DNA from: Methylorubrum populi
Lineage (GTDB): Bacteria > Pseudomonadota > Alphaproteobacteria > Rhizobiales > Beijerinckiaceae
Reading direction: 5' to 3'
Assembly (NCBI RefSeq): GCF_002355515.1
Contig: NZ_AP014809.1
Span: 434,001 to 498,000, forward strand
Length of the DNA stretch: 64,000 bases
Of the stretch, positions 1 through 64,000 are shown piece after piece. The position numbers and the translations under genes are program-made. The notes under the pieces were generated by a model. That model was not told the DNA's origin. It saw only the letters and a program-made list of their open reading frames with translations, and searched no databases. Position 1 is the first letter of the stretch. Every line of letters begins with the position of its first letter.

Positions 1-1143
1 GTCTACGAGCGCGTGGCCGATTACTGGGGCAAGGACCTGCCGGTGAACCGCGGCCGCAACAATTTCGGCACGGTCCGCTTCGAGTATTTTCGCGACGGGT
101 CGGTGCTGCTGGAGGCGCTGAAGGGCGACCTCTACGACTTCCGCACCGAGAACATCGCCCGCAACTGGGCCACCGCCTACGACGATTTCCCCGCCGTGAA
201 GGAAGGCCGCCTGATCAAGGAGGAGTTTCCCGGCCGCGGCACCGGCATCATGCAGGCCTTCGTGTTCAACCTGCGTCGGGACAAGTTCAAGGACGAGCGG
301 GTGCGCCGCGCCTTCAACCTCGCCCTGAACTTCGAGGAGATGAACCGGCAGCTGTTCTACAGCCTCTACGGCCGGATCGATTCCTACTTCTACGGCTCGG
401 AGCTGGCCTCGTCCGGCCTGCCCGAGGGGCTGGAGAAGGTCATCCTGGAGAGCGTGAAGGACAAGCTGCCGGCCAGCGTCTTCACCGAGACCTACACCAA
501 CCCCGTCAACGACACGCCGGAGGCGGTGCGCGCCAACCTGCGCAAGGCGGTCGGCCTGCTGCGCGAGGCCGGCTACGAGCTGAAGGGCGGCAAGATGGTC
601 GCGAAGGCCACCGGCGAGCCGCTGACCGTCGAATTCCTGGAATTCCAGAACGTGTTCGAGCGGGTGATCCTGCCCTACGCCGCCCAGCTCAAGCTGATCG
701 GCATCGAGTCCTCGATCCGGGTGATCGATCAGGCGCAGTACCAGAACCGCCTGCGCGGCTTCGACTTCGACATCACCACCTCGAGTTGGCCGGAATCGCT
801 CTCGCCCGGCAACGAGCAGCGCGAATTTTGGGGCTCGGCCGCCGCCGACAAGCCGGGCTCGCGCAACATCGCCGGGATCAAGGATGCGGGCATCGACGCG
901 CTGATCGAGAAGGTGATCTTCGCCCAGGACCGCGAGACCCTGGTCGCGGCCACGCACGCCCTCGACCGGGCGCTGCTCGCCCACCACTTCGTGGTGCCGC
1001 AATGGTCCTCGGCGGTGACGCGCACGCTGCGCTGGAACCGCTTCGGCCGCCCGGCGGTGCTGCCGAAATACGGCGCTTCCGGCTTTCCGACCACGTGGTG
1101 GTACGACGAGGCGCTCGCCGCCAAGACCGGAGCCCCGCGGTGA
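1..1143 (+). CDS. ABC transporter substrate-binding protein, YejA/family 5 type (5' truncated)
   Basis: Reads open from the first base (frame 1), so the N-terminus lies outside the window. The visible 380 residues are the C-terminal two thirds of a solute-binding family 5 protein of the YejA type, which captures oligopeptides in the periplasm for an ABC importer. Family-like stretches include YEYFRDGS, a QAFVFNLRR segment, an RVRRAFNLALNFEEMN segment and the C-terminal FPTTWWYDE. The next gene encodes a close relative with the same order of motifs, so the two are tandem paralogues. Its TGA overlaps the GTG start of that gene (GTGA), indicating translational coupling. Substrate is not deducible; the Yej family takes up short peptides including microcin C. 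Confidence 0.9.
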   Translation, partial: VYERVADYWGKDLPVNRGRNNFGTVRFEYFRDGSVLLEALKGDLYDFRTENIARNWATAYDDFPAVKEGRLIKEEFPGRGTGIMQAFVFNLRRDKFKDERVRRAFNLALNFEEMNRQLFYSLYGRIDSYFYGSELASSGLPEGLEKVILESVKDKLPASVFTETYTNPVNDTPEAVRANLRKAVGLLREAGYELKGGKMVAKATGEPLTVEFLEFQNVFERVILPYAAQLKLIGIESSIRVIDQAQYQNRLRGFDFDITTSSWPESLSPGNEQREFWGSAAADKPGSRNIAGIKDAGIDALIEKVIFAQDRETLVAATHALDRALLAHHFVVPQWSSAVTRTLRWNRFGRPAVLPKYGASGFPTTWWYDEALAAKTGAPR

Positions 1144-3002
1144 GTGCCGGCGCGACCCGCCGGGGCGTCGTCCTCGGGACCGGAGCCCTGGCGCTTGCGG
1201 GCGCCCTGCCCCGGCCAACCCGCGCCGAGGGCACCCGCGCCGCCCACGGGCTGTCGAGCTTCGGCGAGCTGAAATACGCGCCCGATTTTCCGAACTTCGA
1301 CTACGTGAACCCGATGGCCCCGCGGGGCGGGCGCTTCTCGACGAGCCTGGTCCAGACCTTCGGCAATCAGGCGTTCGACACCTTCGACACGCTTAACCCC
1401 TACGTCTTCCGCGGCAACGGCGCGGCGGGAATCAACCTCACCTTCGACAGCCTGATGGTGCGCGCGCTCGACGAGCCGGACGCGCTCTACGGCCTCGTCG
1501 CCCGCTCGGTCGAGACCAGCGCCGACGGCCTGACCTACCGCTTCGCCCTGCGTCCGCAGGCGCGCTTCCACGACGGCTCGCCCCTGACCGCGCGGGACGC
1601 GGCCTTCTCCCTCACCATCCTCAAGGAGAAGGGGCACCCGACGATCTCCCAGGTGATCCGCGACGTCGCCGAGGCGAGCGCGGAGGGCAACGAGACCCTG
1701 GTCGTCCGCTTCGCACCCGGCCGCAGCCGCGATCTGCCGCTGATCGTCGCCGGACTGCCGATCTTCTCGGCGAAATTCTTCGAGGGCCGCGACTTCGAGG
1801 CTCAGACACTGACGCCGCTGCTCGGGTCCGGCGCCTATCAGGTCGGGCGGATCGATATCGGCCGCTTCATCGAACTGGAGCGGGTGAGCGACTACTGGGC
1901 GGTGGACCTGCCGGTCATGATTGGTCAGAACAACTTCGACCAGCTCCGCTACGAGTACTTCCGCGACCGCCAGGTCGCCTTCGAGGCGTTCAAGGGCGGC
2001 GCCTACACCTACCGCCAGGAATTCACCTCGCGAATCTGGGCGACGGGCTACGATTTCCCCGCCGTGCGCGAGGGCCGGGTCAAGCGCGAGACCCTGCCCG
2101 ACACCTCTCCAGCTGCCATCCAGGGCTGGTTCTTCAACACCCGCCGCGAGGTGTTCAAGGATCCGCGCGTGCGCGAGGCGATCGGCCTCTGCTTCGATTT
2201 CGCCTGGACCAACCGCACGGCGATGTTCGGCGCCTACGAGCGCACCGTCTCGTTCTTCCAGAAGACCGACCTGATGGCGACGGGCAAGCCCTCGGCGGAG
2301 GAACTCGCCCTGCTCGAACCCTTCAGCGGGCAGGTGCCGGCCGAAGTCTTCGGCGAGGCTTGGACGCCGCCGGTATCAGACGGCTCGGGCCAGGACCGGG
2401 CGCTGCTCGCCCGCGCCGTGGCCTTGTTCAAGGAGGCGGGCTGCACCCGCGAGGGCGGCACCCTGCGCCTGCCCGGCGGCAAGCCGGTCGAGTTCGAATT
2501 TCTCGATTCCGACTCGGTCTGGGAGCCCATCGTCCAGCCCTTCATCCGCAATCTCGGGCTGATCGGCATCAAGGCGCGCCAGCGGGCGGTGGATGCCGCG
2601 CAGTTTCAGGCGCGGGTGCGCGATTTCGACTTTGACATCGTCTCCCGCGCCTCTTCGGGCGACGCGACGCCGGGGCCGGAGCTGCGCGAGGCCTACGGTT
2701 CGCGGGCGGCGGCGATCCCCGGCTCCAACAACCTCGCCGGCATCAGCGATCCGGTGATCGACGCGCTTCTCGACCGCATCGCCAACGCGGACTCGCGGGC
2801 GAGCCTCACGGTGGCCTGCCGCGCCCTCGACCGGGTGCTGCGGGCCGGCCGCTACTGGATCCCGATGTGGTACTCGCCCGAGTACCGCCTCGCCCTGTGG
2901 GACATGTTCGGCCGCCCGGCGAAGCTGCCGACCTACGGGCTCGGCGTGCCGGCTCTGTGGTGGTACGACGAACAGAAGGCGCGCCGGATTGGCCGGGGCT
3001 GA
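1140..3002 (+). CDS. ABC transporter substrate-binding protein, YejA/family 5 type
   Basis: A 620-residue protein, normal YejA length. I place the start at GTG 1140, overlapping the upstream stop; the open frame reaches further 5' but only as a shadow of the first gene. The N-terminus has a twin-arginine-like segment (ATRRGVVLGTGALALAGALP) followed by an Ala-rich stretch, so Tat export to the periplasm is likely. Body motifs match the upstream paralogue (YEYFRDRQVAFEAFKGG, QGWFFNTRRE, ALWWYDE). It is followed 9 bp later by a YejB-type permease, so this is an importer operon. Two binding proteins in tandem suggest two peptide specificities sharing one permease. Confidence 0.92.
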   Translation: MSAGATRRGVVLGTGALALAGALPRPTRAEGTRAAHGLSSFGELKYAPDFPNFDYVNPMAPRGGRFSTSLVQTFGNQAFDTFDTLNPYVFRGNGAAGINLTFDSLMVRALDEPDALYGLVARSVETSADGLTYRFALRPQARFHDGSPLTARDAAFSLTILKEKGHPTISQVIRDVAEASAEGNETLVVRFAPGRSRDLPLIVAGLPIFSAKFFEGRDFEAQTLTPLLGSGAYQVGRIDIGRFIELERVSDYWAVDLPVMIGQNNFDQLRYEYFRDRQVAFEAFKGGAYTYRQEFTSRIWATGYDFPAVREGRVKRETLPDTSPAAIQGWFFNTRREVFKDPRVREAIGLCFDFAWTNRTAMFGAYERTVSFFQKTDLMATGKPSAEELALLEPFSGQVPAEVFGEAWTPPVSDGSGQDRALLARAVALFKEAGCTREGGTLRLPGGKPVEFEFLDSDSVWEPIVQPFIRNLGLIGIKARQRAVDAAQFQARVRDFDFDIVSRASSGDATPGPELREAYGSRAAAIPGSNNLAGISDPVIDALLDRIANADSRASLTVACRALDRVLRAGRYWIPMWYSPEYRLALWDMFGRPAKLPTYGLGVPALWWYDEQKARRIGRG

Positions 3003-3011
3003 GGAAGGTCC

Positions 3012-4118
3012 ATGCTCGGCTACATCTTGCGCCGCATCGCCCTGATGATCCCGACGATCTTCGGGATCATGCTCATCACCTTCGCCATCATCCAGTTCGC
3101 CCCCGGCGGCCCGGTGGAGCGGGTGCTGGCCCAGCTCCAGGGCCAACAGGAAGGCTCGCTCTCGCGCATCACCGGCGGCCAGGGCGACCTCGGCGGCGGG
3201 GCGACCCGCGGCGGAGGCGGGGGCGGCGAGACGTCGAAGTATCGCGGCGCGCAGGGGCTCGACCCGGCCTTCATCAAGAAGCTCGAGGCGCAGTTCGGCT
3301 TCGACAAGCCCGCCTATGAACGCTTCGGCAAGATGCTGTGGGACTACCTGCGCTTCGATTTCGGCCGCAGCTATTTTCGCGATGTCTCGGTGCTCGACCT
3401 GATCAAGGAGAAGCTGCCGGTCTCGATCTCGCTCGGCCTGTGGATGACGCTGATCTCCTACGCGATCTCGATCCCGCTCGGCATCCGCAAGGCAGTCGCC
3501 GACGGCTCGCGCTTCGATATCTGGACCTCGGCCGTCGTCATTGTCGGCTACGCGATCCCGAGCTTCCTGTTCGGCATCCTGCTGGTGATCCTGTTCGCGG
3601 GCGGATCGTTCCTGCAGATCTTTCCGCTGCGCGGCCTCACCTCCGAGAACTTCGAATCCCTGGGCCTCTGGGGCAAGGCCGTGGACTATGCGTGGCATCT
3701 CGTGCTGCCGCTCTCGGCGCTCGTGCTCGGCGCCTTCGCCACCTCGACCCTGCTCACCAAGAACTCGTTCCTCGACGAGATCCGCAAGCAATACGTCGTC
3801 ACCGCCCGGATGAAAGGCGTGAGCGAGCGGCGCGTGCTCTACGGCCACGTCTTCCGCAACGCGATGCTGATCGTCATCGCCGGCTTCCCCGGCGCCTTCA
3901 TCACCGCCTTCTTCACCGGATCGCTGCTGATCGAGACGATCTTCTCGCTCGACGGGCTCGGGCTCCTGTCCTTCAGCTCCATCGTCGGCCGCGACTATCC
4001 GGTGGTGTTCGCCACACTCTACATCTTCTCCCTGCTCGGGCTCGCGGTGAACCTGCTCTCCGATCTCACCTATACCTGGATCGACCCGCGCATCGATTTC
4101 TCGGCTCGGGGCGCCTGA
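3012..4118 (+). CDS. yejB: Microcin C/oligopeptide ABC transporter permease YejB
   Basis: A 368-residue inner-membrane permease. The N-terminus ([20 protein letters not shown]) is the typical first membrane span of DppB/OppB/YejB permeases, followed by the periplasmic insert (residues about 35-105, with a Gly-rich run near 60-75). Five more spans follow, and the EAA loop that contacts the ATPase is visible ([20 protein letters not shown]). YejB pairs with YejE and the ATPase YejF, but neither follows here: the next gene is an unrelated acetyltransferase. The partners must lie upstream of the window or elsewhere. Confidence 0.93.
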
Positions 4119-4186
4119 GGCGCGCTTCGGTTTGCCGGCTGCGCAGCCGGCTGCTATCGGCGCGCATTCGCCGCCGGACGCCACCC

Positions 4187-4711
4187 GTGACCGCCCTTCC
4201 TCTCGTCATCCGCCCCGAGCATCCGGACGACGCGCCGGCGATCGAGCGGCTGCACGCCCGCGCCTTCGGACCCGGCCGTTTTGCCCGCACCGCCTACCGC
4301 CTACGCGAGGGCGCGGCGCCCCTGCCCGATCTCTGCCTGACGGCTTTGGTCGGCACCTACCTCGTCGGCTCGGTGCGGATCGGCCCGGCCGAGGCCGAGG
4401 GCGGACCGCTGCTCGTGCTCGGGCCTTTGACCGTCGATCCGAGTTTTTCCGACCGCGGCATCGGCACCAGCCTGATGCAGGCGAGCCTCGACGCCGCCCG
4501 CGCCGCCGGGCACGGCCTCGTCGTGCTCGTGGGCGACGCCCCCTATTACCGCCGCTTCGGCTTTCAGCCGGTTCCCGCCGGCCGGCTCGCGCTGCCCGGG
4601 CCGGTCGATCCGGCGCGCTTCCTCTGGCTCGAACTGAAGGACGGCGCGAGCGCCGGCCTCTCCGGCGTGATCCGGCCGCCCCGCACGCCACAACGATCGC
4701 GCGAGAGTTGA
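4187..4711 (+). CDS. GNAT family N-acetyltransferase (YhbS-like)
   Basis: A 174-residue protein starting at GTG 4187; upstream in-frame sequence is a shadow of yejB. The GNAT fold is shown by LVIRPEHPDDAPAIERL (beta1/alpha1), GPLTVDPSFSDRGIGTSLMQ (motif A, acetyl-CoA pyrophosphate loop with R/Q-x-x-G-x-G/A as DRGIGT) and YYRRFGFQPV near the C-terminus, the YhbS/COG3153 signature. It transfers an acetyl group from acetyl-CoA to an unknown amine. It is separated from yejB by 68 bp. The substrate cannot be inferred. Confidence 0.88.
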   Translation: MTALPLVIRPEHPDDAPAIERLHARAFGPGRFARTAYRLREGAAPLPDLCLTALVGTYLVGSVRIGPAEAEGGPLLVLGPLTVDPSFSDRGIGTSLMQASLDAARAAGHGLVVLVGDAPYYRRFGFQPVPAGRLALPGPVDPARFLWLELKDGASAGLSGVIRPPRTPQRSRES

Positions 4712-4785
4712 AAAGGCCGAGCTTGACCGCAGCGGACGAGGATCGGACACCAGGGCAACTACAAAAACCCTGGGAAACGCCCGCC

Positions 4786-6324
4786 GTGCCGACCAGCGAC
4801 GACCGCCAGCCCCCTGCCCGCTTCAACGCGGCCCGCAACTGCCTCGCGGACAACGCCCGGCTGCGCGGCGACAAGACGGCGCTGATCATGGTGGGCGAGA
4901 ACGGCCCGGTCGGCCGCCTCACCTACGCGCAGGCCGATCGCGCCGTGCGCGGCATCGCGGCGGGGCTGCTCGGCCTCGGGCTGAGGGCCGGCGACCGGGT
5001 GATGATCCGCATGGGCAACGAGACCGACTACGTGCTGGTCTATTTCGGCGCCCTCGCCGCCGGCCTTGTCGCCCTGCCCTCCTCGCCGCAACTGACCGCC
5101 GACGAGGCCGCCTTCCTGATGCAGAATGCCGGCGTCGCCGCCGTGGTAACCGGCGCGGGTTTCTCCGATGCCGGCGCGGGCGGCCCCGCGGATTGCATCC
5201 GGCTCGATTCCGAAACGATCGCGGCGATGAAGGCGGGGGAGCCGCTCGCCGACTACGCCGACACCGCCGCCGACGATCCGGCGACCCTGGTCTACACCTC
5301 CGGCACCACGAGCCGCCCCAAGGGCGTGCTCCACGCCCACCGCGCCATCTGGGGCCGCCGGCCGATGCACGCGCACTGGCTCGGGCTGACCGAATCCGAC
5401 GTGATGCTGCATGCCGGCACCATGAACTGGACCTACACGCTCGGCGTCGGCATCACCGACCCCTGGGCCTGCGGCGCGACCACGGTGCTCTACAACGGCC
5501 CGCGCGACCGTGGGATCTGGCCGCGCCTGATCGCCGAGCACGGCGCGACGATCTTCGCGGCGGTGCCGAGCGTCTACCGCCAGATCCTCAAATACGCCGA
5601 CCTTTCCGAGCACGACCTCTCGCGCCTTCGCCACGGCGTCACCGCGGGCGAGGCGCTCTCGTCCGACCTTCACCACGCCTGGACGACGGCCACCGGCAAG
5701 CCCCTCTACGAGGCGCTCGGCATGAGCGAGATCTCGACCTACGTGTCGAGCGGCCCGACCATTCCCGTCCACCCCGGCTCGCCGGGCCGGCCGCAGCCCG
5801 GCCGACGCGTCGCGATCCTGCCCGTCGAGGGCCCGCCCGAGCCGCTCCCGGCGGGCGAGACCGGCCTTCTGGCGATCCATCGCTCCGATCCCGGCCTGAT
5901 GCTCGGCTACTGGCAGCGGCCGGAGGAGGAGGCGGCGGTTCTGCGCGGCGAATGGTTTGCCGGCGGCGACCTCGCGCGGCTCGATGCGGACGGCTACCTC
6001 TGGTTCCAGGGCCGCAACGACGACCTGATGAACGCGATGGGCTACCGCGTCTCCCCGGTCGAGGTGGAGAGCGTCCTCGCCGGCCATCCCGACATCGCCG
6101 AGGTCGGCGTCACGGAGCTGGCCGTCCGCCCGGATTTGCGGGTGATCGCCGCCTTCGTGGTCCTGCGGTCCGGGGCCGAACCCGACGCGGACGGGCTGAT
6201 CGCGTGGTGCGGCGATCGCCTCGCTGCCTACAAGGCGCCCCGCGCCATCCGCTTCCTCGACGCGCTGCCGCGCACCGCCAACGGCAAGGTCCAGCGCAAG
6301 CGTCTGGCGGAGACTGTCGCGTAG
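4786..6324 (+). CDS. AMP-dependent acyl-CoA synthetase/ligase (ANL superfamily)
   Basis: A 512-residue adenylate-forming enzyme. GTG 4786 gives the normal ANL N-terminus (FNAARNCLADNARLRGDKTA); an in-frame TTG near 4722 is an alternative. Diagnostic motifs: P-loop-like A3 YTSGTTSRPKGVLHAH, A5 YEALGMSEIST, A7/A8 hinge GGDLARLDADGY and FQGRNDDLMNAMGYRVSPVE, and the catalytic lysine region PRTANGKVQRKRL (A10). It activates a carboxylic acid with ATP and forms an acyl-CoA thioester in the cytoplasm. The closest subgroup by eye is the benzoate-CoA/short-chain acyl ligases, but the substrate is not certain. Confidence 0.9.
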   Translation: MPTSDDRQPPARFNAARNCLADNARLRGDKTALIMVGENGPVGRLTYAQADRAVRGIAAGLLGLGLRAGDRVMIRMGNETDYVLVYFGALAAGLVALPSSPQLTADEAAFLMQNAGVAAVVTGAGFSDAGAGGPADCIRLDSETIAAMKAGEPLADYADTAADDPATLVYTSGTTSRPKGVLHAHRAIWGRRPMHAHWLGLTESDVMLHAGTMNWTYTLGVGITDPWACGATTVLYNGPRDRGIWPRLIAEHGATIFAAVPSVYRQILKYADLSEHDLSRLRHGVTAGEALSSDLHHAWTTATGKPLYEALGMSEISTYVSSGPTIPVHPGSPGRPQPGRRVAILPVEGPPEPLPAGETGLLAIHRSDPGLMLGYWQRPEEEAAVLRGEWFAGGDLARLDADGYLWFQGRNDDLMNAMGYRVSPVEVESVLAGHPDIAEVGVTELAVRPDLRVIAAFVVLRSGAEPDADGLIAWCGDRLAAYKAPRAIRFLDALPRTANGKVQRKRLAETVA

Positions 6325-6384
6325 CTGCGCTTGTTCGCGCAAAATCGCGCCGGTAGAGCGAAGGCCCCGCGCGCATCAAGTCCC

Positions 6385-7167
6385 ATGGCCCCGCTCCCGA
6401 TCTCCGTCTTCATCATCGTCAAGAACGAGGCCGACCGCCTCGGCGCCACCCTCGCGGCGGTGCGGGAGCTGGCCGACGATATCGTGGTGGTCGATTCCGG
6501 CTCGACCGACGGGACGCAGGCGCTCGCGGCCTCGCTCGGCGCCCGGGTGATCCACAACGATTGGCCGGGCTACGGCCGGCAGAAGCGCTTCGCGGAAGGG
6601 CAGTGCCGCCACGACTGGGTGCTCAACCTCGACGCCGACGAGGTGGTGCCGCCCGATCTCGCCGAGCGGATCCGCGCCGTCTTCGCCGCGGGCGAGCCGG
6701 CGCATGCCGCGTGGCGTATCGCCATCGCCGAGATCTTCCCGGGCGAGACGCGCCCCCACCCCTGGGCCTACGTGCTGACCCCCGTGCGGCTCTACCGGCG
6801 GGATCTGAGCACCTACTCGACCTCCCCGGTCCACGACCGGGTCGTGCTCGGCCCCGGCGTCACCGCGGGGCTGATCAAGGGCCGCATCCACCATTTCTCG
6901 GTGCGCTCGCTCGGCGACCAGCTCGACAAGCTCAACCGCTATTCCGACCAGCAGGCCGACGACCTCGACGCCCGCGGCGTCACGATCCCGGCCTGGCGCC
7001 TCTACGTGGAATTGCCGGGCAACTTCCTGAAGGCCTATCTCGGCCGCCGCCACTTCGTGCGCGGCGCCTACGGGTTTCTGACGGCGATGAACTACGCGAT
7101 CTCCCGCCACCTGCGCGTGGCCAAGCATTACGAGCGCCGCGTCACATCCCCGCGCCGACCGGGTTGA
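6385..7167 (+). CDS. Glycosyltransferase family 2 (WaaE/KdtX-like)
   Basis: A 260-residue cytoplasmic GT-A enzyme from ATG 6385. The N-terminus has PISVFIIVKNEADRLGATL and VVVDSGSTDGT, then WVLNLDADEVVP with the DxD metal-binding motif, and HHFSVRSLGDQLDKLNRYS toward the C-terminus, which together are typical of WaaE/LpsC family sugar transferases acting on lipopolysaccharide core. It is the last chromosomal-type gene before tRNA-Ser and the integrase. Donor and acceptor sugars are not deducible. Confidence 0.88.
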   Translation: MAPLPISVFIIVKNEADRLGATLAAVRELADDIVVVDSGSTDGTQALAASLGARVIHNDWPGYGRQKRFAEGQCRHDWVLNLDADEVVPPDLAERIRAVFAAGEPAHAAWRIAIAEIFPGETRPHPWAYVLTPVRLYRRDLSTYSTSPVHDRVVLGPGVTAGLIKGRIHHFSVRSLGDQLDKLNRYSDQQADDLDARGVTIPAWRLYVELPGNFLKAYLGRRHFVRGAYGFLTAMNYAISRHLRVAKHYERRVTSPRRPG

Positions 7168-7202
7168 CCCGCCGCCCCGGAGCTTCTACAGCCGAGCGGC
7201 GG

Positions 7203-7295
7203 GGAGACGTGGCCGAGAGGCTGAAGGCACTCGTTTGCTAAATGAGCATACCCCTAATAAGGGTATCGAGGGTTCGAATCCCTCCGTCTCCGCCA
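7203..7295 (+). tRNA. tRNA-Ser(GCU) with encoded CCA
   Basis: A class II (long variable arm) tRNA. The acceptor stem GGAGACG (7203-7209) pairs with CGTCTCC (7285-7291), G7292 is the discriminator base and CCA (7293-7295) is encoded. The anticodon stem CTCGT/ATGAG encloses the loop TTGCTAA with anticodon GCT at 7237-7239; the variable arm is the CATACCCCTAATAAGGGTAT hairpin region; the T-loop is GGTTCGAATCC. It reads AGC/AGU codons. An integrase starts 70 bp downstream, so the 3' half of this tRNA is the likely attachment site of the island. Confidence 0.97.
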
Positions 7296-7345
7296 CATTC
7301 CTGACCAGCGCTTCCGCTCTGGGAGCCGACCCGACGATCCCGTCA

Positions 7346-7364
7346 TGTACACGGGATTGTACAC
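7346..7364. repeat. Tandem TGTACAC half-sites directly 5' of the integrase
   Basis: Two copies of TGTACAC (7346-7352 and 7358-7364), each containing the palindrome TGTACA, spaced by 5 bp and ending right at the GTG start of the integrase. Their location between the tRNA attachment site and the integrase fits an operator or a recombination-directionality-factor site, but this is inference. Confidence 0.45.
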
Positions 7365-9035
7365 GTGCGCTCGCGCCACCTCACCCGCAACGGCACCGCT
7401 CGCGTCTTTCAGATCCGCCTTCCGAAGCGCCTCGATCCGGACTTCCACCTCGCACCGATTCGCATCACACTCGGCCCCACGCCGAATTCGCGGGCACGTC
7501 GGGTCGCCGACATCCTCGCGGGTCTGGCGAGGATCGAGTTCGAACGCATCGGAGCGCAACCCATTCTCCCCGAACCCGCCGCCGCACGCCGATCCGTGGA
7601 GCAGCTCCTTGCCCTGACCGTGCCGACGCTGCTCGGCATGAACGCGCTGGCGGACAGCCGCTTATCGGACGAGATCCGCGAACCAGCGACCGAGGCTGCG
7701 TTCGATGCCCTGGCGCAGCTCGGGCTGGATCGCGCCACAGGACGCGGGGTGTTCGCGAACGGAGCGATCCGCTTCGAGGCGCCTTTCGTCGCAGCGCTTC
7801 GTGAAGAGAACCCAGCACGCGCCCTCATCGGGCAGCCGTTGCTGCCGACAAAGGAAGCTGATCCGATCCAGAATCAGCTCGACGCGATCCAGGCCCAGCA
7901 GGCCGAACTGCTCGCCCGTCTCGCCCCTCAGATGCCCGGACCGAAAGGTTCGCTGTTCAGCCTCGCGGCGGACAAGGCCATCGCCGCCAAGCGCGAGACC
8001 CACGGACCTACCGATCCTGAGATCGGTTCTCTCGACCACCGCAAGACCGTGTTCGTCGGCATCGTCGGCGACAAGCCGGTCGACGCCTACAGCCGAGAGG
8101 ATCTACAAACTTTCGCCAATGCCCTGGCGTGGCTGCCACCCAACATTTCCAAGCAGAGCGGCTGTGATCTTTCGCAGATCAAAGAGATTATCGCAACCAA
8201 CCGGGAAAAGAAGGCACCCGGACTCTCTCAGAATTCGATCAAGAGTTACCTGAACCGGATCAAGGGCATTCTGCGTCAGGCTTGCACCGACGCCCGTGTT
8301 CCGATCGGTTTCGCTGGCAGAATCGTCATTCCGAAGCGCGCGGCCCCGCCCAAACGTCGGACCGCGCCTGCCCACGACGAACTGGGGCGGGTCGTGGCAG
8401 CAGGCGTCGCTTCCGGCATCCTGTCGGACGCCCTCCTCGTGCCGCTCGGCCTTCTGACGGGTCGACGCATCGGTCTTCTCGCTCACATGCGGCGCGAGAA
8501 TATCAAACGCTACAATGGCGCCTGGGTCTGCTTCCCGCAATCGCACGAATGGCGTGATGGAGCATGGTGCCCGATCCCGTTCAAGACGGACGAGTCGCTC
8601 TCGTTCTTCGTCCTGCACGACATCTTCGCCGAATGCGGTTTCATCGATTGGGCGCAGCGTGAATGCGGCCCCGTCTTCCCGGCCCTGATGATGGCAAAAG
8701 ATCCTGCGGATGCCGCGCAGAAGCGGATGGGACGCCTGTATCGGACGGCGGAAGCCGATCCGCAGCGCTCCGGAACTTTTCATGCGCTCAGGACCGGCAA
8801 AATCCGCAACGATCGTGAATTGCGTCTCGATCCCCGCGCAGTCCGACTCCAGGTTGGCCACGAGCTTGGCGATACACACGAACGCTACGACGGCCAACTC
8901 ACCGATGCCGAACTCGCGGCTTATGCCACCGCGCCACTGCCACCGGGCGTTGACTGGACGCTCCTCAAGACGATTGATTTCGAAGCCTACGCTCGCTGCC
9001 AGCCCAAAGGAGGACGCCGGAAGAAAACTTCGTGA
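7365..9035 (+). CDS. Tyrosine recombinase/phage-type integrase of a tRNA-Ser island
   Basis: A 556-residue site-specific recombinase starting at GTG 7365. The C-terminal catalytic domain shows box I Arg (LLTGRRIGLLAHMRREN), the H-x-x-R of box II (HALRTGK), and GHELGDTHERYDG with the second His and the nucleophilic Tyr. The preceding 330 residues hold the arm-binding and core-binding regions. It lies 70 bp from the 3' end of tRNA-Ser and points away from it, the usual layout for a genomic island integrase. Codon use is less GC-biased than in the genes left of the tRNA, supporting acquisition. Confidence 0.9.
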   Translation: MRSRHLTRNGTARVFQIRLPKRLDPDFHLAPIRITLGPTPNSRARRVADILAGLARIEFERIGAQPILPEPAAARRSVEQLLALTVPTLLGMNALADSRLSDEIREPATEAAFDALAQLGLDRATGRGVFANGAIRFEAPFVAALREENPARALIGQPLLPTKEADPIQNQLDAIQAQQAELLARLAPQMPGPKGSLFSLAADKAIAAKRETHGPTDPEIGSLDHRKTVFVGIVGDKPVDAYSREDLQTFANALAWLPPNISKQSGCDLSQIKEIIATNREKKAPGLSQNSIKSYLNRIKGILRQACTDARVPIGFAGRIVIPKRAAPPKRRTAPAHDELGRVVAAGVASGILSDALLVPLGLLTGRRIGLLAHMRRENIKRYNGAWVCFPQSHEWRDGAWCPIPFKTDESLSFFVLHDIFAECGFIDWAQRECGPVFPALMMAKDPADAAQKRMGRLYRTAEADPQRSGTFHALRTGKIRNDRELRLDPRAVRLQVGHELGDTHERYDGQLTDAELAAYATAPLPPGVDWTLLKTIDFEAYARCQPKGGRRKKTS

Positions 9036-9256
9036 GTGGCGAGATGGATCGCGCTCCCAGTGACCGAACTATCTATACCAAGGTTCAACAGTTGGTATGG
9101 CTGGGGCGCCAGGATTCGAGGCTGCCTCCAGATCACCCGCTAACTATCTGAAAACGCTCACCCGCGAAGTGAGGCGTGCTGGGGATGTGCTACATGCTCG
9201 TGCGCCATCGCGCAACGGTCAGTCGCCTCGATGCCGAACCGTCGTTAACAACCTGC

Positions 9257-9428
9257 TCACCTGAAGGACATGCCCGAGTCCTCAGCCTCACGATCTCGCA
9301 GCAGAGCTGTCAGGCGGGCAACTTCGGACGAGAGCCGCTCGTTTTCGGACCTGCGCTCCCGGTTAGCGAGGCTCATTTTTTTGATCGTGCCGACCGCATT
9401 CTCAATGATGCGATCCTTGTCCGCCAAC
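9257..9428 (-). pseudogene. C-terminal coiled-coil remnant cut by the IS3 element
   Basis: On the minus strand a frame enters from the IS end at 9428 and reads QLADKDRIIENAVGTIKKM then heptad-rich SLANRERRSENERLSSEVAR before a stop at 9257-9259. It has no start of its own and the IS sits exactly at its 5' side, so it is the tail of a coiled-coil protein truncated by the insertion. The parent family cannot be named. The overlapping plus-strand open frame at 9176-9436 looks like its shadow. Confidence 0.55.
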
Positions 9429-9466
9429 TGACCTGACCGGTATTTTAGACCGAGCCGAGTGAGAGG

Positions 9467-10339
9467 CTACTGCATGGCCGCGGCCATGGGTAGCCGGTAG
9501 GCCAGATCCGGGAAGCTGACGGGTGCAGGCGGCCGATAACCTAAGGATGAGTGCGGCCGAACGCGGTTGTATGTGTTCTGCCATAGACTGATCATGACCT
9601 GCGCCTCTCTCAGTGAGTAGAAGATCTCCTGGTACAGGCACTCGTCGCGCAGCTTGCCGTTGAAGCTCTCGCAATATCCGTTCTCCCACGGCGAGCCCGG
9701 TGCGATGTACTGGATCTGCGGCCCCGTCTCGGCGACCCACTTGCGGAGTGCCTTCGAGATCATCTCAGGGCCGTTGTCGCAGCGGATGTGCTCGGGGATG
9801 CCGTGCAAGCACATGGCGTCGGCCAACGCCTCGATCACACCCACGCTGTTGATGCGCCGAGCCACCTTCAGCGTCAGACACGCCCGGCTGTGCTCGTCGA
9901 TCAACGTCAGGATCCGTAGACTCCGCCCGTCGTGGGTCTGGCCCTGGACGAAGTCGAAGCTCCAGACGTGGTTGCGGTGGAGCGGACGCAGCCGCACGCA
10001 CGAGCCGTCGTTGAGCCAGAGGCGGCTGCGCGGTCGATGCTTCTGCGGGACCTTCAGCCCCTCGCGACGCCAGATACGCTGAACCCGATCTTTGCCTACC
10101 TGCCAGCCAGCCGCCTGCAGCAGCGCGGTGACGCGGCGGTAGCCATAGCGCCCGTACTCGGATGCTAAGCCAATAATGGCGCGGGTCAGCCCATCCTCAT
10201 CGGCCGGCACAGTGGGCACGTAGCGTTGCGTGCCACGGTGCTGACCGACGATCCGGCAGGCGTGACGCTCCGAGAGACGGTACTTCTCCCGGATGCCGTC
10301 AACCGCCTGCCGGCGTCGTTCGGGGGCTACAAGTTTCCC
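9467..10339 (-). CDS. IS3 transposase OrfB (produced by -1 frameshift from OrfA)
   Basis: The DDE integrase core of the IS3 transposase. Motifs: HHRR-like region, HVWSFDFVQGQT (first Asp), HIRCDNGPEMIS (second Asp) and PWENGYCESFNGKLRDE (catalytic Glu), ending in YNRVRPHSSLGYRPP. There is no good start at its 5' end; the frame joins OrfA at the slippery GGGAAAC at 10339-10333, giving the OrfAB fusion. It catalyses cut-out and integration of the element as a circular intermediate in IS3 relatives. Confidence 0.93.
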   Translation of the reverse strand, partial: GKLVAPERRRQAVDGIREKYRLSERHACRIVGQHRGTQRYVPTVPADEDGLTRAIIGLASEYGRYGYRRVTALLQAAGWQVGKDRVQRIWRREGLKVPQKHRPRSRLWLNDGSCVRLRPLHRNHVWSFDFVQGQTHDGRSLRILTLIDEHSRACLTLKVARRINSVGVIEALADAMCLHGIPEHIRCDNGPEMISKALRKWVAETGPQIQYIAPGSPWENGYCESFNGKLRDECLYQEIFYSLREAQVMISLWQNTYNRVRPHSSLGYRPPAPVSFPDLAYRLPMAAAMQ

Positions 10340-10608
10340 GAGGCGACGTCCGCCAGCACCTGCTTCTCAAGGGACAGGTCCGCCACGAGCCGCCGCAATC
10401 GAGCGTTCTCGCGCTCCAGATCCTTCATCTTCCTGGCCTGATCGACTTGGAGGCCGCCGTACTCCTTGCGCCAGCGGTAATAGCTCTGCTCGGAGATCTC
10501 CGCCTCCTTGCACGCCAGCGCCAAACTCTTGCCCTGTGCCGTCTGCACGTCAATCTGGCGCAGCTTCAGCACAACCTGCTCCGCACTCGTCTTCTGACCT
10601 CGTCGCAT
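10327..10608 (-). CDS. IS3 transposase OrfA
   Basis: A 93-residue helix-turn-helix protein (KTSAEQVVLKLRQIDVQTAQ, SEQSYYRWRKEYGG) followed by a leucine-zipper-like coiled coil (KDLERENARLRRLVADL). It binds the IS ends and dimerises. Translation ends at TAG 10329-10327, twelve nucleotides after the start of the slippery heptamer that shifts a fraction of ribosomes into OrfB. Confidence 0.93.
   Translation of the reverse strand: MRRGQKTSAEQVVLKLRQIDVQTAQGKSLALACKEAEISEQSYYRWRKEYGGLQVDQARKMKDLERENARLRRLVADLSLEKQVLADVASGNL
10333..10339 (-). promoter_or_regulatory. Programmed -1 frameshift heptamer G GGA AAC
   Basis: In the OrfA frame the minus strand reads TCG GGA AAC TTG TAG. The heptamer G-GGA-AAC fits the X-XXY-YYZ rule, and slipping back one base gives GGG AAA CTT GTA, which opens directly into OrfB. 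This is the usual IS3 control of transposase level. Confidence 0.8.
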
Positions 10609-10678
10609 GTCCGACTCCTCCGGTCCTGGCTGATCCTCTCAATCAGCCCGGTCCAAAGCCAGCCGGTCAGGTCACGCT

Positions 10679-10933
10679 GACGTCCTCAGCGAGGGGGACA
10701 TCCCACCCGTCGACATCGACGCATGCCTTCGAAACGGTACGGCTCGGGCGGCCCTCCAACGTCAGCACGACGACATCATAGTGGCGACGGGGCTGAAGGC
10801 TCAGCCGATCCTATTCATCGGCGGCGAGAGGAGCGAGGAGGCCGATGCTCTTCCCGCGGACGAACTGCGCTGGCTCATCCTCGCCCAGCTGCCGCCGGCG
10901 AGGCGCGTCGGATCGCGCGGCCCAACGCCATAG
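10679..10933 (+). pseudogene. DsbA-like thioredoxin-fold C-terminal remnant
   Basis: Starting right after the IS3 right end, the plus strand has an 84-codon open frame without a start, ending at TAG 10931. It reads like the end of a DsbA-type disulfide oxidoreductase: IDACLRNGTARAALQRQHDD, then VATGLKAQPILFIGGERSEE, where QP-I-LFIGG matches the cis-proline/FxGG region of the family (usually TPT-x-FxGG). The CxxC half is missing. It also resembles the C-terminal tail of the caspase-DsbA fusion encoded at 53840-56653, so it may be the remnant of a locus A counterpart. Confidence 0.5.
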
Positions 10934-10946
10934 ATCGAAGGTCCGG

Positions 10947-11393
10947 TCACGATGCTCTGCCGGCCGGCCACCGCCCATCGTAGATCCGCTCCACAAAGAG
11001 CCTCCACGTCACGAAGAAGCATAGGAAGCCGGTGAAGAGCATGAGACAGCCGAAGACGATGCCCGGCCAGACCATCACCACGCTTGCGACGGTCGCTGCG
11101 AGCTCATGAGCGAGCCAGGACGCGGCGAAGCCGACATCCTGCACAATGTCCCAGTGGTTCTGCGGCGGCCGCGGCTCCGGGAAATCCCGCACGAGCCACG
11201 CGACGGAGGGATGATAGGGGGCGCCGGGCTTCAGCCACGGTTCCGGGAAGAGGAAGTCGGTCGCCGCCCTGGCGATCCAGAGGCCCGCCGCCATCGAGAT
11301 CGCGCCGCAGACGATGAACAGCAGGTTCCCGGACCGGCCGAGTTCCTTCTGCGCGGCGGGGGGCTCAGCCCCAGGGTTCTGCTGAAGATCCAT
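10947..11393 (-). CDS. Small inner-membrane protein, unknown function
   Basis: 148 residues from ATG 11393, chosen because GAAGGAGAA precedes it; the longer open frame upstream has no family-like content. Two or three membrane spans are visible: GNLLFIVCGAISMAAGLWIA (about residues 25-44), ASWLAHELAATVASVVMVWP (about 95-115) and IVFGCLMLFTGFLCFFVTW (about 117-136). A soluble loop rich in Pro and Trp lies between spans 1 and 2. No family recognised. It sits at the left edge of locus A, divergent from 11699. Confidence 0.65.
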   Translation of the reverse strand: MDLQQNPGAEPPAAQKELGRSGNLLFIVCGAISMAAGLWIARAATDFLFPEPWLKPGAPYHPSVAWLVRDFPEPRPPQNHWDIVQDVGFAASWLAHELAATVASVVMVWPGIVFGCLMLFTGFLCFFVTWRLFVERIYDGRWPAGRAS

Positions 11394-11698
11394 GACGTTC
11401 TCCTTCGCGCTGATGATGTCCTGTACCGGGTGGCCCGTGGCGACCGCTGATCTGTTTTCCGAATATACAGCTTTGATCGCTCGGCGACGATTGCGCCTGC
11501 TTGCGCTGGGTTGCGGTTCGCCGTGAGACAGGATTCGCGAGGAAGGGGTGGCCGCATCCTCTTTGACGCCGCCATGCTCTTTGCCCGCGCCCGCTGAGGC
11601 GGCTCGCCAACGGCAAGGCCCGGCAACCGGAAGCAATCGACAGATGCCGGCCCGGTGGCAAAAGTAAACGAGATCTTCTTCGATCGGCCGAGGGACCC
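11394..11698. other. Intergenic region between divergent genes
   Basis: About 305 bp between the minus-strand membrane gene and the plus-strand gene at 11699. It must hold the promoters of both, but I see no convincing -35/-10 pair, hairpin terminator or known operator. It is GC-rich with no repeat. Confidence 0.4.
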
Positions 11699-12055
11699 AT
11701 GTCGATCAACATACCGAGACATCCACGACTCGGCCGGTCGTTGGCGCGAGCCGGACTGGCGCTGTGCCTCCTCTGCGCGGCGACGGCGGCCCGGAGCGCG
11801 GTGCTGCGCCTGAACGGCGCGGGCGGCCTGTCCTGCCGCGTGCTGGCCTCCCCCGCCAAGGCGCGTCTGCCGGAGGGGCGCGCCGCGCTGCAACGGAGCT
11901 TCGGCTACCTCACCGGCCGCGTCCAGTCGGGCGCCGGAGAGCCTCACCAGCGCTTCGCGGGCCCGGACGGCATCGCCGCCGCGATCATCGCCTATTGCCG
12001 GGCGCACCCGAAGCGGCAGGTCGCCGACGCCGCGGCGGATTTCTTCGGGCCTTGA
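11699..12055 (+). CDS. Small secreted protein, possibly HdeA/HdeB-like
   Basis: 118 residues. A signal peptide (RAGLALCLLCAATAARSA) precedes a domain of about 80 residues with two cysteines (GLSCRVLASPA and IIAYCRAHP). The order first Cys, G-Y-x-x-G, then a second Cys before a hydrophobic C-terminal helix recalls periplasmic HdeA/HdeB acid chaperones, but the match is by eye and weak. First gene of locus A on the plus strand. Function otherwise unknown. Confidence 0.55.
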   Translation: MSINIPRHPRLGRSLARAGLALCLLCAATAARSAVLRLNGAGGLSCRVLASPAKARLPEGRAALQRSFGYLTGRVQSGAGEPHQRFAGPDGIAAAIIAYCRAHPKRQVADAAADFFGP

Positions 12056-12136
12056 CGGCCTCTCCTCCGGTTCGACGCGGCATCGTGCGGGCCAGTCGAT
12101 CGCTTGGTATTTCAGGTTCTCACAGGGGGTATCGCG

Positions 12137-12652
12137 ATGTCCATGATCACCCGGTTTTGCCTCGCGAGCGCTGCCGTCGCTGCGGCGCTTCTGCTGGCCT
12201 TCCCGGCCGCGGCCCAGAACAATCGGTGCTCGGTGATGTGCAACGGCATCGACAACCAATGCTACAGGTCCTGCGCCGGATCGAATGACGGCCTCTCGCC
12301 CTTTGGAGCGGCGCCCGGCAGCGGTCCCGGCCGGTCAGGTGGCGGCTATGGCGCCATCGCGATCTCCGACAGCGACAAGGGCTCCCTGCGATGGGGAACA
12401 TCCTATGATTACGAATCTCGCGGGCGCGCGGAAGCCGCGGCGATGCGAAACTGCATCGCCGGAGGGCTTCCGGGCTGCCGGGTGCGGCTCTGGTTCTCCA
12501 ACGCCTGCGCCGCCCTCGTGACCGCCGGCAAAGGCCATTGGTGGGCATCTTGGCGCGGTTCGCTTGCGGCCGCACGCCGTGCGGCACTGGCGGAGTGCGG
12601 GCAGGACGGTGAGAGCCGCTGCAGGGTGAGCGAGGCCTTCTGCTCGTCCTGA
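12137..12652 (+). CDS. Secreted DUF4189-like protein, locus A copy
   Basis: 171 residues from ATG 12137 (SD AGGGGG eight bases upstream). Signal peptide ASAAVAAALLLAFPAAAQ, then a Cys-rich segment (RCSVMCNGIDNQCYRSC), a Gly/Pro linker, and a DUF4189-type domain: YGAIAISDSDKGSLRWGTSYD, an A-E-A-A-A-M-R-N-C helix, then GCRVRLWFSNACAALV. It is predicted periplasmic or cell-surface; no activity is known for the family. A relative with the same layout (signal peptide, Cys-rich stretch, DUF4189) lies in locus B at 46857-47444. Confidence 0.75.
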   Translation: MSMITRFCLASAAVAAALLLAFPAAAQNNRCSVMCNGIDNQCYRSCAGSNDGLSPFGAAPGSGPGRSGGGYGAIAISDSDKGSLRWGTSYDYESRGRAEAAAMRNCIAGGLPGCRVRLWFSNACAALVTAGKGHWWASWRGSLAAARRAALAECGQDGESRCRVSEAFCSS

Positions 12653-12780
12653 GCAAACCTTTCTCTTGATCGGCACAGGGCCGGTAATGCCGAGCAACCG
12701 CCCGCAATTCCCTCGACCTGTTCATCGTGATCGCAATCGGCCCGCGTGCGATCGGCACGCCCGTCCGCCAGGAGCGTTCG

Positions 12781-13209
12781 ATGCGACACTGTTTCGCCTA
12801 TGCCTTCCTCATAGTCTCGACACTCGGCTTTCTGGCCTTGCCTGCCGGCGCCGAGCCCCGCGCGCCGCTAGCCGCCGGCGGCTGCTGGATGGTGCTGCCC
12901 AAGGGCGAGAAGCCCGAACGCGGCAACGCCGCCGAAGTCTTGTGCCTCCGCCGGAACGGCTATGGCCGTGTCCGCGAAAGCTCCTTCTACGGCGATGTCG
13001 CCGGCTGCGGCCGGGTGACCTACCGCACGAGCAACGGCCCGACCCTGGTCGAGATCGACTTCAGCGCCTGCACCAACGGCGCGCCGAACCACAGCCTGCT
13101 TTGCGCGAGCGGCTCCGGGCGCAACCCTGTGCCCTGTCTCCAGAGGGTGCCCGGCGACGACGAGCCGGTGGAGATGGAGCTTTATCCGCTGGAAGGAGCA
13201 GGCTCGTGA
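12781..13209 (+). CDS. Secreted protein of unknown function
   Basis: 142 residues from ATG 12781, with AGGAG eight bases upstream. Signal peptide FAYAFLIVSTLGFLALPAGA, then a compact domain with six cysteines (GGCWMVLPKGEK, EVLCLRRNGYGR, VAGCGRVTY, FSACTNGAP, LLCASG, PCLQR), so probably disulfide-bonded in the periplasm. The C-terminus overlaps the next gene by GTGA, so it is co-translated with the LytM-like protein. No family recognised. Confidence 0.65.
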   Translation: MRHCFAYAFLIVSTLGFLALPAGAEPRAPLAAGGCWMVLPKGEKPERGNAAEVLCLRRNGYGRVRESSFYGDVAGCGRVTYRTSNGPTLVEIDFSACTNGAPNHSLLCASGSGRNPVPCLQRVPGDDEPVEMELYPLEGAGS

Positions 13210-13664
13210 GACTCGCTTCCCGTCTCGCCGCCGTGCTCGGTCCGCTGCTCCTGCAGCCTGTCGCGGGGCACGCTTCCGATTGCCCGGAGGGCGTGGCCCG
13301 ACCGCGTCCGGTGAAGGCCCCGATCGAACACCGGTTCGGGCACCGCCTGCATCCCGTCATCGGCATGGCGGTCTTCCAGCCGAACATGGTCTTCCGCACG
13401 CTCAGCGGCCAGGCCGTCGTGACGGTGCGAGCCGGCCGGGTCGAGCCCGTCGAAGCCACGCGGATCGGCCGCTTCGTGCGGATCCGGCAGCGCGACGGCA
13501 GCGAGCTGCGCTACGGGCCGCTGTCGCAGCTCCGCGTCCGTGCCGGGCGCTGCGTCGCGGCGGGCGCCAGGCTGGGCTGGACGACCTCGTCCCCGTTTAC
13601 GCTCGCCCTGCGCCGAAACGAGGCATGGATCGATCCCGCGCCCCTGTTGGGAGGGGGCCGTTGA
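13206..13664 (+). CDS. Secreted degenerate LytM/M23-like protein without zinc ligands, locus A copy
   Basis: 152 residues from GTG 13206, overlapping the upstream stop. After a signal peptide (LAAVLGPLLLQPVAGHASD) comes an M23-like beta domain: FGHRLHPVIG matches the family's FG-x-R-x-HP-x-x-G, GRFVRIRQRDGSELRYGPLS matches the Y-x-H-L-S strand, and VRAGRCVAAGARLGWT matches the V-x-x-G-x-x-V-x-x-G strand. The zinc-binding positions are changed: the H-x-G-x-D position reads QPNMV, YAHLS reads RYGPLS, and H-L-H near the end reads F-T-L. It is therefore probably a non-catalytic domain like activator LytM factors. A paralogue lies in locus B (49790-50263). Confidence 0.68.
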   Translation: MRLASRLAAVLGPLLLQPVAGHASDCPEGVARPRPVKAPIEHRFGHRLHPVIGMAVFQPNMVFRTLSGQAVVTVRAGRVEPVEATRIGRFVRIRQRDGSELRYGPLSQLRVRAGRCVAAGARLGWTTSSPFTLALRRNEAWIDPAPLLGGGR

Positions 13665-13780
13665 CCAACGTGTCGCTGGAGCGGCTCACCGCAAGAGGGG
13701 GCAATCGACGTCAAGCGGGCGCAATGGTGCGAACGGCTCGGCCGGGGGAAGAAGACAGCGAGTCTTGTTCGAGGCCCGCC

Positions 13781-14272
13781 ATGCCGACACGCCGCTTCCT
13801 GTTGTCCCTGCTGAGCCTGCCGCTGCTGTCCTCGGTTTCCGTGGCGGAGGTGCCATGCAACCCGCACGGCGGGGCGTTGATCGTCCGGCCGCGCCGGCCG
13901 GCGCAGCCGCTCTCGGCGCAGCTCGATGCGCTGGGTCCGCTGGTCCATGACGCCGCGCTTGGCCTCGCTTTGCAGCGGGCCTGGCGCTGCTTCACGCCGG
14001 AGGAGGCCGTGCGAATGCGCTCGACGCTCGCCTGGGCGCGGGACGCACTGTCCCGCCCCGGCTTTAGCGAGGCCAGTCCGGCGCTGCTGAGGGCACCCCG
14101 GCGGCGCGGCAGGCGAGCGGCCGCGCGGCTGGTCGCGATGGGCACCGACAGCGACGAGGCACGCGCCATGCAGGCCTCGTTGCGGTATGTTTTTGCGAGG
14201 GACAAGCTTGGGGGGACGGGCGCCCGTCGGATCTGTGATGGCGATCGCTCGATCAGGGGGATCTCACGATGA
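13781..14272 (+). CDS. Secreted protein of unknown function
   Basis: 163 residues from ATG 13781, which gives a clean signal peptide (MPTRRFLLSLLSLPLLSSVS, with an RR pair); an in-frame ATG at 13723 is a longer alternative. The mature part has two early cysteines (EVPCNPHGG, AWRCFTPEEA) and is mostly helical, Arg/Ala-rich. The stop overlaps the start of the next gene (ATGA). No family recognised. Confidence 0.6.
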   Translation: MPTRRFLLSLLSLPLLSSVSVAEVPCNPHGGALIVRPRRPAQPLSAQLDALGPLVHDAALGLALQRAWRCFTPEEAVRMRSTLAWARDALSRPGFSEASPALLRAPRRRGRRAAARLVAMGTDSDEARAMQASLRYVFARDKLGGTGARRICDGDRSIRGISR

Positions 14273-14901
14273 CAGAGCAGACTGTTGCCGAAGGCGGCGG
14301 GACCTTCAGGGATGCTTTCGGCGGTTCGCTCAAGCGGCCCACCAAGCCTTTGAAAATCGCGATGTTCGTCGCAATCGGCGCCTTCGCCGCCGTCGCGGCG
14401 ATGTATCTCATGTTCGTGTTCGTGCCGCAAAACGGGCTCCCGGCGATCCGCGACTGGTGGGCCGGGCTCGGAACACGATCCCTGCGCGGCGAATCCGCCG
14501 CCTTCTCTTCGATCGTGATGGGCGCGGTCGCGACGATTGTCGTCGCCTCCTTCGCAACCTTCACGCTGACGGAGGCCATTGCGGATCTGCGCAAGGAGAG
14601 GCCGTTGCGGAGCCTCGGCCGGGAGCTCGTCGTCATTCGCGAGCTGACGGAAGAAGGCGTCGGCTATCGGGAGGGCGACATCCGGACGGTGCACGTGCCC
14701 TGGGTGCAGGTGCAGGAGCTGCGCTCGATGGATCTGCCGGCCTTCGAGGGCAGGCTCTTCTTCGTCATCGAGCTGAAGAGCCCGATCCACGAACGCGGCC
14801 GTCTCGTCTTCTGGGACGGGCAGGATCGTCACAACAGCATCGCCGGGCGTCTCCGCGAGCGCCTGGCGGCGTATCGCGCGGCGCAAGCCGCTGCCGGCTG
14901 A
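14269..14901 (+). CDS. Two-span membrane protein with C-terminal soluble domain
   Basis: 210 residues. Two membrane spans (IAMFVAIGAFAAVAAMYLMF, about residues 31-50, and IVMGAVATIVVASFATFTL, about 84-102) are followed by a cytoplasmic beta-rich domain (LVVIRELTEEGVGYREGD, VPWVQVQELRSMD, GRLFFVIELK) that looks like a bacterial PH-type fold. A similar plan (two spans plus PH-like domain) is seen in 18500-19600 and in locus B at 46078-46860. It is 18 bp before the solenoid gene, so probably in one transcript with it. Confidence 0.62.
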   Translation: MTEQTVAEGGGTFRDAFGGSLKRPTKPLKIAMFVAIGAFAAVAAMYLMFVFVPQNGLPAIRDWWAGLGTRSLRGESAAFSSIVMGAVATIVVASFATFTLTEAIADLRKERPLRSLGRELVVIRELTEEGVGYREGDIRTVHVPWVQVQELRSMDLPAFEGRLFFVIELKSPIHERGRLVFWDGQDRHNSIAGRLRERLAAYRAAQAAAG

Positions 14902-14919
14902 AGAGAAGGAGGGGCACCG

Positions 14920-17187
14920 ATGCAAACATTGCGTGATTTTCCTTTCTTCGTCCTGTGCGGTTCGACCCAAGACGATTATGTCCACCTGCCGGCGTTCGGG
15001 CGCTTCGAACGGATCGAGTGGCCGATGTTTTCCCGGGGAGACTTCACCCGGCCGCCTCGCTACATCGGGCTTCTCGACCTCGACGGCCCGCCGCCGCTGG
15101 CTCATCTCGAAGCGGATGTTTGGGCCGTTGTCCGGATCGATCGGGATGATCCTTGCGAACAGGAGACGCGGGAGGATGGGTCGGTCGTACCCGGCGTGGT
15201 GCGCTTCGCCTCCGGCTTCGTGCTGTTTCGCGGCCCGAAACGGATCGCGCTGAGCATCTTCTCCGCCTGCAACGCCGGCATGCCCCTGAAGACGCCGCTA
15301 TCGGCCTTGCAGGATGACTCCGGCGTCGCCTTCGCCGGCGACTACGGCGCGGCGATCGCCGGCGACGAAGGTTTTGCCCGCGCCGGCGCCTACGGCATCG
15401 CCCAGGCCGGGGTGCCGGAGCAATGGGCCAGCCTGGACCTGCATGGGCGGCCCAAATGGGATGGATACAACTCCTTCGGCCTGGCGCTGGCGGGCGTAGA
15501 TGGCTCGGCCTTCTGCGGCACCGAGGGTCTTGCCGTGGCAGAGAGCCGCGGCCGGGTGCGCGCGGCAGGTCTTGGCGTGGCGATCGGCCGAGGCACTCTC
15601 GGCGAACGCTGTGTCGTCGAGACGGGTTATAAAGGCGTCGCCATCTCGCAGGCTGCGAACGGGTACCTGACCGCTGGCAAAGGGTCCGTCGCAGTGGCCA
15701 CCGGCAGCAGCCGCTGGTTCGAGATCGGCCACGGGGGGATCGGCGTCTCACGCAGGCATGTGGAGGTGCTGGACATCGGCGACGAGGCCGTCGTGATCGC
15801 GCCTGAACTCGGGGAAGAGACCCTGCTCCGTCTGGGCCGGGACGCGACACTGATCTGCCGTCAGCAGTCGTTCCCCTTGCGGTCCGGTGTTGTCCGCGTG
15901 TTCACGACCTGCGGCGGCGAGCTTCAGCCTGGCGTCTACGCGCATTCGAAAGGCTGTCTTGAAATGCGTTTCGCCGAAGAGCTCAAGCCTCACTTCGTGC
16001 TCTTCGAGGAATCACTGGAAGAGCCGGAGGAGAGCGCTCCCACGGCCCCGGCTCCCGCCTTCCCATCCGGCGTGCTGTGGTGGGAGGCCGCGCACAGCCA
16101 CGATCCGAAGGCCGATATCGTGGCGGAGCCGATGCTGCGGGAGCAGATCATCGTTCTGTGCTCCAACATCCCGGCAGCCGAGCTCGAGGCGGGGCGACAG
16201 GAGGGTAAGGAGTGGCTCGGCGCCTTGTGGGGTCGCGGCGAGCTGCCCGTAAGCGATGGGGCGCCTTGTTGTCTGGTCCGGGTCGAGGGGGAGCACACGC
16301 CCGCACAGCAGCGCGGCGGGCCGATCGGCTTCCGGAGAGGAGCGGCGCTTTATCGTGGCACCTTGCGGGGAGCGGTCGCCGCCTTGCGCGCCCTCGGCGA
16401 GGACACGGTGCTTGACGGCAGCATCGCTTTGGCGGGGCATGGGGGCGTCGCGCGCGTACCGTCGCGCATGCAGTCCATGCCGCTGCCTCCAGCACATCCC
16501 GAAGACACGCACGAACGCTCCTACTTCACTCCGTACGACGTCCTGCGCGGTGACCGGGCCATCGGGCGCAACCCCACGCTGGCGATCGCAGGCGACGAGG
16601 GTTTTGCGATCTGCGACGGCGAGGCGCATGCGGGCAGGCGCGGCGTCGCCTGCGTCTCTGGCCTCGGCGTCGCCCGGGCGGGATTTCTTGGGATCGCCCT
16701 TTGCGAAAACGGCCGCGCGATCGCCGGCGACTTCGGCATTTCCATGTGCCGCCTGGTCAAAGGCCTCGGTGACGAAAGCTATCCGATCAGAGGGGGACAG
16801 GCTGTCGCGGGCTTATTCGGCATCGCCTTCGCGGATCTGCCCGGTTCCGACGTGATCGCCAGCGACTATGGCATCGCTATACTCCGGGATGCCGGACGGG
16901 CCCGGACGGGGAGCTTCGGTGTGGCGATCGGCATCGGTTCGGACCAGGCCGATGTCCAGGGCGGCGCCGACGCCGTCGTCGTCTCACGCGAGGGGCGTGT
17001 CAGCGGGGGAGAAGGTGCGCTGCTGGTCGTCTGGGATGCCGGCACAAAGCGATGGATCCACGCCATGGTCGGCCGGGACGGCATCGAGCGCGGCGTCGCC
17101 TATGTCGCCCGCAACGGCCGGTTCGAGCCCTGGACCAGCACCATCGTGACGGAGGTCCGCCGCAAGCGCCGACGATGGCTGCACTGA
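14920..17187 (+). CDS. Large octapeptide-repeat solenoid protein, locus A copy
   Basis: 755 residues, ATG 14920 with GAAGGAGGGG just upstream; no signal peptide or membrane span, so cytoplasmic. Residues 1-130 form a globular N-domain (FPFFVLCGSTQDD, DVWAVVRID). Residues about 135-295 and 552-705 are two blocks of an 8-residue repeat, G-[AVIF]-A-x-A-G-x-x, for example GVAFAGDY GAAIAGDE GFARAGAY; the period suggests a beta-solenoid, as in ice-nucleation-type octapeptides. A linker module (410-510: IIVLCSNIP, YRGTLRGAVAAL) separates them, and the C-terminus (GALLVVWDAGTKRW, VGRDGIERGVAYVARNGRF) resembles the tail of solenoid proteins of the DUF7666 kind, from memory. A full-length paralogue is at 50320-52581. 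Function unknown. Confidence 0.72.
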   Translation: MQTLRDFPFFVLCGSTQDDYVHLPAFGRFERIEWPMFSRGDFTRPPRYIGLLDLDGPPPLAHLEADVWAVVRIDRDDPCEQETREDGSVVPGVVRFASGFVLFRGPKRIALSIFSACNAGMPLKTPLSALQDDSGVAFAGDYGAAIAGDEGFARAGAYGIAQAGVPEQWASLDLHGRPKWDGYNSFGLALAGVDGSAFCGTEGLAVAESRGRVRAAGLGVAIGRGTLGERCVVETGYKGVAISQAANGYLTAGKGSVAVATGSSRWFEIGHGGIGVSRRHVEVLDIGDEAVVIAPELGEETLLRLGRDATLICRQQSFPLRSGVVRVFTTCGGELQPGVYAHSKGCLEMRFAEELKPHFVLFEESLEEPEESAPTAPAPAFPSGVLWWEAAHSHDPKADIVAEPMLREQIIVLCSNIPAAELEAGRQEGKEWLGALWGRGELPVSDGAPCCLVRVEGEHTPAQQRGGPIGFRRGAALYRGTLRGAVAALRALGEDTVLDGSIALAGHGGVARVPSRMQSMPLPPAHPEDTHERSYFTPYDVLRGDRAIGRNPTLAIAGDEGFAICDGEAHAGRRGVACVSGLGVARAGFLGIALCENGRAIAGDFGISMCRLVKGLGDESYPIRGGQAVAGLFGIAFADLPGSDVIASDYGIAILRDAGRARTGSFGVAIGIGSDQADVQGGADAVVVSREGRVSGGEGALLVVWDAGTKRWIHAMVGRDGIERGVAYVARNGRFEPWTSTIVTEVRRKRRRWLH

Positions 17188-17296
17188 GCGCCGGCATCCA
17201 TCGGCAAGGCCGGGCAAGTTCGCGCAATATCGCGGCCGGCGGGTCGCGGCTATCCCTTCGTCCATCGGATCACCCCGACGGAACGGAGTCTGAGCC

Positions 17297-17758
17297 ATGA
17301 AGAAACACCTCGCCCTCGCCGCCGTGGTCCTGCTCGCCGCGACAGGCGCGCAGGCTCAGCAGAGCCAGCAGAAGATCGCCGTCAAGAACCGCGACATGAT
17401 CGTCGCCATCACGAGCGAGCAGCTGGAGGACAAGATCGTCGGCAAGCCCGAGATCTTCCAGCGGCGCAACATCGCCTACGCCATCGGCATGACGCGCAGC
17501 CTGCACCGGGCCTGCACCATCCTCTCGGCCGAGGACAGCGCGCGGCTGGAGCGGCTCGAGCGGGCCTACCGGACGAGGAAGGCAAGCAACGAGATCGACG
17601 CGGCGATGCAGGCCATGGTGCTGGGCGAACTCGACAACGGCGCCTCCGACACGGCCGCCCTGCTCGGCCGCTACGACTGCGCTGCGCTGGAGCGCGCCAA
17701 GCTGACCGGCCCGCTGCTCGCCTTCTGGAACAAATATCTCCCCCGGCTCGCCGGCTGA
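17297..17758 (+). CDS. Secreted helical protein of unknown function
   Basis: 153 residues from ATG 17297. Signal peptide HLALAAVVLLAATGAQAQ, then an alpha-helical mature protein with two cysteines (LHRACTILS, GRYDCAALE) that may form a disulfide. No membrane span and no known domain. It lies between the solenoid gene and the 189-residue secreted protein; no locus B equivalent was seen. Confidence 0.65.
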   Translation: MKKHLALAAVVLLAATGAQAQQSQQKIAVKNRDMIVAITSEQLEDKIVGKPEIFQRRNIAYAIGMTRSLHRACTILSAEDSARLERLERAYRTRKASNEIDAAMQAMVLGELDNGASDTAALLGRYDCAALERAKLTGPLLAFWNKYLPRLAG

Positions 17759-17791
17759 GCCGCCGCATGCAGCAAGCACGAGGAGGTCTCG

Positions 17792-18361
17792 ATGTCGCTT
17801 CGCTTTCCTCGATCCTTCGTTGCGGCGCTGATCGCCGCGGCGGGCCTGCTCGCGGCCCACGCGGCCTCGGCGCAGACCGCGCCCGCGCCGCGCCTCGAAG
17901 CCCAGCGTCTGGCCAATGCGCAGTTCGAGACGTTTCGGACCCGCTGCGGCAAGGGCTATGTCGTCGCCGCCGACGTCACGCCGCCGCCGCGGGGCGGCTT
18001 CACCGCCACACTGGGGACGCCTGCGCCCGGAGCCTCCTCCGGCCATACGCTCTATGTCGCCTATGCCGATGTCCGCCTCGACGGGCGCGAGATCACGACC
18101 GATATCGACCGTCGCAATGGGATCGCCTGGCGCGGAACGCTGGCCTACAGCGCCGCCGCTCTGCGCCAGATCTCGGTCGGCCATGACGGGACCAGAGGCG
18201 CCTGGAGCCCGTGGCAGCCCGCCGGACCGATCTATACGGTGACGCTGGAGCTCAAGAACGGGAGCTGGTCGAGCCGCGGGCAAGAGATGTCGCTTCTGGG
18301 TGCGCTGGGGCGCTACGCCAAGCTGAGGCGTCCGGCCTGTGCAGAGATTCCAGCAGGCTGA
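17792..18361 (+). CDS. Secreted protein with locus B paralogue
   Basis: 189 residues from ATG 17792, SD AGGAGG six bases upstream. Signal peptide FVAALIAAAGLLAAHAASAQ. The mature domain has a Cys pair (TFRTRCGKGYVV and RRPACAEIPAG) and conserved stretches GHTLYVAYADVRLDGRE, DRRNGIAWRG, RQISVGHDGTRGAWSPW that recur in the frameshifted gene at 53231-53817, including the final (C)SE-V/I-PAG. No known family. Predicted periplasmic partner of the solenoid system. Confidence 0.7.
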   Translation: MSLRFPRSFVAALIAAAGLLAAHAASAQTAPAPRLEAQRLANAQFETFRTRCGKGYVVAADVTPPPRGGFTATLGTPAPGASSGHTLYVAYADVRLDGREITTDIDRRNGIAWRGTLAYSAAALRQISVGHDGTRGAWSPWQPAGPIYTVTLELKNGSWSSRGQEMSLLGALGRYAKLRRPACAEIPAG

Positions 18362-18499
18362 TCCGGCGATGGCGGCGGCTTTCGCACCGCGAAGATCGGC
18401 CGATCCCGCTTTCCGGCGGAGCCAACCATAAGATAATCTCGAAACCGAGGCGCGCGGCGGTGATGTCTCGCCCGTTGCCCGACGAATGCGGGGGATGAC

Positions 18500-19600
18500 A
18501 TGGACGAACCAAGCGTCGCCTTCAGTGTCGAGGGCAAAACCTTTCGCAGACCGATCGGCGTGTTTTCCATCCTCGGCGTCTGCGCTCTCGCGGGCGCCAT
18601 TCTCTGCCTGTTGCAACTCGTGACCAGGCCTTTGACGCTGTCGAACGCCGTGCCGCTGCTCTTCGGCGGCGTCGGAGGACTGATCGGGCTCGCGGCAGGC
18701 CTCGGTTTTACCGCCATGCATCTCAACGCATGGCGGGCCGGGCGTGATCCGGATGCCACCGCAAGGCGGATCACGCCTCTCGTCGTCACGGCCGGCGGGA
18801 TCTTCATCGACCCCTATCCCTATGCCGGTCCCGGACCTCTGGGAGCGCGCCGCCGCCGCTTCGTGCCCTTGCGGGACGTCGCCGCGATCGGGCCGGTCAA
18901 GGAAACGGGCCTGTTTCCCGTGACGGTGGCGGAGAAGGACGGGGTTCAGAAGACCGTCTACGAAATCCCCGAACAGGCGCGCGGCGAGGCCGGTGCGACG
19001 CCGTACGCCACGCTCCTCGCCGCTCGGCAGCGCTATCTGGCCGGGCTTTCATCCGCGGCCCGGGCCGCGACGGGGACGTTCCTCGTTCCGGTCGTAAGGG
19101 CGGCGCCGCCGATCTGGCGCGTGCTCGGTGGCGGCGTGCTGCTCGCGGGCGCGGCCGTCTTCGCTCTCCTGCTGACCGCGACAGCCGCGGCGACGAAGAG
19201 CGCCAATCTCGACCTCAAGGCCTTTCTCACGCTTCTGGGCTGGAGCGCGATTATCGCGTTCGTCGCCCTTGCGATCGTCGCCGCCGCGATCGGGGCCTGG
19301 CGCGCCCGAGGCCAGCAGATCGCCTGGCCCGTCGCGACGATCGAGGCGGACGGCTTCACCGCCACCGCCCTGCCGAATGCGGCAGGCGACCTCTTCGGCG
19401 ATCTTGAAGGCCGCAGCGGCCGCGTCGCCTGGCCTGAGGTTCGAAGCATAGGGCCGCCGCTCCCCGGCGAAAACGACTTTACCGTCGACATCGGCGAGCG
19501 CCACCCACTGCGTCTGCCGGCCTCGGCCAGAGCTGAAGACGGGCGGACGCTTCATCCGGCGCTCGCCGAGGCATGGCGATCATCGCGCTCGGAAAGCTGA
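18500..19600 (+). CDS. Four-span membrane protein with PH-like segments, unknown
   Basis: 366 residues from ATG 18500. Two N-terminal spans (SILGVCALAGAILCLLQLV; AVPLLFGGVGGLIGLAAGLG), a soluble domain (RRITPLVVTAGGIFIDPYPY, RFVPLRDVAAIGPVKETG), two more spans (VLGGGVLLAGAAVFALLLTA; LLGWSAIIAFVALAIVAAAI), then a C-terminal domain (QQIAWPVATIEADGFTATAL, GDLEGRSGRVAWPEVRSIGP). The two soluble parts resemble each other, suggesting internal duplication. The next gene is a tandem paralogue with the same motifs. Function unknown; predicted inner-membrane part of locus A. Confidence 0.68.
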   Translation: MDEPSVAFSVEGKTFRRPIGVFSILGVCALAGAILCLLQLVTRPLTLSNAVPLLFGGVGGLIGLAAGLGFTAMHLNAWRAGRDPDATARRITPLVVTAGGIFIDPYPYAGPGPLGARRRRFVPLRDVAAIGPVKETGLFPVTVAEKDGVQKTVYEIPEQARGEAGATPYATLLAARQRYLAGLSSAARAATGTFLVPVVRAAPPIWRVLGGGVLLAGAAVFALLLTATAAATKSANLDLKAFLTLLGWSAIIAFVALAIVAAAIGAWRARGQQIAWPVATIEADGFTATALPNAAGDLFGDLEGRSGRVAWPEVRSIGPPLPGENDFTVDIGERHPLRLPASARAEDGRTLHPALAEAWRSSRSES

Positions 19601-19676
19601 GGTCGAGGCGGAACAGCTCTTCGCCGCCTCGGCTCGCGCCGCCGCGCCATCCGGATCGGACACCAGGAACGCCACT

Positions 19677-20805
19677 ATGAACGCCACGATGACGGAGCCC
19701 ATCGACGGAACGCGCATCGTCTTCAGCATGGAGGCCAGGCCCATTCGCGCGATCAGCCGGCTCTTCCTGGCGATGGGCACTCTCTTCGTCGTTAGTGGAA
19801 CCCAGATGGGATGGGTGGCGCTGAGCCAAGCGAGCGCCCCCGGATCTGAGACGACATTCTTGCTGGGGTTTGCGGCGATCGCTCTTGCGGCAGGCCTGGC
19901 GCAGATTGCGGTCTATCTGTCCATGCGTCGCAAGGCCCGCAGCGCCGATCCTTCCGTGCGGCGGATCACGCCGCTCACCGTCACCGCCGAAGGGCTGATC
20001 CATGACGCGCATCTGCATGCGGGTGATCGGATTCTTTTGGGGGAACCGGCCGCCCCACTTCATCGCCTGGCGCGACCTCGTCGGGATCGGCGAGGTGGGG
20101 AAGGACGGGATGTTCGCGCTTCGCTGCACGGATGAGCGCGGTCAGCCCTGTTCCCGCGACGTCCCGGAGTGCGCCCGGGGCCCGGGCGGAGAGACGCCCC
20201 ATGCCACGCTGGTCGCCGCCCTCGCCGGATATTGCGCGGGCCTCCCGGCCGCATCGCTTTCTACCGTCGGCACCTTTGTCGCGACGGTGGTCCGGACGAA
20301 GCCGCCGATCCGGCGCACGGTCTTCGGCGCGGTGCTTGCGATCGCCGCCGTCGGCTTCGCCGCGTGGCTGCTTCTGGAGAAACCGGCCGACCGCCGAGAA
20401 TGGCGGACGATCTATTATGCTGCTGTCGTCAGCGCACTTTTCGCGTTCTTCTTTCTGCGCGGCGTCTTCAAGGGATGGCGCGCGCAGGGCCAGCAGATCT
20501 CCTGGCCGGCCGTGGTCATTCGGCCCGAAGGTTTCGTGACGAAGGCCTTGCCGGATCCGGCCGGCAACGACAACGGCGATCTCGAAGAGGAAGGCCACAA
20601 CGTCACCTGGCAACAGGTGCGGAACATCGAGCCGCCGATTGCAGACGAGGACAGCTTCGCCGTCGATGTCGGCTGGCGCCAGCCGCTGCGCCTGCCGACC
20701 TCGGCGAGGTCGGAGGATGGCCGCACCCTTTACCCGGCCCTCCTCGAAGCGTGGCAGGCCTGGCGCGATTCTGCCGAACTAAGAGACGGGCCTGGGCCTG
20801 CTTAA
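19677..20805 (+). pseudogene. Frameshifted tandem paralogue of the 18500 membrane protein
   Basis: The N-terminal frame (from ATG 19677: two spans, then RRITPLTVTAEGLIHD) ends as a match near residue 120, and homology resumes in another frame from FIAWRDLVGIGEVGKDG to QQISWPAVVIRPEGFVTKAL and the TAA at 20803. The switch falls on the GGGGG run at 20039-20043; removing one G would join the two halves into about 376 residues aligned end to end with 18500-19600. Either a recent inactivating indel, phase variation at the G run, or a sequencing error. Its stop overlaps the stop of the convergent gene 20802-21629. Confidence 0.7.
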
Positions 20806-21629
20806 ATGAAGCCGACCGGGGCGCCGAGCCGCGTGGGCGGCCATTTGAGATCGAACATCAGGAACATGGCCGTCTGGACGGCATTCGGGAAATCCCCGAC
20901 CGACCCGCCGGCCGCCGGGCAAGGCAACTCGCCGATGGCGGGATCGTCGAGCGAGCGCAGCAGGGCAAGGCAGGCGAGGACGAGCGTATGAGCCGGCAGG
21001 GCCACGCCGAGCTCGTAAAGCAGAGTCGCATCGGCGCGCTCGCGCGCCCGATCGACCAGCTCGCGCAGCATCGGTTGCGGCGTCCAGACCTGATCCACAA
21101 GACCTCGCCGCAACTCCGGATCGCTCCAGTCGAGCCGAGGGGCGAGGGTCAGCAGAAGCGAGCCGGGCGATGGGCCCGGCTCGGCGATGTCCCTCGGCCG
21201 GGCGAAATCGGCCCAGTCCAGGCCGAGCGTGGGGAACAGCCGCTCCGGCAATCCGGAGACGCGGGCCCCCCGCCAGGCATCCGGAACTCGGCCGAAGGCA
21301 ATCATATGCAGCGCGCCGAGGAGAAGCTGCGAGGGGCTCCGACGATGCTCCTGACAGGCCTCGCGAAACCGATCGGAATGTTCCGCGCGCTCATGGAGCG
21401 CCCCGAACGAAGCCGGCGCCTCGGGCCAATCCTCGCCGCGCAGAGCAGCCTGCAAGCCCGACGATCGCCAATCGAGAACGGAGGCGAGCGCGATGATGTC
21501 CGGCCCGAGGGGTGGATCGTATGGCTCCGGTGGGTAAAGGTCCGGCGCCGGCATGCCCGTCGGCCTCGGTTGCCGAAGGCCTGGGACGATGGCATGCAAC
21601 CGGTCGAGCCAATCACTCCAAACGCTCAT
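20802..21629 (-). CDS. Helical protein of unknown function with locus B paralogue
   Basis: 275 residues from ATG 21629, no signal peptide, mostly alpha-helical. The C-terminal 130 residues (LLLTLAPRLDWSDPELRRGL, VWTPQPMLRELVDRARE, LPAHTLVLACLALLRS, QTAMFLMFDLKWPP) are shared with the 218-residue protein at 52578-53234; a shared N-terminal motif is PTGMPAP. An inner segment of about 60 residues (ALHERAEHSDRFREACQEHR region) is absent from the B copy. It is convergent to the locus A operon with overlapping stop codons, whereas the B copy is co-transcribed with the solenoid gene. No family recognised. Confidence 0.68.
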   Translation of the reverse strand: MSVWSDWLDRLHAIVPGLRQPRPTGMPAPDLYPPEPYDPPLGPDIIALASVLDWRSSGLQAALRGEDWPEAPASFGALHERAEHSDRFREACQEHRRSPSQLLLGALHMIAFGRVPDAWRGARVSGLPERLFPTLGLDWADFARPRDIAEPGPSPGSLLLTLAPRLDWSDPELRRGLVDQVWTPQPMLRELVDRARERADATLLYELGVALPAHTLVLACLALLRSLDDPAIGELPCPAAGGSVGDFPNAVQTAMFLMFDLKWPPTRLGAPVGFI

Positions 21630-21745
21630 CGCCGCCTCCTTGAGCGGCCATCATGCCGTGCCGGTGCCGGCCCAGGCAATTGATGCCGATTGCATCGCAT
21701 TGCGATCGGCATCCTGCCCTGCGCGATCGATCATGACCCTGTGCG

Positions 21746-22195
21746 CTATGGCCTTCGGATCGGCTCCGGCTGCTGTGAGTGGACGGCGCTCTGTTCTCTG
21801 ATTGCCGTCGGGCCTTGCTCGGACCCGGGATCAATGATCGTGACGCTGACGCAGACCAACAGGAAGACCAGGATGATATTGGCGCCGCCGATCACCGATG
21901 CGAGCCGCCTCGCACCCCGCGCCCGAACGATGCCGATTGCCGCAACACCACAAAGAAGCGCCATAGAAGTGTACTGGCCGGTTATCATCCATCCTCGGAT
22001 TTCCGTGCCGGCCGCATGATGGTCGATCATGAAGGGGCCCGAGAGGATCATAAGACCCCAGGGTATGATCATGAACGACAGTGCGCCCAAACGACGGCGG
22101 ACTTCTGACCCACTCGGAAAGGAGCGGACGACGAGCACAGCAATCACAACGGATACCGATGCGACCAACGCGAGAAGCGGGATCAAATTGAGCAT
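21746..22195 (-). CDS. Membrane protein of unknown function
   Basis: 149 residues from ATG 22195, chosen for the AAGGAGAGAG upstream. Four hydrophobic segments: LIPLLALVASVSVVIAVLVV, ALSFMIIPWGLMILSGPFMI, TSMALLCGVAAIGIVRA and VIGGANIILVFLLVCVSVTI. Small basic loops. No family recognised. Last gene before the recombinase at 22420. Confidence 0.6.
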   Translation of the reverse strand: MLNLIPLLALVASVSVVIAVLVVRSFPSGSEVRRRLGALSFMIIPWGLMILSGPFMIDHHAAGTEIRGWMITGQYTSMALLCGVAAIGIVRARGARRLASVIGGANIILVFLLVCVSVTIIDPGSEQGPTAIREQSAVHSQQPEPIRRP

Positions 22196-22419
22196 CGGAA
22201 GCTCTCTCCTTGCTGTCCTCGGCGCGCCGGCCGGCCCCAGTTTCACGAAAGAAATTAGTGCATCGAAAAGTGGTGCGGAATTGCTCGGCATTGCACCGGA
22301 ACCCAGTCGCCGCGCCGCTGTCACCACGGATCTGTTGCTCAAGCAGATTCACTCCAACGGGCTCGTTGAGCACGAAGGCGCGCCCAGCGGCTGCGTGAGC
22401 CCTGCCGCCAGGCGCCTCT

Positions 22420-23046
22420 TCAAAGGTCGGTCTGTTCAGAGAGAATCAAGGCGTCGTCGACCTCGATGCCGAGGTATCTGACCGTGCTCTCCAACTTCGA
22501 ATGGCCGAGCAGGAGCTGGCATGCTCGCAAGTTGCCGGTCCGCTTATAGATCAGCGCGACTTTGGTCCGTCTCAGGCTATGGGTCCCATACAGAGCGGGG
22601 TCGAGCCCGATCAGCGAAACCCAGTCGTCGAGCAGGCGCCCATATTGGCGGGTGGTGACGTGATCGCCTTTATGGCTCCGGCTAGGAAAGAGCCAGTCAG
22701 CATCGCCGGATGGTCGACGCCTGAGCCAAGCGGTCAAGGCCTCCCGCGTCGGGTCGGTCAGCTCGAAGGGCACTGGCCGACCTGTTTTCTGCTGGATGAT
22801 CGAGGTCCGCAGTCTGACCGTGCCGCCCAGCACCACATCGCTGATCCGCAAGCGAACGAGATCGCAGCCTCGCAACTTGCTGTCGATCGCCAGATTGAAC
22901 ATGGCGAGGTCTCGTACGCGCTGATCATGCTGCAGTCGCGTTCGGATCGCCCAGATATGACGAGGTTTCAGCGGCGGCTTGGGCCCGATAAGGCGACCCG
23001 CGTTCCAGGCGGGACGCTGGTCACGTTGATGATGTTCGATCGGCAT
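22420..23046 (-). CDS. Tyrosine recombinase/site-specific integrase (complete)
   Basis: 208 residues from ATG 23046 with a strong AAAGGAGGA site. A compact catalytic-domain integrase: box I Arg in KLRGCDLVRLRISDV, KTGRPVPFELTDPTREAL, box II HSLRRTKVALIYKRTGN, LLGHSKLESTVRYLGIE with the second His and the Tyr nucleophile. Such short recombinases occur on alphaproteobacterial islands. A truncated relative in the same orientation lies at 27813-28220, about 80% alike by eye at DNA level over the shared part. Confidence 0.88.
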   Translation of the reverse strand: MPIEHHQRDQRPAWNAGRLIGPKPPLKPRHIWAIRTRLQHDQRVRDLAMFNLAIDSKLRGCDLVRLRISDVVLGGTVRLRTSIIQQKTGRPVPFELTDPTREALTAWLRRRPSGDADWLFPSRSHKGDHVTTRQYGRLLDDWVSLIGLDPALYGTHSLRRTKVALIYKRTGNLRACQLLLGHSKLESTVRYLGIEVDDALILSEQTDL

Positions 23047-23454
23047 AGCGTGTCCTCCTTTGGAGGCCGCATCCGGATTGATATTATCACGAATGATGTT
23101 GAGCTGCGCTGCGCCACGAGCGGACTTCGACGCACCGCCCGGAAGCGGACGTTCACTTGTAAGGCTACCTTCCGGTGTCGACCCTTCTCGGGCGTGCGGA
23201 AGGTCTGCTTACCAGCGGTCCGATTGGCCCTGAAAGATCGGGGCTGTCCGGAAGCCGCTGATCCGTTTCGGAGTGGGCAAAATGGCGAAGTGGACATTCT
23301 GCGCGGTTCAGAGGAATGCCCCAGATGATCCGTGGCTGAACTTCAGAAGGTCCGGTTGCGCCGCGCCTGGGAATCGCAGGGGCAACGGAGGCCGCGCCAC
23401 TTCGGATCCACGTGGTCGATCACCCGGGAGCGCACTGCGCCTCGTGCCGAGACA
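23047..23454. other. Intergenic stretch without a supported gene
   Basis: About 410 bp upstream of the recombinase and downstream of the protease gene. The start contains the recombinase ribosome-binding site and a short A/T-rich part (near 23075-23100, ATTGATATTATCACGAATG) that may hold its promoter. An open frame on the minus strand has no recognisable content and I do not call it. Confidence 0.4.
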
Positions 23455-24255
23455 TCAAGCGTTTGGCGGAAAAGGATTGTGACCCCGCTCTCCGGAACTA
23501 AGCAGTCGCTCCACGAAAGAGACTGGGAACGCCCTGCCGAGCCGTAGCTCCTGCAAGCTCCTCTCTCCGATCGCGCCCGCGTAAATCGCAAGCAGTTCGA
23601 GTTCAACTTCCTGGCCGACTGGCATGAGAGGCTCGCCGAGGGACGGCATACTTCCCGTCGAGCGACGATAGACAGGCGACCCGGACATACCGGGTACGCC
23701 CGGCGCGTCGAGCAGGATCCAGGGCCGTCCGCTCGCCAGCGATCCTGGTTCGGATGCGATCATCGCCCCTTTCCATATGGGCGAGTTCGCGTGCACGCCG
23801 AGCATGAAAGGATGACCGATGAGCACGACATCGGTGCCGGGCTGCAAGGGTGCGGACGAGTTTCTGGCGAAGGTCTGCGTGAGCGGCAGGGGAAACCGCG
23901 GGGCCTCAAACAGCCTGACGAGTGCTAGGTCGAGACCGCCTTCGCGGTCGCCCTCGATCCAAACCGGTCCCTCGATATCGTAAAGCGCCACCTCCATCTG
24001 CTGACGACCGGAGCCACGCGGGTCCTCAACGGTGAAGCGAAGCCAGCTCGGGCTTTGGGGCTTTCCGCCGATCAAAGCGCCCGGTTCGTCGGGTCTCCGG
24101 CCGGTCACGACGTGCCAGTTCGTCACCAGCCAACGTGTGGCCGCTGGCCCCGCGTAGAGGAACCCGGTAGCGAAGCCGAATGCCGTCGGCCCACTGGGCG
24201 TTTCCACGATACTTTCGACGAAGACGCTGCAACAGGATGCGGGCGATGGGCTCAT
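23455..24255 (-). CDS. Trypsin-like serine protease
   Basis: 266 residues from ATG 24255; the longer open frame upstream is a shadow of the divergent gene. The chymotrypsin-fold triad is complete: His in RWLVTNWHVVTGR, Asp in GGLDLALVRLFE and Ser in GVPGMSGSPVYRR. FGFATGFLY is the usual first strand. No signal peptide or membrane span, so it acts in the cytoplasm. It is divergent from the Dcd-MazG-like gene with 51 bp between starts, so the two share a control region. Trypsin-like proteases occur in several defence systems, which fits this neighbourhood but is inference. Confidence 0.85.
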   Translation of the reverse strand: MSPSPASCCSVFVESIVETPSGPTAFGFATGFLYAGPAATRWLVTNWHVVTGRRPDEPGALIGGKPQSPSWLRFTVEDPRGSGRQQMEVALYDIEGPVWIEGDREGGLDLALVRLFEAPRFPLPLTQTFARNSSAPLQPGTDVVLIGHPFMLGVHANSPIWKGAMIASEPGSLASGRPWILLDAPGVPGMSGSPVYRRSTGSMPSLGEPLMPVGQEVELELLAIYAGAIGERSLQELRLGRAFPVSFVERLLSSGERGHNPFPPNA

Positions 24256-24306
24256 AATGGCGTGTAGCGCTGCGTCGGCGAACCAGGAAGCCCAGGAGCG
24301 GATTTG

Positions 24307-25236
24307 ATGAAGGTGCTCGCGGATCACGAGATCGAGGCTGCCATCGTGCGCGGCGAACTCATCCTCGACGCGCTGGCGGGCGGATGCAGGGGCGCCTGCT
24401 ACGAGCTTCGAATGGGCAACGTCTACTACGACTTGACCGACGGGGGCAGGCGGTTGGAGGTTGACCCGGGTGGCGACGCGCTGATCGAGCCCGGGCATCG
24501 GGTCGTCTTGATTACGCACGAGAGGCTCTCGCTCGGCACGAACATCTTCGCGCGCATCGTCAGCAAGGGGGCCCTCTTCAGCATCGGACTGAGCGCCGTC
24601 GCCACCTACGCCGACCCGGGCTTTCACGGACGTCTGGGAATCGTGACGCAAAACATCAGCGATAAGTACATCCTGCTGCCGGCGTTCGAACCGATCGCAA
24701 AAGTGGACTTCACGGTGCTGGAAACCGCGGCCAGCCATCCCTACCGGGGCCAGCATGGCTACGAAACCCAGATCTGGCCTATCCGGCATCAGCTGCAGAA
24801 GACCAGGGAGCAACTACGTGGCGATCCTCGGCTGGGCCCCGTCGAGGCGCCCCCGCCTGCCGAGCAAATCGCGTCACCCACGTCACTCGGTGAGCTTGGG
24901 CGCCGCCAGATCGCGGCGGATCGCGCCCACGGCTTTCCCGTGGACGCACCTGATGACGAGATGCGACGAGCTCAGCTCGCCAATGACCTAGTCGGACTCA
25001 TCGGTGAGGTTGGCGAATTTGCGAACCTCCTGAAGAAGGTTCATCTGGGCAGCACGCGACCGGGCTACGGGGCGCCGAGCCTCGTCGAGGCGACGCCAGA
25101 GCTGCGCCTCGAACTCGCGGACGCACAAATATACATGCTGCGGCTCGCTCATTTGCTGCGCGTCGACCTGACCGAGGCGGTGTTGGAGAAGATGCGGACG
25201 AACGATGAGCGGTACGGACATCTCGACCAACAGTAG
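24307..25236 (+). CDS. Dcd/dUTPase-like domain fused to MazG-like pyrophosphohydrolase domain
   Basis: 309 residues from ATG 24307 (AGGAG upstream). Residues 1-155 look like the dCTP deaminase/dUTPase trimeric fold: LADHEIEAAIVRGELI, YELRMGNVYYDLT, IVSKGALFSIGLS, YADPGFHGRLGIVTQNIS. Compared with E. coli Dcd, the R-S-S-x-x-R active-site stretch reads K-G-A-L-F-S and the catalytic Glu of T-L-E-x-x-N reads I-V-x-x-N, so deamination is doubtful. Residues 215-309 look like a MazG-type all-alpha NTP pyrophosphohydrolase (LVGLIGEVGEFANLLKK, RLELADAQIYMLRLAHLL), with the E-x-x-E and E-x-x-D metal ligands. Together they suggest a dNTP-depleting enzyme. The 3' end overlaps the next gene by 32 bp. Confidence 0.78.
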   Translation: MKVLADHEIEAAIVRGELILDALAGGCRGACYELRMGNVYYDLTDGGRRLEVDPGGDALIEPGHRVVLITHERLSLGTNIFARIVSKGALFSIGLSAVATYADPGFHGRLGIVTQNISDKYILLPAFEPIAKVDFTVLETAASHPYRGQHGYETQIWPIRHQLQKTREQLRGDPRLGPVEAPPPAEQIASPTSLGELGRRQIAADRAHGFPVDAPDDEMRRAQLANDLVGLIGEVGEFANLLKKVHLGSTRPGYGAPSLVEATPELRLELADAQIYMLRLAHLLRVDLTEAVLEKMRTNDERYGHLDQQ

Positions 25237-26194
25237 AAGGACGTTCCTGCTCGGGCTCAACACCGGCTTCGTAACCGACGGGGTGCCGGACAGGCGGATG
25301 GTCGACTTCTACGGTGCCCGCAGCTCACCGCAGCTATCGTGCGCCATCGTCGGAAACGTTGTGATACCGTCCGGTCATGCGAGCAACGCGGTGACGCCGC
25401 GGATCTCCAACGATCCGATCTGGCGCACGCTGGCGGCCGCCGTCACTGTGCGCGGAACGAGCCCGGGCATCCAACTGGCGACGGCATGGGAGGACTATGC
25501 GGGAGCCATCAGCTTCCGACCCAAGAGCTGGAGCGAAACGATCGCGCGCAGTCGCGAGATCGCAGCGACGGTGACGAGTTCCCGCTTGCAGAAGCTCTTC
25601 AACGACCTGCGGGAGGGCACCGAGCTCGCGGCCGAGGCGGGGTTCCGGCACGTACAGCTTCACGCTGCGCACGGCTACCTGTTCAGTCTGCTGGTTGACG
25701 ACAGGATCTACGATGGAGCCAGCGACAGCCTCGCCCTCGTTGCACGATGGGCCGAGGAGAGTCGCGCCGCCGGCCTAGAAACCTCACTTCGTATCTCGCT
25801 GCGCACCGGCGACACATTGTTCGACCAGGATGGCACTGAGCGCTTCCAGGACCGGGCAAGCGCGTCACCGGTCGAGCTGATTGACTTGTCCTCGGGGTTC
25901 TACAACATCGACAAGCGCCTGATCTATCCGAGCATCGCCGCGACGCTGGCGCAGCGGTGGTGCGAGAGCGCCGCAGTCGCCGCACGTCATCCGTCGCGGA
26001 ACTTCATCCTCTCGGGACGGGCGTCGGCCTCAGTTATGACCTTGCCCGACAACGTTCACCTCGGCCTGTGTCGCGACCTCATCGCAAACCCGAACTTCCT
26101 TGACGATCCGGCAAGGGGGTGCGCGAACTCGGGCAAGTGCCACTATTATTCCCGCGGTGCTGCGCACGTGACATGCCCACAATGGGGCGACTGA
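25205..26194 (+). CDS. Old Yellow Enzyme-type flavin oxidoreductase-like protein
   Basis: 329 residues from ATG 25205, overlapping the upstream gene by 32 bp. A TIM-barrel OYE pattern is visible: RRMVDFYGARSSPQLSCAIV, LREGTELAAEAGFRHVQLHA followed by AHGYLFSLLVDDRIYDGAS (the H-x-A-H-G-Y-L site), PVELIDLSSGFYN, and C-terminal GLCRDLIANPNFLDDPARGC with CANSGKC. The family reduces enones with FMN and NAD(P)H. It is shorter than classic OYEs (360-420 residues) and has lost some loop sequence. Its coupling to the Dcd-MazG-like gene suggests a joint role; I know of no described pair. Confidence 0.75.
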   Translation: MSGTDISTNSRRTFLLGLNTGFVTDGVPDRRMVDFYGARSSPQLSCAIVGNVVIPSGHASNAVTPRISNDPIWRTLAAAVTVRGTSPGIQLATAWEDYAGAISFRPKSWSETIARSREIAATVTSSRLQKLFNDLREGTELAAEAGFRHVQLHAAHGYLFSLLVDDRIYDGASDSLALVARWAEESRAAGLETSLRISLRTGDTLFDQDGTERFQDRASASPVELIDLSSGFYNIDKRLIYPSIAATLAQRWCESAAVAARHPSRNFILSGRASASVMTLPDNVHLGLCRDLIANPNFLDDPARGCANSGKCHYYSRGAAHVTCPQWGD

Positions 26195-26218
26195 ACGCGA
26201 TGGCCGCGCCACTCGGTC

Positions 26219-27637
26219 GCGTCCCTTGGAGTGGTGTCGCTCGACGGTAGCGAGGGAGGCCGCCTGCACGCATTCGACAGCGCTGTATCAGGTGGGCTCT
26301 CTCGCGGGGTGGTCATCGGCGGTTGCCGGGTAGGGTCGGGTTGCGAGTGCCAACCCCGAACCGAGAGACCCCCGATGACCGACGCGATGATGAGCCTGCG
26401 CGGCGTGCTGGAGAAGAGCGCCGACGCGGATCTGCTGCGGGAGATGATCGGCTTTGCGGCCGAGCGGTTGATGGAACTGGAGGTGGGCGGCCTGACGGGT
26501 GCCGCCCACGGCGAGAAGAGCGCCGAGCGTCTGGTCCAGCGCAACGGCTATCGCGACCGGGACTGGCAGACCCGCGCCGGGACGGTCGAACTGCGCATCC
26601 CCAAGCTGAGGAAGGGCTCATACTTCCCCGGCTTCCTTGAGCCGCGCCGGATGGCGGAGAAGGCGCTCACCGCGGTGATCCAGGAGGCCTACATCCAAGG
26701 CATCTCGACCCGCTCCGTGGACGACCTCGTCCAGGCGATGGGCGGCACCGGCGTGTCGAAGAGCCAGGTCAGCCGCCTGTGCCAGGAGATCGACGAGCGC
26801 GTGAACGCCTTCCTCGACCGTCCCATCGAGGGGGAGTGGCCCTACCTCTGGATCGACGCGACCTACGTGACGGTCAGAAGCGAGGGGCGCATCGTCTCGG
26901 TCGCCGTCATCGTGGCGGTGGGCGTGAACACCGACGCGCGGCGTGAGGTGCTCGGCATGGACATCGGCCCGTCCGAGGCAGAGACGTTCTGGACAGCGTT
27001 CCTGCGCAAGCTCGCCCGGCGCGGCCTGCGCGGGGTCAAGTTGGTGATCTCGGACGCCCACGAGGGCATCAAGGCCTCGGTGGCCAAAGTCATGAATGCG
27101 ACCTGGCAGCGCTGCCGCGTCCACTTCATGAGGAACGTGCTCGCCCACGCCGGGCGCAGCGGGCGGCGCGTCGTGTCGGCCTTCATCGCCACCGCCTTCA
27201 CCCAGGACGATGCGGAGGCGGCCAAGGCACAGTGGCGGCGGGTGGCCGACCAGATCCGGCCCAAGGTGCCCAAGCTCGCCGCCCCGCTGGACGCTGCCGA
27301 GCCCGACGTGCTGGCCTACATGAGCTTCCCGGTCGCCCATCGGGTCAAGCTACACTCCACGAACCCCCTGGAGCGCCTCAACGGCGAGATCAAGCGCCGC
27401 ACCGAGGTGGTGGGCATCTTCCCCAACGAAGCCGCCATCACCCGCCTCGTCGGCGCGATCCTCCTCGAACAAAATGACGAGTGGGCCGTTCAGCGATCCC
27501 GCTACATCACCCTGGAAAGCATCGCCCCGATCGGCGATGATCCCCTCGTCAGCTTGCCGACCCTGGCAGCCTGATCGTCCCGGCCCAAGCCGGTGACCGT
27601 GGTGGCTTCGTCAAAGCTACACCACACCAGGGGACAC
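26219..27637 (+). mobile_element. IS256-family insertion sequence
   Basis: About 1.42 kb. Imperfect inverted repeats at the ends: left GCGTCCCTTGGAGTGGTGTC (from 26219) and right, read inward on the minus strand, GTGTCCCCTGGTGTGGTGTA (from 27637). It contains one transposase gene. No 8-9 bp target duplication is visible in the flanks. It lies immediately after the OYE-like gene. Confidence 0.82.
26375..27574 (+). CDS. IS256-family (Mutator-type) transposase
   Basis: 399 residues from ATG 26375. Motifs of the DDE Mutator fold: [17 protein letters not shown] (first Asp), [19 protein letters not shown] (second Asp), the C-x-x-H of [15 protein letters not shown], and [20 protein letters not shown] with the catalytic Glu. 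N-terminal [21 protein letters not shown] is typical. Appears intact. Confidence 0.95.
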
Positions 27638-27812
27638 GACCCGCCACTCCGCCAAGTGTCCGCTATGAGGTGGCGACTGAAGCCGATTGAACGACCGCAG
27701 CGGGCCAAAGCCGAATGTCGGCTTTCCGGCGGCAACTCAATGAAGGCTCAGCACCCTTCTCGGACGGTGGGGGGCTGGGTGCGGCGGCCCGCGCAGGCCG
27801 CCGCGGTAATGA

Positions 27813-28220
27813 TCAGATGTCGGTCTGCTCCGACATTACGAGCGCATCGTCCGCCTCGATGCCGAGATAGCGCACCGTGCTTTCCAGTTTCGTATGGCCC
27901 AGCAGCAGCTGACAAGCTCGCAGGTTGCCGGTCCGCCGGTAGATCAGCGCCACCTTCGTCCGGCGCAGGCTATGCGTGCCGTAGCCCGCCGGGTCGAGCC
28001 CGATCAACGTGACCCACTCGTCGACCAGGCGGCCGTACTGGCGCGTCGTCAGGTGCTCGCCCGGGCGGCTGCGGCTCGGAAACAGCCAATCGCTGGCTCG
28101 AAGGCCCCGCAGCTTCAGCCACGCCGCCAGCGTCTCACGGGTGGTCTCGGTCAGCTCGAACGGCACGGGCCGTCCGGTCTTCTGCTGGACGATGGTGGTG
28201 CGCAGGCGGATGCCTGCCCT
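27813..28220 (-). pseudogene. Tyrosine recombinase remnant lacking the N-terminal third
   Basis: The minus-strand frame matches the recombinase at 22420-23046 from RLRTTIVQQKTGRPVPFELT through HSLRRTKVALIYRRTGN, LLGHTKLESTVRYLGIE and the final SEQTDI. Upstream of about 28215 the homology stops abruptly, so the box I Arg region is missing and no start belongs to it. It sits just left of the Argonaute gene and is in the same orientation as the complete copy. Confidence 0.8.
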
Positions 28221-28358
28221 CATTGGCGGCGGCGAAGGCGCCGCGACCCTCGACACCTGGCACGAAGAGCCACCCCTTCGCCCGCACCGCCGCGAGCACA
28301 CCCGTTAGGCTTCAATCGAGCGAGGCTCACTGCATCCAGCAGATAGTCTCGATGCCGG

Positions 28359-29861
28359 TCAGGTGTAGAATTTGTAAGAGGGATTTGGGTGCTGGTTGTC
28401 AGATAGTTCGGTCATGAGCATTCCGACCTTGCGGGCGAACGAAAGGGTGATAGGTGCCCGGGACATTCCGTCGGTCGAGTTCCAGTTCATCTTGGTCAAG
28501 GCGAGGATTTCGACCGCGCGCTGGCGCATGTCGGTTTCGCCGACTGCGCCGATCTGAATGGGCGCGGGGATGTGCGGTCCGGGATACTCGTTCCACCACT
28601 CGACATAGCCGCTGGTGAATAGAAAGTGGTCATCGCCGACCGTGCACAGCGTGCCGCGAGCAGGCTCCTGCGTCCCCTTCTTAACGAGACGAAAAGACGT
28701 GCTGCGGATCCAGATCAGGTCGCAAGCAGGCACCTTTTTCGACGCCGCGCGCTGGAAGCCTTCTTCCTCCTCGGGTGCGTAGGCGGAGCTCTTGTGGATG
28801 ACGACCCGACTCGGCAGCACGCCGGCGCGCGCCTCGTAGGCGCTGAGCACGTCCTCTAGAAGCCCCTCAGCCTGCTCTTGCGTAAGATAAGGTTGCTTGT
28901 TGCGCCGCTGATCTTTCGGGATCGTTGCTCCCTTGAGCGCGAAGGGTTCGACTTCTGTCGAGAACGCCTGCGCGACACTCGCGTAGACGAGATTGTCAGC
29001 GCCGCGCTTCATGTGGTGAAACGAGACACCGACGAAGCAGATGTTCGGCGGCAGGTCTGCCGGGCGCCACGGCAACCCACCGGCCTTGTAGTAGAGTGTG
29101 GTGGCGATGTTCCAAGCCCTGGTTGCGAAGCTCTGACCCTTGTCGTCGGGCCGATCGATGCTGTCACGCCGGAGGACCTGCAGGGGCACCGGACCTACAT
29201 GCGTCATCTGCCGCGCCTTGAGCGCTCGGTAGAAGGTCCGAAACAGCAGGTCGTCGGCGCGCGTGCGCAGGTCCTCGGCGGCTTCGAGCTCCTCGGGCGT
29301 CGGCGCGAACAGCGCCAGCTGATCGGCCTCTTCCTCCTGGCGCAGAACTTCCAATGCGCGTCGTTCCCTCGCGGTTAGCCCAGGATTGCTGATCCGAAGA
29401 TCGGCGACGTCAGGCGCGAGGCAGACGATGATGCAGTCGGGCTGCACGTCTCCGAACAAGCCGGAAATCTTGCTGTCGAAAAGGTCGAGCAGCTCGTCGA
29501 AGCCTTCCTTATCGCCGCGTTGCCGGGCGAGTTCGTACCGCGCTTGGTCGACTGGACGCAGGAACCTGGGTTCGATGATGAAACGGCAGCCCAGCACTCG
29601 TTCGGCGCCCAGCCAGTCGCGGTAGCGACGCGAATTACCCTCCTTTGCCGGGAGGTAACCGTTCAGCCGCTCCAGCCAAGCGCTCGCAGCCGTGACATCG
29701 GCCTCAGCGCCGACGATGCCGAGGCGGATTTCAGCGACACGCTTGTTATCGACGGGCCCCGCATCCGACAGCAAACGCCGCGGCTCGATGCCGGTCTTGC
29801 CGTCGCCAAAGGCGAGCTTGGGCTCAGGCAGCCTTTGTATGCGAACGCTGATCGGCTGCAC
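28359..29861 (-). CDS. Short prokaryotic Argonaute (MID-PIWI)
   Basis: 500 residues from GTG 29861, overlapping the APAZ gene by 38 bp. Length and motifs fit short pAgo proteins that have only MID and PIWI lobes: QPDCIIVCLAPDVADL, RTFYRALKARQMTHVGPVPL, ATRAWNIATTLYYKAGGLPW, ICFVGVSFHHMKRGADNLVY, SRVVIHKSSAYAPEE, and C-terminal APITLSFARKVGML with a terminal SYKFYT. The first PIWI Asp position reads Ser in FVGVSFHH, as expected for catalytically inactive short pAgos that sense guide/target nucleic acid and switch on a partner effector through the APAZ domain. It is cytoplasmic and co-transcribed with its partner. A defence role against plasmids or phage is known for the family (SPARSA and SPARTA types). 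Confidence 0.9.
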   Translation of the reverse strand: MQPISVRIQRLPEPKLAFGDGKTGIEPRRLLSDAGPVDNKRVAEIRLGIVGAEADVTAASAWLERLNGYLPAKEGNSRRYRDWLGAERVLGCRFIIEPRFLRPVDQARYELARQRGDKEGFDELLDLFDSKISGLFGDVQPDCIIVCLAPDVADLRISNPGLTARERRALEVLRQEEEADQLALFAPTPEELEAAEDLRTRADDLLFRTFYRALKARQMTHVGPVPLQVLRRDSIDRPDDKGQSFATRAWNIATTLYYKAGGLPWRPADLPPNICFVGVSFHHMKRGADNLVYASVAQAFSTEVEPFALKGATIPKDQRRNKQPYLTQEQAEGLLEDVLSAYEARAGVLPSRVVIHKSSAYAPEEEEGFQRAASKKVPACDLIWIRSTSFRLVKKGTQEPARGTLCTVGDDHFLFTSGYVEWWNEYPGPHIPAPIQIGAVGETDMRQRAVEILALTKMNWNSTDGMSRAPITLSFARKVGMLMTELSDNQHPNPSYKFYT

Positions 29862-32391
29862 CGCCGGCCTCCTCGATAACTTCTACACTAACAAACGAGC
29901 CGCCGAGAATCAGATCCTCGACATGCTGCTGCCCAAGGTTGATCGTCTGCGCGCCCTGACTCAGGAACCTGCCCCAGAAGGTCAGATCGTTGTCGACGTT
30001 CTGATTTCGGTCGAGCTTCATGCGCCGGGTCGCCTTCGCTGTCCGGGCGAAGGAGGGCAGCGGCTTTTTCGCGTCGCGTCCGGTGAACATGTAGAAGGGC
30101 TTGATCCTGACGCCCCAAACCCCAGCCATCTGGATCACCTCGAAACCGAACCCCTCGTTCTCGAACCACGCCTTGTAGCCGTCCGGTCCGCGTTGTTTCA
30201 CGACCCATCGTTGGATGTTCTTGCGGGCGGGAGAGTCGTAGACGTAGCAGCGGGCGCCGCCAGCGTTGCCCTCGAAGTAGGCGCGACGCCCTCGCTTCTT
30301 GCCTTCCTCGATGACCAGCCCGCGCAAACCGAACCCGCGCAGATGACGCTCGAAGTGCTTTCGCAACAGCCAGGACAGCACCCGCCGACGATCGGGATCC
30401 GCTTCGATCTCGCTTCGTCGCCAGGCTCGGCCGGCACCCTGATGAGCGTATGAACCGAACACGGCGTGAAGGATCGGGAGAGGTGCGAAGCTCCAGATGT
30501 ACTCGTCGCCCTGGACGATGAACGTGCCGGCCTCATTGATCGGCAGCTCCGTCGGCCGCGCTCGCCAGGGTCCGGTCAGCTTCACGACCGCGACAGTGTC
30601 GGGGATGCTGACGAAGGGGATGAAGTTCAGGACGTAGACTTCAGTCGGGCGTTCATCCCGTGCCACGGACTTTGATCCGGCCGACGCAATGGGCTGCTTG
30701 ATCAACGCTGTGAAGCGCGCGCCCGGCGCGTCGTTTGTGAACTCGGCGCCGCCGCCATGGTCGGCCAGCATTTGCTCGACATCGACGAGACCCGTGCCCG
30801 CACGCTCCATCGCTCGGATGCCGAAGAAGATGTCGCAGAGCGCGCGATTTCGCAGGCCGCTGACCTCGACGCGAGGCTTGAAGCGGCCGCCGTTATCGAC
30901 TTCGAGCTGGGCGATGACCGAATCCGGCAGCCCCCCGGGGTTCGAGAAGCGCACGCTCTCGCCGGACGATACCGCGATGATGGCGGGATCGCTCCGGCTG
31001 TAGTCGCGGTGCACGAGCATGTTGACGAGCAATTCGACGAGCGCCCGTTCAGGGTAGGCTGGCCGTTCGTCGTGCGTCGTGCGCTTCTTGACCTTGAGGG
31101 TTGGGTTCGCGTCCCTCTGGCCTAGCCATTCAATCAGGTCGCGATGCTGCGCGATAAGATTGCCCTCGAAGACGCGACGCTTCTTTCCGCCAATGGATGT
31201 CGAAATCACGGCATGCGGAAACCAGCGTTGGGGCTCCCGGCCGAACAGAAGCACGCAGCCCGCAGTCGGCACTTCGCGGCCATCGCACTGAACGAGGAGA
31301 CCCTGTTCTTTCAGCAGGCCGGGTAGCGTGTCGTGCATAACCGGGGGCCGCCCGAGCTTCTCGCAATATTCCTTCAGCGTTGCGATCATCAAGTCATGGT
31401 CGAGGTCCGCCACGGTGGCGTCCGGGACGACCTGGTCGTCGAACGCGGAAGTGGCTGCGCCGTCGCCCTTTGCCGTCGCGTGAAGATAGCGATCCTCGGC
31501 TTTGAGACCTCGCGCGAGTTGATCCATCAGTTCGTCGAAGCCCTCGATCTCGTAGGGCTCGAAGTTGCTGCCGATCCGCCTCTTGAGCGCCTCGACGTTG
31601 GGGTGAAGGGTCTCGCCTTTACGGATACACCAGTAAACGCCGTTCTTGAAGTTGTTGGTTTGCGCGCCCCCGTCGCCGAGGAAGTGCTCCATGATTGATG
31701 GTTCGGAGCCTCGGTATCCGATCACCACCAGTGGGCTATCCGCGACTAGCGGGAGGAGCTTGCTTACCAGCTCAGCATCGAGTTTCTGGACCTCGTCGAC
31801 GAGGTTCTGATCGGAGTACTGCTCGGCACGCCCGTGTAGCCACACAATCTGAGCTTTGGCCTAGAGGCTGAACTCGTTGAGGTCGCCGGCTCGCCGGTTC
31901 ACTTCTGCGATGTGCCCGATGTGCTGCCGAACCGCTCCGAGTGCGGTCGGCAAGCAGGTGTCGAAGTTTGTAGTCAAGACGGTCGAGACAAGCCCTTTGA
32001 CGATGAGCTCCGCTAAGCGATGATAGCCCTTGCCGATGCCGTTTGTAGGCTGGATCAAGTCGAGCAAGAGCTGTTTGCGATATTCGGCTGGTTTCAGCAG
32101 GTTTTGGACAACGAGGGGAAAGTTCTCGGCCAGCCGGTCATCGCCTTTGAGGAACCACGGCTGTCCGTGCAACCAGGTCTGCCATTCGGTAAGCCGGACC
32201 TGCTCCGGTGGGACGGAACCGCCGAGAATCTGTTCGGCGTACACCCTCTTCGCCAGCCGCTTCACGCTCTCGGCAGCGGTGGGCACGCCGGAGCCGAAGC
32301 TCGCGCCAGCCCCCAGAAGCAGCACGGGGCGTGCGCTGTTGGTCGCGCGAAAGATGCGCGTCAACGTACGGATGGCATCTTGCTGCGACAT
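29824..32391 (-). pseudogene. SIR2-ATPase-like-APAZ partner of short Argonaute, interrupted by an in-frame TAG
   Basis: One frame from ATG 32391 to TGA 29826-29824 (856 codons) is broken only by TAG at 31863-31861 (codon 177). Residues 1-300 are a SIR2 NADase-type domain: PVLLLGAGASFGSGVPTAAE, VLTTNFDTCL, then after the stop IVWLHG (probable catalytic His at 186) and VVIGYRGSEPSI. Residues about 320-575 resemble the COG2865/HATPase_c_4 ATP-binding region: AGCVLLFGREPQRWF, ALVELLVNMLVHRDYS, FSNPGGLPDS, RNRALCDIFFGIRAMERAGTG. Residues about 590-855 are the APAZ domain (VYVLNFIPFVSIP; YEFEGF-like and KPFYMFTGRD stretches) that binds Ago. A restart GTG at 31845 would yield a 673-residue product without the Rossmann half. 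Mutation, suppression or sequencing error are all possible. Confidence 0.82.
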
Positions 32392-32647
32392 CAGCCCTCC
32401 AGAGTCCCGAGCGGATAGCGGAGTGTGTCGACGTTCGCCAGAACAATACAAGAACTAACTTCGCTTTTCCAGTGATAAGAATAAAGCCCGCGGAGCGGTT
32501 GTCGCGACCGGCGCATTCGCTGCACCAGCGGGAGTCCGCTCTGACCGGCGCCTCCCGATCGGTGCGTGCCGTATGGCTTTTCAACAGATTCTTTCGTTGA
32601 CGGTGAACGGGAGGCCCTAAAGCGGACGCGGTGAATGTCGGCTACGG
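32392..32647. other. Upstream region of the Argonaute operon
   Basis: 256 bp between the SIR2 start and the left end of the IS1182-type element. GGAGGG lies directly before the SIR2 ATG. An A/T-rich stretch (about 32445-32485, with CAAGAACTAACTTCGC and GATAAGAATAAAGC) is the likely promoter area. No gene is supported. Confidence 0.4.
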
Positions 32648-34188
32648 GTCGATAGTGTTGAAAAAGGCGTCGTTGCTGCTGGCTTGAAGTAGTGATTCAC
32701 TCCTTCCGAGCGGAGGGTGACGCGAATGATGGGCGATCGGGTCACGGTTCAGGACGCGTTGTTCTACGAGTTCAGCCTCGAACGGCATGTTCCGGCGAAG
32801 CACCTTCTTCGAGTGATTGATCGCTTCGTCGATTTGTCTGGCATCCGGCAGCATCTTGCCCCGCACTACAGCTCAATCGGCCGCCCTTCGATCGATCCCG
32901 AACTTCTGATCCGCATGCTGATCGTCGGCTACTGCTTCGGCATCCGCTCCGAGCGCCGGCTGTGCGAGGAGGTGCATCTCAACCTCGCCTATCGCTGGTT
33001 CTGCCGCCTCGGCCTCGAAGGCGACGTGCCCGATCATTCCACCTTCTCCAAGACCCGCCACGGCCGTTTCCGCGACGCCGACCTCCTGCGAGAGCTCTTC
33101 GAGACGGTCGTGCGGCGCTGCATGGCAGAAGGGTTGGTGGGCGGCGAGGGCTTCGCTGTCGATGCCAGCCTGATCGTGGCCGACGCCCAGCGCCAGCGGG
33201 GCGTGAAGTCGGGCGAGGATCTCGATCCGACGGCGCGGCGGGCGGTGGCCGAATATCTTGCGACGCTCGACGACGCTGCTTTCGGCGCGGCGACGCCGGT
33301 GGAACCGAAGTTCGTTTCGCCGGTCGATCCGGCGGCCCGCTGGACCGCCTCCTGGGGAGGGCCGGCCGTCTTCGCCTACTGCACCAACTACTTGGTCGAC
33401 GTCGAGAATGCGATCATCGTCGACGTAGAGCCCTCGACCGCGGTGAGGCAGGCGGAGGTCGGGGCGGCCAAGACGATGATCGCGCGCGTCCATGACGATC
33501 TCGGCCTCTGGCCCGAGCGGCTGATCGCCGACACCGGCTACGGATCGGCCGAGATGCTGGACTGGCTCGTGCACGAACGCGGGATCGAGCCGCACATCCC
33601 GGTCTTCGACAAATCCCAGCGCAAGGACGGGACCTTCTCACGCGCGGACTTCGCCTATGACCATGGCAGCGACAGCTACACCTGTCCGGACGGCAGGCAG
33701 CTCAAGCTCTACCGCCGCCGTTTTGCCGCCCCGCGCGATGGGATTAATCAGGACAACACGCTGCGCTATCGGGCCAGCCAAGCCGACTGCCGAGCCTGCG
33801 CCCTGAAGGCGCAGTGCTGTCCGAACGCGCTGGCTCGCAAGGTAACGCGTTCGCTCTTCGAAGGCGCACGCGATATGGCGCGGGCGATTGCCGAAACCGA
33901 CGCCTACCGAACGTCGCGAAGGCAGCGAAAGAAGGTCGAGATGCTATTTGCGCATCTCAAGCGGATCCTGAAGCTCGACCGGTTGCGACTACGAGGGCCC
34001 AATGGTGCCCGCGACGAGTTCCACTTGGCAGCCACGGCGCAGAACTTGAGGAAGATGGCCAAGCTCTACGCCGCCAAGCAGCCGATCCCAGCCAGCTGAG
34101 AGCCGAGCGAGCACCGCGTCACCTCAAACGAAGGCTCAACGGCCAGCCAAGGGCGCTGCTCCAACCGCTTTTTTCAACACTATCCACC
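32648..34188 (+). mobile_element. IS1182-type insertion sequence (first copy)
   Basis: About 1.54 kb. The left end reads TCGATAGTGTTGAAAAA (about 32649-32665) and the right end is its near-complement TTTTTTCAACACTATCCAC (about 34169-34187). It contains one intact transposase on the plus strand. The right end abuts a second, different IS (starting about 34191) with no spacer, so one probably inserted next to or into the other's end. Confidence 0.78.
32726..34099 (+). CDS. IS1182/IS5-superfamily transposase
   Basis: 457 residues from ATG 32726 with GCGGAGGG upstream. DUF772-like N-terminus (ALFYEFSLERHVPAKHLLRV, RPSIDPELLIRMLIVGYCFG), then DDE core: GGEGFAVDASLIVADAQR (first Asp), LIADTGYGSAEMLDW (second Asp), a Cys-rich insert (YTCPDGR; CRACALKAQCCP) and RRQRKKVEMLFAHLKRIL with the catalytic Glu. 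Intact. Confidence 0.93.
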   Translation: MMGDRVTVQDALFYEFSLERHVPAKHLLRVIDRFVDLSGIRQHLAPHYSSIGRPSIDPELLIRMLIVGYCFGIRSERRLCEEVHLNLAYRWFCRLGLEGDVPDHSTFSKTRHGRFRDADLLRELFETVVRRCMAEGLVGGEGFAVDASLIVADAQRQRGVKSGEDLDPTARRAVAEYLATLDDAAFGAATPVEPKFVSPVDPAARWTASWGGPAVFAYCTNYLVDVENAIIVDVEPSTAVRQAEVGAAKTMIARVHDDLGLWPERLIADTGYGSAEMLDWLVHERGIEPHIPVFDKSQRKDGTFSRADFAYDHGSDSYTCPDGRQLKLYRRRFAAPRDGINQDNTLRYRASQADCRACALKAQCCPNALARKVTRSLFEGARDMARAIAETDAYRTSRRQRKKVEMLFAHLKRILKLDRLRLRGPNGARDEFHLAATAQNLRKMAKLYAAKQPIPAS

Positions 34189-34190
34189 GA

Positions 34191-35771
34191 GGCCGTGTGG
34201 AAACGCAGATCCCTCGGGATTGGGGCGAGCGCACCGCGTTGCGCCGGAGATCGAGCTGCTGGCCTCAGGTTCGGATGGCCGCCAGCAGCGGGCGGACCCC
34301 GAAGATCTGGATCATCCGCTTCATGTTGTAGGCCAGAACTTGCAGGCTCATCTCGGTCCTGACCTTCGCCAAGGTCCGGGTCAGGAAGTGAGTGGCGCCC
34401 ATCCAGGCCTTCAGCGTACCGAACGGGTGCTCCACGGTCTGGCGACGGATCTTCATCGCGTCCGGCATCCGGTCGAGCCGCTCCTGCATCGCATCAAGCA
34501 CGCCCTCGTGCACCCAGCGTTTGACACGCCGCGTCTCCGCTGGCGTGCAGCGGGGCTTGAGAGCGCAATCGAGACAGGCCGTCAGGTTGCGGTAGTGATC
34601 TATCTCGTCGCCATCGGCCCGACGATCGGACCGGGTAACGCCCTTGGTCAGGTGCTGGCCGGCGGGACAGGTGTAACGGTCATGGCTGGCGTCGTAGACG
34701 AAGTCCTGTCCCGTGAAGAGGCCGCGCTTGGCGTGGCCCGAGGTCAGGGTCTTGGGCACGCATGGCAGCACGCCGGTGCCCTCGCAGGCCAGAACCTGTT
34801 CCCCGCTGAGGTAGCCCCGGTCGGCCAGCACCGTGAGCGTGGCACACCCCGTCGCCTCCTGAGCCAGGAGCCCCATCGGCGCGAGTTGCGCCCGGTCGCT
34901 GCCGACGTTGGTCACGGCGTGGGCCACGATCAGATGGTGCTCGGCATCCACCGCGGCCTGGACGTTGTAGCCGACCATGCCCGTACCCTTGCCGCTGGTC
35001 GCCATGGAGCGCGCGTCGGGGTCGGTCAGCGAGACTTGGCCGTCGGGTGCAGCCTCGACCTGCTGCCCTCTCGCCTGGAGGACCTGCATCTGCGCGCGCA
35101 GGCCCGCAATCTTCTCCTTGAGCCGTGTCGTGCGCGCCTCGGCGATGTCGCTCGGCTCGCGGTCGGCCCGATCCAGCGCAGCAAGATAACGGCCGATGCT
35201 CGTCTCGACCTGCGCCAAGCGCGCCTCGACCTTCGCGGCGGTGAAGTTCTTGTCGCGGTTGTTGACCGCCTTGAACTTGCTGCCGTCGATGGCGACGACG
35301 GCCTTGCTGAACAGGTTCAGCCGGCGGCACAACACCACGAACTGCGCGCAGGCGGCCTGGATGGCAGGGCCGTTGTCCTTGCGGAAGTCGGCCAGCGTCT
35401 TGAAGTCGGGCATCAGCCGGCCGGTGAGCCAGATCAGTTCGACGTTGCGTTGGCTCTCGCGTTCGAGACGCCGGCTCGACGGGACGCGGTTGAGATAGCC
35501 GTAGAGGTAGATCTTGAGCAGCGTCGCTGGATGGTAGGCCGGACGACCCGTGGCCTCCGGTACCGCGCCCGCGAAGCCGAGCCGGCCCAGATCGAGCTCA
35601 TCGACGAACACTTCGACGAGGCGAACCGGGTTGTCGGCGGTGATGTAGTCGTCCAGACAGTCGGGAAGGAGTGTGATCTGCTGACGATCCTCGCCTGCAA
35701 TGAAGCGCTTCATCCCGACCTCCCAAGATCGGAAATTACTCTACCAGATCAGCGCGTTTTCACACAGCCTG
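34191..35771 (-). mobile_element. IS1182-family insertion sequence (second, different element)
   Basis: About 1.58 kb. Left end GGCCGTGTGGAAACGC (34191 onward) and right end GCGTTTTCACACAGCC (35754-35769) are imperfect inverted repeats. It carries one minus-strand transposase. It directly adjoins the element at 32648-34188 and truncates whatever was upstream of 35772. Confidence 0.75.
34265..35713 (-). CDS. IS1182-family transposase
   Basis: 482 residues from ATG 35713. MKRFIAGEDRQQITLLPDCL and YHPATLLKIYLYGYLNRVPS are the usual IS1182 N-terminus; DDE residues lie in AVVAIDGSKFKAVNNRDKNF, TVLADRGYLSGEQVLACEGT and RRQTVEHPFGTLKAWMGATH. A Cys cluster (YTCPAGQ; CLDCALKPRCTP) precedes the last motif. 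A coiled coil near 175-215 (TTRLKEKIAGLRAQMQVLQA). Intact. Confidence 0.95.
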   Translation of the reverse strand: MKRFIAGEDRQQITLLPDCLDDYITADNPVRLVEVFVDELDLGRLGFAGAVPEATGRPAYHPATLLKIYLYGYLNRVPSSRRLERESQRNVELIWLTGRLMPDFKTLADFRKDNGPAIQAACAQFVVLCRRLNLFSKAVVAIDGSKFKAVNNRDKNFTAAKVEARLAQVETSIGRYLAALDRADREPSDIAEARTTRLKEKIAGLRAQMQVLQARGQQVEAAPDGQVSLTDPDARSMATSGKGTGMVGYNVQAAVDAEHHLIVAHAVTNVGSDRAQLAPMGLLAQEATGCATLTVLADRGYLSGEQVLACEGTGVLPCVPKTLTSGHAKRGLFTGQDFVYDASHDRYTCPAGQHLTKGVTRSDRRADGDEIDHYRNLTACLDCALKPRCTPAETRRVKRWVHEGVLDAMQERLDRMPDAMKIRRQTVEHPFGTLKAWMGATHFLTRTLAKVRTEMSLQVLAYNMKRMIQIFGVRPLLAAIRT

Positions 35772-35817
35772 CACCCATCTCGGACATTCGATCAGTCGAA
35801 GCGTATCGCTCGAAGCA

Positions 35818-36057
35818 GTGCAGAAATGGTCAGGACTGCCCACGTCGTTGGCTATCTCTATACCCCCCCCGGCGAGGAGGGGAGAATGGGGGCTGTCGCG
35901 GTACGGGGCCCTGTTCCGGAGCCTGGGCGGGCGGCGCATCTTCTACGCGTCCGGCGAGGTCGTGTCGCTCTCGGACAAGGTCAGCTTCACGGTCAAGCGT
36001 GGCATGGGCGAGGACGAGCTGCGCCAGCTCTTCGCGGCCGCCGCCACCGGCCGGTAG
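35818..36057 (+). CDS. Short open frame or gene remnant beside the IS1182 end
   Basis: The frame runs out of the IS end with no convincing start; the last 55 codons (SRYGALFRSLGGRRIFYASG, SLSDKVSFTVKRGMGEDELR) have normal high-GC codon use and look like the C-terminus of a real protein. Probably the tail of a gene cut by the IS. It ends 18 bp before the Sel1-repeat gene, so it may once have been in its operon. No family recognised. Confidence 0.35.
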   Translation: MQKWSGLPTSLAISIPPPARRGEWGLSRYGALFRSLGGRRIFYASGEVVSLSDKVSFTVKRGMGEDELRQLFAAAATGR

Positions 36058-36075
36058 CTGGTGGGTGGGGATCGC

Positions 36076-38202
36076 ATGCGCAGGGTTTTCCTCTTCCTCG
36101 TGTGGCTCGCCGTCGTCGGACCGGCGGTGGCCGATCCTCGCGACGACCTCGTCGCCGCCTTCGGCCGTGGCGACCGCGAGACCGCCTTGCGCACGGCGCG
36201 GCCCTTGGCCGAACGAGACGATGTCCTCGCCCAGTATCTGCTCGGCAAGCTCCTGCGGGAGGATGCTGGGACACGCCAGGAGGCGGCCGTCTGGCTGCGG
36301 AAGGCCGCTGAGAAAGGCCATGTCGCCGCACAAGGAGAGCTCGGCTACCTCCTGGCCTTCGACCTGCGCAAGCTGGCGGAAGGCCGCACCTGGATCGAGC
36401 GCGCTGTGCAGGCCAACAATCCGCCTTCGTTCAGGGATCTCGGCTGGATCCAGGAAAACGAGGGGCGGGGCGAGGCCGGGCTGAAGGACGCCGCCGAATC
36501 CTATCGGCGCGGCGCGGAACTGAACGACCGCAACGCGAAGCTGCTCTACGCCAACGCGCTTCTTCACGGGCGAGGCGTCGGCAGGGATCCCGCCGCGGCG
36601 GCGGCGCTGTACTGCACGGTCGGGACCGTCCCGGGCGACCTGCAATGCGCCAAGCTTCTGCTCAAGGGCTCCGTACCGGGGCGAGGGCCGGCCGAGGGGA
36701 TCGCCCTCCTGCGGCGCCTGTCCGAACGGGGCAGCGCCGACGCGCGAGTGGTCCTCGCCGAGTATCTCCTCGACGCGCCGCCCGGCACCCGCGACATCGA
36801 AGAGGCGGTGAGGCTCCTGCACCTCGCGGCCGACCAGGGCCACGCCGATGCCCTGTTCGATCTCGGTTGGCTGGCGAGCCGGGGAATCGGCGGCCCGAAA
36901 GACCTGCGCGCGGCCTTCGACTGGTACGGCAAGGCCGCGGCAGCCGGACAGATCTACGCCTATGGGCGCATGGGCATGCTCGCCGCCGCCGGCCTCGACG
37001 GCAAGCCCGACCCTGCCGAGGCATTGCGGCTCTTCCGGCTCGGGGCAGAGCACGATGACCCGGCGGCGCAGGAACGCCTCGCGATCCGCCTCTGGGACGA
37101 TGCGCCGCCGACCCGGGACCGGGCCGCCGCCGCGGCGCTGTTCTGCCGGCTCGACAGCGCGGTCGCGGCCTATGGCTGCGCGCGGGCGATCACCGAGGGA
37201 GAGGCCGTGGAGAAGGACAGGACCGTCGCGGTGCGCCTTTTCCGCAAGGCCGCCGCCGCAGGGCACGTGGCGGCCCAGGCCGAACTCGGGCACCGCCTTC
37301 TCTCCGGAATCGATGTCGACAAGGACGTTGCCGAGGGCGTGCGGCTGACCAAGCTCGCGGCCGAACGCGGCTCGGCCATCGCATACTTCAACATGGGCGC
37401 CATCCGTTCTTCCGGCCTCGACGGACCTCCGGACTTCAGCGAGGCTCTGCGATGGTACGGGCAGGCAGCGGCGGCGGGGATCGTCGAAGCGCATGCGCGG
37501 GTCGGCCGGCTTCAAAAGTACGGTCCAGCCGAGTTGCGCAACCTGCCGGCCGCCTATGCCGCCTTCAAGACGGGCGCGGACCTGGGAAGCGCCGACGCGC
37601 TTGTCCAGCAGGGCGTGTCGTTGCGCGATGGGACCGGCGTCGCACGGGACGAGGCAGCGGCCGCAGAGCTTCTCTGTCGGAACACGACGGCGTTCGGCCG
37701 CCAGAACTGCGCGCGGCTCGCCATCGCCGGCAAGGCGCGCGGCCGCGACAAGGCCGCCGGCTTCGCGATGCTCGACGCTCTCGTGAAGGAGGGCGACGCA
37801 GGGGCGATGACCGCGATGGCCTATTACACGCTCAACGGCATCGGGACCCGGAAGGACGTTCCCGAAGCGAAGCGTTACGTCGAGCTGGCCGTGGCACAAG
37901 GCGATGCCGCCGCGATGTTCACCAAGGGCGCGATGATCGAGCGCGGCCTCGGTTACAAGCGGGATTTCGCCGAGGCGGTGCGCTGGTACGAACGCGCCGC
38001 CGAGCAGGACCGGCCCGAGGCCCTCCTGACGCTCGGTCGGATCTACGAAAAGGGTCGGTTCGGGAAGGCCGACGCCAATCTCGCGCTCGGGTTCTATCGC
38101 CGGGCGGCGGAGAAGGGGAACGCCGAGGCCGAGGCGGCGGCGAGGCGCCTTTCGCGGCGCCCCGGCGAATCGACGGTTCTCGATTTCCGGCCGCCACCTT
38201 AG
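36076..38202 (+). CDS. Secreted Sel1-repeat (TPR-like) protein
   Basis: 708 residues from ATG 36076 (a GTG 15 bp upstream is an alternative). Signal peptide RRVFLFLVWLAVVGPAVA, then at least a dozen Sel1-like repeats of 35-38 residues over nearly the whole length, with signatures such as EAAVWLRKAAEKGHVAAQGE, EAVRLLHLAADQGHADALFD and EAVRWYERAAEQDRPEALLT. Some repeats carry a Cys pair (ALYCTVGTVPGDLQCAKLL; LFCRLDSAVAAYGCARAI; LLCRNTTAFGRQNCARLAI). Such solenoids are protein-binding scaffolds in the periplasm. It precedes the kinase gene by 192 bp and is likely a partner for the locus B machinery, which is inference. Confidence 0.85.
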   Translation: MRRVFLFLVWLAVVGPAVADPRDDLVAAFGRGDRETALRTARPLAERDDVLAQYLLGKLLREDAGTRQEAAVWLRKAAEKGHVAAQGELGYLLAFDLRKLAEGRTWIERAVQANNPPSFRDLGWIQENEGRGEAGLKDAAESYRRGAELNDRNAKLLYANALLHGRGVGRDPAAAAALYCTVGTVPGDLQCAKLLLKGSVPGRGPAEGIALLRRLSERGSADARVVLAEYLLDAPPGTRDIEEAVRLLHLAADQGHADALFDLGWLASRGIGGPKDLRAAFDWYGKAAAAGQIYAYGRMGMLAAAGLDGKPDPAEALRLFRLGAEHDDPAAQERLAIRLWDDAPPTRDRAAAAALFCRLDSAVAAYGCARAITEGEAVEKDRTVAVRLFRKAAAAGHVAAQAELGHRLLSGIDVDKDVAEGVRLTKLAAERGSAIAYFNMGAIRSSGLDGPPDFSEALRWYGQAAAAGIVEAHARVGRLQKYGPAELRNLPAAYAAFKTGADLGSADALVQQGVSLRDGTGVARDEAAAAELLCRNTTAFGRQNCARLAIAGKARGRDKAAGFAMLDALVKEGDAGAMTAMAYYTLNGIGTRKDVPEAKRYVELAVAQGDAAAMFTKGAMIERGLGYKRDFAEAVRWYERAAEQDRPEALLTLGRIYEKGRFGKADANLALGFYRRAAEKGNAEAEAAARRLSRRPGESTVLDFRPPP

Positions 38203-38394
38203 CCGACCGAAGTCTCGAACTGCGATGCTGCCCCCATCGCCGGCCGAGATTGAAAAGGGCTGAGGGTCCGCGAAGTCCCGTCGTCCATTGATGAGGGACT
38301 ACCCATTCAGGGAAATCGTCTGGATACGAGTGTGAAGATGAACTAGGCTGCTTCATAGGTTCGACGGAATTATTGTCGTTCTGGGCCGGGTGGC

Positions 38395-40188
38395 ATGGCC
38401 GGACACCTCATCGCGACGACGGGCAAGGCATTGCCGGGGGACGAGGCGCCGGCGACCCTGCGGCGCGAGCAGGTCGACGCCGTCTTCCGCGTGGTGGTCC
38501 CCGGTGTTGCCGGGGCTGCCCTCGCTGCGGTGATCCTCGCCACGATTCTCGTGAAGCTCGGCGCGGCCGATCCTCGGACGGCGACGGGCTGGACGGCCTC
38601 CGTCGTGGCCTGTGCCGTCGCTCACACGTGTCTTGCCCGCGCCTATCGGCGGCCCGGCCTCCCGAGCAGGGACGCCTCCCGATGGCCCCGCGTCTTCACG
38701 CTGATCGCCGGGCTGGAAGGCATCGCCTGGGGATTCGCCGCCGTGGGCCTGACGCCGGGCGCGCCTTTCGACGTGCGGTTTCTCGCCATCGCCGTGACGA
38801 TCGGGGTGACGGCCGGCGCGATCCCGGCCTTCGGGCCTCACCTGCCGGCTTTCCTGGCGCTGTTCCTGCCCGCGACGCTGCCTTACGTGGCGGCCAACCT
38901 CTTCGCCTCCACCCTCGTCGAGCGGGCGAGCGCGCTCCTGATGCTGGTCTACGCCGCGGTGATGGGCGGCCTCGGACTTCGCAGCCACCGCGCCTTCGCC
39001 GCGATGGTCGGCCTGCGGCTGCGCACCGAGGCGCTGGCCGAGGCCCTGCGGCGGGAGCGGGATGCGGCCGAGGCCGCCAACCGTGCAAAATCGAGCTTCC
39101 TCGCCGCGGCGAGCCACGACCTGCGCCAGCCGGTGCATGCGCTCGGCCTGTTCGCGGGCGCCCTGCGCCGCCTGGACCTGCCCGACGAGGCGCGCCTCCT
39201 CGTGGAGCGGATCGAAGCCTCGGCAGGGGCCATGGACGGGCTGTTCAACGCGATCCTCGATATCTCGCGGCTCGATGCCGGCGTGGTCGAGGTCGAGCCG
39301 CGCGCGTTCCGGATCGGCCTCGCTCTTGACCGCATCTGCCGCGACCTCGGCCCCGAAGCGGAGGCCAAGGGCCTCCGGCTGCGATGCCGCCCCTCCGGCG
39401 CGATCGCATGGACGGATCCGATCCTGCTCGAGCGCGTGCTGCGCAACCTGGTCTCGAACGCGGTGCGCTACACGGATCGCGGCGGCGTCCTCGTCGCCTG
39501 CCGCCTCCGCGGTGGCCGCCTCGCGGTCCAGGTCTGGGATACGGGACCCGGCATCGCGCCCGACGACCGCGAGCGCATCTTCCAGGAATACGTGCAGATC
39601 GGGAATGCCGAGCGGGACCGCGCCAGGGGGCTCGGCCTGGGGCTCGCAATCGTCCTGCGGACCTGCGCCGTCCTCGGTGCGCCGCTCGCGTTGCGTTCAC
39701 GAGTCGGGCGCGGCTCGTGCTTCGAGGTCGTGGTCGCCATGGCCGAGGAGGCGGCGCCGGCCGAGGAGCCGGCCGAGGCGGTGCCGGGCGCGACCGCACG
39801 GGCGCTCGTGGTGGTCATCGACGACGAGGCGCCGATCCGCGAGGCGATGGAGCGCCTGCTTGCCGGCTGGGGCCACGCGGTGATCGCGGCGGCCTCGGGC
39901 GAGGAGGCGGTGGGGCGGCTGGCCTCCCATCCGGAACGGCCGGACCTGATCGTCTCCGACTACCGGCTGCGGGACGGCGAGACGGGCCTCGACGCGATTG
40001 AGCGCCTGCGCTCCGAATACAACGAGACGATCCCGGCGCTGCTCGTGACCGGCGATACCGCGCCGGACCGGCTGATCGAGGCCAGAGCGAGCGGGCTCGT
40101 GCTGCTGCACAAGCCGGTGCCGAACGGAAAGCTGCGCGCCGCGATGCGCAACCTGATGGCCGGCGCCCTCGATTCCGGAGGCGGATGA
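38395..40188 (+). CDS. Hybrid sensor histidine kinase/response regulator
   Basis: 597 residues. An N-terminal membrane region with six or seven spans (about residues 33-195), a short coiled coil (LAEALRRERDAAEAANRAKS), the HisKA dimerisation helix with phospho-acceptor His241 (SHDLRQPVHALGLFAG), an HATPase_c domain (N box LRNLVSNAVRYTDRGG, G1 VWDTGPGIAP, G2 GLGLGLAIV) and a C-terminal receiver domain with Asp522 (IVSDYRLRDGETGLD). The DLRQPVHAL box is typical of the PP-type hybrid kinases. The signal is unknown. It is tail-to-tail with the response regulator (7 bp apart). Confidence 0.92.
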   Translation: MAGHLIATTGKALPGDEAPATLRREQVDAVFRVVVPGVAGAALAAVILATILVKLGAADPRTATGWTASVVACAVAHTCLARAYRRPGLPSRDASRWPRVFTLIAGLEGIAWGFAAVGLTPGAPFDVRFLAIAVTIGVTAGAIPAFGPHLPAFLALFLPATLPYVAANLFASTLVERASALLMLVYAAVMGGLGLRSHRAFAAMVGLRLRTEALAEALRRERDAAEAANRAKSSFLAAASHDLRQPVHALGLFAGALRRLDLPDEARLLVERIEASAGAMDGLFNAILDISRLDAGVVEVEPRAFRIGLALDRICRDLGPEAEAKGLRLRCRPSGAIAWTDPILLERVLRNLVSNAVRYTDRGGVLVACRLRGGRLAVQVWDTGPGIAPDDRERIFQEYVQIGNAERDRARGLGLGLAIVLRTCAVLGAPLALRSRVGRGSCFEVVVAMAEEAAPAEEPAEAVPGATARALVVVIDDEAPIREAMERLLAGWGHAVIAAASGEEAVGRLASHPERPDLIVSDYRLRDGETGLDAIERLRSEYNETIPALLVTGDTAPDRLIEARASGLVLLHKPVPNGKLRAAMRNLMAGALDSGGG

Positions 40189-40195
40189 GGCGGCC

Positions 40196-40840
40196 TCAGA
40201 TCAGGCCCGCCGCTCGGGCGGCCACCGCGGCCTGGGTCCGGTTGATGGCGCCGAGCAGCTTGAAGATCGCCGTGACGTGCGCCTTCACCGTCTTCTCCGA
40301 GAGATCGAGTTCGTAGGCGATGATCTTGTTGGGCTGGCCGGCGCTCAGGCGGCGCAGCACCTCTACCTGACGGGCGGTGAGCGCCGGGGCGGCGGTGTCC
40401 GTCCGGCGCGCCGGAACCGGCATCGGCGCCGTCGATCGGGTCGCCTCCCCGATGATCAGGGGCGGTACGTACACGTCCCCGTCCATCACCAGGCGGATCG
40501 CGGCGAGCAGGGTGTTGTGGCTCGCCGATTTCGGGACGTAGCCGAGGGCTCCGTTGCCGAGGGCGCGGCGCGCGTCCCCCGCATCCTCGGACGAGGACAG
40601 GACGATCACCGGCACTTCCGGCCGCACCCGGCCGAACTCGCCGATCGCGGTGAGCCCATCCATTCCGGGCAGGACCATGTCGAGGATCACGACGTCGAGG
40701 TCGTCGTGCGCTTGCGCGAGAGGCAGGGCGTCTGCCACGGTTCCGGCTTCGAGGATCGCGACATCGGGTCCCGCCCGCCGGAGCAGGGCGGCGATCCCCT
40801 CGCGCAGCACCGGATGATCGTCGACGATCAGGAACTTCAT
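40196..40840 (-). CDS. NarL/FixJ-family response regulator
   Basis: 214 residues from ATG 40840. Receiver domain with acidic pair (IVDDHPVLREG) and phospho-acceptor Asp54 (VVILDMVLPGMDG), Lys in YVPKSASHN; then a LuxR-type helix-turn-helix (LTARQVEVLRRLSAGQPNKI, LSEKTVKAHVTAIFKLLGAI). It binds DNA upon phosphorylation, most likely by the neighbouring hybrid kinase. It is divergent from the TolQ-like operon with 122 bp between, so that operon is a plausible target. Confidence 0.93.
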   Translation of the reverse strand: MKFLIVDDHPVLREGIAALLRRAGPDVAILEAGTVADALPLAQAHDDLDVVILDMVLPGMDGLTAIGEFGRVRPEVPVIVLSSSEDAGDARRALGNGALGYVPKSASHNTLLAAIRLVMDGDVYVPPLIIGEATRSTAPMPVPARRTDTAAPALTARQVEVLRRLSAGQPNKIIAYELDLSEKTVKAHVTAIFKLLGAINRTQAAVAARAAGLI

Positions 40841-40962
40841 CGCAGGAGTATCGCCGGGTTCCGCGTCGCCCGAAAGGGTCCGGACGTCCCGCGACCAAGG
40901 TCCTACCGGACTCGACTCGCCGTCGACCATCGGTCAGCTTACGCGAAGCTTCCGCTCTCTCC

Positions 40963-41820
40963 ATGCTCGTCGCCATGACGGATTCTTCAGCGAACACCGG
41001 GCTAGGTGACGCCGCGGGACGGGTGCGGAGCGGCGTGCGTCCCTGGCCGACCGTCCCCGGGATCTGGCGGGTGCGGCTTACGGCGCTCGCAATCGCCGCG
41101 GCCGCGATCCTCGCCATGACCGTGATGACGATGCCCGATTCGCCGACGGCCGCCCTGCTGCTCGACCGGCAGCGCTACAGCGTCTTTCCCTATCCCTTCA
41201 CCATCCAGAACCTGATCTACCTCGCGCTCGCCTGGGCGATGGGCGAGCTCTACCGGCGCTGGCGGGCGGCCCGGCGCGAGCGGGCCTTCCTCCGGGCCGG
41301 GTTGCTGCCCGAGGATCCGAACTCCATGCTCGAACTGCACGAGCTCGGACCGATCCGGCGGCGCGTCGCCGACCTGCACGATGCCGAGAGCGGCTTCCTG
41401 CCCGCCCTGATGGACCTGACGATCCTCCAGCTCCAGGCGAGCCGCTCGGTCGATCAGGCGATCAACGTGTTGACGAATGCGCTGAGCCTGATGAGCGATC
41501 AGGTCGACCTGCGCTACCAGATGCTGCGCTACATGGCGTGGCTGATCCCGACGATCGGCTTCCTCGGGACGGTCATCGGCCTGTCCCTCGCTCTCCACCT
41601 CATCGATCCCGCCAACATGGATCTCGGCAAGGTGGTGGGGGGCCTCTCGGTGTCGTTCTACACCACCCTCGTCGCCCTGATCGCCAGCGCCGTGCTCGCC
41701 TTCGTGCAGCATGCCGTCCAGGAGCAGGAGGAACTCGCCCTCAACGCGGCCGGACAATATTGCCTCAAGAACCTGATCAACCGCGTCTATATCGACCACG
41801 AGAGCCGGGTGGAGCGGTGA
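40963..41820 (+). CDS. MotA/TolQ/ExbB-type proton-channel protein
   Basis: 285 residues from ATG 40963 (ATG 40975 is an alternative). Four membrane spans: LTALAIAAAAILAMTVMTM, FTIQNLIYLALAWAMGELY, AWLIPTIGFLGTVIGLSLAL and SFYTTLVALIASAVLAFVQH. The last two carry the family signature P-T-I-G-F-L-G-T-V-I-G and the Thr of FYTTLVAL lining the channel. A cytoplasmic loop of about 90 residues (LQASRSVDQAINVLTNAL) lies between spans 2 and 3. Such proteins form pentameric channels around a TolR/MotB-type dimer, encoded next. First gene of the locus B operon. Confidence 0.88.
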   Translation: MLVAMTDSSANTGLGDAAGRVRSGVRPWPTVPGIWRVRLTALAIAAAAILAMTVMTMPDSPTAALLLDRQRYSVFPYPFTIQNLIYLALAWAMGELYRRWRAARRERAFLRAGLLPEDPNSMLELHELGPIRRRVADLHDAESGFLPALMDLTILQLQASRSVDQAINVLTNALSLMSDQVDLRYQMLRYMAWLIPTIGFLGTVIGLSLALHLIDPANMDLGKVVGGLSVSFYTTLVALIASAVLAFVQHAVQEQEELALNAAGQYCLKNLINRVYIDHESRVER

Positions 41821-41845
41821 GCGCCGGCCGGACGAGGCCGCCGCG

Positions 41846-43672
41846 ATGAGACGGCGGAGGCGGCAGGCGGAGACCAGCGAGGTCGCGCTGATGGCCGTGA
41901 TGACGAAGGCGATGGGCGCCTTCCTCATCCTGATGGTGTTCGGGATGAAGTACTACATCCCCGACTTCACCTCCGAGCAGATCGCCGCCATCGTTCGCTC
42001 CTCCCTCGGCGGCGTGCGCACGCAGCTCGAAGCGTCCGGCCGCAAGCTCAAGTCCGGCGACTATACCCGGGAAGACCTCGACCGCCTCCAGGAGCAGATC
42101 GATGCGGCGGTGGCCAAGCTCGCGCAGGCCGAGCGGGACGTCTCGCGGCTCCAGACCCGGCTCGACCAAGCGGCCTCGCAGCTCCGCCGCGTGGAGGAAG
42201 AGCGCGGTCGCCTCCGGACCGAAGCCGAGGCGGCGCGCACCGAGATCGCGCGGCTGAAGGCGGCGCTGGCGGAGGCGGAGGCGCGGGCACGGCGGTTCGA
42301 GACCGAGGCGGAGACGCTGCGGGCCGAGGTCGCGCGGATGAAGGCGGAGGACACCGCCGCGCTCAAGTCCCGGATCGAGGCGCTCGCCCGCGAGAACGCG
42401 GACCTCGCGGCGCGCCGGACGGCGGTCGTGCAATTGCGATACACCTGTGCCGACGCCGTGATCGTCGTCGGCGTCTCGCATCAGGAGACGCGCGAGCCGG
42501 GCAAGGCCGAACCCGTGATCCCCGGAGACGGCTCGCCCGGCTACGGACCGATCGTGCGCGGCCCGGACACGATGCGGCCCCAGGAGAGCCTGGACTTCAG
42601 TCCGCTGCGCGGCTCGCGCGAGGTGGCCTCGACCTGGATGGGACGCGCCCTTCACGCCGGCGATGCCCTGGCGGTCTACGCCAAGTACCTGAATGCGGTG
42701 CCGATGGACGGGAGCCAGGGGCCAAGCGGCGCGTCGATCTCCTGCGAGGTGACGAGCTTCCTGTCCTCCGGCGGCATTGCGGTGGGAGCTCCGCCCATCC
42801 GGGTCGGCCCGCAGCGGCCCTTCGCCTTCATCGGGCTCGTGCGCCTGGTGGGCGAACGGCTCCAGGCCGTGCGTCTCGACGAAGCGCAGACGCGCTGGTT
42901 CGCGGAACGTCTGTCCGCGGCACCGTGCAAGGCGCCGGTCTGCGACCCGTCGAGCGCCGCCGCCCGCGGGGCGCTGCGCGGCTATCTCGCCGACCTCTAT
43001 GGCAGCCGTCTCGCCGAAACACCCATCGGCTCCCCCGGCGACGGCGCCGGCCCTGTCGTCGATGAGCTGCTTGACCGCTACGTCGCTGGCTCCCTCGATC
43101 AGCCGACTGTCACGCGCTGGATCGATCTCGTCGCGGCCGATCCCAAGCAGGCCGCCGGCGCTCCGTCGGGCCCATCCGATGCTCTCGCGGGTGAGATGCG
43201 GCCACGCCTCTCGGCGGCCGGCGTGCCTCAAGCCGTGGCCGATGCATTCTTGCGGCGTGCGTCCTTCGGCTGGTGGAGTCCGGCGGAGCGCGAGGCGCGC
43301 CTGCGCCGTGCCGGCATCGCGCCGCTGCCGGGCGAGTTAGAGGCGCAGGCCGCCGCCACGCGCGCGCTTCCCGGCCACGTCGCGCTCATCAAGCCGATGG
43401 TCGAGGAGGGCGCGATGACCGCCGCCCAGGGCCTCGAATGGCTGGCGCTCGTCACCCGCGCCCGCGAAGCCGGCCGCCCGCGGGAGGGCGCTGCCGGACC
43501 GCCAGTTCCCAACCCGCCGCCGCAGGTCCAGCGCCTCGCCGAGGGCCTCGGCGCCAAGGGCTTTCCCGAGCCGTTCATCCTGATCGTCCACGGCCTCGCC
43601 GATGCCGGTTCGCTCAAGGCCGCCGACGCCCTCGACCTCCTGGCGCGCACGAAAGGACGCGAACGCCGATGA
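41846..43672 (+). CDS. MotB/TolR-like single-span protein with long coiled coil
   Basis: 608 residues. One N-terminal span (VALMAVMTKAMGAFLILMVF, residues 13-32) in the position where MotB/ExbD/TolR insert into a MotA-type channel. The Asp that carries protons in these families is not evident in the span; K21 is in its middle and D40 lies just after it. Residues about 70-200 are a coiled coil (LQEQIDAAVAKLAQAERDVS, LRTEAEAARTEIARLKAALA), then a beta-rich domain (TCADAVIVVGVSHQ, ISCEVTSFLSSGGIAVGAPP) and a helical C-terminus. The periplasmic part does not look like an OmpA peptidoglycan-binding domain. Lies 25 bp after the TolQ-like gene and overlaps the next by ATGA. Confidence 0.75.
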   Translation: MRRRRRQAETSEVALMAVMTKAMGAFLILMVFGMKYYIPDFTSEQIAAIVRSSLGGVRTQLEASGRKLKSGDYTREDLDRLQEQIDAAVAKLAQAERDVSRLQTRLDQAASQLRRVEEERGRLRTEAEAARTEIARLKAALAEAEARARRFETEAETLRAEVARMKAEDTAALKSRIEALARENADLAARRTAVVQLRYTCADAVIVVGVSHQETREPGKAEPVIPGDGSPGYGPIVRGPDTMRPQESLDFSPLRGSREVASTWMGRALHAGDALAVYAKYLNAVPMDGSQGPSGASISCEVTSFLSSGGIAVGAPPIRVGPQRPFAFIGLVRLVGERLQAVRLDEAQTRWFAERLSAAPCKAPVCDPSSAAARGALRGYLADLYGSRLAETPIGSPGDGAGPVVDELLDRYVAGSLDQPTVTRWIDLVAADPKQAAGAPSGPSDALAGEMRPRLSAAGVPQAVADAFLRRASFGWWSPAEREARLRRAGIAPLPGELEAQAAATRALPGHVALIKPMVEEGAMTAAQGLEWLALVTRAREAGRPREGAAGPPVPNPPPQVQRLAEGLGAKGFPEPFILIVHGLADAGSLKAADALDLLARTKGRERR

Positions 43673-45087
43673 GCCGGCGCATGGTCCGCTGTCTCGACGG
43701 CCATCCCTACGACGCCAACGCGCATGATTCCTGCCCGGTCTGCGGGGCGGCGCCGATGCGCGTTGCGGGAGCGGGCGCGGCGTCGCGACCCGACGCCTCA
43801 GGCGAGGGCCGAAGCGAACCCGACCCGGCGCCGCCTCCGCCCTGGCGACGCCGGGCGGCGTTCGCCGTCCTCGGCCTCGGCCTCGTCGTCGGCGGCGGGC
43901 TCGCCATCGACCGGCTGCGGCCGGTGGATTGCGCACGCCCCGACATGGCCGAGAGCGGTCGGTGCGCGGCCGAGACCCGGCAGCGCCGGGAGGCCGAGAC
44001 CCGGGCACGCGAGGTGGCCGAGGAGGCGCGGCGGAAAGACGCCGCCGCCCGGCGCGAGACGGAGGCCCGCCAGGCGGATGCCTCGGCCCGTCAGGCCCGC
44101 GCCGAGGCGGATCGCGCGGTGGCTGCTTTCGCCGCCGCCGCCGGCTCGGCCGCCCGCGTGCGGGCCGCCTACGCCCCGCTCGATCCGGCCGATGTCGAAC
44201 CGCTGCTCGACACGCTTTCGCCGCTGCCATTCGCGGAGGGACAGCTGCGCCTCTCGCGGGCCCTGCGCCATGGCCTCGTCCTGACCCGCGCTCTGCGGGC
44301 CTTCCGGGCCGGCCAGACGCCGGTGGCCCGCACGCTCCTCACGGGGCTGTCCAAGGCGGTGCCGCCCGAACCGGACCGGCCAGTGGCCTACGGGGCCTAT
44401 GCCCTCGGCTTTATCCTCGCGACGACGGGCGGCGACCCCGCCGATATGGCGGCGGCGGCCTTCCACCTGCGGGTCGCTTCGGAACTCGGCCTCGCCGGCG
44501 CGGTGATCGAGCTGCTGCGCCGTCCGAACCTCGTCACGGCGGCCAGGATCGACGATCCCGGCGCCGCGCGCCTGCTCGACACCGCCGCGATCCAGAACGG
44601 CCAGTCGGCCGCTTTGGAGGACCTCTACAAGCGGCGCGGCCTCAATCCGTTGCCGGCCGTCCTGCTGGCCAAGGCTTTTCGCGACGCATTGACGGCGGGA
44701 GACCGCCCGGCCCTGATCGCCGCCTATCGGGCGATCGGTGAACGGCGCGCGCCTCTCATCGACGCCGACATGGCCTACGCGATCGCCAGCACGCCGGGCT
44801 TCGACGGACCCTACGAGCGGATCCTCGCGATGGCCGACGGCGGAGCCGCGGCGATGCAGCCGCGCTCCTACGCGGTGATCGGCTGGCTCTGCGAGACGGG
44901 CGGCGCCGGCCTGCCGAAGGACATCCCGAACGCCGCGCTCTGGACCGCGCTCGCGCTCGTCGGCACGAAGCCGGAGGAGCCCTCCTTCCCGGATTTGCGC
45001 AAGCGCTATGCCGGTCTCAAGGATGCGCTGCCTCCCGGCCAGCGGACTCTCGTGGAGCAGGTCGCCAAGGAAATCGGGCTGCCGTGA
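43669..45087 (+). CDS. Zinc-ribbon, single-span, coiled-coil and helical-repeat protein
   Basis: 472 residues from ATG 43669, overlapping the upstream stop. The N-terminus is a zinc ribbon (RCLDGHPYDANAHDSCPVCG: C-x4-H...C-x2-C). A Pro-rich linker, one membrane span (AAFAVLGLGLVVGGGLAIDR, about residues 62-81), a charged coiled coil (EAETRAREVAEEARRKDAAA) and then about 270 residues of Sel1/TPR-like helices (YALGFILATTGGDPADMAAA) follow. Topology suggests the zinc ribbon in the cytoplasm and the helical part in the periplasm. Likely a structural component of the TolQR-like complex. Confidence 0.72.
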   Translation: MSRRMVRCLDGHPYDANAHDSCPVCGAAPMRVAGAGAASRPDASGEGRSEPDPAPPPPWRRRAAFAVLGLGLVVGGGLAIDRLRPVDCARPDMAESGRCAAETRQRREAETRAREVAEEARRKDAAARRETEARQADASARQARAEADRAVAAFAAAAGSAARVRAAYAPLDPADVEPLLDTLSPLPFAEGQLRLSRALRHGLVLTRALRAFRAGQTPVARTLLTGLSKAVPPEPDRPVAYGAYALGFILATTGGDPADMAAAAFHLRVASELGLAGAVIELLRRPNLVTAARIDDPGAARLLDTAAIQNGQSAALEDLYKRRGLNPLPAVLLAKAFRDALTAGDRPALIAAYRAIGERRAPLIDADMAYAIASTPGFDGPYERILAMADGGAAAMQPRSYAVIGWLCETGGAGLPKDIPNAALWTALALVGTKPEEPSFPDLRKRYAGLKDALPPGQRTLVEQVAKEIGLP

Positions 45088-45159
45088 AGGCGCTCCGCAA
45101 GCTGGACGTTTCGGAGCCTCTCCCGGCATGGTGAGGCCGGCCCGGCGGAGCATCGCGGC

Positions 45160-46059
45160 ATGGCATCGATCCCGAATCTCTACCTCAAATGGCGCGCCTT
45201 CCGGGAACTGGTCGGGATGCCCCGTTCCGATGCCGAGATCGGCGTCGCGCTGTTCGGCGAAGACAAGGACGGGCCGCAGAAATTCTCGAAGCTGCTCTAT
45301 GGGGACTACGGATGCTCGCCCGAGATCGGCGAGGCGCTGGCGGCCGTCCTCAACCGGCGGATCGAGACGGTGCGGCAGTCCCGCGGGTTGCCGAGGCTCA
45401 ACCGGGACCCGTTCCGGGGTTCGGACCTCGACGCGTCGCTGCATGTGTTCCTGCGCCATCTCGCGGCGGCCGCGGCGGTCGCGGACGAAGAGGCGCTGGA
45501 CCGGACGCAGCAGGCGCTGCTCGGGGAACTTGCTCCTGGGTTCGGCATCGACGGGACGATCCGCCTCGTCGTCGAGCGGTTCTTCGTGGACCGGACCTTC
45601 GCGCCGTTCCTACGCTCGGGGGGCGACGGCCCGGTGGTGTTCCAGGTCGGCAGACACAAGGGGCAACTGGCCGTCCTCGGCGTGACGGCGACGCCGGCCC
45701 TCGCCTACACCTTCGTCGTGCGCGACCCGCGGCCGACCGGGCATCGGAGCTGGGAACTCAACTGGAACGAGACGCTGTTCTGGCTGCCGTCTCCCTCCCG
45801 CCCCCGGATCGTCGATGGCGCCCTGCTGCTGATGCCGCCGTCGCCGCTCAGCCCGGAGCCGGGCCGCTTCCTCGTGACGACGGTGCTGGTCTGGGAGGAG
45901 GCGAGCCGGGCCCACCTCGATCCGCGGGGAGCGTCCGCCGCCGCGGCCGATCTGGACGAGGCCGAGACGAGCCGCTTCCTGACCAACCTGCGCCGCCTTC
46001 AGAGACGGCGCCCCGCCACCGTCACCGTGTCGAGCGCCGAGTACAGCGTCATCCTGTAG
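45160..46059 (+). CDS. Unknown protein, possible N-terminal helix-turn-helix
   Basis: 299 residues from ATG 45160; no signal peptide or span. Residues 1-60 (KWRAFRELVGMPRSDAEIGV, KFSKLLYGDYGCSPEIGEAL) resemble a helix-turn-helix or small effector-associated fold. The middle is helical (residues 85-150) and the C-terminal half is beta-rich (GPVVFQVGRHKGQLAVLGVT, RFLVTTVLVWEEASRAHLD). No known family. Last gene of the plus-strand operon that starts with the TolQ-like gene, 72 bp after the previous gene. Confidence 0.6.
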   Translation: MASIPNLYLKWRAFRELVGMPRSDAEIGVALFGEDKDGPQKFSKLLYGDYGCSPEIGEALAAVLNRRIETVRQSRGLPRLNRDPFRGSDLDASLHVFLRHLAAAAAVADEEALDRTQQALLGELAPGFGIDGTIRLVVERFFVDRTFAPFLRSGGDGPVVFQVGRHKGQLAVLGVTATPALAYTFVVRDPRPTGHRSWELNWNETLFWLPSPSRPRIVDGALLLMPPSPLSPEPGRFLVTTVLVWEEASRAHLDPRGASAAAADLDEAETSRFLTNLRRLQRRRPATVTVSSAEYSVIL

Positions 46060-46077
46060 GACGCCTGTGATCCCCGC

Positions 46078-46860
46078 TTACGCCCCGTCCTGCGGCAGGC
46101 CGGGTCCGCCCCTGCTCCGCCTGAAGGCGAGATGGACCGGAAGGCGCACGCCGAGCGTCGTGTCGCCGACCGTCTGCCCCTCCCAGACGGCGACCTGCTC
46201 CGTCCGTGTTCCCACCGCCCTGTACGCGACGATCGAGAAGCCGTGCCCTTCCCAGGCGGCGTCGCGGATGAGCCGGACGTCCACGATGTCGTCCCAGTCG
46301 ATGGTGAAGTCATTGCCCCGGGGCCATCGGCAGGCGATGCCCTGGTCGCCGAACCGTGTCACACGGACGCCCGAGCGCAGGTCCGGCCGCGCCAGGAGGC
46401 GGGTCAGCCGCGCCTTCTTCCGAAGTGCCCCGAATCCGACGAGGGCGCCGACCAGCGGCGCGGAAGCGGGCAGGCAGATCACGAGGCGCGGCAGATCGCG
46501 AGCGGCCGCCAGCACGCCGCCGAGCTTCGACAGGATCGGGGCATCGGATCGAGCCAGGGCGGCATAGGCTCCGCCCAGGAAGGGCAGGACCAGATCGGTG
46601 ACGGCCCAGACCAGCGCCGTCAGGAGGAGCCAGAGACCGAGCAGCGCCCCCACGAGACTGGCCGCCATGCCGAGCCGCAAAAGCCAGAGTCGCGGGGGAG
46701 GCCACAGGCTCTCGCCGCCGACCGCCTCGTCTCCGGGCTCCGGCGCGGAGGAACGTGGCGATTCGGCTTTCGGCCGCGTCCCGACACGGAATGTCCGGTC
46801 CGGCTCGGGGCCGATGTCTTCACCGGTCGGTCTCGCCGTCATCGTTCCCTCCGCCGTCAT
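46078..46860 (-). CDS. Membrane protein with PH-like C-terminal domain
   Basis: 260 residues from ATG 46860, supported by the ATGA overlap with the upstream gene and GGGGGAG before it. An acidic, Pro-rich N-terminus (about 55 residues) is followed by two spans (LGMAASLVGALLGLWLLLTA; LVICLPASAPLVGALVGFGA) and a C-terminal beta domain (GVRVTRFGDQGIACRWP, FTIDWDDIVDVRLIRDAAWE, GHGFSIVAYRAVG). Same plan as the locus A protein at 14269-14901. Third gene of the minus-strand operon of locus B. Confidence 0.65.
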   Translation of the reverse strand: MTAEGTMTARPTGEDIGPEPDRTFRVGTRPKAESPRSSAPEPGDEAVGGESLWPPPRLWLLRLGMAASLVGALLGLWLLLTALVWAVTDLVLPFLGGAYAALARSDAPILSKLGGVLAAARDLPRLVICLPASAPLVGALVGFGALRKKARLTRLLARPDLRSGVRVTRFGDQGIACRWPRGNDFTIDWDDIVDVRLIRDAAWEGHGFSIVAYRAVGTRTEQVAVWEGQTVGDTTLGVRLPVHLAFRRSRGGPGLPQDGA

Positions 46861-47444
46861 TCTCTCCCCCATGAGCACAGCACCTCGTGCACCCGGCATT
46901 CCTCCGCCCCCTTGCTGCGGCAATAGGCGAGCGCGTTGTCCCGCGCCGCGAGGTTCGCGGCCCGCCGGTTCGGGCCATTGCCGTAGAAGACGCCGTGACC
47001 CCGCCGGCCGCGGCCGTCCGCGTAGGCGAGGCAGCCGTCCACGACCGTCGCCGGACCGTCGCAGGTCCGCCCGGCGAGGCGGATGCACTCCGACATGGCC
47101 CGCTGCCGTGCCTCGACCGCGTCGGGGAAGTTCCAGGCGAAGCCGGCCTTGCCCGTCTCGAAGTCGACCGCCATCGCGGCGAAGGAGCCGCCTTGTCGGG
47201 AGCGGGCCGCGGGACGGCCGCCGCCGCCCTGCCAGCGCCACGCGTTGGAATAGCAGGTCGATTCGCAGTCGCTCCGCCGGGATTCGCAGATCGGTTGCGC
47301 CGCCGGATCGTTCGAGAAGCAGGCCCGGTTGCAGGAATAGCGACAGGCGTCGAGGCTGCCGGCGCTCAGGTCCTGCGCCCCGGCGGACGCTGTCGCGAGG
47401 CAGAGCAGCAGGGCCGCCGCCGGACGAAGGGCTTCAGGACGCAA
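46857..47444 (-). CDS. Secreted DUF4189-like protein, locus B copy
   Basis: 195 residues from TTG 47444, with GGGGAG eight bases upstream and an 11-bp overlap with the upstream gene. Signal peptide AALLLCLATASAGAQ, a Cys-rich part (ACRYSCNRACFSNDPAAQ, CESRRSDCESTCYSNAW), then the DUF4189-like domain: FAAMAVDFETGKAGFAWNF, EARQRAMSECIRLAG, VVDGCLAYADGRG, NALAYCRSKGAEECRVHEVL. More cysteines than the locus A copy. Predicted periplasmic. Confidence 0.72.
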   Translation of the reverse strand: MRPEALRPAAALLLCLATASAGAQDLSAGSLDACRYSCNRACFSNDPAAQPICESRRSDCESTCYSNAWRWQGGGGRPAARSRQGGSFAAMAVDFETGKAGFAWNFPDAVEARQRAMSECIRLAGRTCDGPATVVDGCLAYADGRGRRGHGVFYGNGPNRRAANLAARDNALAYCRSKGAEECRVHEVLCSWGRE

Positions 47445-48969
47445 GGCGGTTGCTCCCCAGGCCGGCGAGGTTCGATTGCGCCGCCGCCTTCGGCCATGCG
47501 ACCGCCGGCAGCATCACGCCCATGCGCCGGCCGCCGCGGAGGATGGAGGCGGCGTGGTCTCCGGGCTCGGCCCGTCCCACCGCCGACACCAGATCCTCCG
47601 CCGTACCGATCGGATGTCCGGCGAAGGCGACGACAATATCCCCGACCCGGAGCATGCGGGAGGCCGGCGTTCCCTCGGCGAAGCCCACGACCAGCGCTCC
47701 GGCGGTTCCCGAGTCCGGCGTGGCGGCCCAACTCCCGCCGAGGTCGCTGACGAGCAGGCCCGCATAGCCGCTGCGGCGATCGCCCCCGGGCACGCCGGGC
47801 GGCAGCGGACGGTCCGGCCAGACCGCCCGGCGGGCGGGCTCCAGCGCGGCATAGGCCGCTTCCCCCACCTCGGCCGGCATCAGCGCCACGGCAGCGGCAT
47901 ATCGCTCCTGTGCGTCGCTGGTGAGGGTGGAGGTCGCGAAGTCCTCCGTGCGGCGCCGGTCGGCTTCCCCGCGCGCGGCTTCGGCCAGGATCCAGGCCGG
48001 CGCCTCCGGCCGCCGGGCCGAGACCGCGGGAAAACGCGGCGTCAGTGCCAGATCGCCGAGACCGGGCCGGCCGAGGCGCGTGGTGCGCAGCGACGTCTCG
48101 ATCAGCGCGTCGCGGGCGAGAGGGCCGACGAGGTCCGCCACCCAGGCCGGCGGATCGCTCGCCTCACCGGCGGGGAGGCTCCGCACGATCGCGGCCAGGG
48201 TCGACTGAACGAGGCATGATGCGGCATCCGGATCGGGCAGCGAGAGTGCCCGTTCCCGCAGCATCGTCTCCTGCGCCTCGCCGAGGGGCTCGCCTCGCTT
48301 GGCCGGCGCGCACAGGACGAAGGTCGCGGGTCCGGCGCCGCGGGCATCGAAGCCGAACCCGTCCCGCGCACGGGCGAGGGCGTCGGGGCGGCCCGCGTGC
48401 AAGTCGCCCGCGAGCCCCGGCGGCCGCTCGGCCGCGAGAAATAGCCGGGCGAGAGCCGACCTCCGCACCTCGGCCGGGACCGCGCCGGACGGCAGGACCA
48501 CCGCGACGATATCGGCCTCCGTCGCGCCGCGACTGCCGGCGAGTCCCGCCCAGGCGGCGGCACGGCGGAGGTCGCCGGCCTCGAACCAATGCTCGGCGAG
48601 CGCCGCGGCGGCACCCATGTCGCCGAGGGAAGCGGCCTTCTCCAACAGGCCGACGCGGTCCGGTGCCGGTCCGGCGAGACCCTGGGCGCGCAGAAGTGCG
48701 GCCACCGCCTCCCGGCTCCAGCCCGCGCCCGCGGACGTGGCGAGCAGGGCGGGAGGCAGATCCGCGGGGTCGGGAGGGCCGAGCGCCCAGCCGGCGAAAT
48801 CCGCAGGGATCGCGGCGCGCCGCAGACGGCGCAGGGTATCGAGAACCGGCGCGATGCGGTCGAGACGGACCTGCGCATCGTCTCGGGCGGAGGGAGGGGC
48901 GGCCGAGGCGGGCAGGCATGGCGCGAGGCAGGAGAGAGCGACGACGACGCCCCGGATCATGCTGCGCAT
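47434..48969 (-). CDS. Secreted helical-repeat protein with C-terminal PDZ domain
   Basis: 511 residues from ATG 48969, preceded by a perfect GAGGAGG. Signal peptide IRGVVVALSCLAPCLPASA, then about 380 residues of Ala-rich helices with Sel1-like parts (LLEKAASLGDMGAAAALAEH). The C-terminal 90 residues form a PDZ domain: GAGALVVGFAEGTPASRMLR-like core (residues about 415-500: AGALVVGFAEGTPASRMLRV, GDIVVAFAGHPIGTAEDLV). No protease triad is present, so it is a binding or adaptor protein in the periplasm. First gene of the minus-strand operon with the DUF4189-like and membrane genes. Confidence 0.75.
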   Translation of the reverse strand: MRSMIRGVVVALSCLAPCLPASAAPPSARDDAQVRLDRIAPVLDTLRRLRRAAIPADFAGWALGPPDPADLPPALLATSAGAGWSREAVAALLRAQGLAGPAPDRVGLLEKAASLGDMGAAAALAEHWFEAGDLRRAAAWAGLAGSRGATEADIVAVVLPSGAVPAEVRRSALARLFLAAERPPGLAGDLHAGRPDALARARDGFGFDARGAGPATFVLCAPAKRGEPLGEAQETMLRERALSLPDPDAASCLVQSTLAAIVRSLPAGEASDPPAWVADLVGPLARDALIETSLRTTRLGRPGLGDLALTPRFPAVSARRPEAPAWILAEAARGEADRRRTEDFATSTLTSDAQERYAAAVALMPAEVGEAAYAALEPARRAVWPDRPLPPGVPGGDRRSGYAGLLVSDLGGSWAATPDSGTAGALVVGFAEGTPASRMLRVGDIVVAFAGHPIGTAEDLVSAVGRAEPGDHAASILRGGRRMGVMLPAVAWPKAAAQSNLAGLGSNRLAS

Positions 48970-49096
48970 GGATACCTCCTCAAATGTGAGCGGAATCATT
49001 CGAAGCGCTTTCGGATACTCGGGTATAGTGCACAGACTTGTCGATGATTGACGGCAGCCAAGCGACGATGGCGACCGGCCTCACGGAGATTGGCGG

Positions 49097-49582
49097 CTAA
49101 TGCGCGCGAAGGCGGCCTTCCGTGCGTCCTGTTCCACCGCCGAACCCAGGATCGACGCAGGCGGTCTCGCGGCGATTCGCGTAGATCCGCACGAGGCAGC
49201 CGAAGACCGGTTCGTCGCCGGGATCGGTCCAGGCACTCCAGCGGCCGGAGGTCGAGCGGGTGCGGATGGCGCGCGCGTGAAACCAGAAGAGCTGACGCCA
49301 GCGCAGGCCGGCTCGGCTCTCCGCGCCGGACGGCGGCGCGATCGGCCCCGGCGTGATCGCGACGCCGCGCTCCTCCCGCAGCAGGCGGACGCCGCCGGCG
49401 CCGCGCGAGGCGGCCAGGAACCCGCCTCCGACATGTTGCCGCTGTGCATGGTACCGGGCGATGGCGGTGCTGCGGGCGAGCGCCGGGTCGCTCGGCAGCG
49501 GCAGGCGGCGCGCCTCGGCGGCCGAGGCGAAGCCGATCGCCAACGCGGCGACGAGACATCGGCGGACGGGCTGGCAGGACAT
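49097..49582 (-). CDS. Secreted protein of unknown function
   Basis: 161 residues from ATG 49582 (GAGGG upstream); the longer open frame is a shadow. Signal peptide RRCLVAALAIGFASAAEARR, then a mature domain with LFWFHARAIRTRSTSGRWSA, PGDEPVFGCLVRIYANRRET, two cysteines and a Gly-rich tail. Divergent from the LytM-like gene at 49790. No family recognised and no obvious locus A equivalent. Confidence 0.55.
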   Translation of the reverse strand: MSCQPVRRCLVAALAIGFASAAEARRLPLPSDPALARSTAIARYHAQRQHVGGGFLAASRGAGGVRLLREERGVAITPGPIAPPSGAESRAGLRWRQLFWFHARAIRTRSTSGRWSAWTDPGDEPVFGCLVRIYANRRETACVDPGFGGGTGRTEGRLRAH

Positions 49583-49789
49583 GGGGTCGGCCCTCGTTCG
49601 AGCTGGACGATGCCGGACGGGGGAGGCCGCCGCCATTGCGGATTGTTGCCTCTCGTTGCGCGCCGGCATCGGGCCGATCTCGCGACGCGCGTCGGCAAGC
49701 CGGAGCAAGCCCGCGCAGTTCCCTCTTCCCATCCGCCGGAGCAGGATCCGCAGATCGGTCCTGCCGCAGGACTGCCGGATCGGAGCACC

Positions 49790-50263
49790 ATGATGGAAAG
49801 TCCTGCCGGCTCTGTCCGGATCGCCCGGCGATTCTGCGCGGCGGCGCTCGTTCTGGCGACGCAGGACGCCGGTGCGCAGGCCGCGCCCTGTCCGCGACGC
49901 GTTCCCGTGGAGGCGCCGATCGCCCGGCCCTTCGGCATCGGGCTCCGCCCCTTGTCGCTGACGCCGGTGCTGCATGCCGGCGTGGTCTACGTGACGCGCC
50001 CCGGACTGACGGTGCGGGCCTTGGGAGACGGCTTGGTGGCATCCTGCAAAGCGGCCGGGAGGCGGGGAAGCCACCTCTGGATCACGCAGAGGGGCGGCCT
50101 GCGCCTGCGCTACGGCCCGCTGTCGACCAGGTTGCGCCCGCATGCCGTCGTCCAGGCGGGTGCCGTGCTGGGGACGACCCTGCGGACACCCCTGACGCTG
50201 CGCGGTCTCCGGCATGGCCGCTGGGTCGATCCGCTACGTGCCGCCTGCGGTCCGGTCGGATAA
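49790..50263 (+). CDS. Secreted degenerate LytM/M23-like protein, locus B copy
   Basis: 157 residues from ATG 49790 (ATG 49793 also possible). Signal peptide RFCAAALVLATQDAGAQA. M23-like strands: APIARPFGIGLRPLSLTPVL, HLWITQRGGLRLRYGPLSTR, VVQAGAVLGTTLRTPLTLRG. Compared with active M23 enzymes, H-x-G-x-D reads H-A-G-V-V (first His kept, Asp lost), Y-x-H-L-S reads Y-G-P-L-S and the H-x-H reads L-T-L. RYGPLS is identical in the locus A copy. Probably a non-catalytic peptidoglycan- or protein-binding domain. Upstream of the solenoid gene by 56 bp. Confidence 0.66.
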   Translation: MMESPAGSVRIARRFCAAALVLATQDAGAQAAPCPRRVPVEAPIARPFGIGLRPLSLTPVLHAGVVYVTRPGLTVRALGDGLVASCKAAGRRGSHLWITQRGGLRLRYGPLSTRLRPHAVVQAGAVLGTTLRTPLTLRGLRHGRWVDPLRAACGPVG

Positions 50264-50319
50264 CCGGCTCCCCTCGGCGGCAGATCACGCCGTAGTATTC
50301 CGTTCATACGGCAGGACCC

Positions 50320-52581
50320 ATGTCTGACGATATGGCTACGACAATTCCTTGGAGGATCTGGAACTTCGAGGACCGCCCGCTTCATCTGTTGTGCGGGTCC
50401 CGGCAGGATCTCGGGAAAGGGATCGCGACGCTGCCATCCTTCGGTCGATTCGCGCTCGCCGACGAACACTCGCACTATCGCGGGCTCGTAGGCTTACCGA
50501 AGGGGCTCGGCGATCCGGACCTGGCCGGGCTTCGCTCGGCGGTCTGGGCAATCGTCCGCCTCGACGCCGGAGACGCGGCCGAGGCCCTCTTCGCCGACGA
50601 CGGTTCCTTCGAAGGCCTCCACTTTCGCTCAGGGTTCGTGGTCCATCGCGGCGGCCGCCGGAGTGCCCTCGACCTTCTGACCCGTCTTGGCTGCGATCCG
50701 GCGGGCTGGGCCGGCGGTCTGCTGCGCTTCTCCGGTGCGGACGGCGTGGCGGTGGCGGGCGCGGACGGCTTTGCTGAGGCCGGCGACGAGGCGTTGGCGT
50801 TCGCAGGACCGCGGGGCGAGGCCCGCTGCGGTCGCAGCGGGCTGGCCCGGGCGGGGGCCGGGGGAACGGCAGAAGGCGGCGACAGAGCCCTCGCCGTCGT
50901 CGATCGCTTGGGAAGCGCCCGCTGCGGTACGTGCGGACTTGCGGTAGCCCGGTCGGACGCTGTCGCCGCTGCCGGCGCGGATGGCGTCGCCGTGGCGCTC
51001 GGCCGGGACTGTGTGGTCGAAGCCGGTTGGGGCGGTGCGGCCATCGCCGCGGGTCCGGTCCGGCTGATCCGGGTCGGTAGGAGTGGGATCGGGATCGTGC
51101 GCGCGAGCGCCAAGGCGATCGCCGTCGATGAGGACGGGCTCTGCCTTCACCCCCAGCCTCTGGCGAGGTACACGCTCGTGCGTCTCGGACGGGGCGCCGT
51201 CCTGTTGTACGGCGTGCAGGACGGTGGCCCGCTCCGGCAGCTGGTGGGCGGTTCGGACTGCGCGCCCGATGGCGGAACCTTCGTGTTCCGCGATGGGTCC
51301 TGGTATCCGGCCGCCTGGGAGATCGATATCTACGCCCTCGATCCCGATCGAGGCTGGGCCGTGACGGACGAGGGCGCCGAAGCGTCCCGGCGTCCGGCCG
51401 CGCCCGATTTACGTGCGCCGCCACAGGACCAGCCCTGGTGGCGCGTCGCAGCGTACCACGATCCCGCCAGCAGATGCACCGAGCGTTGGCCCGCACCCGG
51501 CGACACCGTGGTGCTGACCCGCCCGGTGCCGGACGCTGCGCAGGATGAAGAAGGGCGCGTGGCGCGGGACTGGACGGGCTTGCCCTGGGGCCGAGGCGAT
51601 CTCTCCCTTCCCGAGGGGAGCACCTGCATGTTGGTGCGGATCGAAACTCCTTCGGAGGCGGACGAGCGCGGGGCCGTGAGCTGTCGGGGAGGCGACATCC
51701 TCTATCACGGCAACCTGCGCGGCGCCGTCGCCGCTCTGGTGGCGATGGGGGCGGATCCCGAGGGGATGGGGCTCGACATCGCTCTCGCCGGCGAGGGTGG
51801 GGTCGCCCGCGTGAATCCGGGCCGCAATCCCGCGGGCGGCTCTCCGATGGCTTCGCAAGGGGTCATGGAGGAGGACGAGACCGATCCCGACAACTGGGCC
51901 GACGTCCCGATGCTGACGGGGGATCCGGCCCGGCCGATGCGCCCCTCCCTCGCCGTGGCCGGGCCTGCGGGCATCGCGATCTGTGCGGGCGAGGCGCATG
52001 CGGGCGCGGACGGCGTCGCCTGGGCTCTGGATCGGGGAAGCGCGCGGGTCCTCGGATGTGGCATCGCGGTCGGCGCCTTTGGCCAGGCTGTCGCCGGCTC
52101 CGACGGAATAGCCTGGATCCGCGATCCCACGGGCCGCTGGGGTCCGTTAGGTCGACGGTCGCTGGGTGTGCCGCCTCAAGCTGAGGTCGGCTCGCGAGGG
52201 CTCGCGGTCTGTGCGGCGCCTGGCGGTCGGGCCACGGCGGCAGCCGCGGGGATCGCCGTGGTGGCCGAGGGCGGCAGCGCGACCTGCGGCGCGCTCGGTC
52301 TCGCGGTCTGCCTCCGCTCGGGCGGCCTAGCCTCCGCCGGTCGCGATGCGGTGGCGGTCGCAGCACGCGGCAATGTCTGCGGCCTGACGGGCGCTCTGCT
52401 CGTCGCCCGGGACGAGACCGGGCGCTGGGTCCATGGGCGGGTCGGGGAAGACGGAATCGCGGAGAGCGTCCCCTACGTAGCGGCGGGCGGGCGGTTCCTG
52501 CCGCGCGTCGTCGTGCTCCCCCGTGCCGCGCGGCGCGGCGGCTCGGATCGGTCAGGGGCGACGAGGAGGAGACGCTCGTGA
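50320..52581 (+). CDS. Large octapeptide-repeat solenoid protein, locus B copy
   Basis: 753 residues, collinear with the locus A protein at 14920-17187. N-domain (LHLLCGSRQDLGKGIATLPS, LRSAVWAIVRLD), first repeat block (GVAVAGAD GFAEAGDE ALAFAGPR style), linker module (ILYHGNLRGAVAALVAMGAD, LDIALAGEGGVARVNPGRNP), second block (SLAVAGPAGIAICAGEAHAG, GIAVVAEGGSATCGALGLAV) and C-terminal module (GALLVARDETGRWVHGRVGE, YVAAGGRF). Repeats are more degenerate and Cys-richer than in A. The basic C-tail (ATRRRRS) overlaps the next gene by GTGA. Cytoplasmic; function unknown. Confidence 0.72.
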   Translation: MSDDMATTIPWRIWNFEDRPLHLLCGSRQDLGKGIATLPSFGRFALADEHSHYRGLVGLPKGLGDPDLAGLRSAVWAIVRLDAGDAAEALFADDGSFEGLHFRSGFVVHRGGRRSALDLLTRLGCDPAGWAGGLLRFSGADGVAVAGADGFAEAGDEALAFAGPRGEARCGRSGLARAGAGGTAEGGDRALAVVDRLGSARCGTCGLAVARSDAVAAAGADGVAVALGRDCVVEAGWGGAAIAAGPVRLIRVGRSGIGIVRASAKAIAVDEDGLCLHPQPLARYTLVRLGRGAVLLYGVQDGGPLRQLVGGSDCAPDGGTFVFRDGSWYPAAWEIDIYALDPDRGWAVTDEGAEASRRPAAPDLRAPPQDQPWWRVAAYHDPASRCTERWPAPGDTVVLTRPVPDAAQDEEGRVARDWTGLPWGRGDLSLPEGSTCMLVRIETPSEADERGAVSCRGGDILYHGNLRGAVAALVAMGADPEGMGLDIALAGEGGVARVNPGRNPAGGSPMASQGVMEEDETDPDNWADVPMLTGDPARPMRPSLAVAGPAGIAICAGEAHAGADGVAWALDRGSARVLGCGIAVGAFGQAVAGSDGIAWIRDPTGRWGPLGRRSLGVPPQAEVGSRGLAVCAAPGGRATAAAAGIAVVAEGGSATCGALGLAVCLRSGGLASAGRDAVAVAARGNVCGLTGALLVARDETGRWVHGRVGEDGIAESVPYVAAGGRFLPRVVVLPRAARRGGSDRSGATRRRRS

Positions 52582-53234
52582 GGTGGTGGCGCGACGGGAC
52601 GGATCGCCTCGCCTTCCGGCTCTGGCGGCTGCTCCGGCGCCATCCGACCGGCATGCCCGCGCCGCAGCCCTGGTCGGGACCGCCCGATCCGTCACCCGAC
52701 CCCGCGCGCGAGCCCCCGGTCCGGGCCGCCGCGCGCCCGGCGCTTCCCTCCATCGGGGAGATGCTTCTCGCCCTCGCGCCCCGGCTCGACTGGACCGATC
52801 CGGTTCTGCGCCGGGGTTTGGCAGAGCCGGTATGGACGCCGCCGCCGGACTTGCGGGCGCTGATCGAGCGGGCCCGCGACGAGGCGGGGCAGATGCCCCT
52901 CTACGAACTCGGGATGAGCCTGCCCACGCATACGCTGGTGCTCGCCTGCCTCGCCCTCCTGCGCTCGCGAGAGGACGCGGCCATCGATGCGCTGCCGTGC
53001 CCGGAAGCGGGAGGGGCGGTGCGGGACATTCCCGGTTCGGTCCAGACGGCGATGTTCCTGGCCTTCGGTCTGATCTGGCCCCCACGAAGCGCCGATGCCC
53101 CGGTCGAGTTCGTCCGACCGAGCCCTGTCGCAACGCCGGTCAACGCCGCGCAAGTGCCGCCGGTCCTGCGGCCTGAGAGATCTCCGACATCGGATCCCCC
53201 TCGGATCCCGACGATCGTGAGACCCGAGCCATGA
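52578..53234 (+). CDS. Helical protein of unknown function, locus B copy
   Basis: 218 residues from GTG 52578, co-translated with the solenoid gene (GTGA). Shares PTGMPAP, LALAPRLDWTDPVLRRGL, VWTPPPDLRALIERARDE, LPTHTLVLACLALLRS and QTAMFLAFGLIWPP with the 275-residue protein at 20802-21629. The conservation of this partner with both solenoid proteins suggests direct interaction. The stop overlaps the next start (ATGA). Confidence 0.7.
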   Translation: MRWWRDGTDRLAFRLWRLLRRHPTGMPAPQPWSGPPDPSPDPAREPPVRAAARPALPSIGEMLLALAPRLDWTDPVLRRGLAEPVWTPPPDLRALIERARDEAGQMPLYELGMSLPTHTLVLACLALLRSREDAAIDALPCPEAGGAVRDIPGSVQTAMFLAFGLIWPPRSADAPVEFVRPSPVATPVNAAQVPPVLRPERSPTSDPPRIPTIVRPEP

Positions 53235-53817
53235 AGACCGTCATCGCCGCTGCCACCTGCACTACCTTCGCCGTCCTGGCCTTCGGGCCGATGCCGCTGG
53301 TGGCAGGTCTCGCTGCACAGGCGCAGCATTCCGCCTTGGGTGATGCCAGGGGTGAGGCCGCGGATCGGGCCAACGCGCTGTTCGGCACCTATCGCGCCCG
53401 CTGCGGGTCGGTCGCCGTCGTCGCCATCGATGTCGCCGCCGCTCCTGCAGGAGCTTCGCGGGATCGCTGGAGAGCACGCAGGCACCTGTCCGGAACGGCC
53501 ACACCCTCTACGTCGCCCTGGCCGACCTGCGCCTCGACGCCCGGGAAACTACCTCGCCCGCGGACCGCCGCAACGGTATCGACTGGTCGGGCCGCCTGAC
53601 CTTCGGCGCCGGCTCCGTGCGCCAGATCTCGGTGGGTCGCGACGGGACCATGGGTCGCTGGACCCCCTGGCAGGCGGGCGGTCCGGTCTACGCGGTGGAC
53701 CTCGCCCGGCGCGACGGCGGGTGGTCCCACCGGATCGACGAGATGCCGGTTGTGACGGGACTCGGCCGCTACGGTCGCCTGCGCCGTCCGACCTGTTCCG
53801 AAGTGCCCGCAGGCTGA
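53231..53817 (+). pseudogene. Frameshifted paralogue of the locus A secreted protein (17792)
   Basis: From ATG 53231 (ATGA overlap) the frame gives a signal peptide and FGTYRARCGSVAVVAIDVAA, matching 17792-18361, then loses similarity near 53458. Homology resumes one frame over: NGHTLYVALADLRLDARE, DRRNGIDWSGRLTFGAG, RQISVGRDGTMGRWTPW, and CSEVPAG to the stop at 53815-53817. A single-base indel near GCAGGAGCTTCGCGG restores about 195 residues. Real pseudogene or a sequencing error; the paralogue in locus A is intact. Confidence 0.75.
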
Positions 53818-53839
53818 CCGCGGAATGGTCGGGCGGCGA

Positions 53840-56653
53840 TCACGGCGGCAGCTGACTTGCGATCAGCGCCTTCAGCGCGTCCACCCACTCGGTGTCGCCG
53901 GCGGCACCACCGACGAACACCGAGGGCGTCGCGGCGATCGGCAGGGCGCGGAACCCGTCCCGCTGCCGGCCGAGAGCGGCGCGGGCTGCCTCGTCCGCGA
54001 CGCAACGGGCCGGATCGTCGGGCGCTCCGGCAAGGCCGTCGAGCAGACGCGCGAAGGCCCCGAGCCGCTCCTGCGCGGTCGCCAGCCGCGCCCACTCCGC
54101 CTGGGCGTTCATCAGGGCGACGAACAGACGGAAGCGATCCGCCGGAATCGCCGCGCAGGCCGCCACCAGCGCGGCTTCGAGGGCGCCGGCATCGTCGTCG
54201 CGCCAGACCGGACGCACTTCGAAGCGGACCGTCGCCGGATCGGAGAAGGCCATGATCGCCGGCCGGAGCACGTCGTAGGCGAAGCGCTGGCAGGCCGGGC
54301 AATCCGCGGCGAGGAAGGCCGTCACCGTGACGGGCGCATTCGCATCTCCGCTCGCGAAGGCGTGGTTAGCGGCGCGGTCACGCGCGAGGCTCGCCTCCGT
54401 CCAGGCGCGATCGAGTTCCGTCCGCGCCCGCAGCGCGATTTCCGGGGCCGGGAGCCGCTGCTCGATGAAGCGCCAGATCGCGATGGCCTGCGCCGGATCG
54501 CGTTGCGCGAGCGCGCCGTAACGCAGCATGTCCGCACGCAGGGCGAGCGCCCAGGGCGCGTCGCGCAGGTCGTGACGCTCCGCCAGCGCCCGCGCGGCGG
54601 CGGGGTCGGGCGCGACGAGGATGGCACCGTCCGCACCGCGGTAGCCATGCGCCAGGAGCGTGGCGAGCTGCTCGGCGGCCTTGCCGCTGCCGGCCGCCGC
54701 CGCCCGTCGCAGCCAGAGGAGGGCCTGTGCCATGTCCGGCGCGTGCCCGTCGCGGGGATCCAGCGCATCGTCGATGAAGACCTGGATCGCAGCGGGAAAT
54801 CCGGCCTCCGCCGATCGCCGGAGAAGGCTGGCCGTCGGTTCGGAGCGCAGGGCCTTCGCACCGTCGAGGGCGTCGGCCTCCATGCGCAGGCGTGCACGCC
54901 AGTACAGGCCGGGCGGATCGTCCGCCCCGGCCGCGGCCGCCATCAGGTCGCGGCGTTCGGTTTCGGATAGCCGCAGGGCGGGATCGGACGGCGCGAGGTC
55001 GAGCCATTCCGCGGTGGCGGCCGGCAGCCCGGCGGATGCTGCACGGCGCAGCCATGCGTGGTAACGGGGGATCTGGACCTCTCCCCCGGCGAATGCCGAT
55101 CCGCTGCGATAGAGCTGTGCCGCGGCATACGCGGCCTTGCCGCTCGGATCGGAGGCCGCCGCCTCCGAAAGGGCCGTGTCGAGCCCCTCGGCCGGATCGG
55201 CGGCGTCGCCGTGTCCCGTCAACACCGAGAAGCTCTTCGCCGCGCTCTCGCGCAGCAGCTTCGCGAGCAGCACGCCCCGTGCGCCGGCCGCGTCGAGGTC
55301 CCGCGCGAGATCGCGCAGGTTGACGTCGAGTCTCTGGAGACGGTCGCCGAGCATCCAGCCCAGGACTCGCCCACGCGGCAGATCCGTGGCGGCGGCGCGG
55401 CGGCCGAAGGCGGCCGCTTCGGCGAGAAGCCTTGCGCGGTCGTCTCCGGCTTCTGCCTGCCGCGCCTGTCTGTCGGCGGCCATGGCCTTCAGGGCGAGGG
55501 CCTTGGGATCGCCCGCGGCGAAGCCCGCCTCGACGACCTGCCTCCGGTCGCGGTCGGCCATGCCCGTCTCGACGATGGCATCGTTGCTGAGGCTGAGGCA
55601 CCAGTCGCGGCGGGTGAGGCCATACCGATCCAGTTGTCCGTCCCAAGGCGGCGCGCAGGCGAAGTCGTAGGCGCTGCCGTCGAGGAGCCCCGCCCTGAGG
55701 AGGAGCCCGGTGCGGGTCTCGGGATAGGCGGCGAACCAGAAGCCGCCCGCCACGGTGAGGGACAGCGCCGCCGCGCCGGCCGCGATGCGCGCCGCGACCC
55801 GTCTCCGGCTCGGGCGGCGAGGCCGCCGGCTCCAGCTTCGGCGCCGGACCTCGTCCTCGGCCGTCAGGGTCAGCGGCGGCAGCGCGCCCTCGCGGTAGAC
55901 CGCCACGGTCTGCGTGTTCGCGGTCCACAGGCTGACCTTGGCGGCGACGGTATCGACCACGTCCTGGATGCGCGTGCCCGGCACGAGCAAGCCGGGCATC
56001 TCCTCGATCAGCGCGAGGGCGAAGGGACTGTGGTTCCCCCAGCCGTCCTCGGCGCTCGCGGTCGCGGCCGTGGAATAGACCAGTTCCGTCGGGCGCGGCA
56101 GGCGGCTGCGCACCATGCCTTGCGTGGCGGAGGCATCGCCGGACCCGTCCTCCACGAATTCGTTCCGACAGGTATCGAGGACGATCACCGTCGCCTTGCG
56201 CGCGCGGCGCCCGAGTTCCCTGGCGAGGGTATCGAGCGGCATCGCGCGGGTGGCGAGATGGCGGAGGCCGGTGATCTCCGCGGCGATGGGGATGAGGAAG
56301 TTCGCTCCCTCCGCCTGGACCCCATGGCCCGCATAGTAAACGAAGGCGACCGCATCGGATCCGGCCGCGTCGACGGCGTCGGCGTACGCGACGAGGGCCT
56401 CCTGCATGGCGGGCAGGGTCGCGTCCGTCAGGAGGCGGACGGAGAAGCCCAGCCCTTCCAGTCCCCACGCCACGTCCCGCGCATCGCGGACCGGGTTCGC
56501 CAGAGGTCGGTCGCGATACCGGGCGTTGCCGATGACGAGAGCGAGACGCGGCTCATGGCGGGAAGCGGCCTCGACCGGCGCCCGCGCGGTCTTGAGCGGA
56601 CGTGGAGATTCGGCCTCGCTCAGGCTCGACAGATCGAACCGACGATGGGGCAT
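53840..56653 (-). CDS. Caspase-family (C14) protease fused through a TM span to a DsbA-like thioredoxin domain
   Basis: 937 residues from ATG 56653. Residues 35-265 are a caspase-like C14 domain: RLALVIGNARYRDRPLANPV, catalytic His110 (AFVYYAGHGVQ), catalytic Cys162 (VIVLDTCRNEF). A basic stretch (RRRSWSRRPRRPSRRR) and one membrane span (286-310) follow, so the protease is cytoplasmic and the rest periplasmic. Residues 320-755 are helical with Sel1-like repeats (ALLWLRRAAAAGSGKAAEQL). Residues about 765-937 are a DsbA-like thioredoxin fold with redox motif CPAC (785-788) and the cis-Pro region ATPSVFVGG (Pro910). Both catalytic sites appear intact. Convergent with the solenoid operon, 22 bp from it. 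Substrates unknown. Confidence 0.85.
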   Translation of the reverse strand: MPHRRFDLSSLSEAESPRPLKTARAPVEAASRHEPRLALVIGNARYRDRPLANPVRDARDVAWGLEGLGFSVRLLTDATLPAMQEALVAYADAVDAAGSDAVAFVYYAGHGVQAEGANFLIPIAAEITGLRHLATRAMPLDTLARELGRRARKATVIVLDTCRNEFVEDGSGDASATQGMVRSRLPRPTELVYSTAATASAEDGWGNHSPFALALIEEMPGLLVPGTRIQDVVDTVAAKVSLWTANTQTVAVYREGALPPLTLTAEDEVRRRSWSRRPRRPSRRRVAARIAAGAAALSLTVAGGFWFAAYPETRTGLLLRAGLLDGSAYDFACAPPWDGQLDRYGLTRRDWCLSLSNDAIVETGMADRDRRQVVEAGFAAGDPKALALKAMAADRQARQAEAGDDRARLLAEAAAFGRRAAATDLPRGRVLGWMLGDRLQRLDVNLRDLARDLDAAGARGVLLAKLLRESAAKSFSVLTGHGDAADPAEGLDTALSEAAASDPSGKAAYAAAQLYRSGSAFAGGEVQIPRYHAWLRRAASAGLPAATAEWLDLAPSDPALRLSETERRDLMAAAAGADDPPGLYWRARLRMEADALDGAKALRSEPTASLLRRSAEAGFPAAIQVFIDDALDPRDGHAPDMAQALLWLRRAAAAGSGKAAEQLATLLAHGYRGADGAILVAPDPAAARALAERHDLRDAPWALALRADMLRYGALAQRDPAQAIAIWRFIEQRLPAPEIALRARTELDRAWTEASLARDRAANHAFASGDANAPVTVTAFLAADCPACQRFAYDVLRPAIMAFSDPATVRFEVRPVWRDDDAGALEAALVAACAAIPADRFRLFVALMNAQAEWARLATAQERLGAFARLLDGLAGAPDDPARCVADEAARAALGRQRDGFRALPIAATPSVFVGGAAGDTEWVDALKALIASQLPP

Positions 56654-56876
56654 GTCTCACGATCGTGTGGGTCACGCCATCGACGGCGCGGCCCGGAGAG
56701 AACCGGAAGCCCAACGATAACGGGGATCGAGACCGGGCACCATCATGCGAGTTGCGGGCGGGAGGGTCTTTCTTAGGAATGGCATCGCTCGGTTCTGCTC
56801 AGCCACCAGCCCGGTCAGTTACCGGCAAGAGACTTCCGTGAAGTGGCCTGCCGCGGTCCTGTCAGGCAGGAGATTC

Positions 56877-57107
56877 AGCAATCTGCCCGTCTACGTGGTT
56901 CCTGGCAATCACGATCGCCGGGAGCCTTTCCAGCAGGCATTCGCCGCGGAGTGGTATCTACCTGCGGTAGGATCTTCGAACTTCAGCGTCGATCGCGATC
57001 CGGTGCTGCTGATTGGTCTCGACCGCCTGCTCGCCGGAGATAGTTCCGGAAGCCTCGTGCCGGAGACTCTGGCCTTCCTGGAGGCCGCGCTTGCGGGGCG
57101 CCTCGGC
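56877..57107 (+). pseudogene. Calcineurin-like phosphoesterase (CpdA-like) remnant
   Basis: An in-frame stretch reads LPVYVVPGNHDRREPFQQAF, DPVLLIGLDRLLAGDSSGSL and TLAFLEAALAG, which is the middle of a cyclic-nucleotide phosphodiesterase-type metallophosphoesterase (GNHD metal motif). The N-terminal metal motifs and the C-terminal GH-x-H are absent on both sides, so it is a fragment, probably left by rearrangement near the integrase-like gene at 57175. Confidence 0.65.
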
Positions 57108-57174
57108 ACGCAGACTTGTCCCGTCCAGTCGGCTGAAACCGGAGATGGGTCGTGCGAGACCACGGTTAACGCAA

Positions 57175-58383
57175 CTATAAGTGTTGGCTCATCTTCGCGG
57201 CGGTCTCGGCAATTCCAGGTTCTCGCGAAATCACGTCGCCGTCTTTCTTTACGGGAGCACGATCGTTTTCGCGAGAAGGCGTCCGGGTCCCGATCCCGCC
57301 CAGGACCTGTTCGGCACGGGCACGTTGGCGTGCGGCATAGTCGGCCCATAGGGAATCGCCTTCGCGGTGGGAACGCGCACCGGCGGCGGGACGAGGGGGC
57401 GGCGCGATCGGCGGGAGATCGCTCAGATCCTCGCCGGTCCCCGGTGGCGACGATGCCCCGACCCGTCGCTCGGCGCGCAGTGCGGCGCGCTCCTCCAGGA
57501 GAAGCACCCGAACGAGATCGGCCCGGGGCAGGCCGTCGACGGCCCATCCGCTGCCGGCTTCGGCGTAGTACCGGGGGGCGGAGCGGTCGGAGGCGTGCCC
57601 GGCCAGCGCGGCGATCACCCACGGCGCCAGTCCCGCCCGCTTCCAGGTCGCCAGTGCGACATGCCGCAGGGAGGTGAAGGCCACGCGCGCGATCCCGAGC
57701 CCCTCGCAGAGCCGGCCGAGTTGTTCGGCCGCCGCCCGGTACCAGCCGTCGTAGTCGCCATAACGCCCGACCATCTCGTCGCGCAGCCGGAGATAGGCAC
57801 AGATCGCCCGGCGCACGAGGGGGCTCATCGCGCCGAGGTCGAGCCGGCGCTCTGGGGCGCCCGCCCTGTCGGCGTTGGCCTTGGCGTTGCGGAGCACGAG
57901 CCACGTCCCTTCGAGGCGTGCATCGCCGCCCTCGATCGGACGATGGCCGATCCGCGAGTGGACGAAGACCGCCAGCGCCAGCATCGCAGGGGCCCGTTCC
58001 GCCGGGTTCGCCCATACGCGCTCCGCGAGGGCGGCCAGAAGCCGGCGAACCTCGTCGGCAGGGACGCTCCGGCGCTTGCGCGACGCGGTCCGCGGCCGGT
58101 CGGGACGGCCCCGCCGCCGCTGAAGCGCCGCCTCGACCCGCGCGTGCAGGGCATCGCGGCGGCCCGGATCGTCCGGGACGAGGCTGCGCAGCATGGCGGC
58201 GATCTGCGCGCGGTAGAGGCAGACGGTCCTCGTGACCAAGACGCCGGGATCGGTCTCGATGGAGGTGACGAGGGCTTCGGCCCGATCGGCGATGTCCGGA
58301 TGGGTGGACCGGGCCCGGCGCAGATGACGCTCCCCACCGTGGAGATAGGCTTCATGGGTCTCCGGCTTGGCCTGGGGCTTCAT
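57175..58383 (-). CDS. Tyrosine recombinase-like protein
   Basis: 402 residues from ATG 58383. The catalytic-domain pattern of integrases is visible: VHSRIGHRPIEGGDARLEG (box I Arg), FTSLRHVALATWKRAG (box II Arg, with the usual first His replaced) and LAGHASDRSAPRYYAEAGSG (second His and Tyr). The C-terminal 110 residues are basic and disordered. Similar proteins occur on plasmids and islands of alphaproteobacteria. Activity is uncertain because box II is atypical. Confidence 0.7.
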   Translation of the reverse strand: MKPQAKPETHEAYLHGGERHLRRARSTHPDIADRAEALVTSIETDPGVLVTRTVCLYRAQIAAMLRSLVPDDPGRRDALHARVEAALQRRRGRPDRPRTASRKRRSVPADEVRRLLAALAERVWANPAERAPAMLALAVFVHSRIGHRPIEGGDARLEGTWLVLRNAKANADRAGAPERRLDLGAMSPLVRRAICAYLRLRDEMVGRYGDYDGWYRAAAEQLGRLCEGLGIARVAFTSLRHVALATWKRAGLAPWVIAALAGHASDRSAPRYYAEAGSGWAVDGLPRADLVRVLLLEERAALRAERRVGASSPPGTGEDLSDLPPIAPPPRPAAGARSHREGDSLWADYAARQRARAEQVLGGIGTRTPSRENDRAPVKKDGDVISREPGIAETAAKMSQHL

Positions 58384-58487
58384 TGCCTCTTACTCCACGC
58401 CATCTGCCTCTTACTCCACGGCATCATGGTCTTATTCCACGCCATTGCCGACGATGCGGAGCCTGCCGTCAGCGTCGCCCGACGTCG

Positions 58488-59465
58488 TCACGGGATGTGC
58501 GCCGGCTTCCGTTCCTCACCCCTCTCGGACGACAACGGCAGGCCGTCAGGCTCCACGGAGACCGGATTGGTCGACGCCGGATAGAGGATCCTGTTCAGCA
58601 CCTGCTCCGACACGCCGAACGGCCGGCCGGGACGGCCATCTCCGCCGGTCGCTACGCCCATCGCCGCGGTTCGGACCGGAGTGTCGGCCTGATCGAGAGC
58701 AGGCTCATCCTCGACGGCGACCTCGCCCGGATCCGGGATGGTGAGGGAGGGCGTATCCAGCGGGAATACCGGATCGGCGTCCTCAGCCGCCGGACAGGAC
58801 GCCGCATCGGCGGACATGTCATCCTCGTCCCCGTTCCCGACCGTCGCCCCATCCGACGCAGCGCCGACCAGCGAGGGCTGGTCCACGAAAACCTCACCGG
58901 TCTCCACCACCTCCGGTATGGACACCGTCTCGGGGCCAGCGGCGTCTTCATCGGACGCGGGCGGCGCGTATGCGTCGATCTCGTGCAGGCGATAGGCCCC
59001 CGCCCCGATTCCGAGATCGTCGAGGAGGGAGCGCGCCGCGTCCGCCGTGACCGGCCCGCGGAAGCCGGCCCAGCCCGCATGCCGGGGCGCCGGCTTGAGG
59101 CCCGCCCCCGCCAGGGCCATCGCGACCCGAGCCGCCTTGGTGGGATCGACGAGGAGGAGCGTCTCGCCGGCGGCCAGCGGCTGGGCGCCGCGGATCCCGG
59201 CATAGATCGTCTCGCCCCGTTCCAGGACGGACGCCCGCTTCCTGGGATCGCGCAGGACGTCCTCGATCAGGGCGGCGATACCGCAGCCCATCGCCGGGGT
59301 GTCGATGAACTCGCGCACGTCGCGGATCTTGCACCCAAGCAGCAGGTTCTTCTGCCCCGTGCCGCGCATGGTCCGCAGGTTGGCGAGGGCGCCCTTGCGC
59401 TCTCTGTCGAGATTGGCCGCCTTCGGGGACCGGGTGACGGGATTGGCCTTGGGCTTGCGGGGCAT
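58488..59465 (-). CDS. Hypothetical protein, plasmid/island type
   Basis: 325 residues from ATG 59465. A basic N-terminus (MPRKPKANPVTRSPKAANLD) precedes a helical part (GALANLRTMRGTGQKNLLLG, REFIDTPAMGCGIAALIEDV), a mixed domain (ETLLLVDPTKAARVAMALAG), then a long acidic, disordered C-terminus. No family recognised. It lies between an integrase-like gene and a KfrA-type gene, all on the minus strand. Confidence 0.6.
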   Translation of the reverse strand: MPRKPKANPVTRSPKAANLDRERKGALANLRTMRGTGQKNLLLGCKIRDVREFIDTPAMGCGIAALIEDVLRDPRKRASVLERGETIYAGIRGAQPLAAGETLLLVDPTKAARVAMALAGAGLKPAPRHAGWAGFRGPVTADAARSLLDDLGIGAGAYRLHEIDAYAPPASDEDAAGPETVSIPEVVETGEVFVDQPSLVGAASDGATVGNGDEDDMSADAASCPAAEDADPVFPLDTPSLTIPDPGEVAVEDEPALDQADTPVRTAAMGVATGGDGRPGRPFGVSEQVLNRILYPASTNPVSVEPDGLPLSSERGEERKPAHIP

Positions 59466-59510
59466 GAAGCTATCTCCGGGAAAGGGGCGCGTGGGAAGGC
59501 GCGTGAAGGT

Positions 59511-60077
59511 CTACGAGGCGCGCTCGCCTCGTCCGGCCTCGCCCTCGATCACCCGCAGGCCGGCCACCGGTTCGGGACGGCTGCCGAGAAGCCCCCGCAG
59601 ATCCCGGTTGACGCCGGCGAGTGCCGAGACCTCGCCCGAGAGCCTGGCCCGGTGCGCGGCCTCCTCCTGGCGGGCGGCTTCCGCCGCGGCGAGGCGCCGT
59701 TCCAGATCGGCGGCTCTCTCCGTCAGCTGCGCGAGCGCCACGTCGCGGGCGGCGAGTTCGGCCTCGACGTGGGCCAGGGCCGCCGTCAGCTCGCCGATCT
59801 CGGCCGCGGCGGCCTGGCGTTCGTCGCCGAAGGTGCCGGAGGCGAGCGGATAGGCCGTGCGCCACACTGCGGTCGCCACCGCCGTGACGTGGGCGTTGAG
59901 CTCCTCCGGGACGGGTGGGACCTCCTGCTCCCGGGCAATCCACGATTGCCGGTAGCGCTTGATCGTCGACCAACTCCCGCGATTGCCCAGCTCGGCGCGG
60001 ATCGCCTCGTATTTGGGTTCCTCGCCGCGGCCATCGAGCACGTCGCAGGCGTGATGGACTTCCGCTTCGGTGATCAC
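59511..60077 (-). CDS. KfrA-type DNA-binding coiled-coil protein
   Basis: 188 residues from GTG 60077. The N-terminal 55 residues match the KfrA N-domain (ITEAEVHHACDVLDGRGEEP, ELGNRGSWSTIKRYRQSW), a winged-helix fold that binds plasmid DNA; residues 85-165 are a coiled coil (GELTAALAHVEAELAARDVA, ERAADLERRLAAAEAARQEE). KfrA proteins act in plasmid maintenance and as chromosome-island regulators. Supports a plasmid origin for this end of the window. Confidence 0.82.
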   Translation of the reverse strand: MITEAEVHHACDVLDGRGEEPKYEAIRAELGNRGSWSTIKRYRQSWIAREQEVPPVPEELNAHVTAVATAVWRTAYPLASGTFGDERQAAAAEIGELTAALAHVEAELAARDVALAQLTERAADLERRLAAAEAARQEEAAHRARLSGEVSALAGVNRDLRGLLGSRPEPVAGLRVIEGEAGRGERAS

Positions 60078-60349
60078 GCCAGCATCTCCCGGGTGTAGGA
60101 ACGACGAGCCGCTACGATTCTACGGCCCGTCCGGATTCGTCCGGACGCGCCGTCGCAGTCGCGTGGCACCAATCTGGAATATTCCGGACTATGCTGTCAA
60201 CCTGGCATGAATGGGACAGCCCGGTCATGGCTCCTTCGAATGCGGAAGATGACGCACGACCCTACGCCTTGCCGTCATGACAGGACGCCATCTTGACGGG
60301 ATGCCGGCATCGCGCTCTCTACCCGCACGGAAGCCCGGGGACCGACGTG

Positions 60350-60979
60350 ATGGGACGCGACCGCGACACGGCAGGAGATGGCGGATCCGCCGAGACGGCC
60401 GAGCGCGGCATGACCAAGACCACGCTCTATGTCTCGCGATCCCTGCATCGCGCCATCAAGCGGGCCGCTCTCGACGAGGGTTTGAGCCTGAACGCTTTCC
60501 TCCTCGCCGCGATCGAGCATCGCCTCGGTTCCGGCGTCTCCGCCTCGCCGGGCTCTTCCGGCACGCCGGTTCGGCGGCCGGAAGAGCGGAGTGAGGCATC
60601 CCTCGGAACGCAGGGCGATCTGCACGCCGCCCTCGACCAGCTCAGGGACCGTCTCGCCGCCGTGGAACAGGCGCTGGCGCGGGGAGGACAATCGGATGGG
60701 CCCTCCCCCGCCCCGCCGCGCCGCCCCCTTTCCGTGGCACAGGTCCGCCGGGTCGTCCGGGAGATCCTTCTCGATCATGGGGCGCCGCTGCCGCATCGCG
60801 ACCTCGTCGACATCCTGCTCCACGAGCGCAAGCTGCCGCTTCCGGGGCGGGACCCCAGCGAGAATCTGAGAACGATTCTGGTGCATCCCAAGGCGCAGGG
60901 ATTTCGATTCATGCGCCGGCGCGGCTACTGGGTCGACGACCGTCCCCTGCCGCCGGAGGAGCCGGCGACATCGGACTGA
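60350..60979 (+). CDS. Ribbon-helix-helix/HARE-HTH-like DNA-binding protein
   Basis: 209 residues from ATG 60350 (ATG 60410 is a shorter alternative). Residues about 20-60 are an RHH domain (TKTTLYVSRSLHRAIKRAAL, LSLNAFLLAAIEHRL). After a linker and a short coiled coil, residues 120-200 resemble the winged-helix HARE-HTH/ASXL fold (VRRVVREILLDHGAPLPHRD, LVDILLHERKLPLPG, RGYWVDDRP). Such domains are known in restriction and chromatin-associated proteins. Probable regulator of the neighbouring accessory genes. Divergent from the KfrA-type gene with 272 bp between starts. Confidence 0.65.
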   Translation: MGRDRDTAGDGGSAETAERGMTKTTLYVSRSLHRAIKRAALDEGLSLNAFLLAAIEHRLGSGVSASPGSSGTPVRRPEERSEASLGTQGDLHAALDQLRDRLAAVEQALARGGQSDGPSPAPPRRPLSVAQVRRVVREILLDHGAPLPHRDLVDILLHERKLPLPGRDPSENLRTILVHPKAQGFRFMRRRGYWVDDRPLPPEEPATSD

Positions 60980-61345
60980 TCTCCTGCGCGATCCCACTGA
61001 CGCTCGATGAGTGTGTCCGGGCGAGTTTCGCCTATGGCACAGAACGGAATCGTTCGCCGTTCGGTCGCAGATCAGCGGCGGCCCAATCCTGTCCGACCAC
61101 CGCCAACAGCGTACACGCGGAAAGACGTTAAGGTAAAAATCCGACCCGAGACATTATTTTCTATTTCGGGCTTGTACTCCCGGCCAAGCTCACCAGATGA
61201 TCACCTAGGGCAGGCGAACGTCTTGCCCGACGTGGGATATTAGGTCCCGGCGTGTCGCCTGTTCCAGAGGCGGCCGCCAGCGCGGGTTCCAGCCGCGCCA
61301 GCGACCTGACCATCCGCGTCTTCTGTGGTGACAGGAGACAACAGC
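60980..61345. other. Intergenic region, no gene seen
   Basis: About 366 bp. It holds a locally A/T-rich stretch at about 61120-61170 (GTTAAGGTAAAAATCC, CATTATTTTCTATTTCGG) that is the likely promoter area for the 61346 gene. No repeats, hairpin terminator or coding content supported. Confidence 0.4.
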
Positions 61346-61660
61346 ATGGCTGAGGCCATCTACGGCGGACGCATGTCCGCGTGCAACACCGTCCGGCCCA
61401 CCCTCGCCGGTTCGACGCCCCCTCACCCCGACCTCGTCGTCCACCCGCTGATCACCCCCGAGGTACAGGTCGCCCTGCTCGCGGCCGTGGACGAGACCGG
61501 CGATGCCAGCCTCGGCGACCTCGCCGACGCCATCGCCCCACACCCGCAGCCGATCTCGGCGGTCCTCGCCCTGGTCGACGCCGGGGTGCTGGCCATCGAC
61601 CTCGTCTCGGCCTTCGACGCCTCCTGCCGCGTCTGGCGGATCGACACCGCGCGCCACTGA
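61346..61660 (+). CDS. Small winged-helix-like protein
   Basis: 104 residues from ATG 61346 with ACAGGAGA upstream. The core (EVQVALLAAVDETGDASLGD, LADAIAPHPQPISAVLALVD, AGVLAIDLVSAFDASCRVWR) has the helix pattern and wing of a small winged-helix DNA-binding domain. No signal peptide. First gene of a plus-strand group with the GIY-YIG-like and phosphoesterase genes. Confidence 0.6.
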   Translation: MAEAIYGGRMSACNTVRPTLAGSTPPHPDLVVHPLITPEVQVALLAAVDETGDASLGDLADAIAPHPQPISAVLALVDAGVLAIDLVSAFDASCRVWRIDTARH

Positions 61661-61852
61661 CCTTTCATCGCAGCCGGCGGTCCCTGACCGCCGCGGCGTC
61701 CATGCCAGGCCCACGCCCGGCATGCGTCTCCACGCGCCCGGCCGGTCCCGGCCGGACGATGCGCGGCACCTGACGCCGCGCGTCCTCGCCACACCCTTCC
61801 CCTTCAGAGCGACGCACCGACCGCGCCTGCGCGGCGGTGTGGGAGATCCCGC

Positions 61853-62431
61853 ATGCCGTTCCTCATCACCCGGCTCCTCCACCTCCTCCGCCTCGCCGTC
61901 TCCATCGGCTTCCCCGTCCCCGGCAGCAGCCTGCGCGTCGCCGGCGACAGCCTCACCGGCCTGCAGGTCGTGGCCGCGGACTGGGCCGACCTGCCCCGCC
62001 TCCAGGCCTGGCTCGCCGAGAGGAAGTACGGCGGCGTGTACCTCCTCGTCGGTCGCCGCGACGGCCGCGCGAGGGTGCGGGTCGGCGAGGGCGTGAAGCT
62101 CTGGACGCGGCTCGGCGATCACAAGGCGGACCCGCAACTGGATTTCGTCGAGGAGGTCTACGCCCTCGTCTCGCCCGTCTTCCACAAGGGTGCGACGGTC
62201 TACCTCCAGGAGGCCCTGTCGGAGATCGTCCAGGCCGAGCCCGGGCTCGACTATCACAAGGGCTGCGGGCCCCTGGCCGATTTCCCCCTCGGCGAGGGCG
62301 AGCGCAAGGCGCTCGATCTCGCGATGCTGCTCGGGCTGAACCTGTTCTGCGCCGCGGGCCTGCGGGTTCTGCAACCGGGTCAGAGCCGGCTCGCCCGGCA
62401 GGTCGCCGCGCTCATGGCGGAGGCGGCGTGA
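61853..62431 (+). CDS. GIY-YIG-like protein
   Basis: 192 residues from ATG 61853. The segment GGVYLLVGRRDGRARVRVGE, KLWTRLGDHKADPQLDFVEE, VYALVSPVFHKGATVYLQEA and GLDYHKGCGPLADFPL resembles a GIY-YIG nuclease core (G-x-Y-L-L strand, R-L...H helix, glutamate helix), by eye. N-terminal hydrophobic stretch (TRLLHLLRLAVSIGFPVPG) is short for a membrane span. Its stop overlaps the ATG of the phosphoesterase (TGATG), so the two are coupled. Confidence 0.55.
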   Translation: MPFLITRLLHLLRLAVSIGFPVPGSSLRVAGDSLTGLQVVAADWADLPRLQAWLAERKYGGVYLLVGRRDGRARVRVGEGVKLWTRLGDHKADPQLDFVEEVYALVSPVFHKGATVYLQEALSEIVQAEPGLDYHKGCGPLADFPLGEGERKALDLAMLLGLNLFCAAGLRVLQPGQSRLARQVAALMAEAA

Positions 62432-63312
62432 TGACCGGCCGCACGAACCCTGCGGCGGGGGCGACCCCCGCCGGGCCGCCCGACATCCCGGCAGCGGCAC
62501 CGGCATCGGTGCTGCGCGTCCAGATGATCAGCGACCTGCACGTCGACGTCGCCGATACCCGCGCGCTGAAGCTCGCCCCCGGCGCCGACCTCGTCGTCGT
62601 GGCCGGCGACACCTGCGCGGGCGCCGCGACGGCACTCGCCACCCTGCGCCGGCATATCCCTGCGCCGGTGCCGATCGTCACGGTGCTGGGCAATCACGAG
62701 CATTACGGCAGCACGATTGAGCACGAGCTCGACCGCGCCCGGGAGGCCGCCGCGCACCTCGACATCACCCTGCTGGAGGACGAGGTCGCAGAGATCCGCG
62801 GCGTCCGCTTCCTCGGCTGCACGCTCTGGACGAGCTACACCCTGTTCGGAGCGCGGCACCGGGCGGTGGCGATGGCCGCCGCGCTGCGCGGGATGAACGA
62901 CCACCGGGCGATCACGATCGGGCGCGGATCGGAGCGGCAGCGGTTCCTGCCGGCCGACGCCGCCGCCCTGCATGCGGCCTCGGTCCGGTTCCTCGACACG
63001 ACCCTGGCGCTGCCGTTCGAGGGGCCAAGCGTGGTGGTCACCCACCACGCCCCGCATCCGGTCTGCATCGCGCCGCGCTTCGGCCGCGATCCGCTGAGCG
63101 CCAGCTTCGCCAGCGACCTGTCGGCGCTGATCGATGCCCGGCAGCCCGCCTGCTGGATCAGCGGCCACACCCACCACGCGGTCGATACCCGCCTCGGGGC
63201 CACCCGGCTCGTCTCGAACCCGCACGGCTACCCCGGCGAGTGCCGCGACAGCTTCGATCCCGCCCTCGTCATCGAGATCCCGCTGGCCCCGCGGGGGGAG
63301 GAATGCCCGTGA
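62431..63312 (+). CDS. Calcineurin-like metallophosphoesterase
   Basis: 293 residues from ATG 62431. All metal motifs are present: SDLHVD, VVVAGDTC, VLGNHEHY, VVTHHAPHP and ISGHTHHAVD. The order and length fit the class that hydrolyses phosphodiesters or phosphomonoesters with two metals. Cytoplasmic. Coupled to the GIY-YIG-like gene upstream and overlaps the gene downstream (ATG 63303). Substrate unknown. Confidence 0.88.
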   Translation: MTGRTNPAAGATPAGPPDIPAAAPASVLRVQMISDLHVDVADTRALKLAPGADLVVVAGDTCAGAATALATLRRHIPAPVPIVTVLGNHEHYGSTIEHELDRAREAAAHLDITLLEDEVAEIRGVRFLGCTLWTSYTLFGARHRAVAMAAALRGMNDHRAITIGRGSERQRFLPADAAALHAASVRFLDTTLALPFEGPSVVVTHHAPHPVCIAPRFGRDPLSASFASDLSALIDARQPACWISGHTHHAVDTRLGATRLVSNPHGYPGECRDSFDPALVIEIPLAPRGEECP

Positions 63313-64000
63313 ACCGCCAAGACGATGCATACACCCAGCCGGCGGCCGCTCCCGCCGACCTACCCGCCGACCTCCTCTCCAGCGAAGCGGTAACGGGCGA
63401 CGGTGCCCCCGTAACCGGGATGGTCGAGGGCATCGCGGACGCCGTCGCGACGGTCCTCGACCTCGACCGGGCGATCCCCGACCTCCTCGACTTCGACGGG
63501 GCCGGCGATGGCGCGGCCGTTGCCGCCGCCGATGGCGGACGCCCTGGGTGGCAGGGCTGGCGCGGCGTGCGCCGATTCGACGGCCTCGGCCAGCCGACCG
63601 AGTTGCTCGTCGAGATCGCCCTGGAAGCGGTGCTGCTGCCGCGCCTGCGTCGAGCCCTGACCAAGGCCGAGCCGGTCGTGGTGCTCGTCACCGTGCCCGG
63701 CCCGGCCTGGGTGAAGCCGGTCGAGGCGGCGATCCGGCGCGCCAGCGGCCGCCAGGCGGAGTGCATCGCCCGCGCCGTGGCGCCCCGCCCCTCCGCCGGC
63801 AGCGATCCCGATGCCGAAGCAGCCGACCTCGTCGCCCGTGGATACCCTGTGGTGGCGATCGCCCCGGACCGGGCCTGGCTCTCGCCGCTGCTCGTGGCCG
63901 CCGCCGACCACATCCTCGCCATCCCGCCCCTCGACGCCGCTCAGGTCGCCCTCGCGATCCGCGTCTGGTGCGGGCGCCGGACGCGGGCGGTCCTGGAGCC
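63303..64000 (+). CDS. Unknown protein, 3' truncated by the window end
   Basis: From ATG 63303 (GGGGGAGG upstream, overlapping the previous stop) the frame stays open to the last base, at least 232 residues. An acidic, disordered N-terminus (about 75 residues) is followed by a mixed alpha/beta part (LLVEIALEAVLLPRLRRALT, EPVVVLVTVPGPAWVKPVEA, GYPVVAIAPDRAWLSPLLVA, HILAIPPLDAAQVALAIRVW) that could be the N-domain of an AAA-type ATPase; the P-loop would lie outside. No firm family. Confidence 0.5.
   Translation, partial: MPVNRQDDAYTQPAAAPADLPADLLSSEAVTGDGAPVTGMVEGIADAVATVLDLDRAIPDLLDFDGAGDGAAVAAADGGRPGWQGWRGVRRFDGLGQPTELLVEIALEAVLLPRLRRALTKAEPVVVLVTVPGPAWVKPVEAAIRRASGRQAECIARAVAPRPSAGSDPDAEAADLVARGYPVVAIAPDRAWLSPLLVAAADHILAIPPLDAAQVALAIRVWCGRRTRAVLE

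Follow-up and report, generated by a model that had tools for sequence, protein, structure and literature searches.

Gene content of the two loci

The window is a stretch of 64,000 nucleotides from Methylorubrum populi (GCF_002355515.1, NZ_AP014809.1, positions 434,001 to 498,000 of the forward strand). It holds two sets of related genes, locus A and locus B. Locus A and its surroundings contain the following features.

9467..10572, -, IS3-like transposase ORFs (9467-10219, 10327-10572) from element comparison; IS3 label by eye, not by family search
10676..10933, +, remnant of about 85 codons, C-terminus of a Bosea-type caspase-DsbA gene
10947..11393, -, small membrane protein, retained in the Bosea (91%) and Methylobacterium MAG (88%) loci
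11699..12055, +, A1, secreted, two conserved cysteines
12137..12652, +, A2, secreted DUF4189 protein (PF13827); 10/10 post-signal cysteines retained in 5/5 relatives
12781..13209, +, A3, secreted, six conserved cysteines
13206..13664, +, A4, degenerate LytM/M23-like, secreted (PF01551 34.2 bits; ligand motifs replaced)
13781..14272, +, A5, secreted protein
14269..14901, +, A6, two-TM protein with a C-terminal cytosolic domain
14920..17187, +, A7, 755 residues, octapeptide solenoid repeats, the sole highly variable protein of the element
17297..17758, +, A8, secreted, two conserved cysteines
17792..18361, +, A9, secreted, 189 residues, two conserved cysteines
18500..19600, +, A10, four-TM protein
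19677..20805, +, A11, paralogue of A10 with a broken frame; the Bosea and MAG copies are shortened as well
20802..21629, -, A12, helical, the hallmark protein of the system
21746..22342, -, protein with three TM helices that accompanies the element
22420..23046, -, tyrosine recombinase, 208 residues, at the element's right end
23091..23117, +, right end of the mobile element, terminating GCGCCAC, identical in Bosea and the MAG, with divergence beyond

Locus A is truncated, its caspase gene having been lost beside the IS-like element. The element comparison showed that the IS3-like ORFs occupy the place of the caspase partner B299 and most of the caspase. DNA alignment of locus A to Bosea and the MAG begins at 10675/10676, and the translation of 10676..10933 matches the caspase C-termini of both. 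Locus B carries both genes and adjoins a further cassette.

36061..45087, unstranded, cassette (Pfam): Sel1 protein, hybrid histidine kinase, response regulator (-), MotA/ExbB-like protein, TM coiled-coil protein, 474-residue protein
45160..46059, +, B299, caspase partner with a helical N-domain and an Ig-like beta-sandwich (model pLDDT 90.5)
46078..46860, -, B9, TM protein with a C-terminal domain
46857..47444, -, B8, DUF4189 protein (PF13827)
47434..48999, -, B7, exported, PDZ-like domain (PDZ_2 E 1.1e-5, slightly below its cut-off)
49097..49582, -, B6, secreted, 161 residues
49790..50263, +, B5, degenerate LytM-like protein
50320..52581, +, B4, solenoid protein
52578..53234, +, B3, helical protein
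53231..53811, +, B2, secreted, A9 family, broken across frames
53840..56653, -, B1, caspase, TM helix, Sel1-like repeats and DsbA-like domain

B1 passes Peptidase_C14 (PF00656, 94.2 bits, cut-off 21.4), and its caspase has relatives in the PDB that include MALT1. The DsbA-like domain passes PF13462 (63.7 bits, cut-off 23.2). Both the caspase dyad His110/Cys162 and the DsbA CxxC pair Cys785/Cys788 are invariant in all five caspase proteins aligned. A single TM helix is predicted at residues 290-308, and the Arg-rich stretch directly before it fits an N-in topology of the protein. For B299 and the helical protein no confident fold relative was found. The C-terminal domain of B299 might be compared with AGS-C, the Ig-like sensor domain of the Pycsar cyclase.

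The LytM-like proteins A4 and B5 barely pass Peptidase_M23 (34.2 and 29.5 bits, cut-off 28.7). The zinc ligand motifs of M23 are HxxxD and HxH; a complete set was found in none of the five LytM-like sequences aligned, B5 having a single His left at the first site. Across six of the secreted proteins, each of the 24 post-signal cysteines is retained in 5/5 relatives, versus an identity of 0.75-0.87 elsewhere. A5 is the exception, with 8 of its 13 cysteines conserved.

Relationship between locus A and locus B

All-against-all BLASTP was run on 30 sequences from the window, including four pieces that belong to two broken genes, with 300 shuffles of each. The preliminary description had counted at least five families in both loci and set composition-matched random proteins as a test. 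Our results showed that five family pairs (44-328 bits) beat every one of the 300 shuffles. The solenoid pair A7/B4 aligned with 35% identity over 773 columns (328 bits; best shuffle 36.6), the helical pair A12/B3 with 63% over 131 (165 bits; best shuffle 32.7) and the LytM-like pair A4/B5 with 39% over 145 (76.3 bits; best shuffle 24.6). The secreted protein A9 matched the C-terminal piece of B2 with 54% over 119 (141 bits; best shuffle 23.9) and the N-terminal piece with 38.1 bits (best shuffle 25.8). The DUF4189 pair A2/B8 had 27% over 182 (44.3 bits; best shuffle 28.5), and both members pass Pfam PF13827 (73.6 and 49.2 bits, cut-off 25). Expected pairs within a locus were also recovered, namely A10 with the A11 pieces and the kinase with the regulator (10.5 bits over shuffles). 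Five extra pairs (A12-B7, A11b-A6, A9-B6, A2-A7 and A9-B5) exceeded all shuffles by only 0.8-3.5 bits and, in a set of 435 pairs, were taken as noise.

A sixth family, proposed for A6 and B9 (14269 and 46078), is unproven: BLASTP found nothing, and hhalign gave a probability of 16% (pairwise E 0.0016), collinear over the C-terminal domain. Comparisons of A10 with B9, A6 with A10 and LytM with B9 found nothing. The octapeptide period of the solenoids was confirmed at lag 8, with self-identities of 89 and 112 versus shuffle maxima of 83 and 97 (500 shuffles, lags 2-20).

The gene order differs between the loci, as had been described. Between paralogy and two acquisitions, both offered earlier, the result favours two acquisitions, because locus B is an outgroup lineage: B3, B4 and B2 lie outside every A-type relative in the comparison, with B4 on a long branch. 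Duplication of one locus from the other within this genome is already disfavoured and we regard it as very improbable. The two loci do lie only ~13-25 kb apart in one region, but, leaving out the solenoid (56%), the proteins of locus A share 83-99% identity with their MAG copies, whereas the three B proteins branch outside the A-type relatives. The idea of one undescribed multigene system in two diverged versions is supported, and system-specific families co-occur; locus A, however, is not a full copy.

Mobile element, distribution and neighbouring genes

Locus A lies within a mobile element that has exact ends and encodes a tyrosine recombinase. Two genomes (Bosea and the MAG) show both ends, and the window shows the right one. 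The recombinase passes PF00589 (69.8 bits, cut-off 27.1) and is 97.5% identical to the Bosea copy. Exact ends of the Bosea type were not found in Pseudoxanthobacter, Aquabacter or Xanthobacter, nor at locus B. Across the 666 kb scanned, the left-end sequence (<=1 mismatch) recurs, the elements' own left ends aside, solely at both flanks of the Bosea DISARM-like region. Relatives of the element recombinase have Gabija and other defence genes nearby. The cassette adjoining locus B is also nested within the Bosea element (68-91% identical).

Repeated co-occurrence had been taken as strong evidence that the genes work together. Co-occurrence is supported for the helical protein, the solenoid and the A9 family; DUF4189 and M23 carry little weight because they are general families (DUF4189 was found in 68/269 genomes). 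Of the 297 genomes of the order, the same two gave helical and solenoid matches (one helical match is a remnant of 30 residues), and A9 matches were found in those two of 269 genomes plus one marginal match at E 9e-4. All seven genomes with a helical-protein match carry the solenoid, the caspase and one B299 in one locus. They represent six independent lineages, because the window and the MAG G297 are >99.9% identical in DNA. One genome (G045) keeps only a remnant of the helical gene. The distance from solenoid to caspase is 1.3-4.0 kb in six of the seven and 13.5 kb in Bosea. B299 was not found in 384 of 385 genomes of the class, but occurs on metagenome contigs in at least 62 clusters. The solenoid and B299 searches scored the best ~8,000 candidates by sharing, so that their counts are lower bounds.

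The gene set is largely constant: B299, the caspase-TM-Sel1-DsbA protein, secreted proteins (including DUF4189 and degenerate LytM), the octapeptide solenoid and the helical protein. The caspase-DsbA protein and B299 belong to the constant core; the preliminary description counted neither as a shared family. Against the defence reading, the set is very rare and has many genes for a defence system.

The genes might also share a mobile element without working together, and in Bosea and the MAG they do sit in one unit with exact ends. We consider this improbable, since the content of the set is retained when gene order is shuffled: Aquabacter and Xanthobacter have much the same gene content in a different order, as does locus B in large part, and none of the three showed ends of the Bosea type. 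The start and stop codons overlapping at B4-B3-B2 also argue against it.

Known or candidate defence genes lie near four of the five loci with readable surroundings; the Xanthobacter contig ends too early to be read. These neighbours are pAgo and SIR2 in the window, a DISARM-like region (DrmA strong, DrmB weak at 1.9e-13, methyltransferase) and IetAS in Bosea, Druantia A/D/E in Pseudoxanthobacter and PDC-S05 in Aquabacter. The MAG locus shows nothing beyond a neighbour of the methyltransferase type (1.3e-24). Among 20 flanking genes, picked by eye and without a like-for-like control, 13 matched PADLOC and 7 matched nothing. As background, pAgo_I occurs in 8/150 genomes, window included, and DruE above 500 bits in 1/150, that one being Pseudoxanthobacter. 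Only strong DruE scores were used, because matches at E 0.001 (81/150 genomes) are helicase cross-matches. The defence neighbours may reflect mobile islands generally.

These observations bear on whether the set is an envelope-stress or surface-remodelling module, in which the caspase would process an envelope regulator upon redox or peptidoglycan stress and the set would ride mobile islands as a niche trait. We give this reading a minor but real chance. Secreted and membrane proteins predominate in the set, the cassette with its kinase, response regulator and MotA-like protein was found with the system twice, and DUF4189 is common outside it. The extremely patchy distribution (2/297, and none in the five same-genus genomes of that sample), the defence neighbours and the fast-diverging solenoid within otherwise conserved elements all argue the other way.

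Possible function and comparison with known systems

The solenoid A7 of the window shares 56-60% identity with its counterparts in the Bosea and MAG elements, versus 79-99% for the ten other A proteins compared. It alone diverges fast within near-identical elements, in the manner of recognition modules, although the divergence could also be relaxed constraint. The solenoids A7 and B4 have no Pfam match at E 0.1; a weak match to phrog_18079 was seen (E about 1e-6). Octapeptide proteins of the DUF7666 type occur in phages and bacteria. One stretch each in A7 (576-594) and A12 (203-221), flagged by simple hydropathy, was discounted. A contact-dependent or secretion-like envelope apparatus, with the solenoid as an exported variable passenger and the caspase as its maturation protease, would suit the two repeat blocks and fast divergence of the solenoid, the exported proteins and the MotA/ExbB energiser nearby. 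We hold it to be decidedly unlikely, as A7 and B4 show no signal peptide and no export machinery was recognised among the genes scanned.

Our preferred reading, which we hold somewhat more readily than its alternatives together, is that a single mobile trans-envelope caspase system was acquired twice, in the two versions seen at loci A and B, and that it most likely serves anti-phage or other abortive stress defence. The composition of the gene set is well supported, and we infer the function. The system is undescribed, rare and mobile, with a dozen or more genes around a membrane-anchored caspase-like protease, and may be a bacterial immune system, because copies with readable surroundings lie mostly near anti-virus defence genes.

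In such a defence system, an envelope sensor would be formed by the disulphide-bonded secreted proteins together with the Sel1/DsbA half of the caspase protein, which would lie in the periplasm. A phage or other insult that breaches or remodels the envelope would send a signal across the single TM helix and free the cytosolic caspase, whose cleavage would lead to cell death or arrest. B299 and the helical protein could act as cytosolic adaptor, substrate or effector, the variable solenoid as a recognition module adapting to changing invaders, and the Sel1/two-component/MotA cassette as an optional extra. Either the B caspase could serve both sets in this genome, or locus A may be decaying. A more specific proposal, which we put forward only tentatively, is a new kind of trans-envelope immune complex: the DsbA/Sel1 ectodomain would read the periplasmic disulphide-bonded set and gate the cytosolic caspase across one membrane helix, with the fast-diversifying solenoid as recognition module and the helical protein and B299 as partners, on a recombinase-borne cassette that uses the same attachment sequence as DISARM-type systems and stacks with them there.

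If confirmed, the system would give bacteria a caspase pathway for sensing extra-cytosolic events through a disulphide-linked periplasmic apparatus, a plausible route to phage detection at the envelope answered by protease-driven death. About ten protein families that have no assigned function would also gain one. Because the element has exact ends, the complete set can readily be transferred to a test host.

A PADLOC-DB 2.0.0 scan of 10 proteins recognised no complete known defence system in the core; the matches were a weak generic caspase (2.7e-9), weak ZorA matches to the MotA-like protein and coiled-coil matches. Bacterial caspase conflict systems include EACC1-associated caspases and, in the parts of PMC7159879 consulted, vWA-MoxR/VMAP and iSTAND ternary systems. 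They share with the present loci a caspase-like effector in an accessory multigene cluster, and Sel1 repeats after a TM segment, as in B1, are reported in that paper for iSTAND systems. B1 differs from the EACC1-associated caspase (NF047832, 46.8 bits versus a cut-off of 140), and vWA, MoxR and STAND components were not seen among the scanned window genes. The DsbA fusion and the secreted disulphide-rich set are not mentioned in those parts of PMC7159879. The cassette resembles Zorya in its MotA/ExbB-type protein adjoining a one-TM partner. It differs in its ZorA2 score (16.4 bits versus a cut-off of 700), in a partner without an OmpA-like domain in Pfam, and in the lack of any other Zorya protein among the 10 scanned.

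No published description of this element was found in the literature searched. Short tyrosine-recombinase elements carrying defence cargo are a general notion, which the element resembles in its discrete ends and small recombinase. EnvC and NlpD are LytM factors with an M23 fold without zinc ligands. A4 and B5 resemble them in this, whereas they differ in being small secreted proteins that consist of the LytM domain only and lie in a caspase locus.

Composition of the gene set

We compared 30 protein sequences of the window (434001-498000 of contig 1; genome of 5.94 Mb in 6 contigs) all against all, each with 300 shuffles as control. The five families proposed as common to locus A and locus B beat the shuffles: the octapeptide solenoid (A7/B4), the helical protein (A12/B3), the secreted protein (A9/B2, with the reading frame of B2 broken), the LytM-like protein (A4/B5) and the DUF4189 protein (A2/B8). 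The sixth pair, the membrane proteins at 14269 and 46078, is unproven: the sequence comparison does not show kinship, and the profile match is collinear but weak (16%). A11 is a paralogue of A10 with a broken frame.

When named genomes were searched for the helical family, 6 loci turned up in 5 of them: Bosea, a Methylobacterium MAG, Xanthobacter aminoxidans, Aquabacter and G297, a MAG labelled Mycobacterium. The DNA of G297 matches that of the window at more than 99.9% identity. These five, the window genome and Pseudoxanthobacter (G045, via the order search) made up a set of seven. In Bosea and the Methylobacterium MAG, one locus holds B299 (the 299-residue partner of the caspase), the caspase-DsbA protein, a small membrane protein and A1-A12 in numerical order, A12 being on the opposite strand. 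Aquabacter has much the same content in a changed order and lacks A6, A10 and A11; so does Xanthobacter, save for a partial A6 match. In the gene map of the Pseudoxanthobacter locus, neither the small membrane protein nor A11 was found, and of A12 there remain only ~29 residues. Each of the 7 genomes carries a solenoid, a caspase-DsbA protein of full length and a single B299. The system is larger than five families, and its composition as a caspase-centred gene set is well supported. The preliminary description correctly recognised an undescribed system that recurs, but the unit is a caspase-centred mobile system, with locus A as a truncated copy. A literature search of partial coverage did not find this gene set described.

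One locus of Xanthobacter aminoxidans (L040) carries two solenoids, and its A8 and A9 each have a further copy in fragments; paralogues thus also form within one locus.

Co-occurrence of families specific to the system was also seen in an independent sample. Within an even draw of 297 genomes from the order, the helical family was found in two, one of them the window genome, and the solenoid in the same two (the helical match in Pseudoxanthobacter is only the 30-residue remnant). The secreted A9 was found in the same two of 269 genomes, plus one marginal match (E 9e-4). DUF4189 is no marker of the system, because it is present in 68/269 genomes. B299 was found in 1/385 genomes of the class, the window's own, but in at least 62 protein clusters. 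Protein searches gave at least 12 solenoid proteins, and 15 helical proteins among 5.8 billion, window copies counted in both.

Locus A and its mobile element

Window 10676-23117 aligns blockwise with DNA of Bosea and the Methylobacterium MAG. The alignment starts inside the 3' end of the caspase gene, and 10676-10933 encodes the last ~85 caspase residues. Two ORFs, IS3-like by eye, lie directly upstream of this remnant; B299 and most of the caspase are missing from the locus A copy. The left end of the element, GCGCCACAACCCGACATTGG, and its right end, ...GCTGCGCTGCGCCAC, are exact in Bosea and the MAG, the right end is present also at window 23117, and the flanks beyond the ends are unrelated. 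A recombinase gene lies at the right end:

22420-23046, minus strand: tyrosine recombinase of 208 residues, intact copy (MAG match in two pieces)

Locus A is a truncated copy on a mobile element, and its mobility is well supported. An end search did not find the Bosea-type ends in Pseudoxanthobacter, Aquabacter, Xanthobacter or locus B.

The element measures ~24.9 kb in Bosea and ~15.4 kb in the MAG; the greater length in Bosea is mainly due to a Sel1-kinase-regulator-MotA-MotB-474 cassette located between A2 and A3. This nested cassette is 68-91% identical to window 36061-45087. In the window cassette, the MotB-like protein combines a single TM with a coiled coil, and Pfam found no OmpA-like domain in it.

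At window 7203-9035, a tRNA-Ser is followed by a 556-residue ORF, integrase-like by eye and with no Pfam match. Together they may mark the left boundary of a larger island; a second copy of the tRNA-Ser end was not found within the window. Adjoining locus B on the minus strand, 57175-60077 encodes three proteins, one weakly resembling an integrase (E 0.0085, which misses the cut-off), one unknown and one of KfrA_N type, possibly another integrative element.

Solenoid divergence and the lineage of locus B

Ten A proteins of the window share 79-99% identity with their counterparts in the Bosea and MAG elements, A5 being the lowest, but the solenoid (window 14920-17187, versus L036 and L038) only 56-60%. 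Between Bosea and the MAG, the solenoid reaches 58% versus 86-99% for the other compared orthologues. Residues 1-385 are the most divergent (52-57% versus 65-66% for the remainder), and part of this first half is a gap in the DNA alignments, with adjoining blocks at 88-94%. The solenoid is the one fast-diverging member of otherwise near-identical elements. Such divergence would be expected if the solenoid were a recognition module caught up in an arms race; the dull alternative would be relaxed constraint.

In a tree, the B solenoid branches outside every A-type solenoid, on a long branch that makes its exact position unsure. B3 shares 62-65% identity, and B2 53-58%, with each A-type relative compared, whereas A12 and A9 are 63-99% identical to these relatives. 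The B caspase is 54% identical to the Xanthobacter type versus 43-44% to the Bosea type. The preliminary description had left the choice between paralogy and two acquisitions. Since locus A sits on a mobile element and locus B belongs to a different lineage, two acquisitions are preferred, and duplication in place fits less well.

Recombinase relatives and defence neighbourhood

Relatives of the small tyrosine recombinase occur in 31/150 genomes of the order. Two further copies are as follows:

27813-28223, minus strand: recombinase fragment, beside the Argonaute genes
G000:C1:321500-322096: third recombinase copy, with one stop

In a small sample, 51 long proteins from the surroundings of ten copies of the recombinase were set against 72 control proteins. 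GajA, GajB, mad3, a methyltransferase, AriA and RtcR were each matched by single proteins near the recombinases at E 1e-40, the AriA match being possibly a cross-match. The control proteins gave SspA/DndA-type matches only, which we read as ordinary cysteine desulfurases. Some of the recombinase relatives lie beside Gabija and other defence genes.

Between loci A and B of the window lies an Argonaute with its partner:

28359-32391, minus strand: short Argonaute (E 1.3e-136 with the pAgo class I model) and SIR2-type partner, the latter split into two ORFs

On the Bosea contig, the left-end sequence GCGCCACnnnnnGACATTGGGnnnTTGCC lies at L035:13614 (caspase element) and at L037:5479 and L037:18478 (both flanks of a DISARM-like set). 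Beyond the left ends of two elements and these flanks, it does not recur within one mismatch in the 666 kb scanned; the MAG right end matches it at 5 mismatches. This suggests that cassettes in Bosea may be stacked at one type of attachment site.

Twenty flanking genes were picked by eye for PADLOC; 13 match at E 0.001 and 7 do not. Known or candidate defence genes lie near 4/5 loci with readable flanks. Chance proximity over tens of kb is unlikely, because pAgo_I is present in 8/150 genomes of the order (window counted) and strong DruE in 1/150. Part of this proximity is nevertheless accounted for by mobile islands lying in clusters. The caspase-centred set is best read as a candidate anti-phage system, with a putative trans-envelope mechanism. 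Its neighbours outside the window are the DISARM-like set (DrmA 3.5e-92, DrmB 1.9e-13, methyltransferase) with IetAS in Bosea, Druantia A, D and E in Pseudoxanthobacter, and PDC-S05, a candidate system in PADLOC, in Aquabacter; the Methylobacterium MAG, the fifth locus, has only a methyltransferase-type gene.
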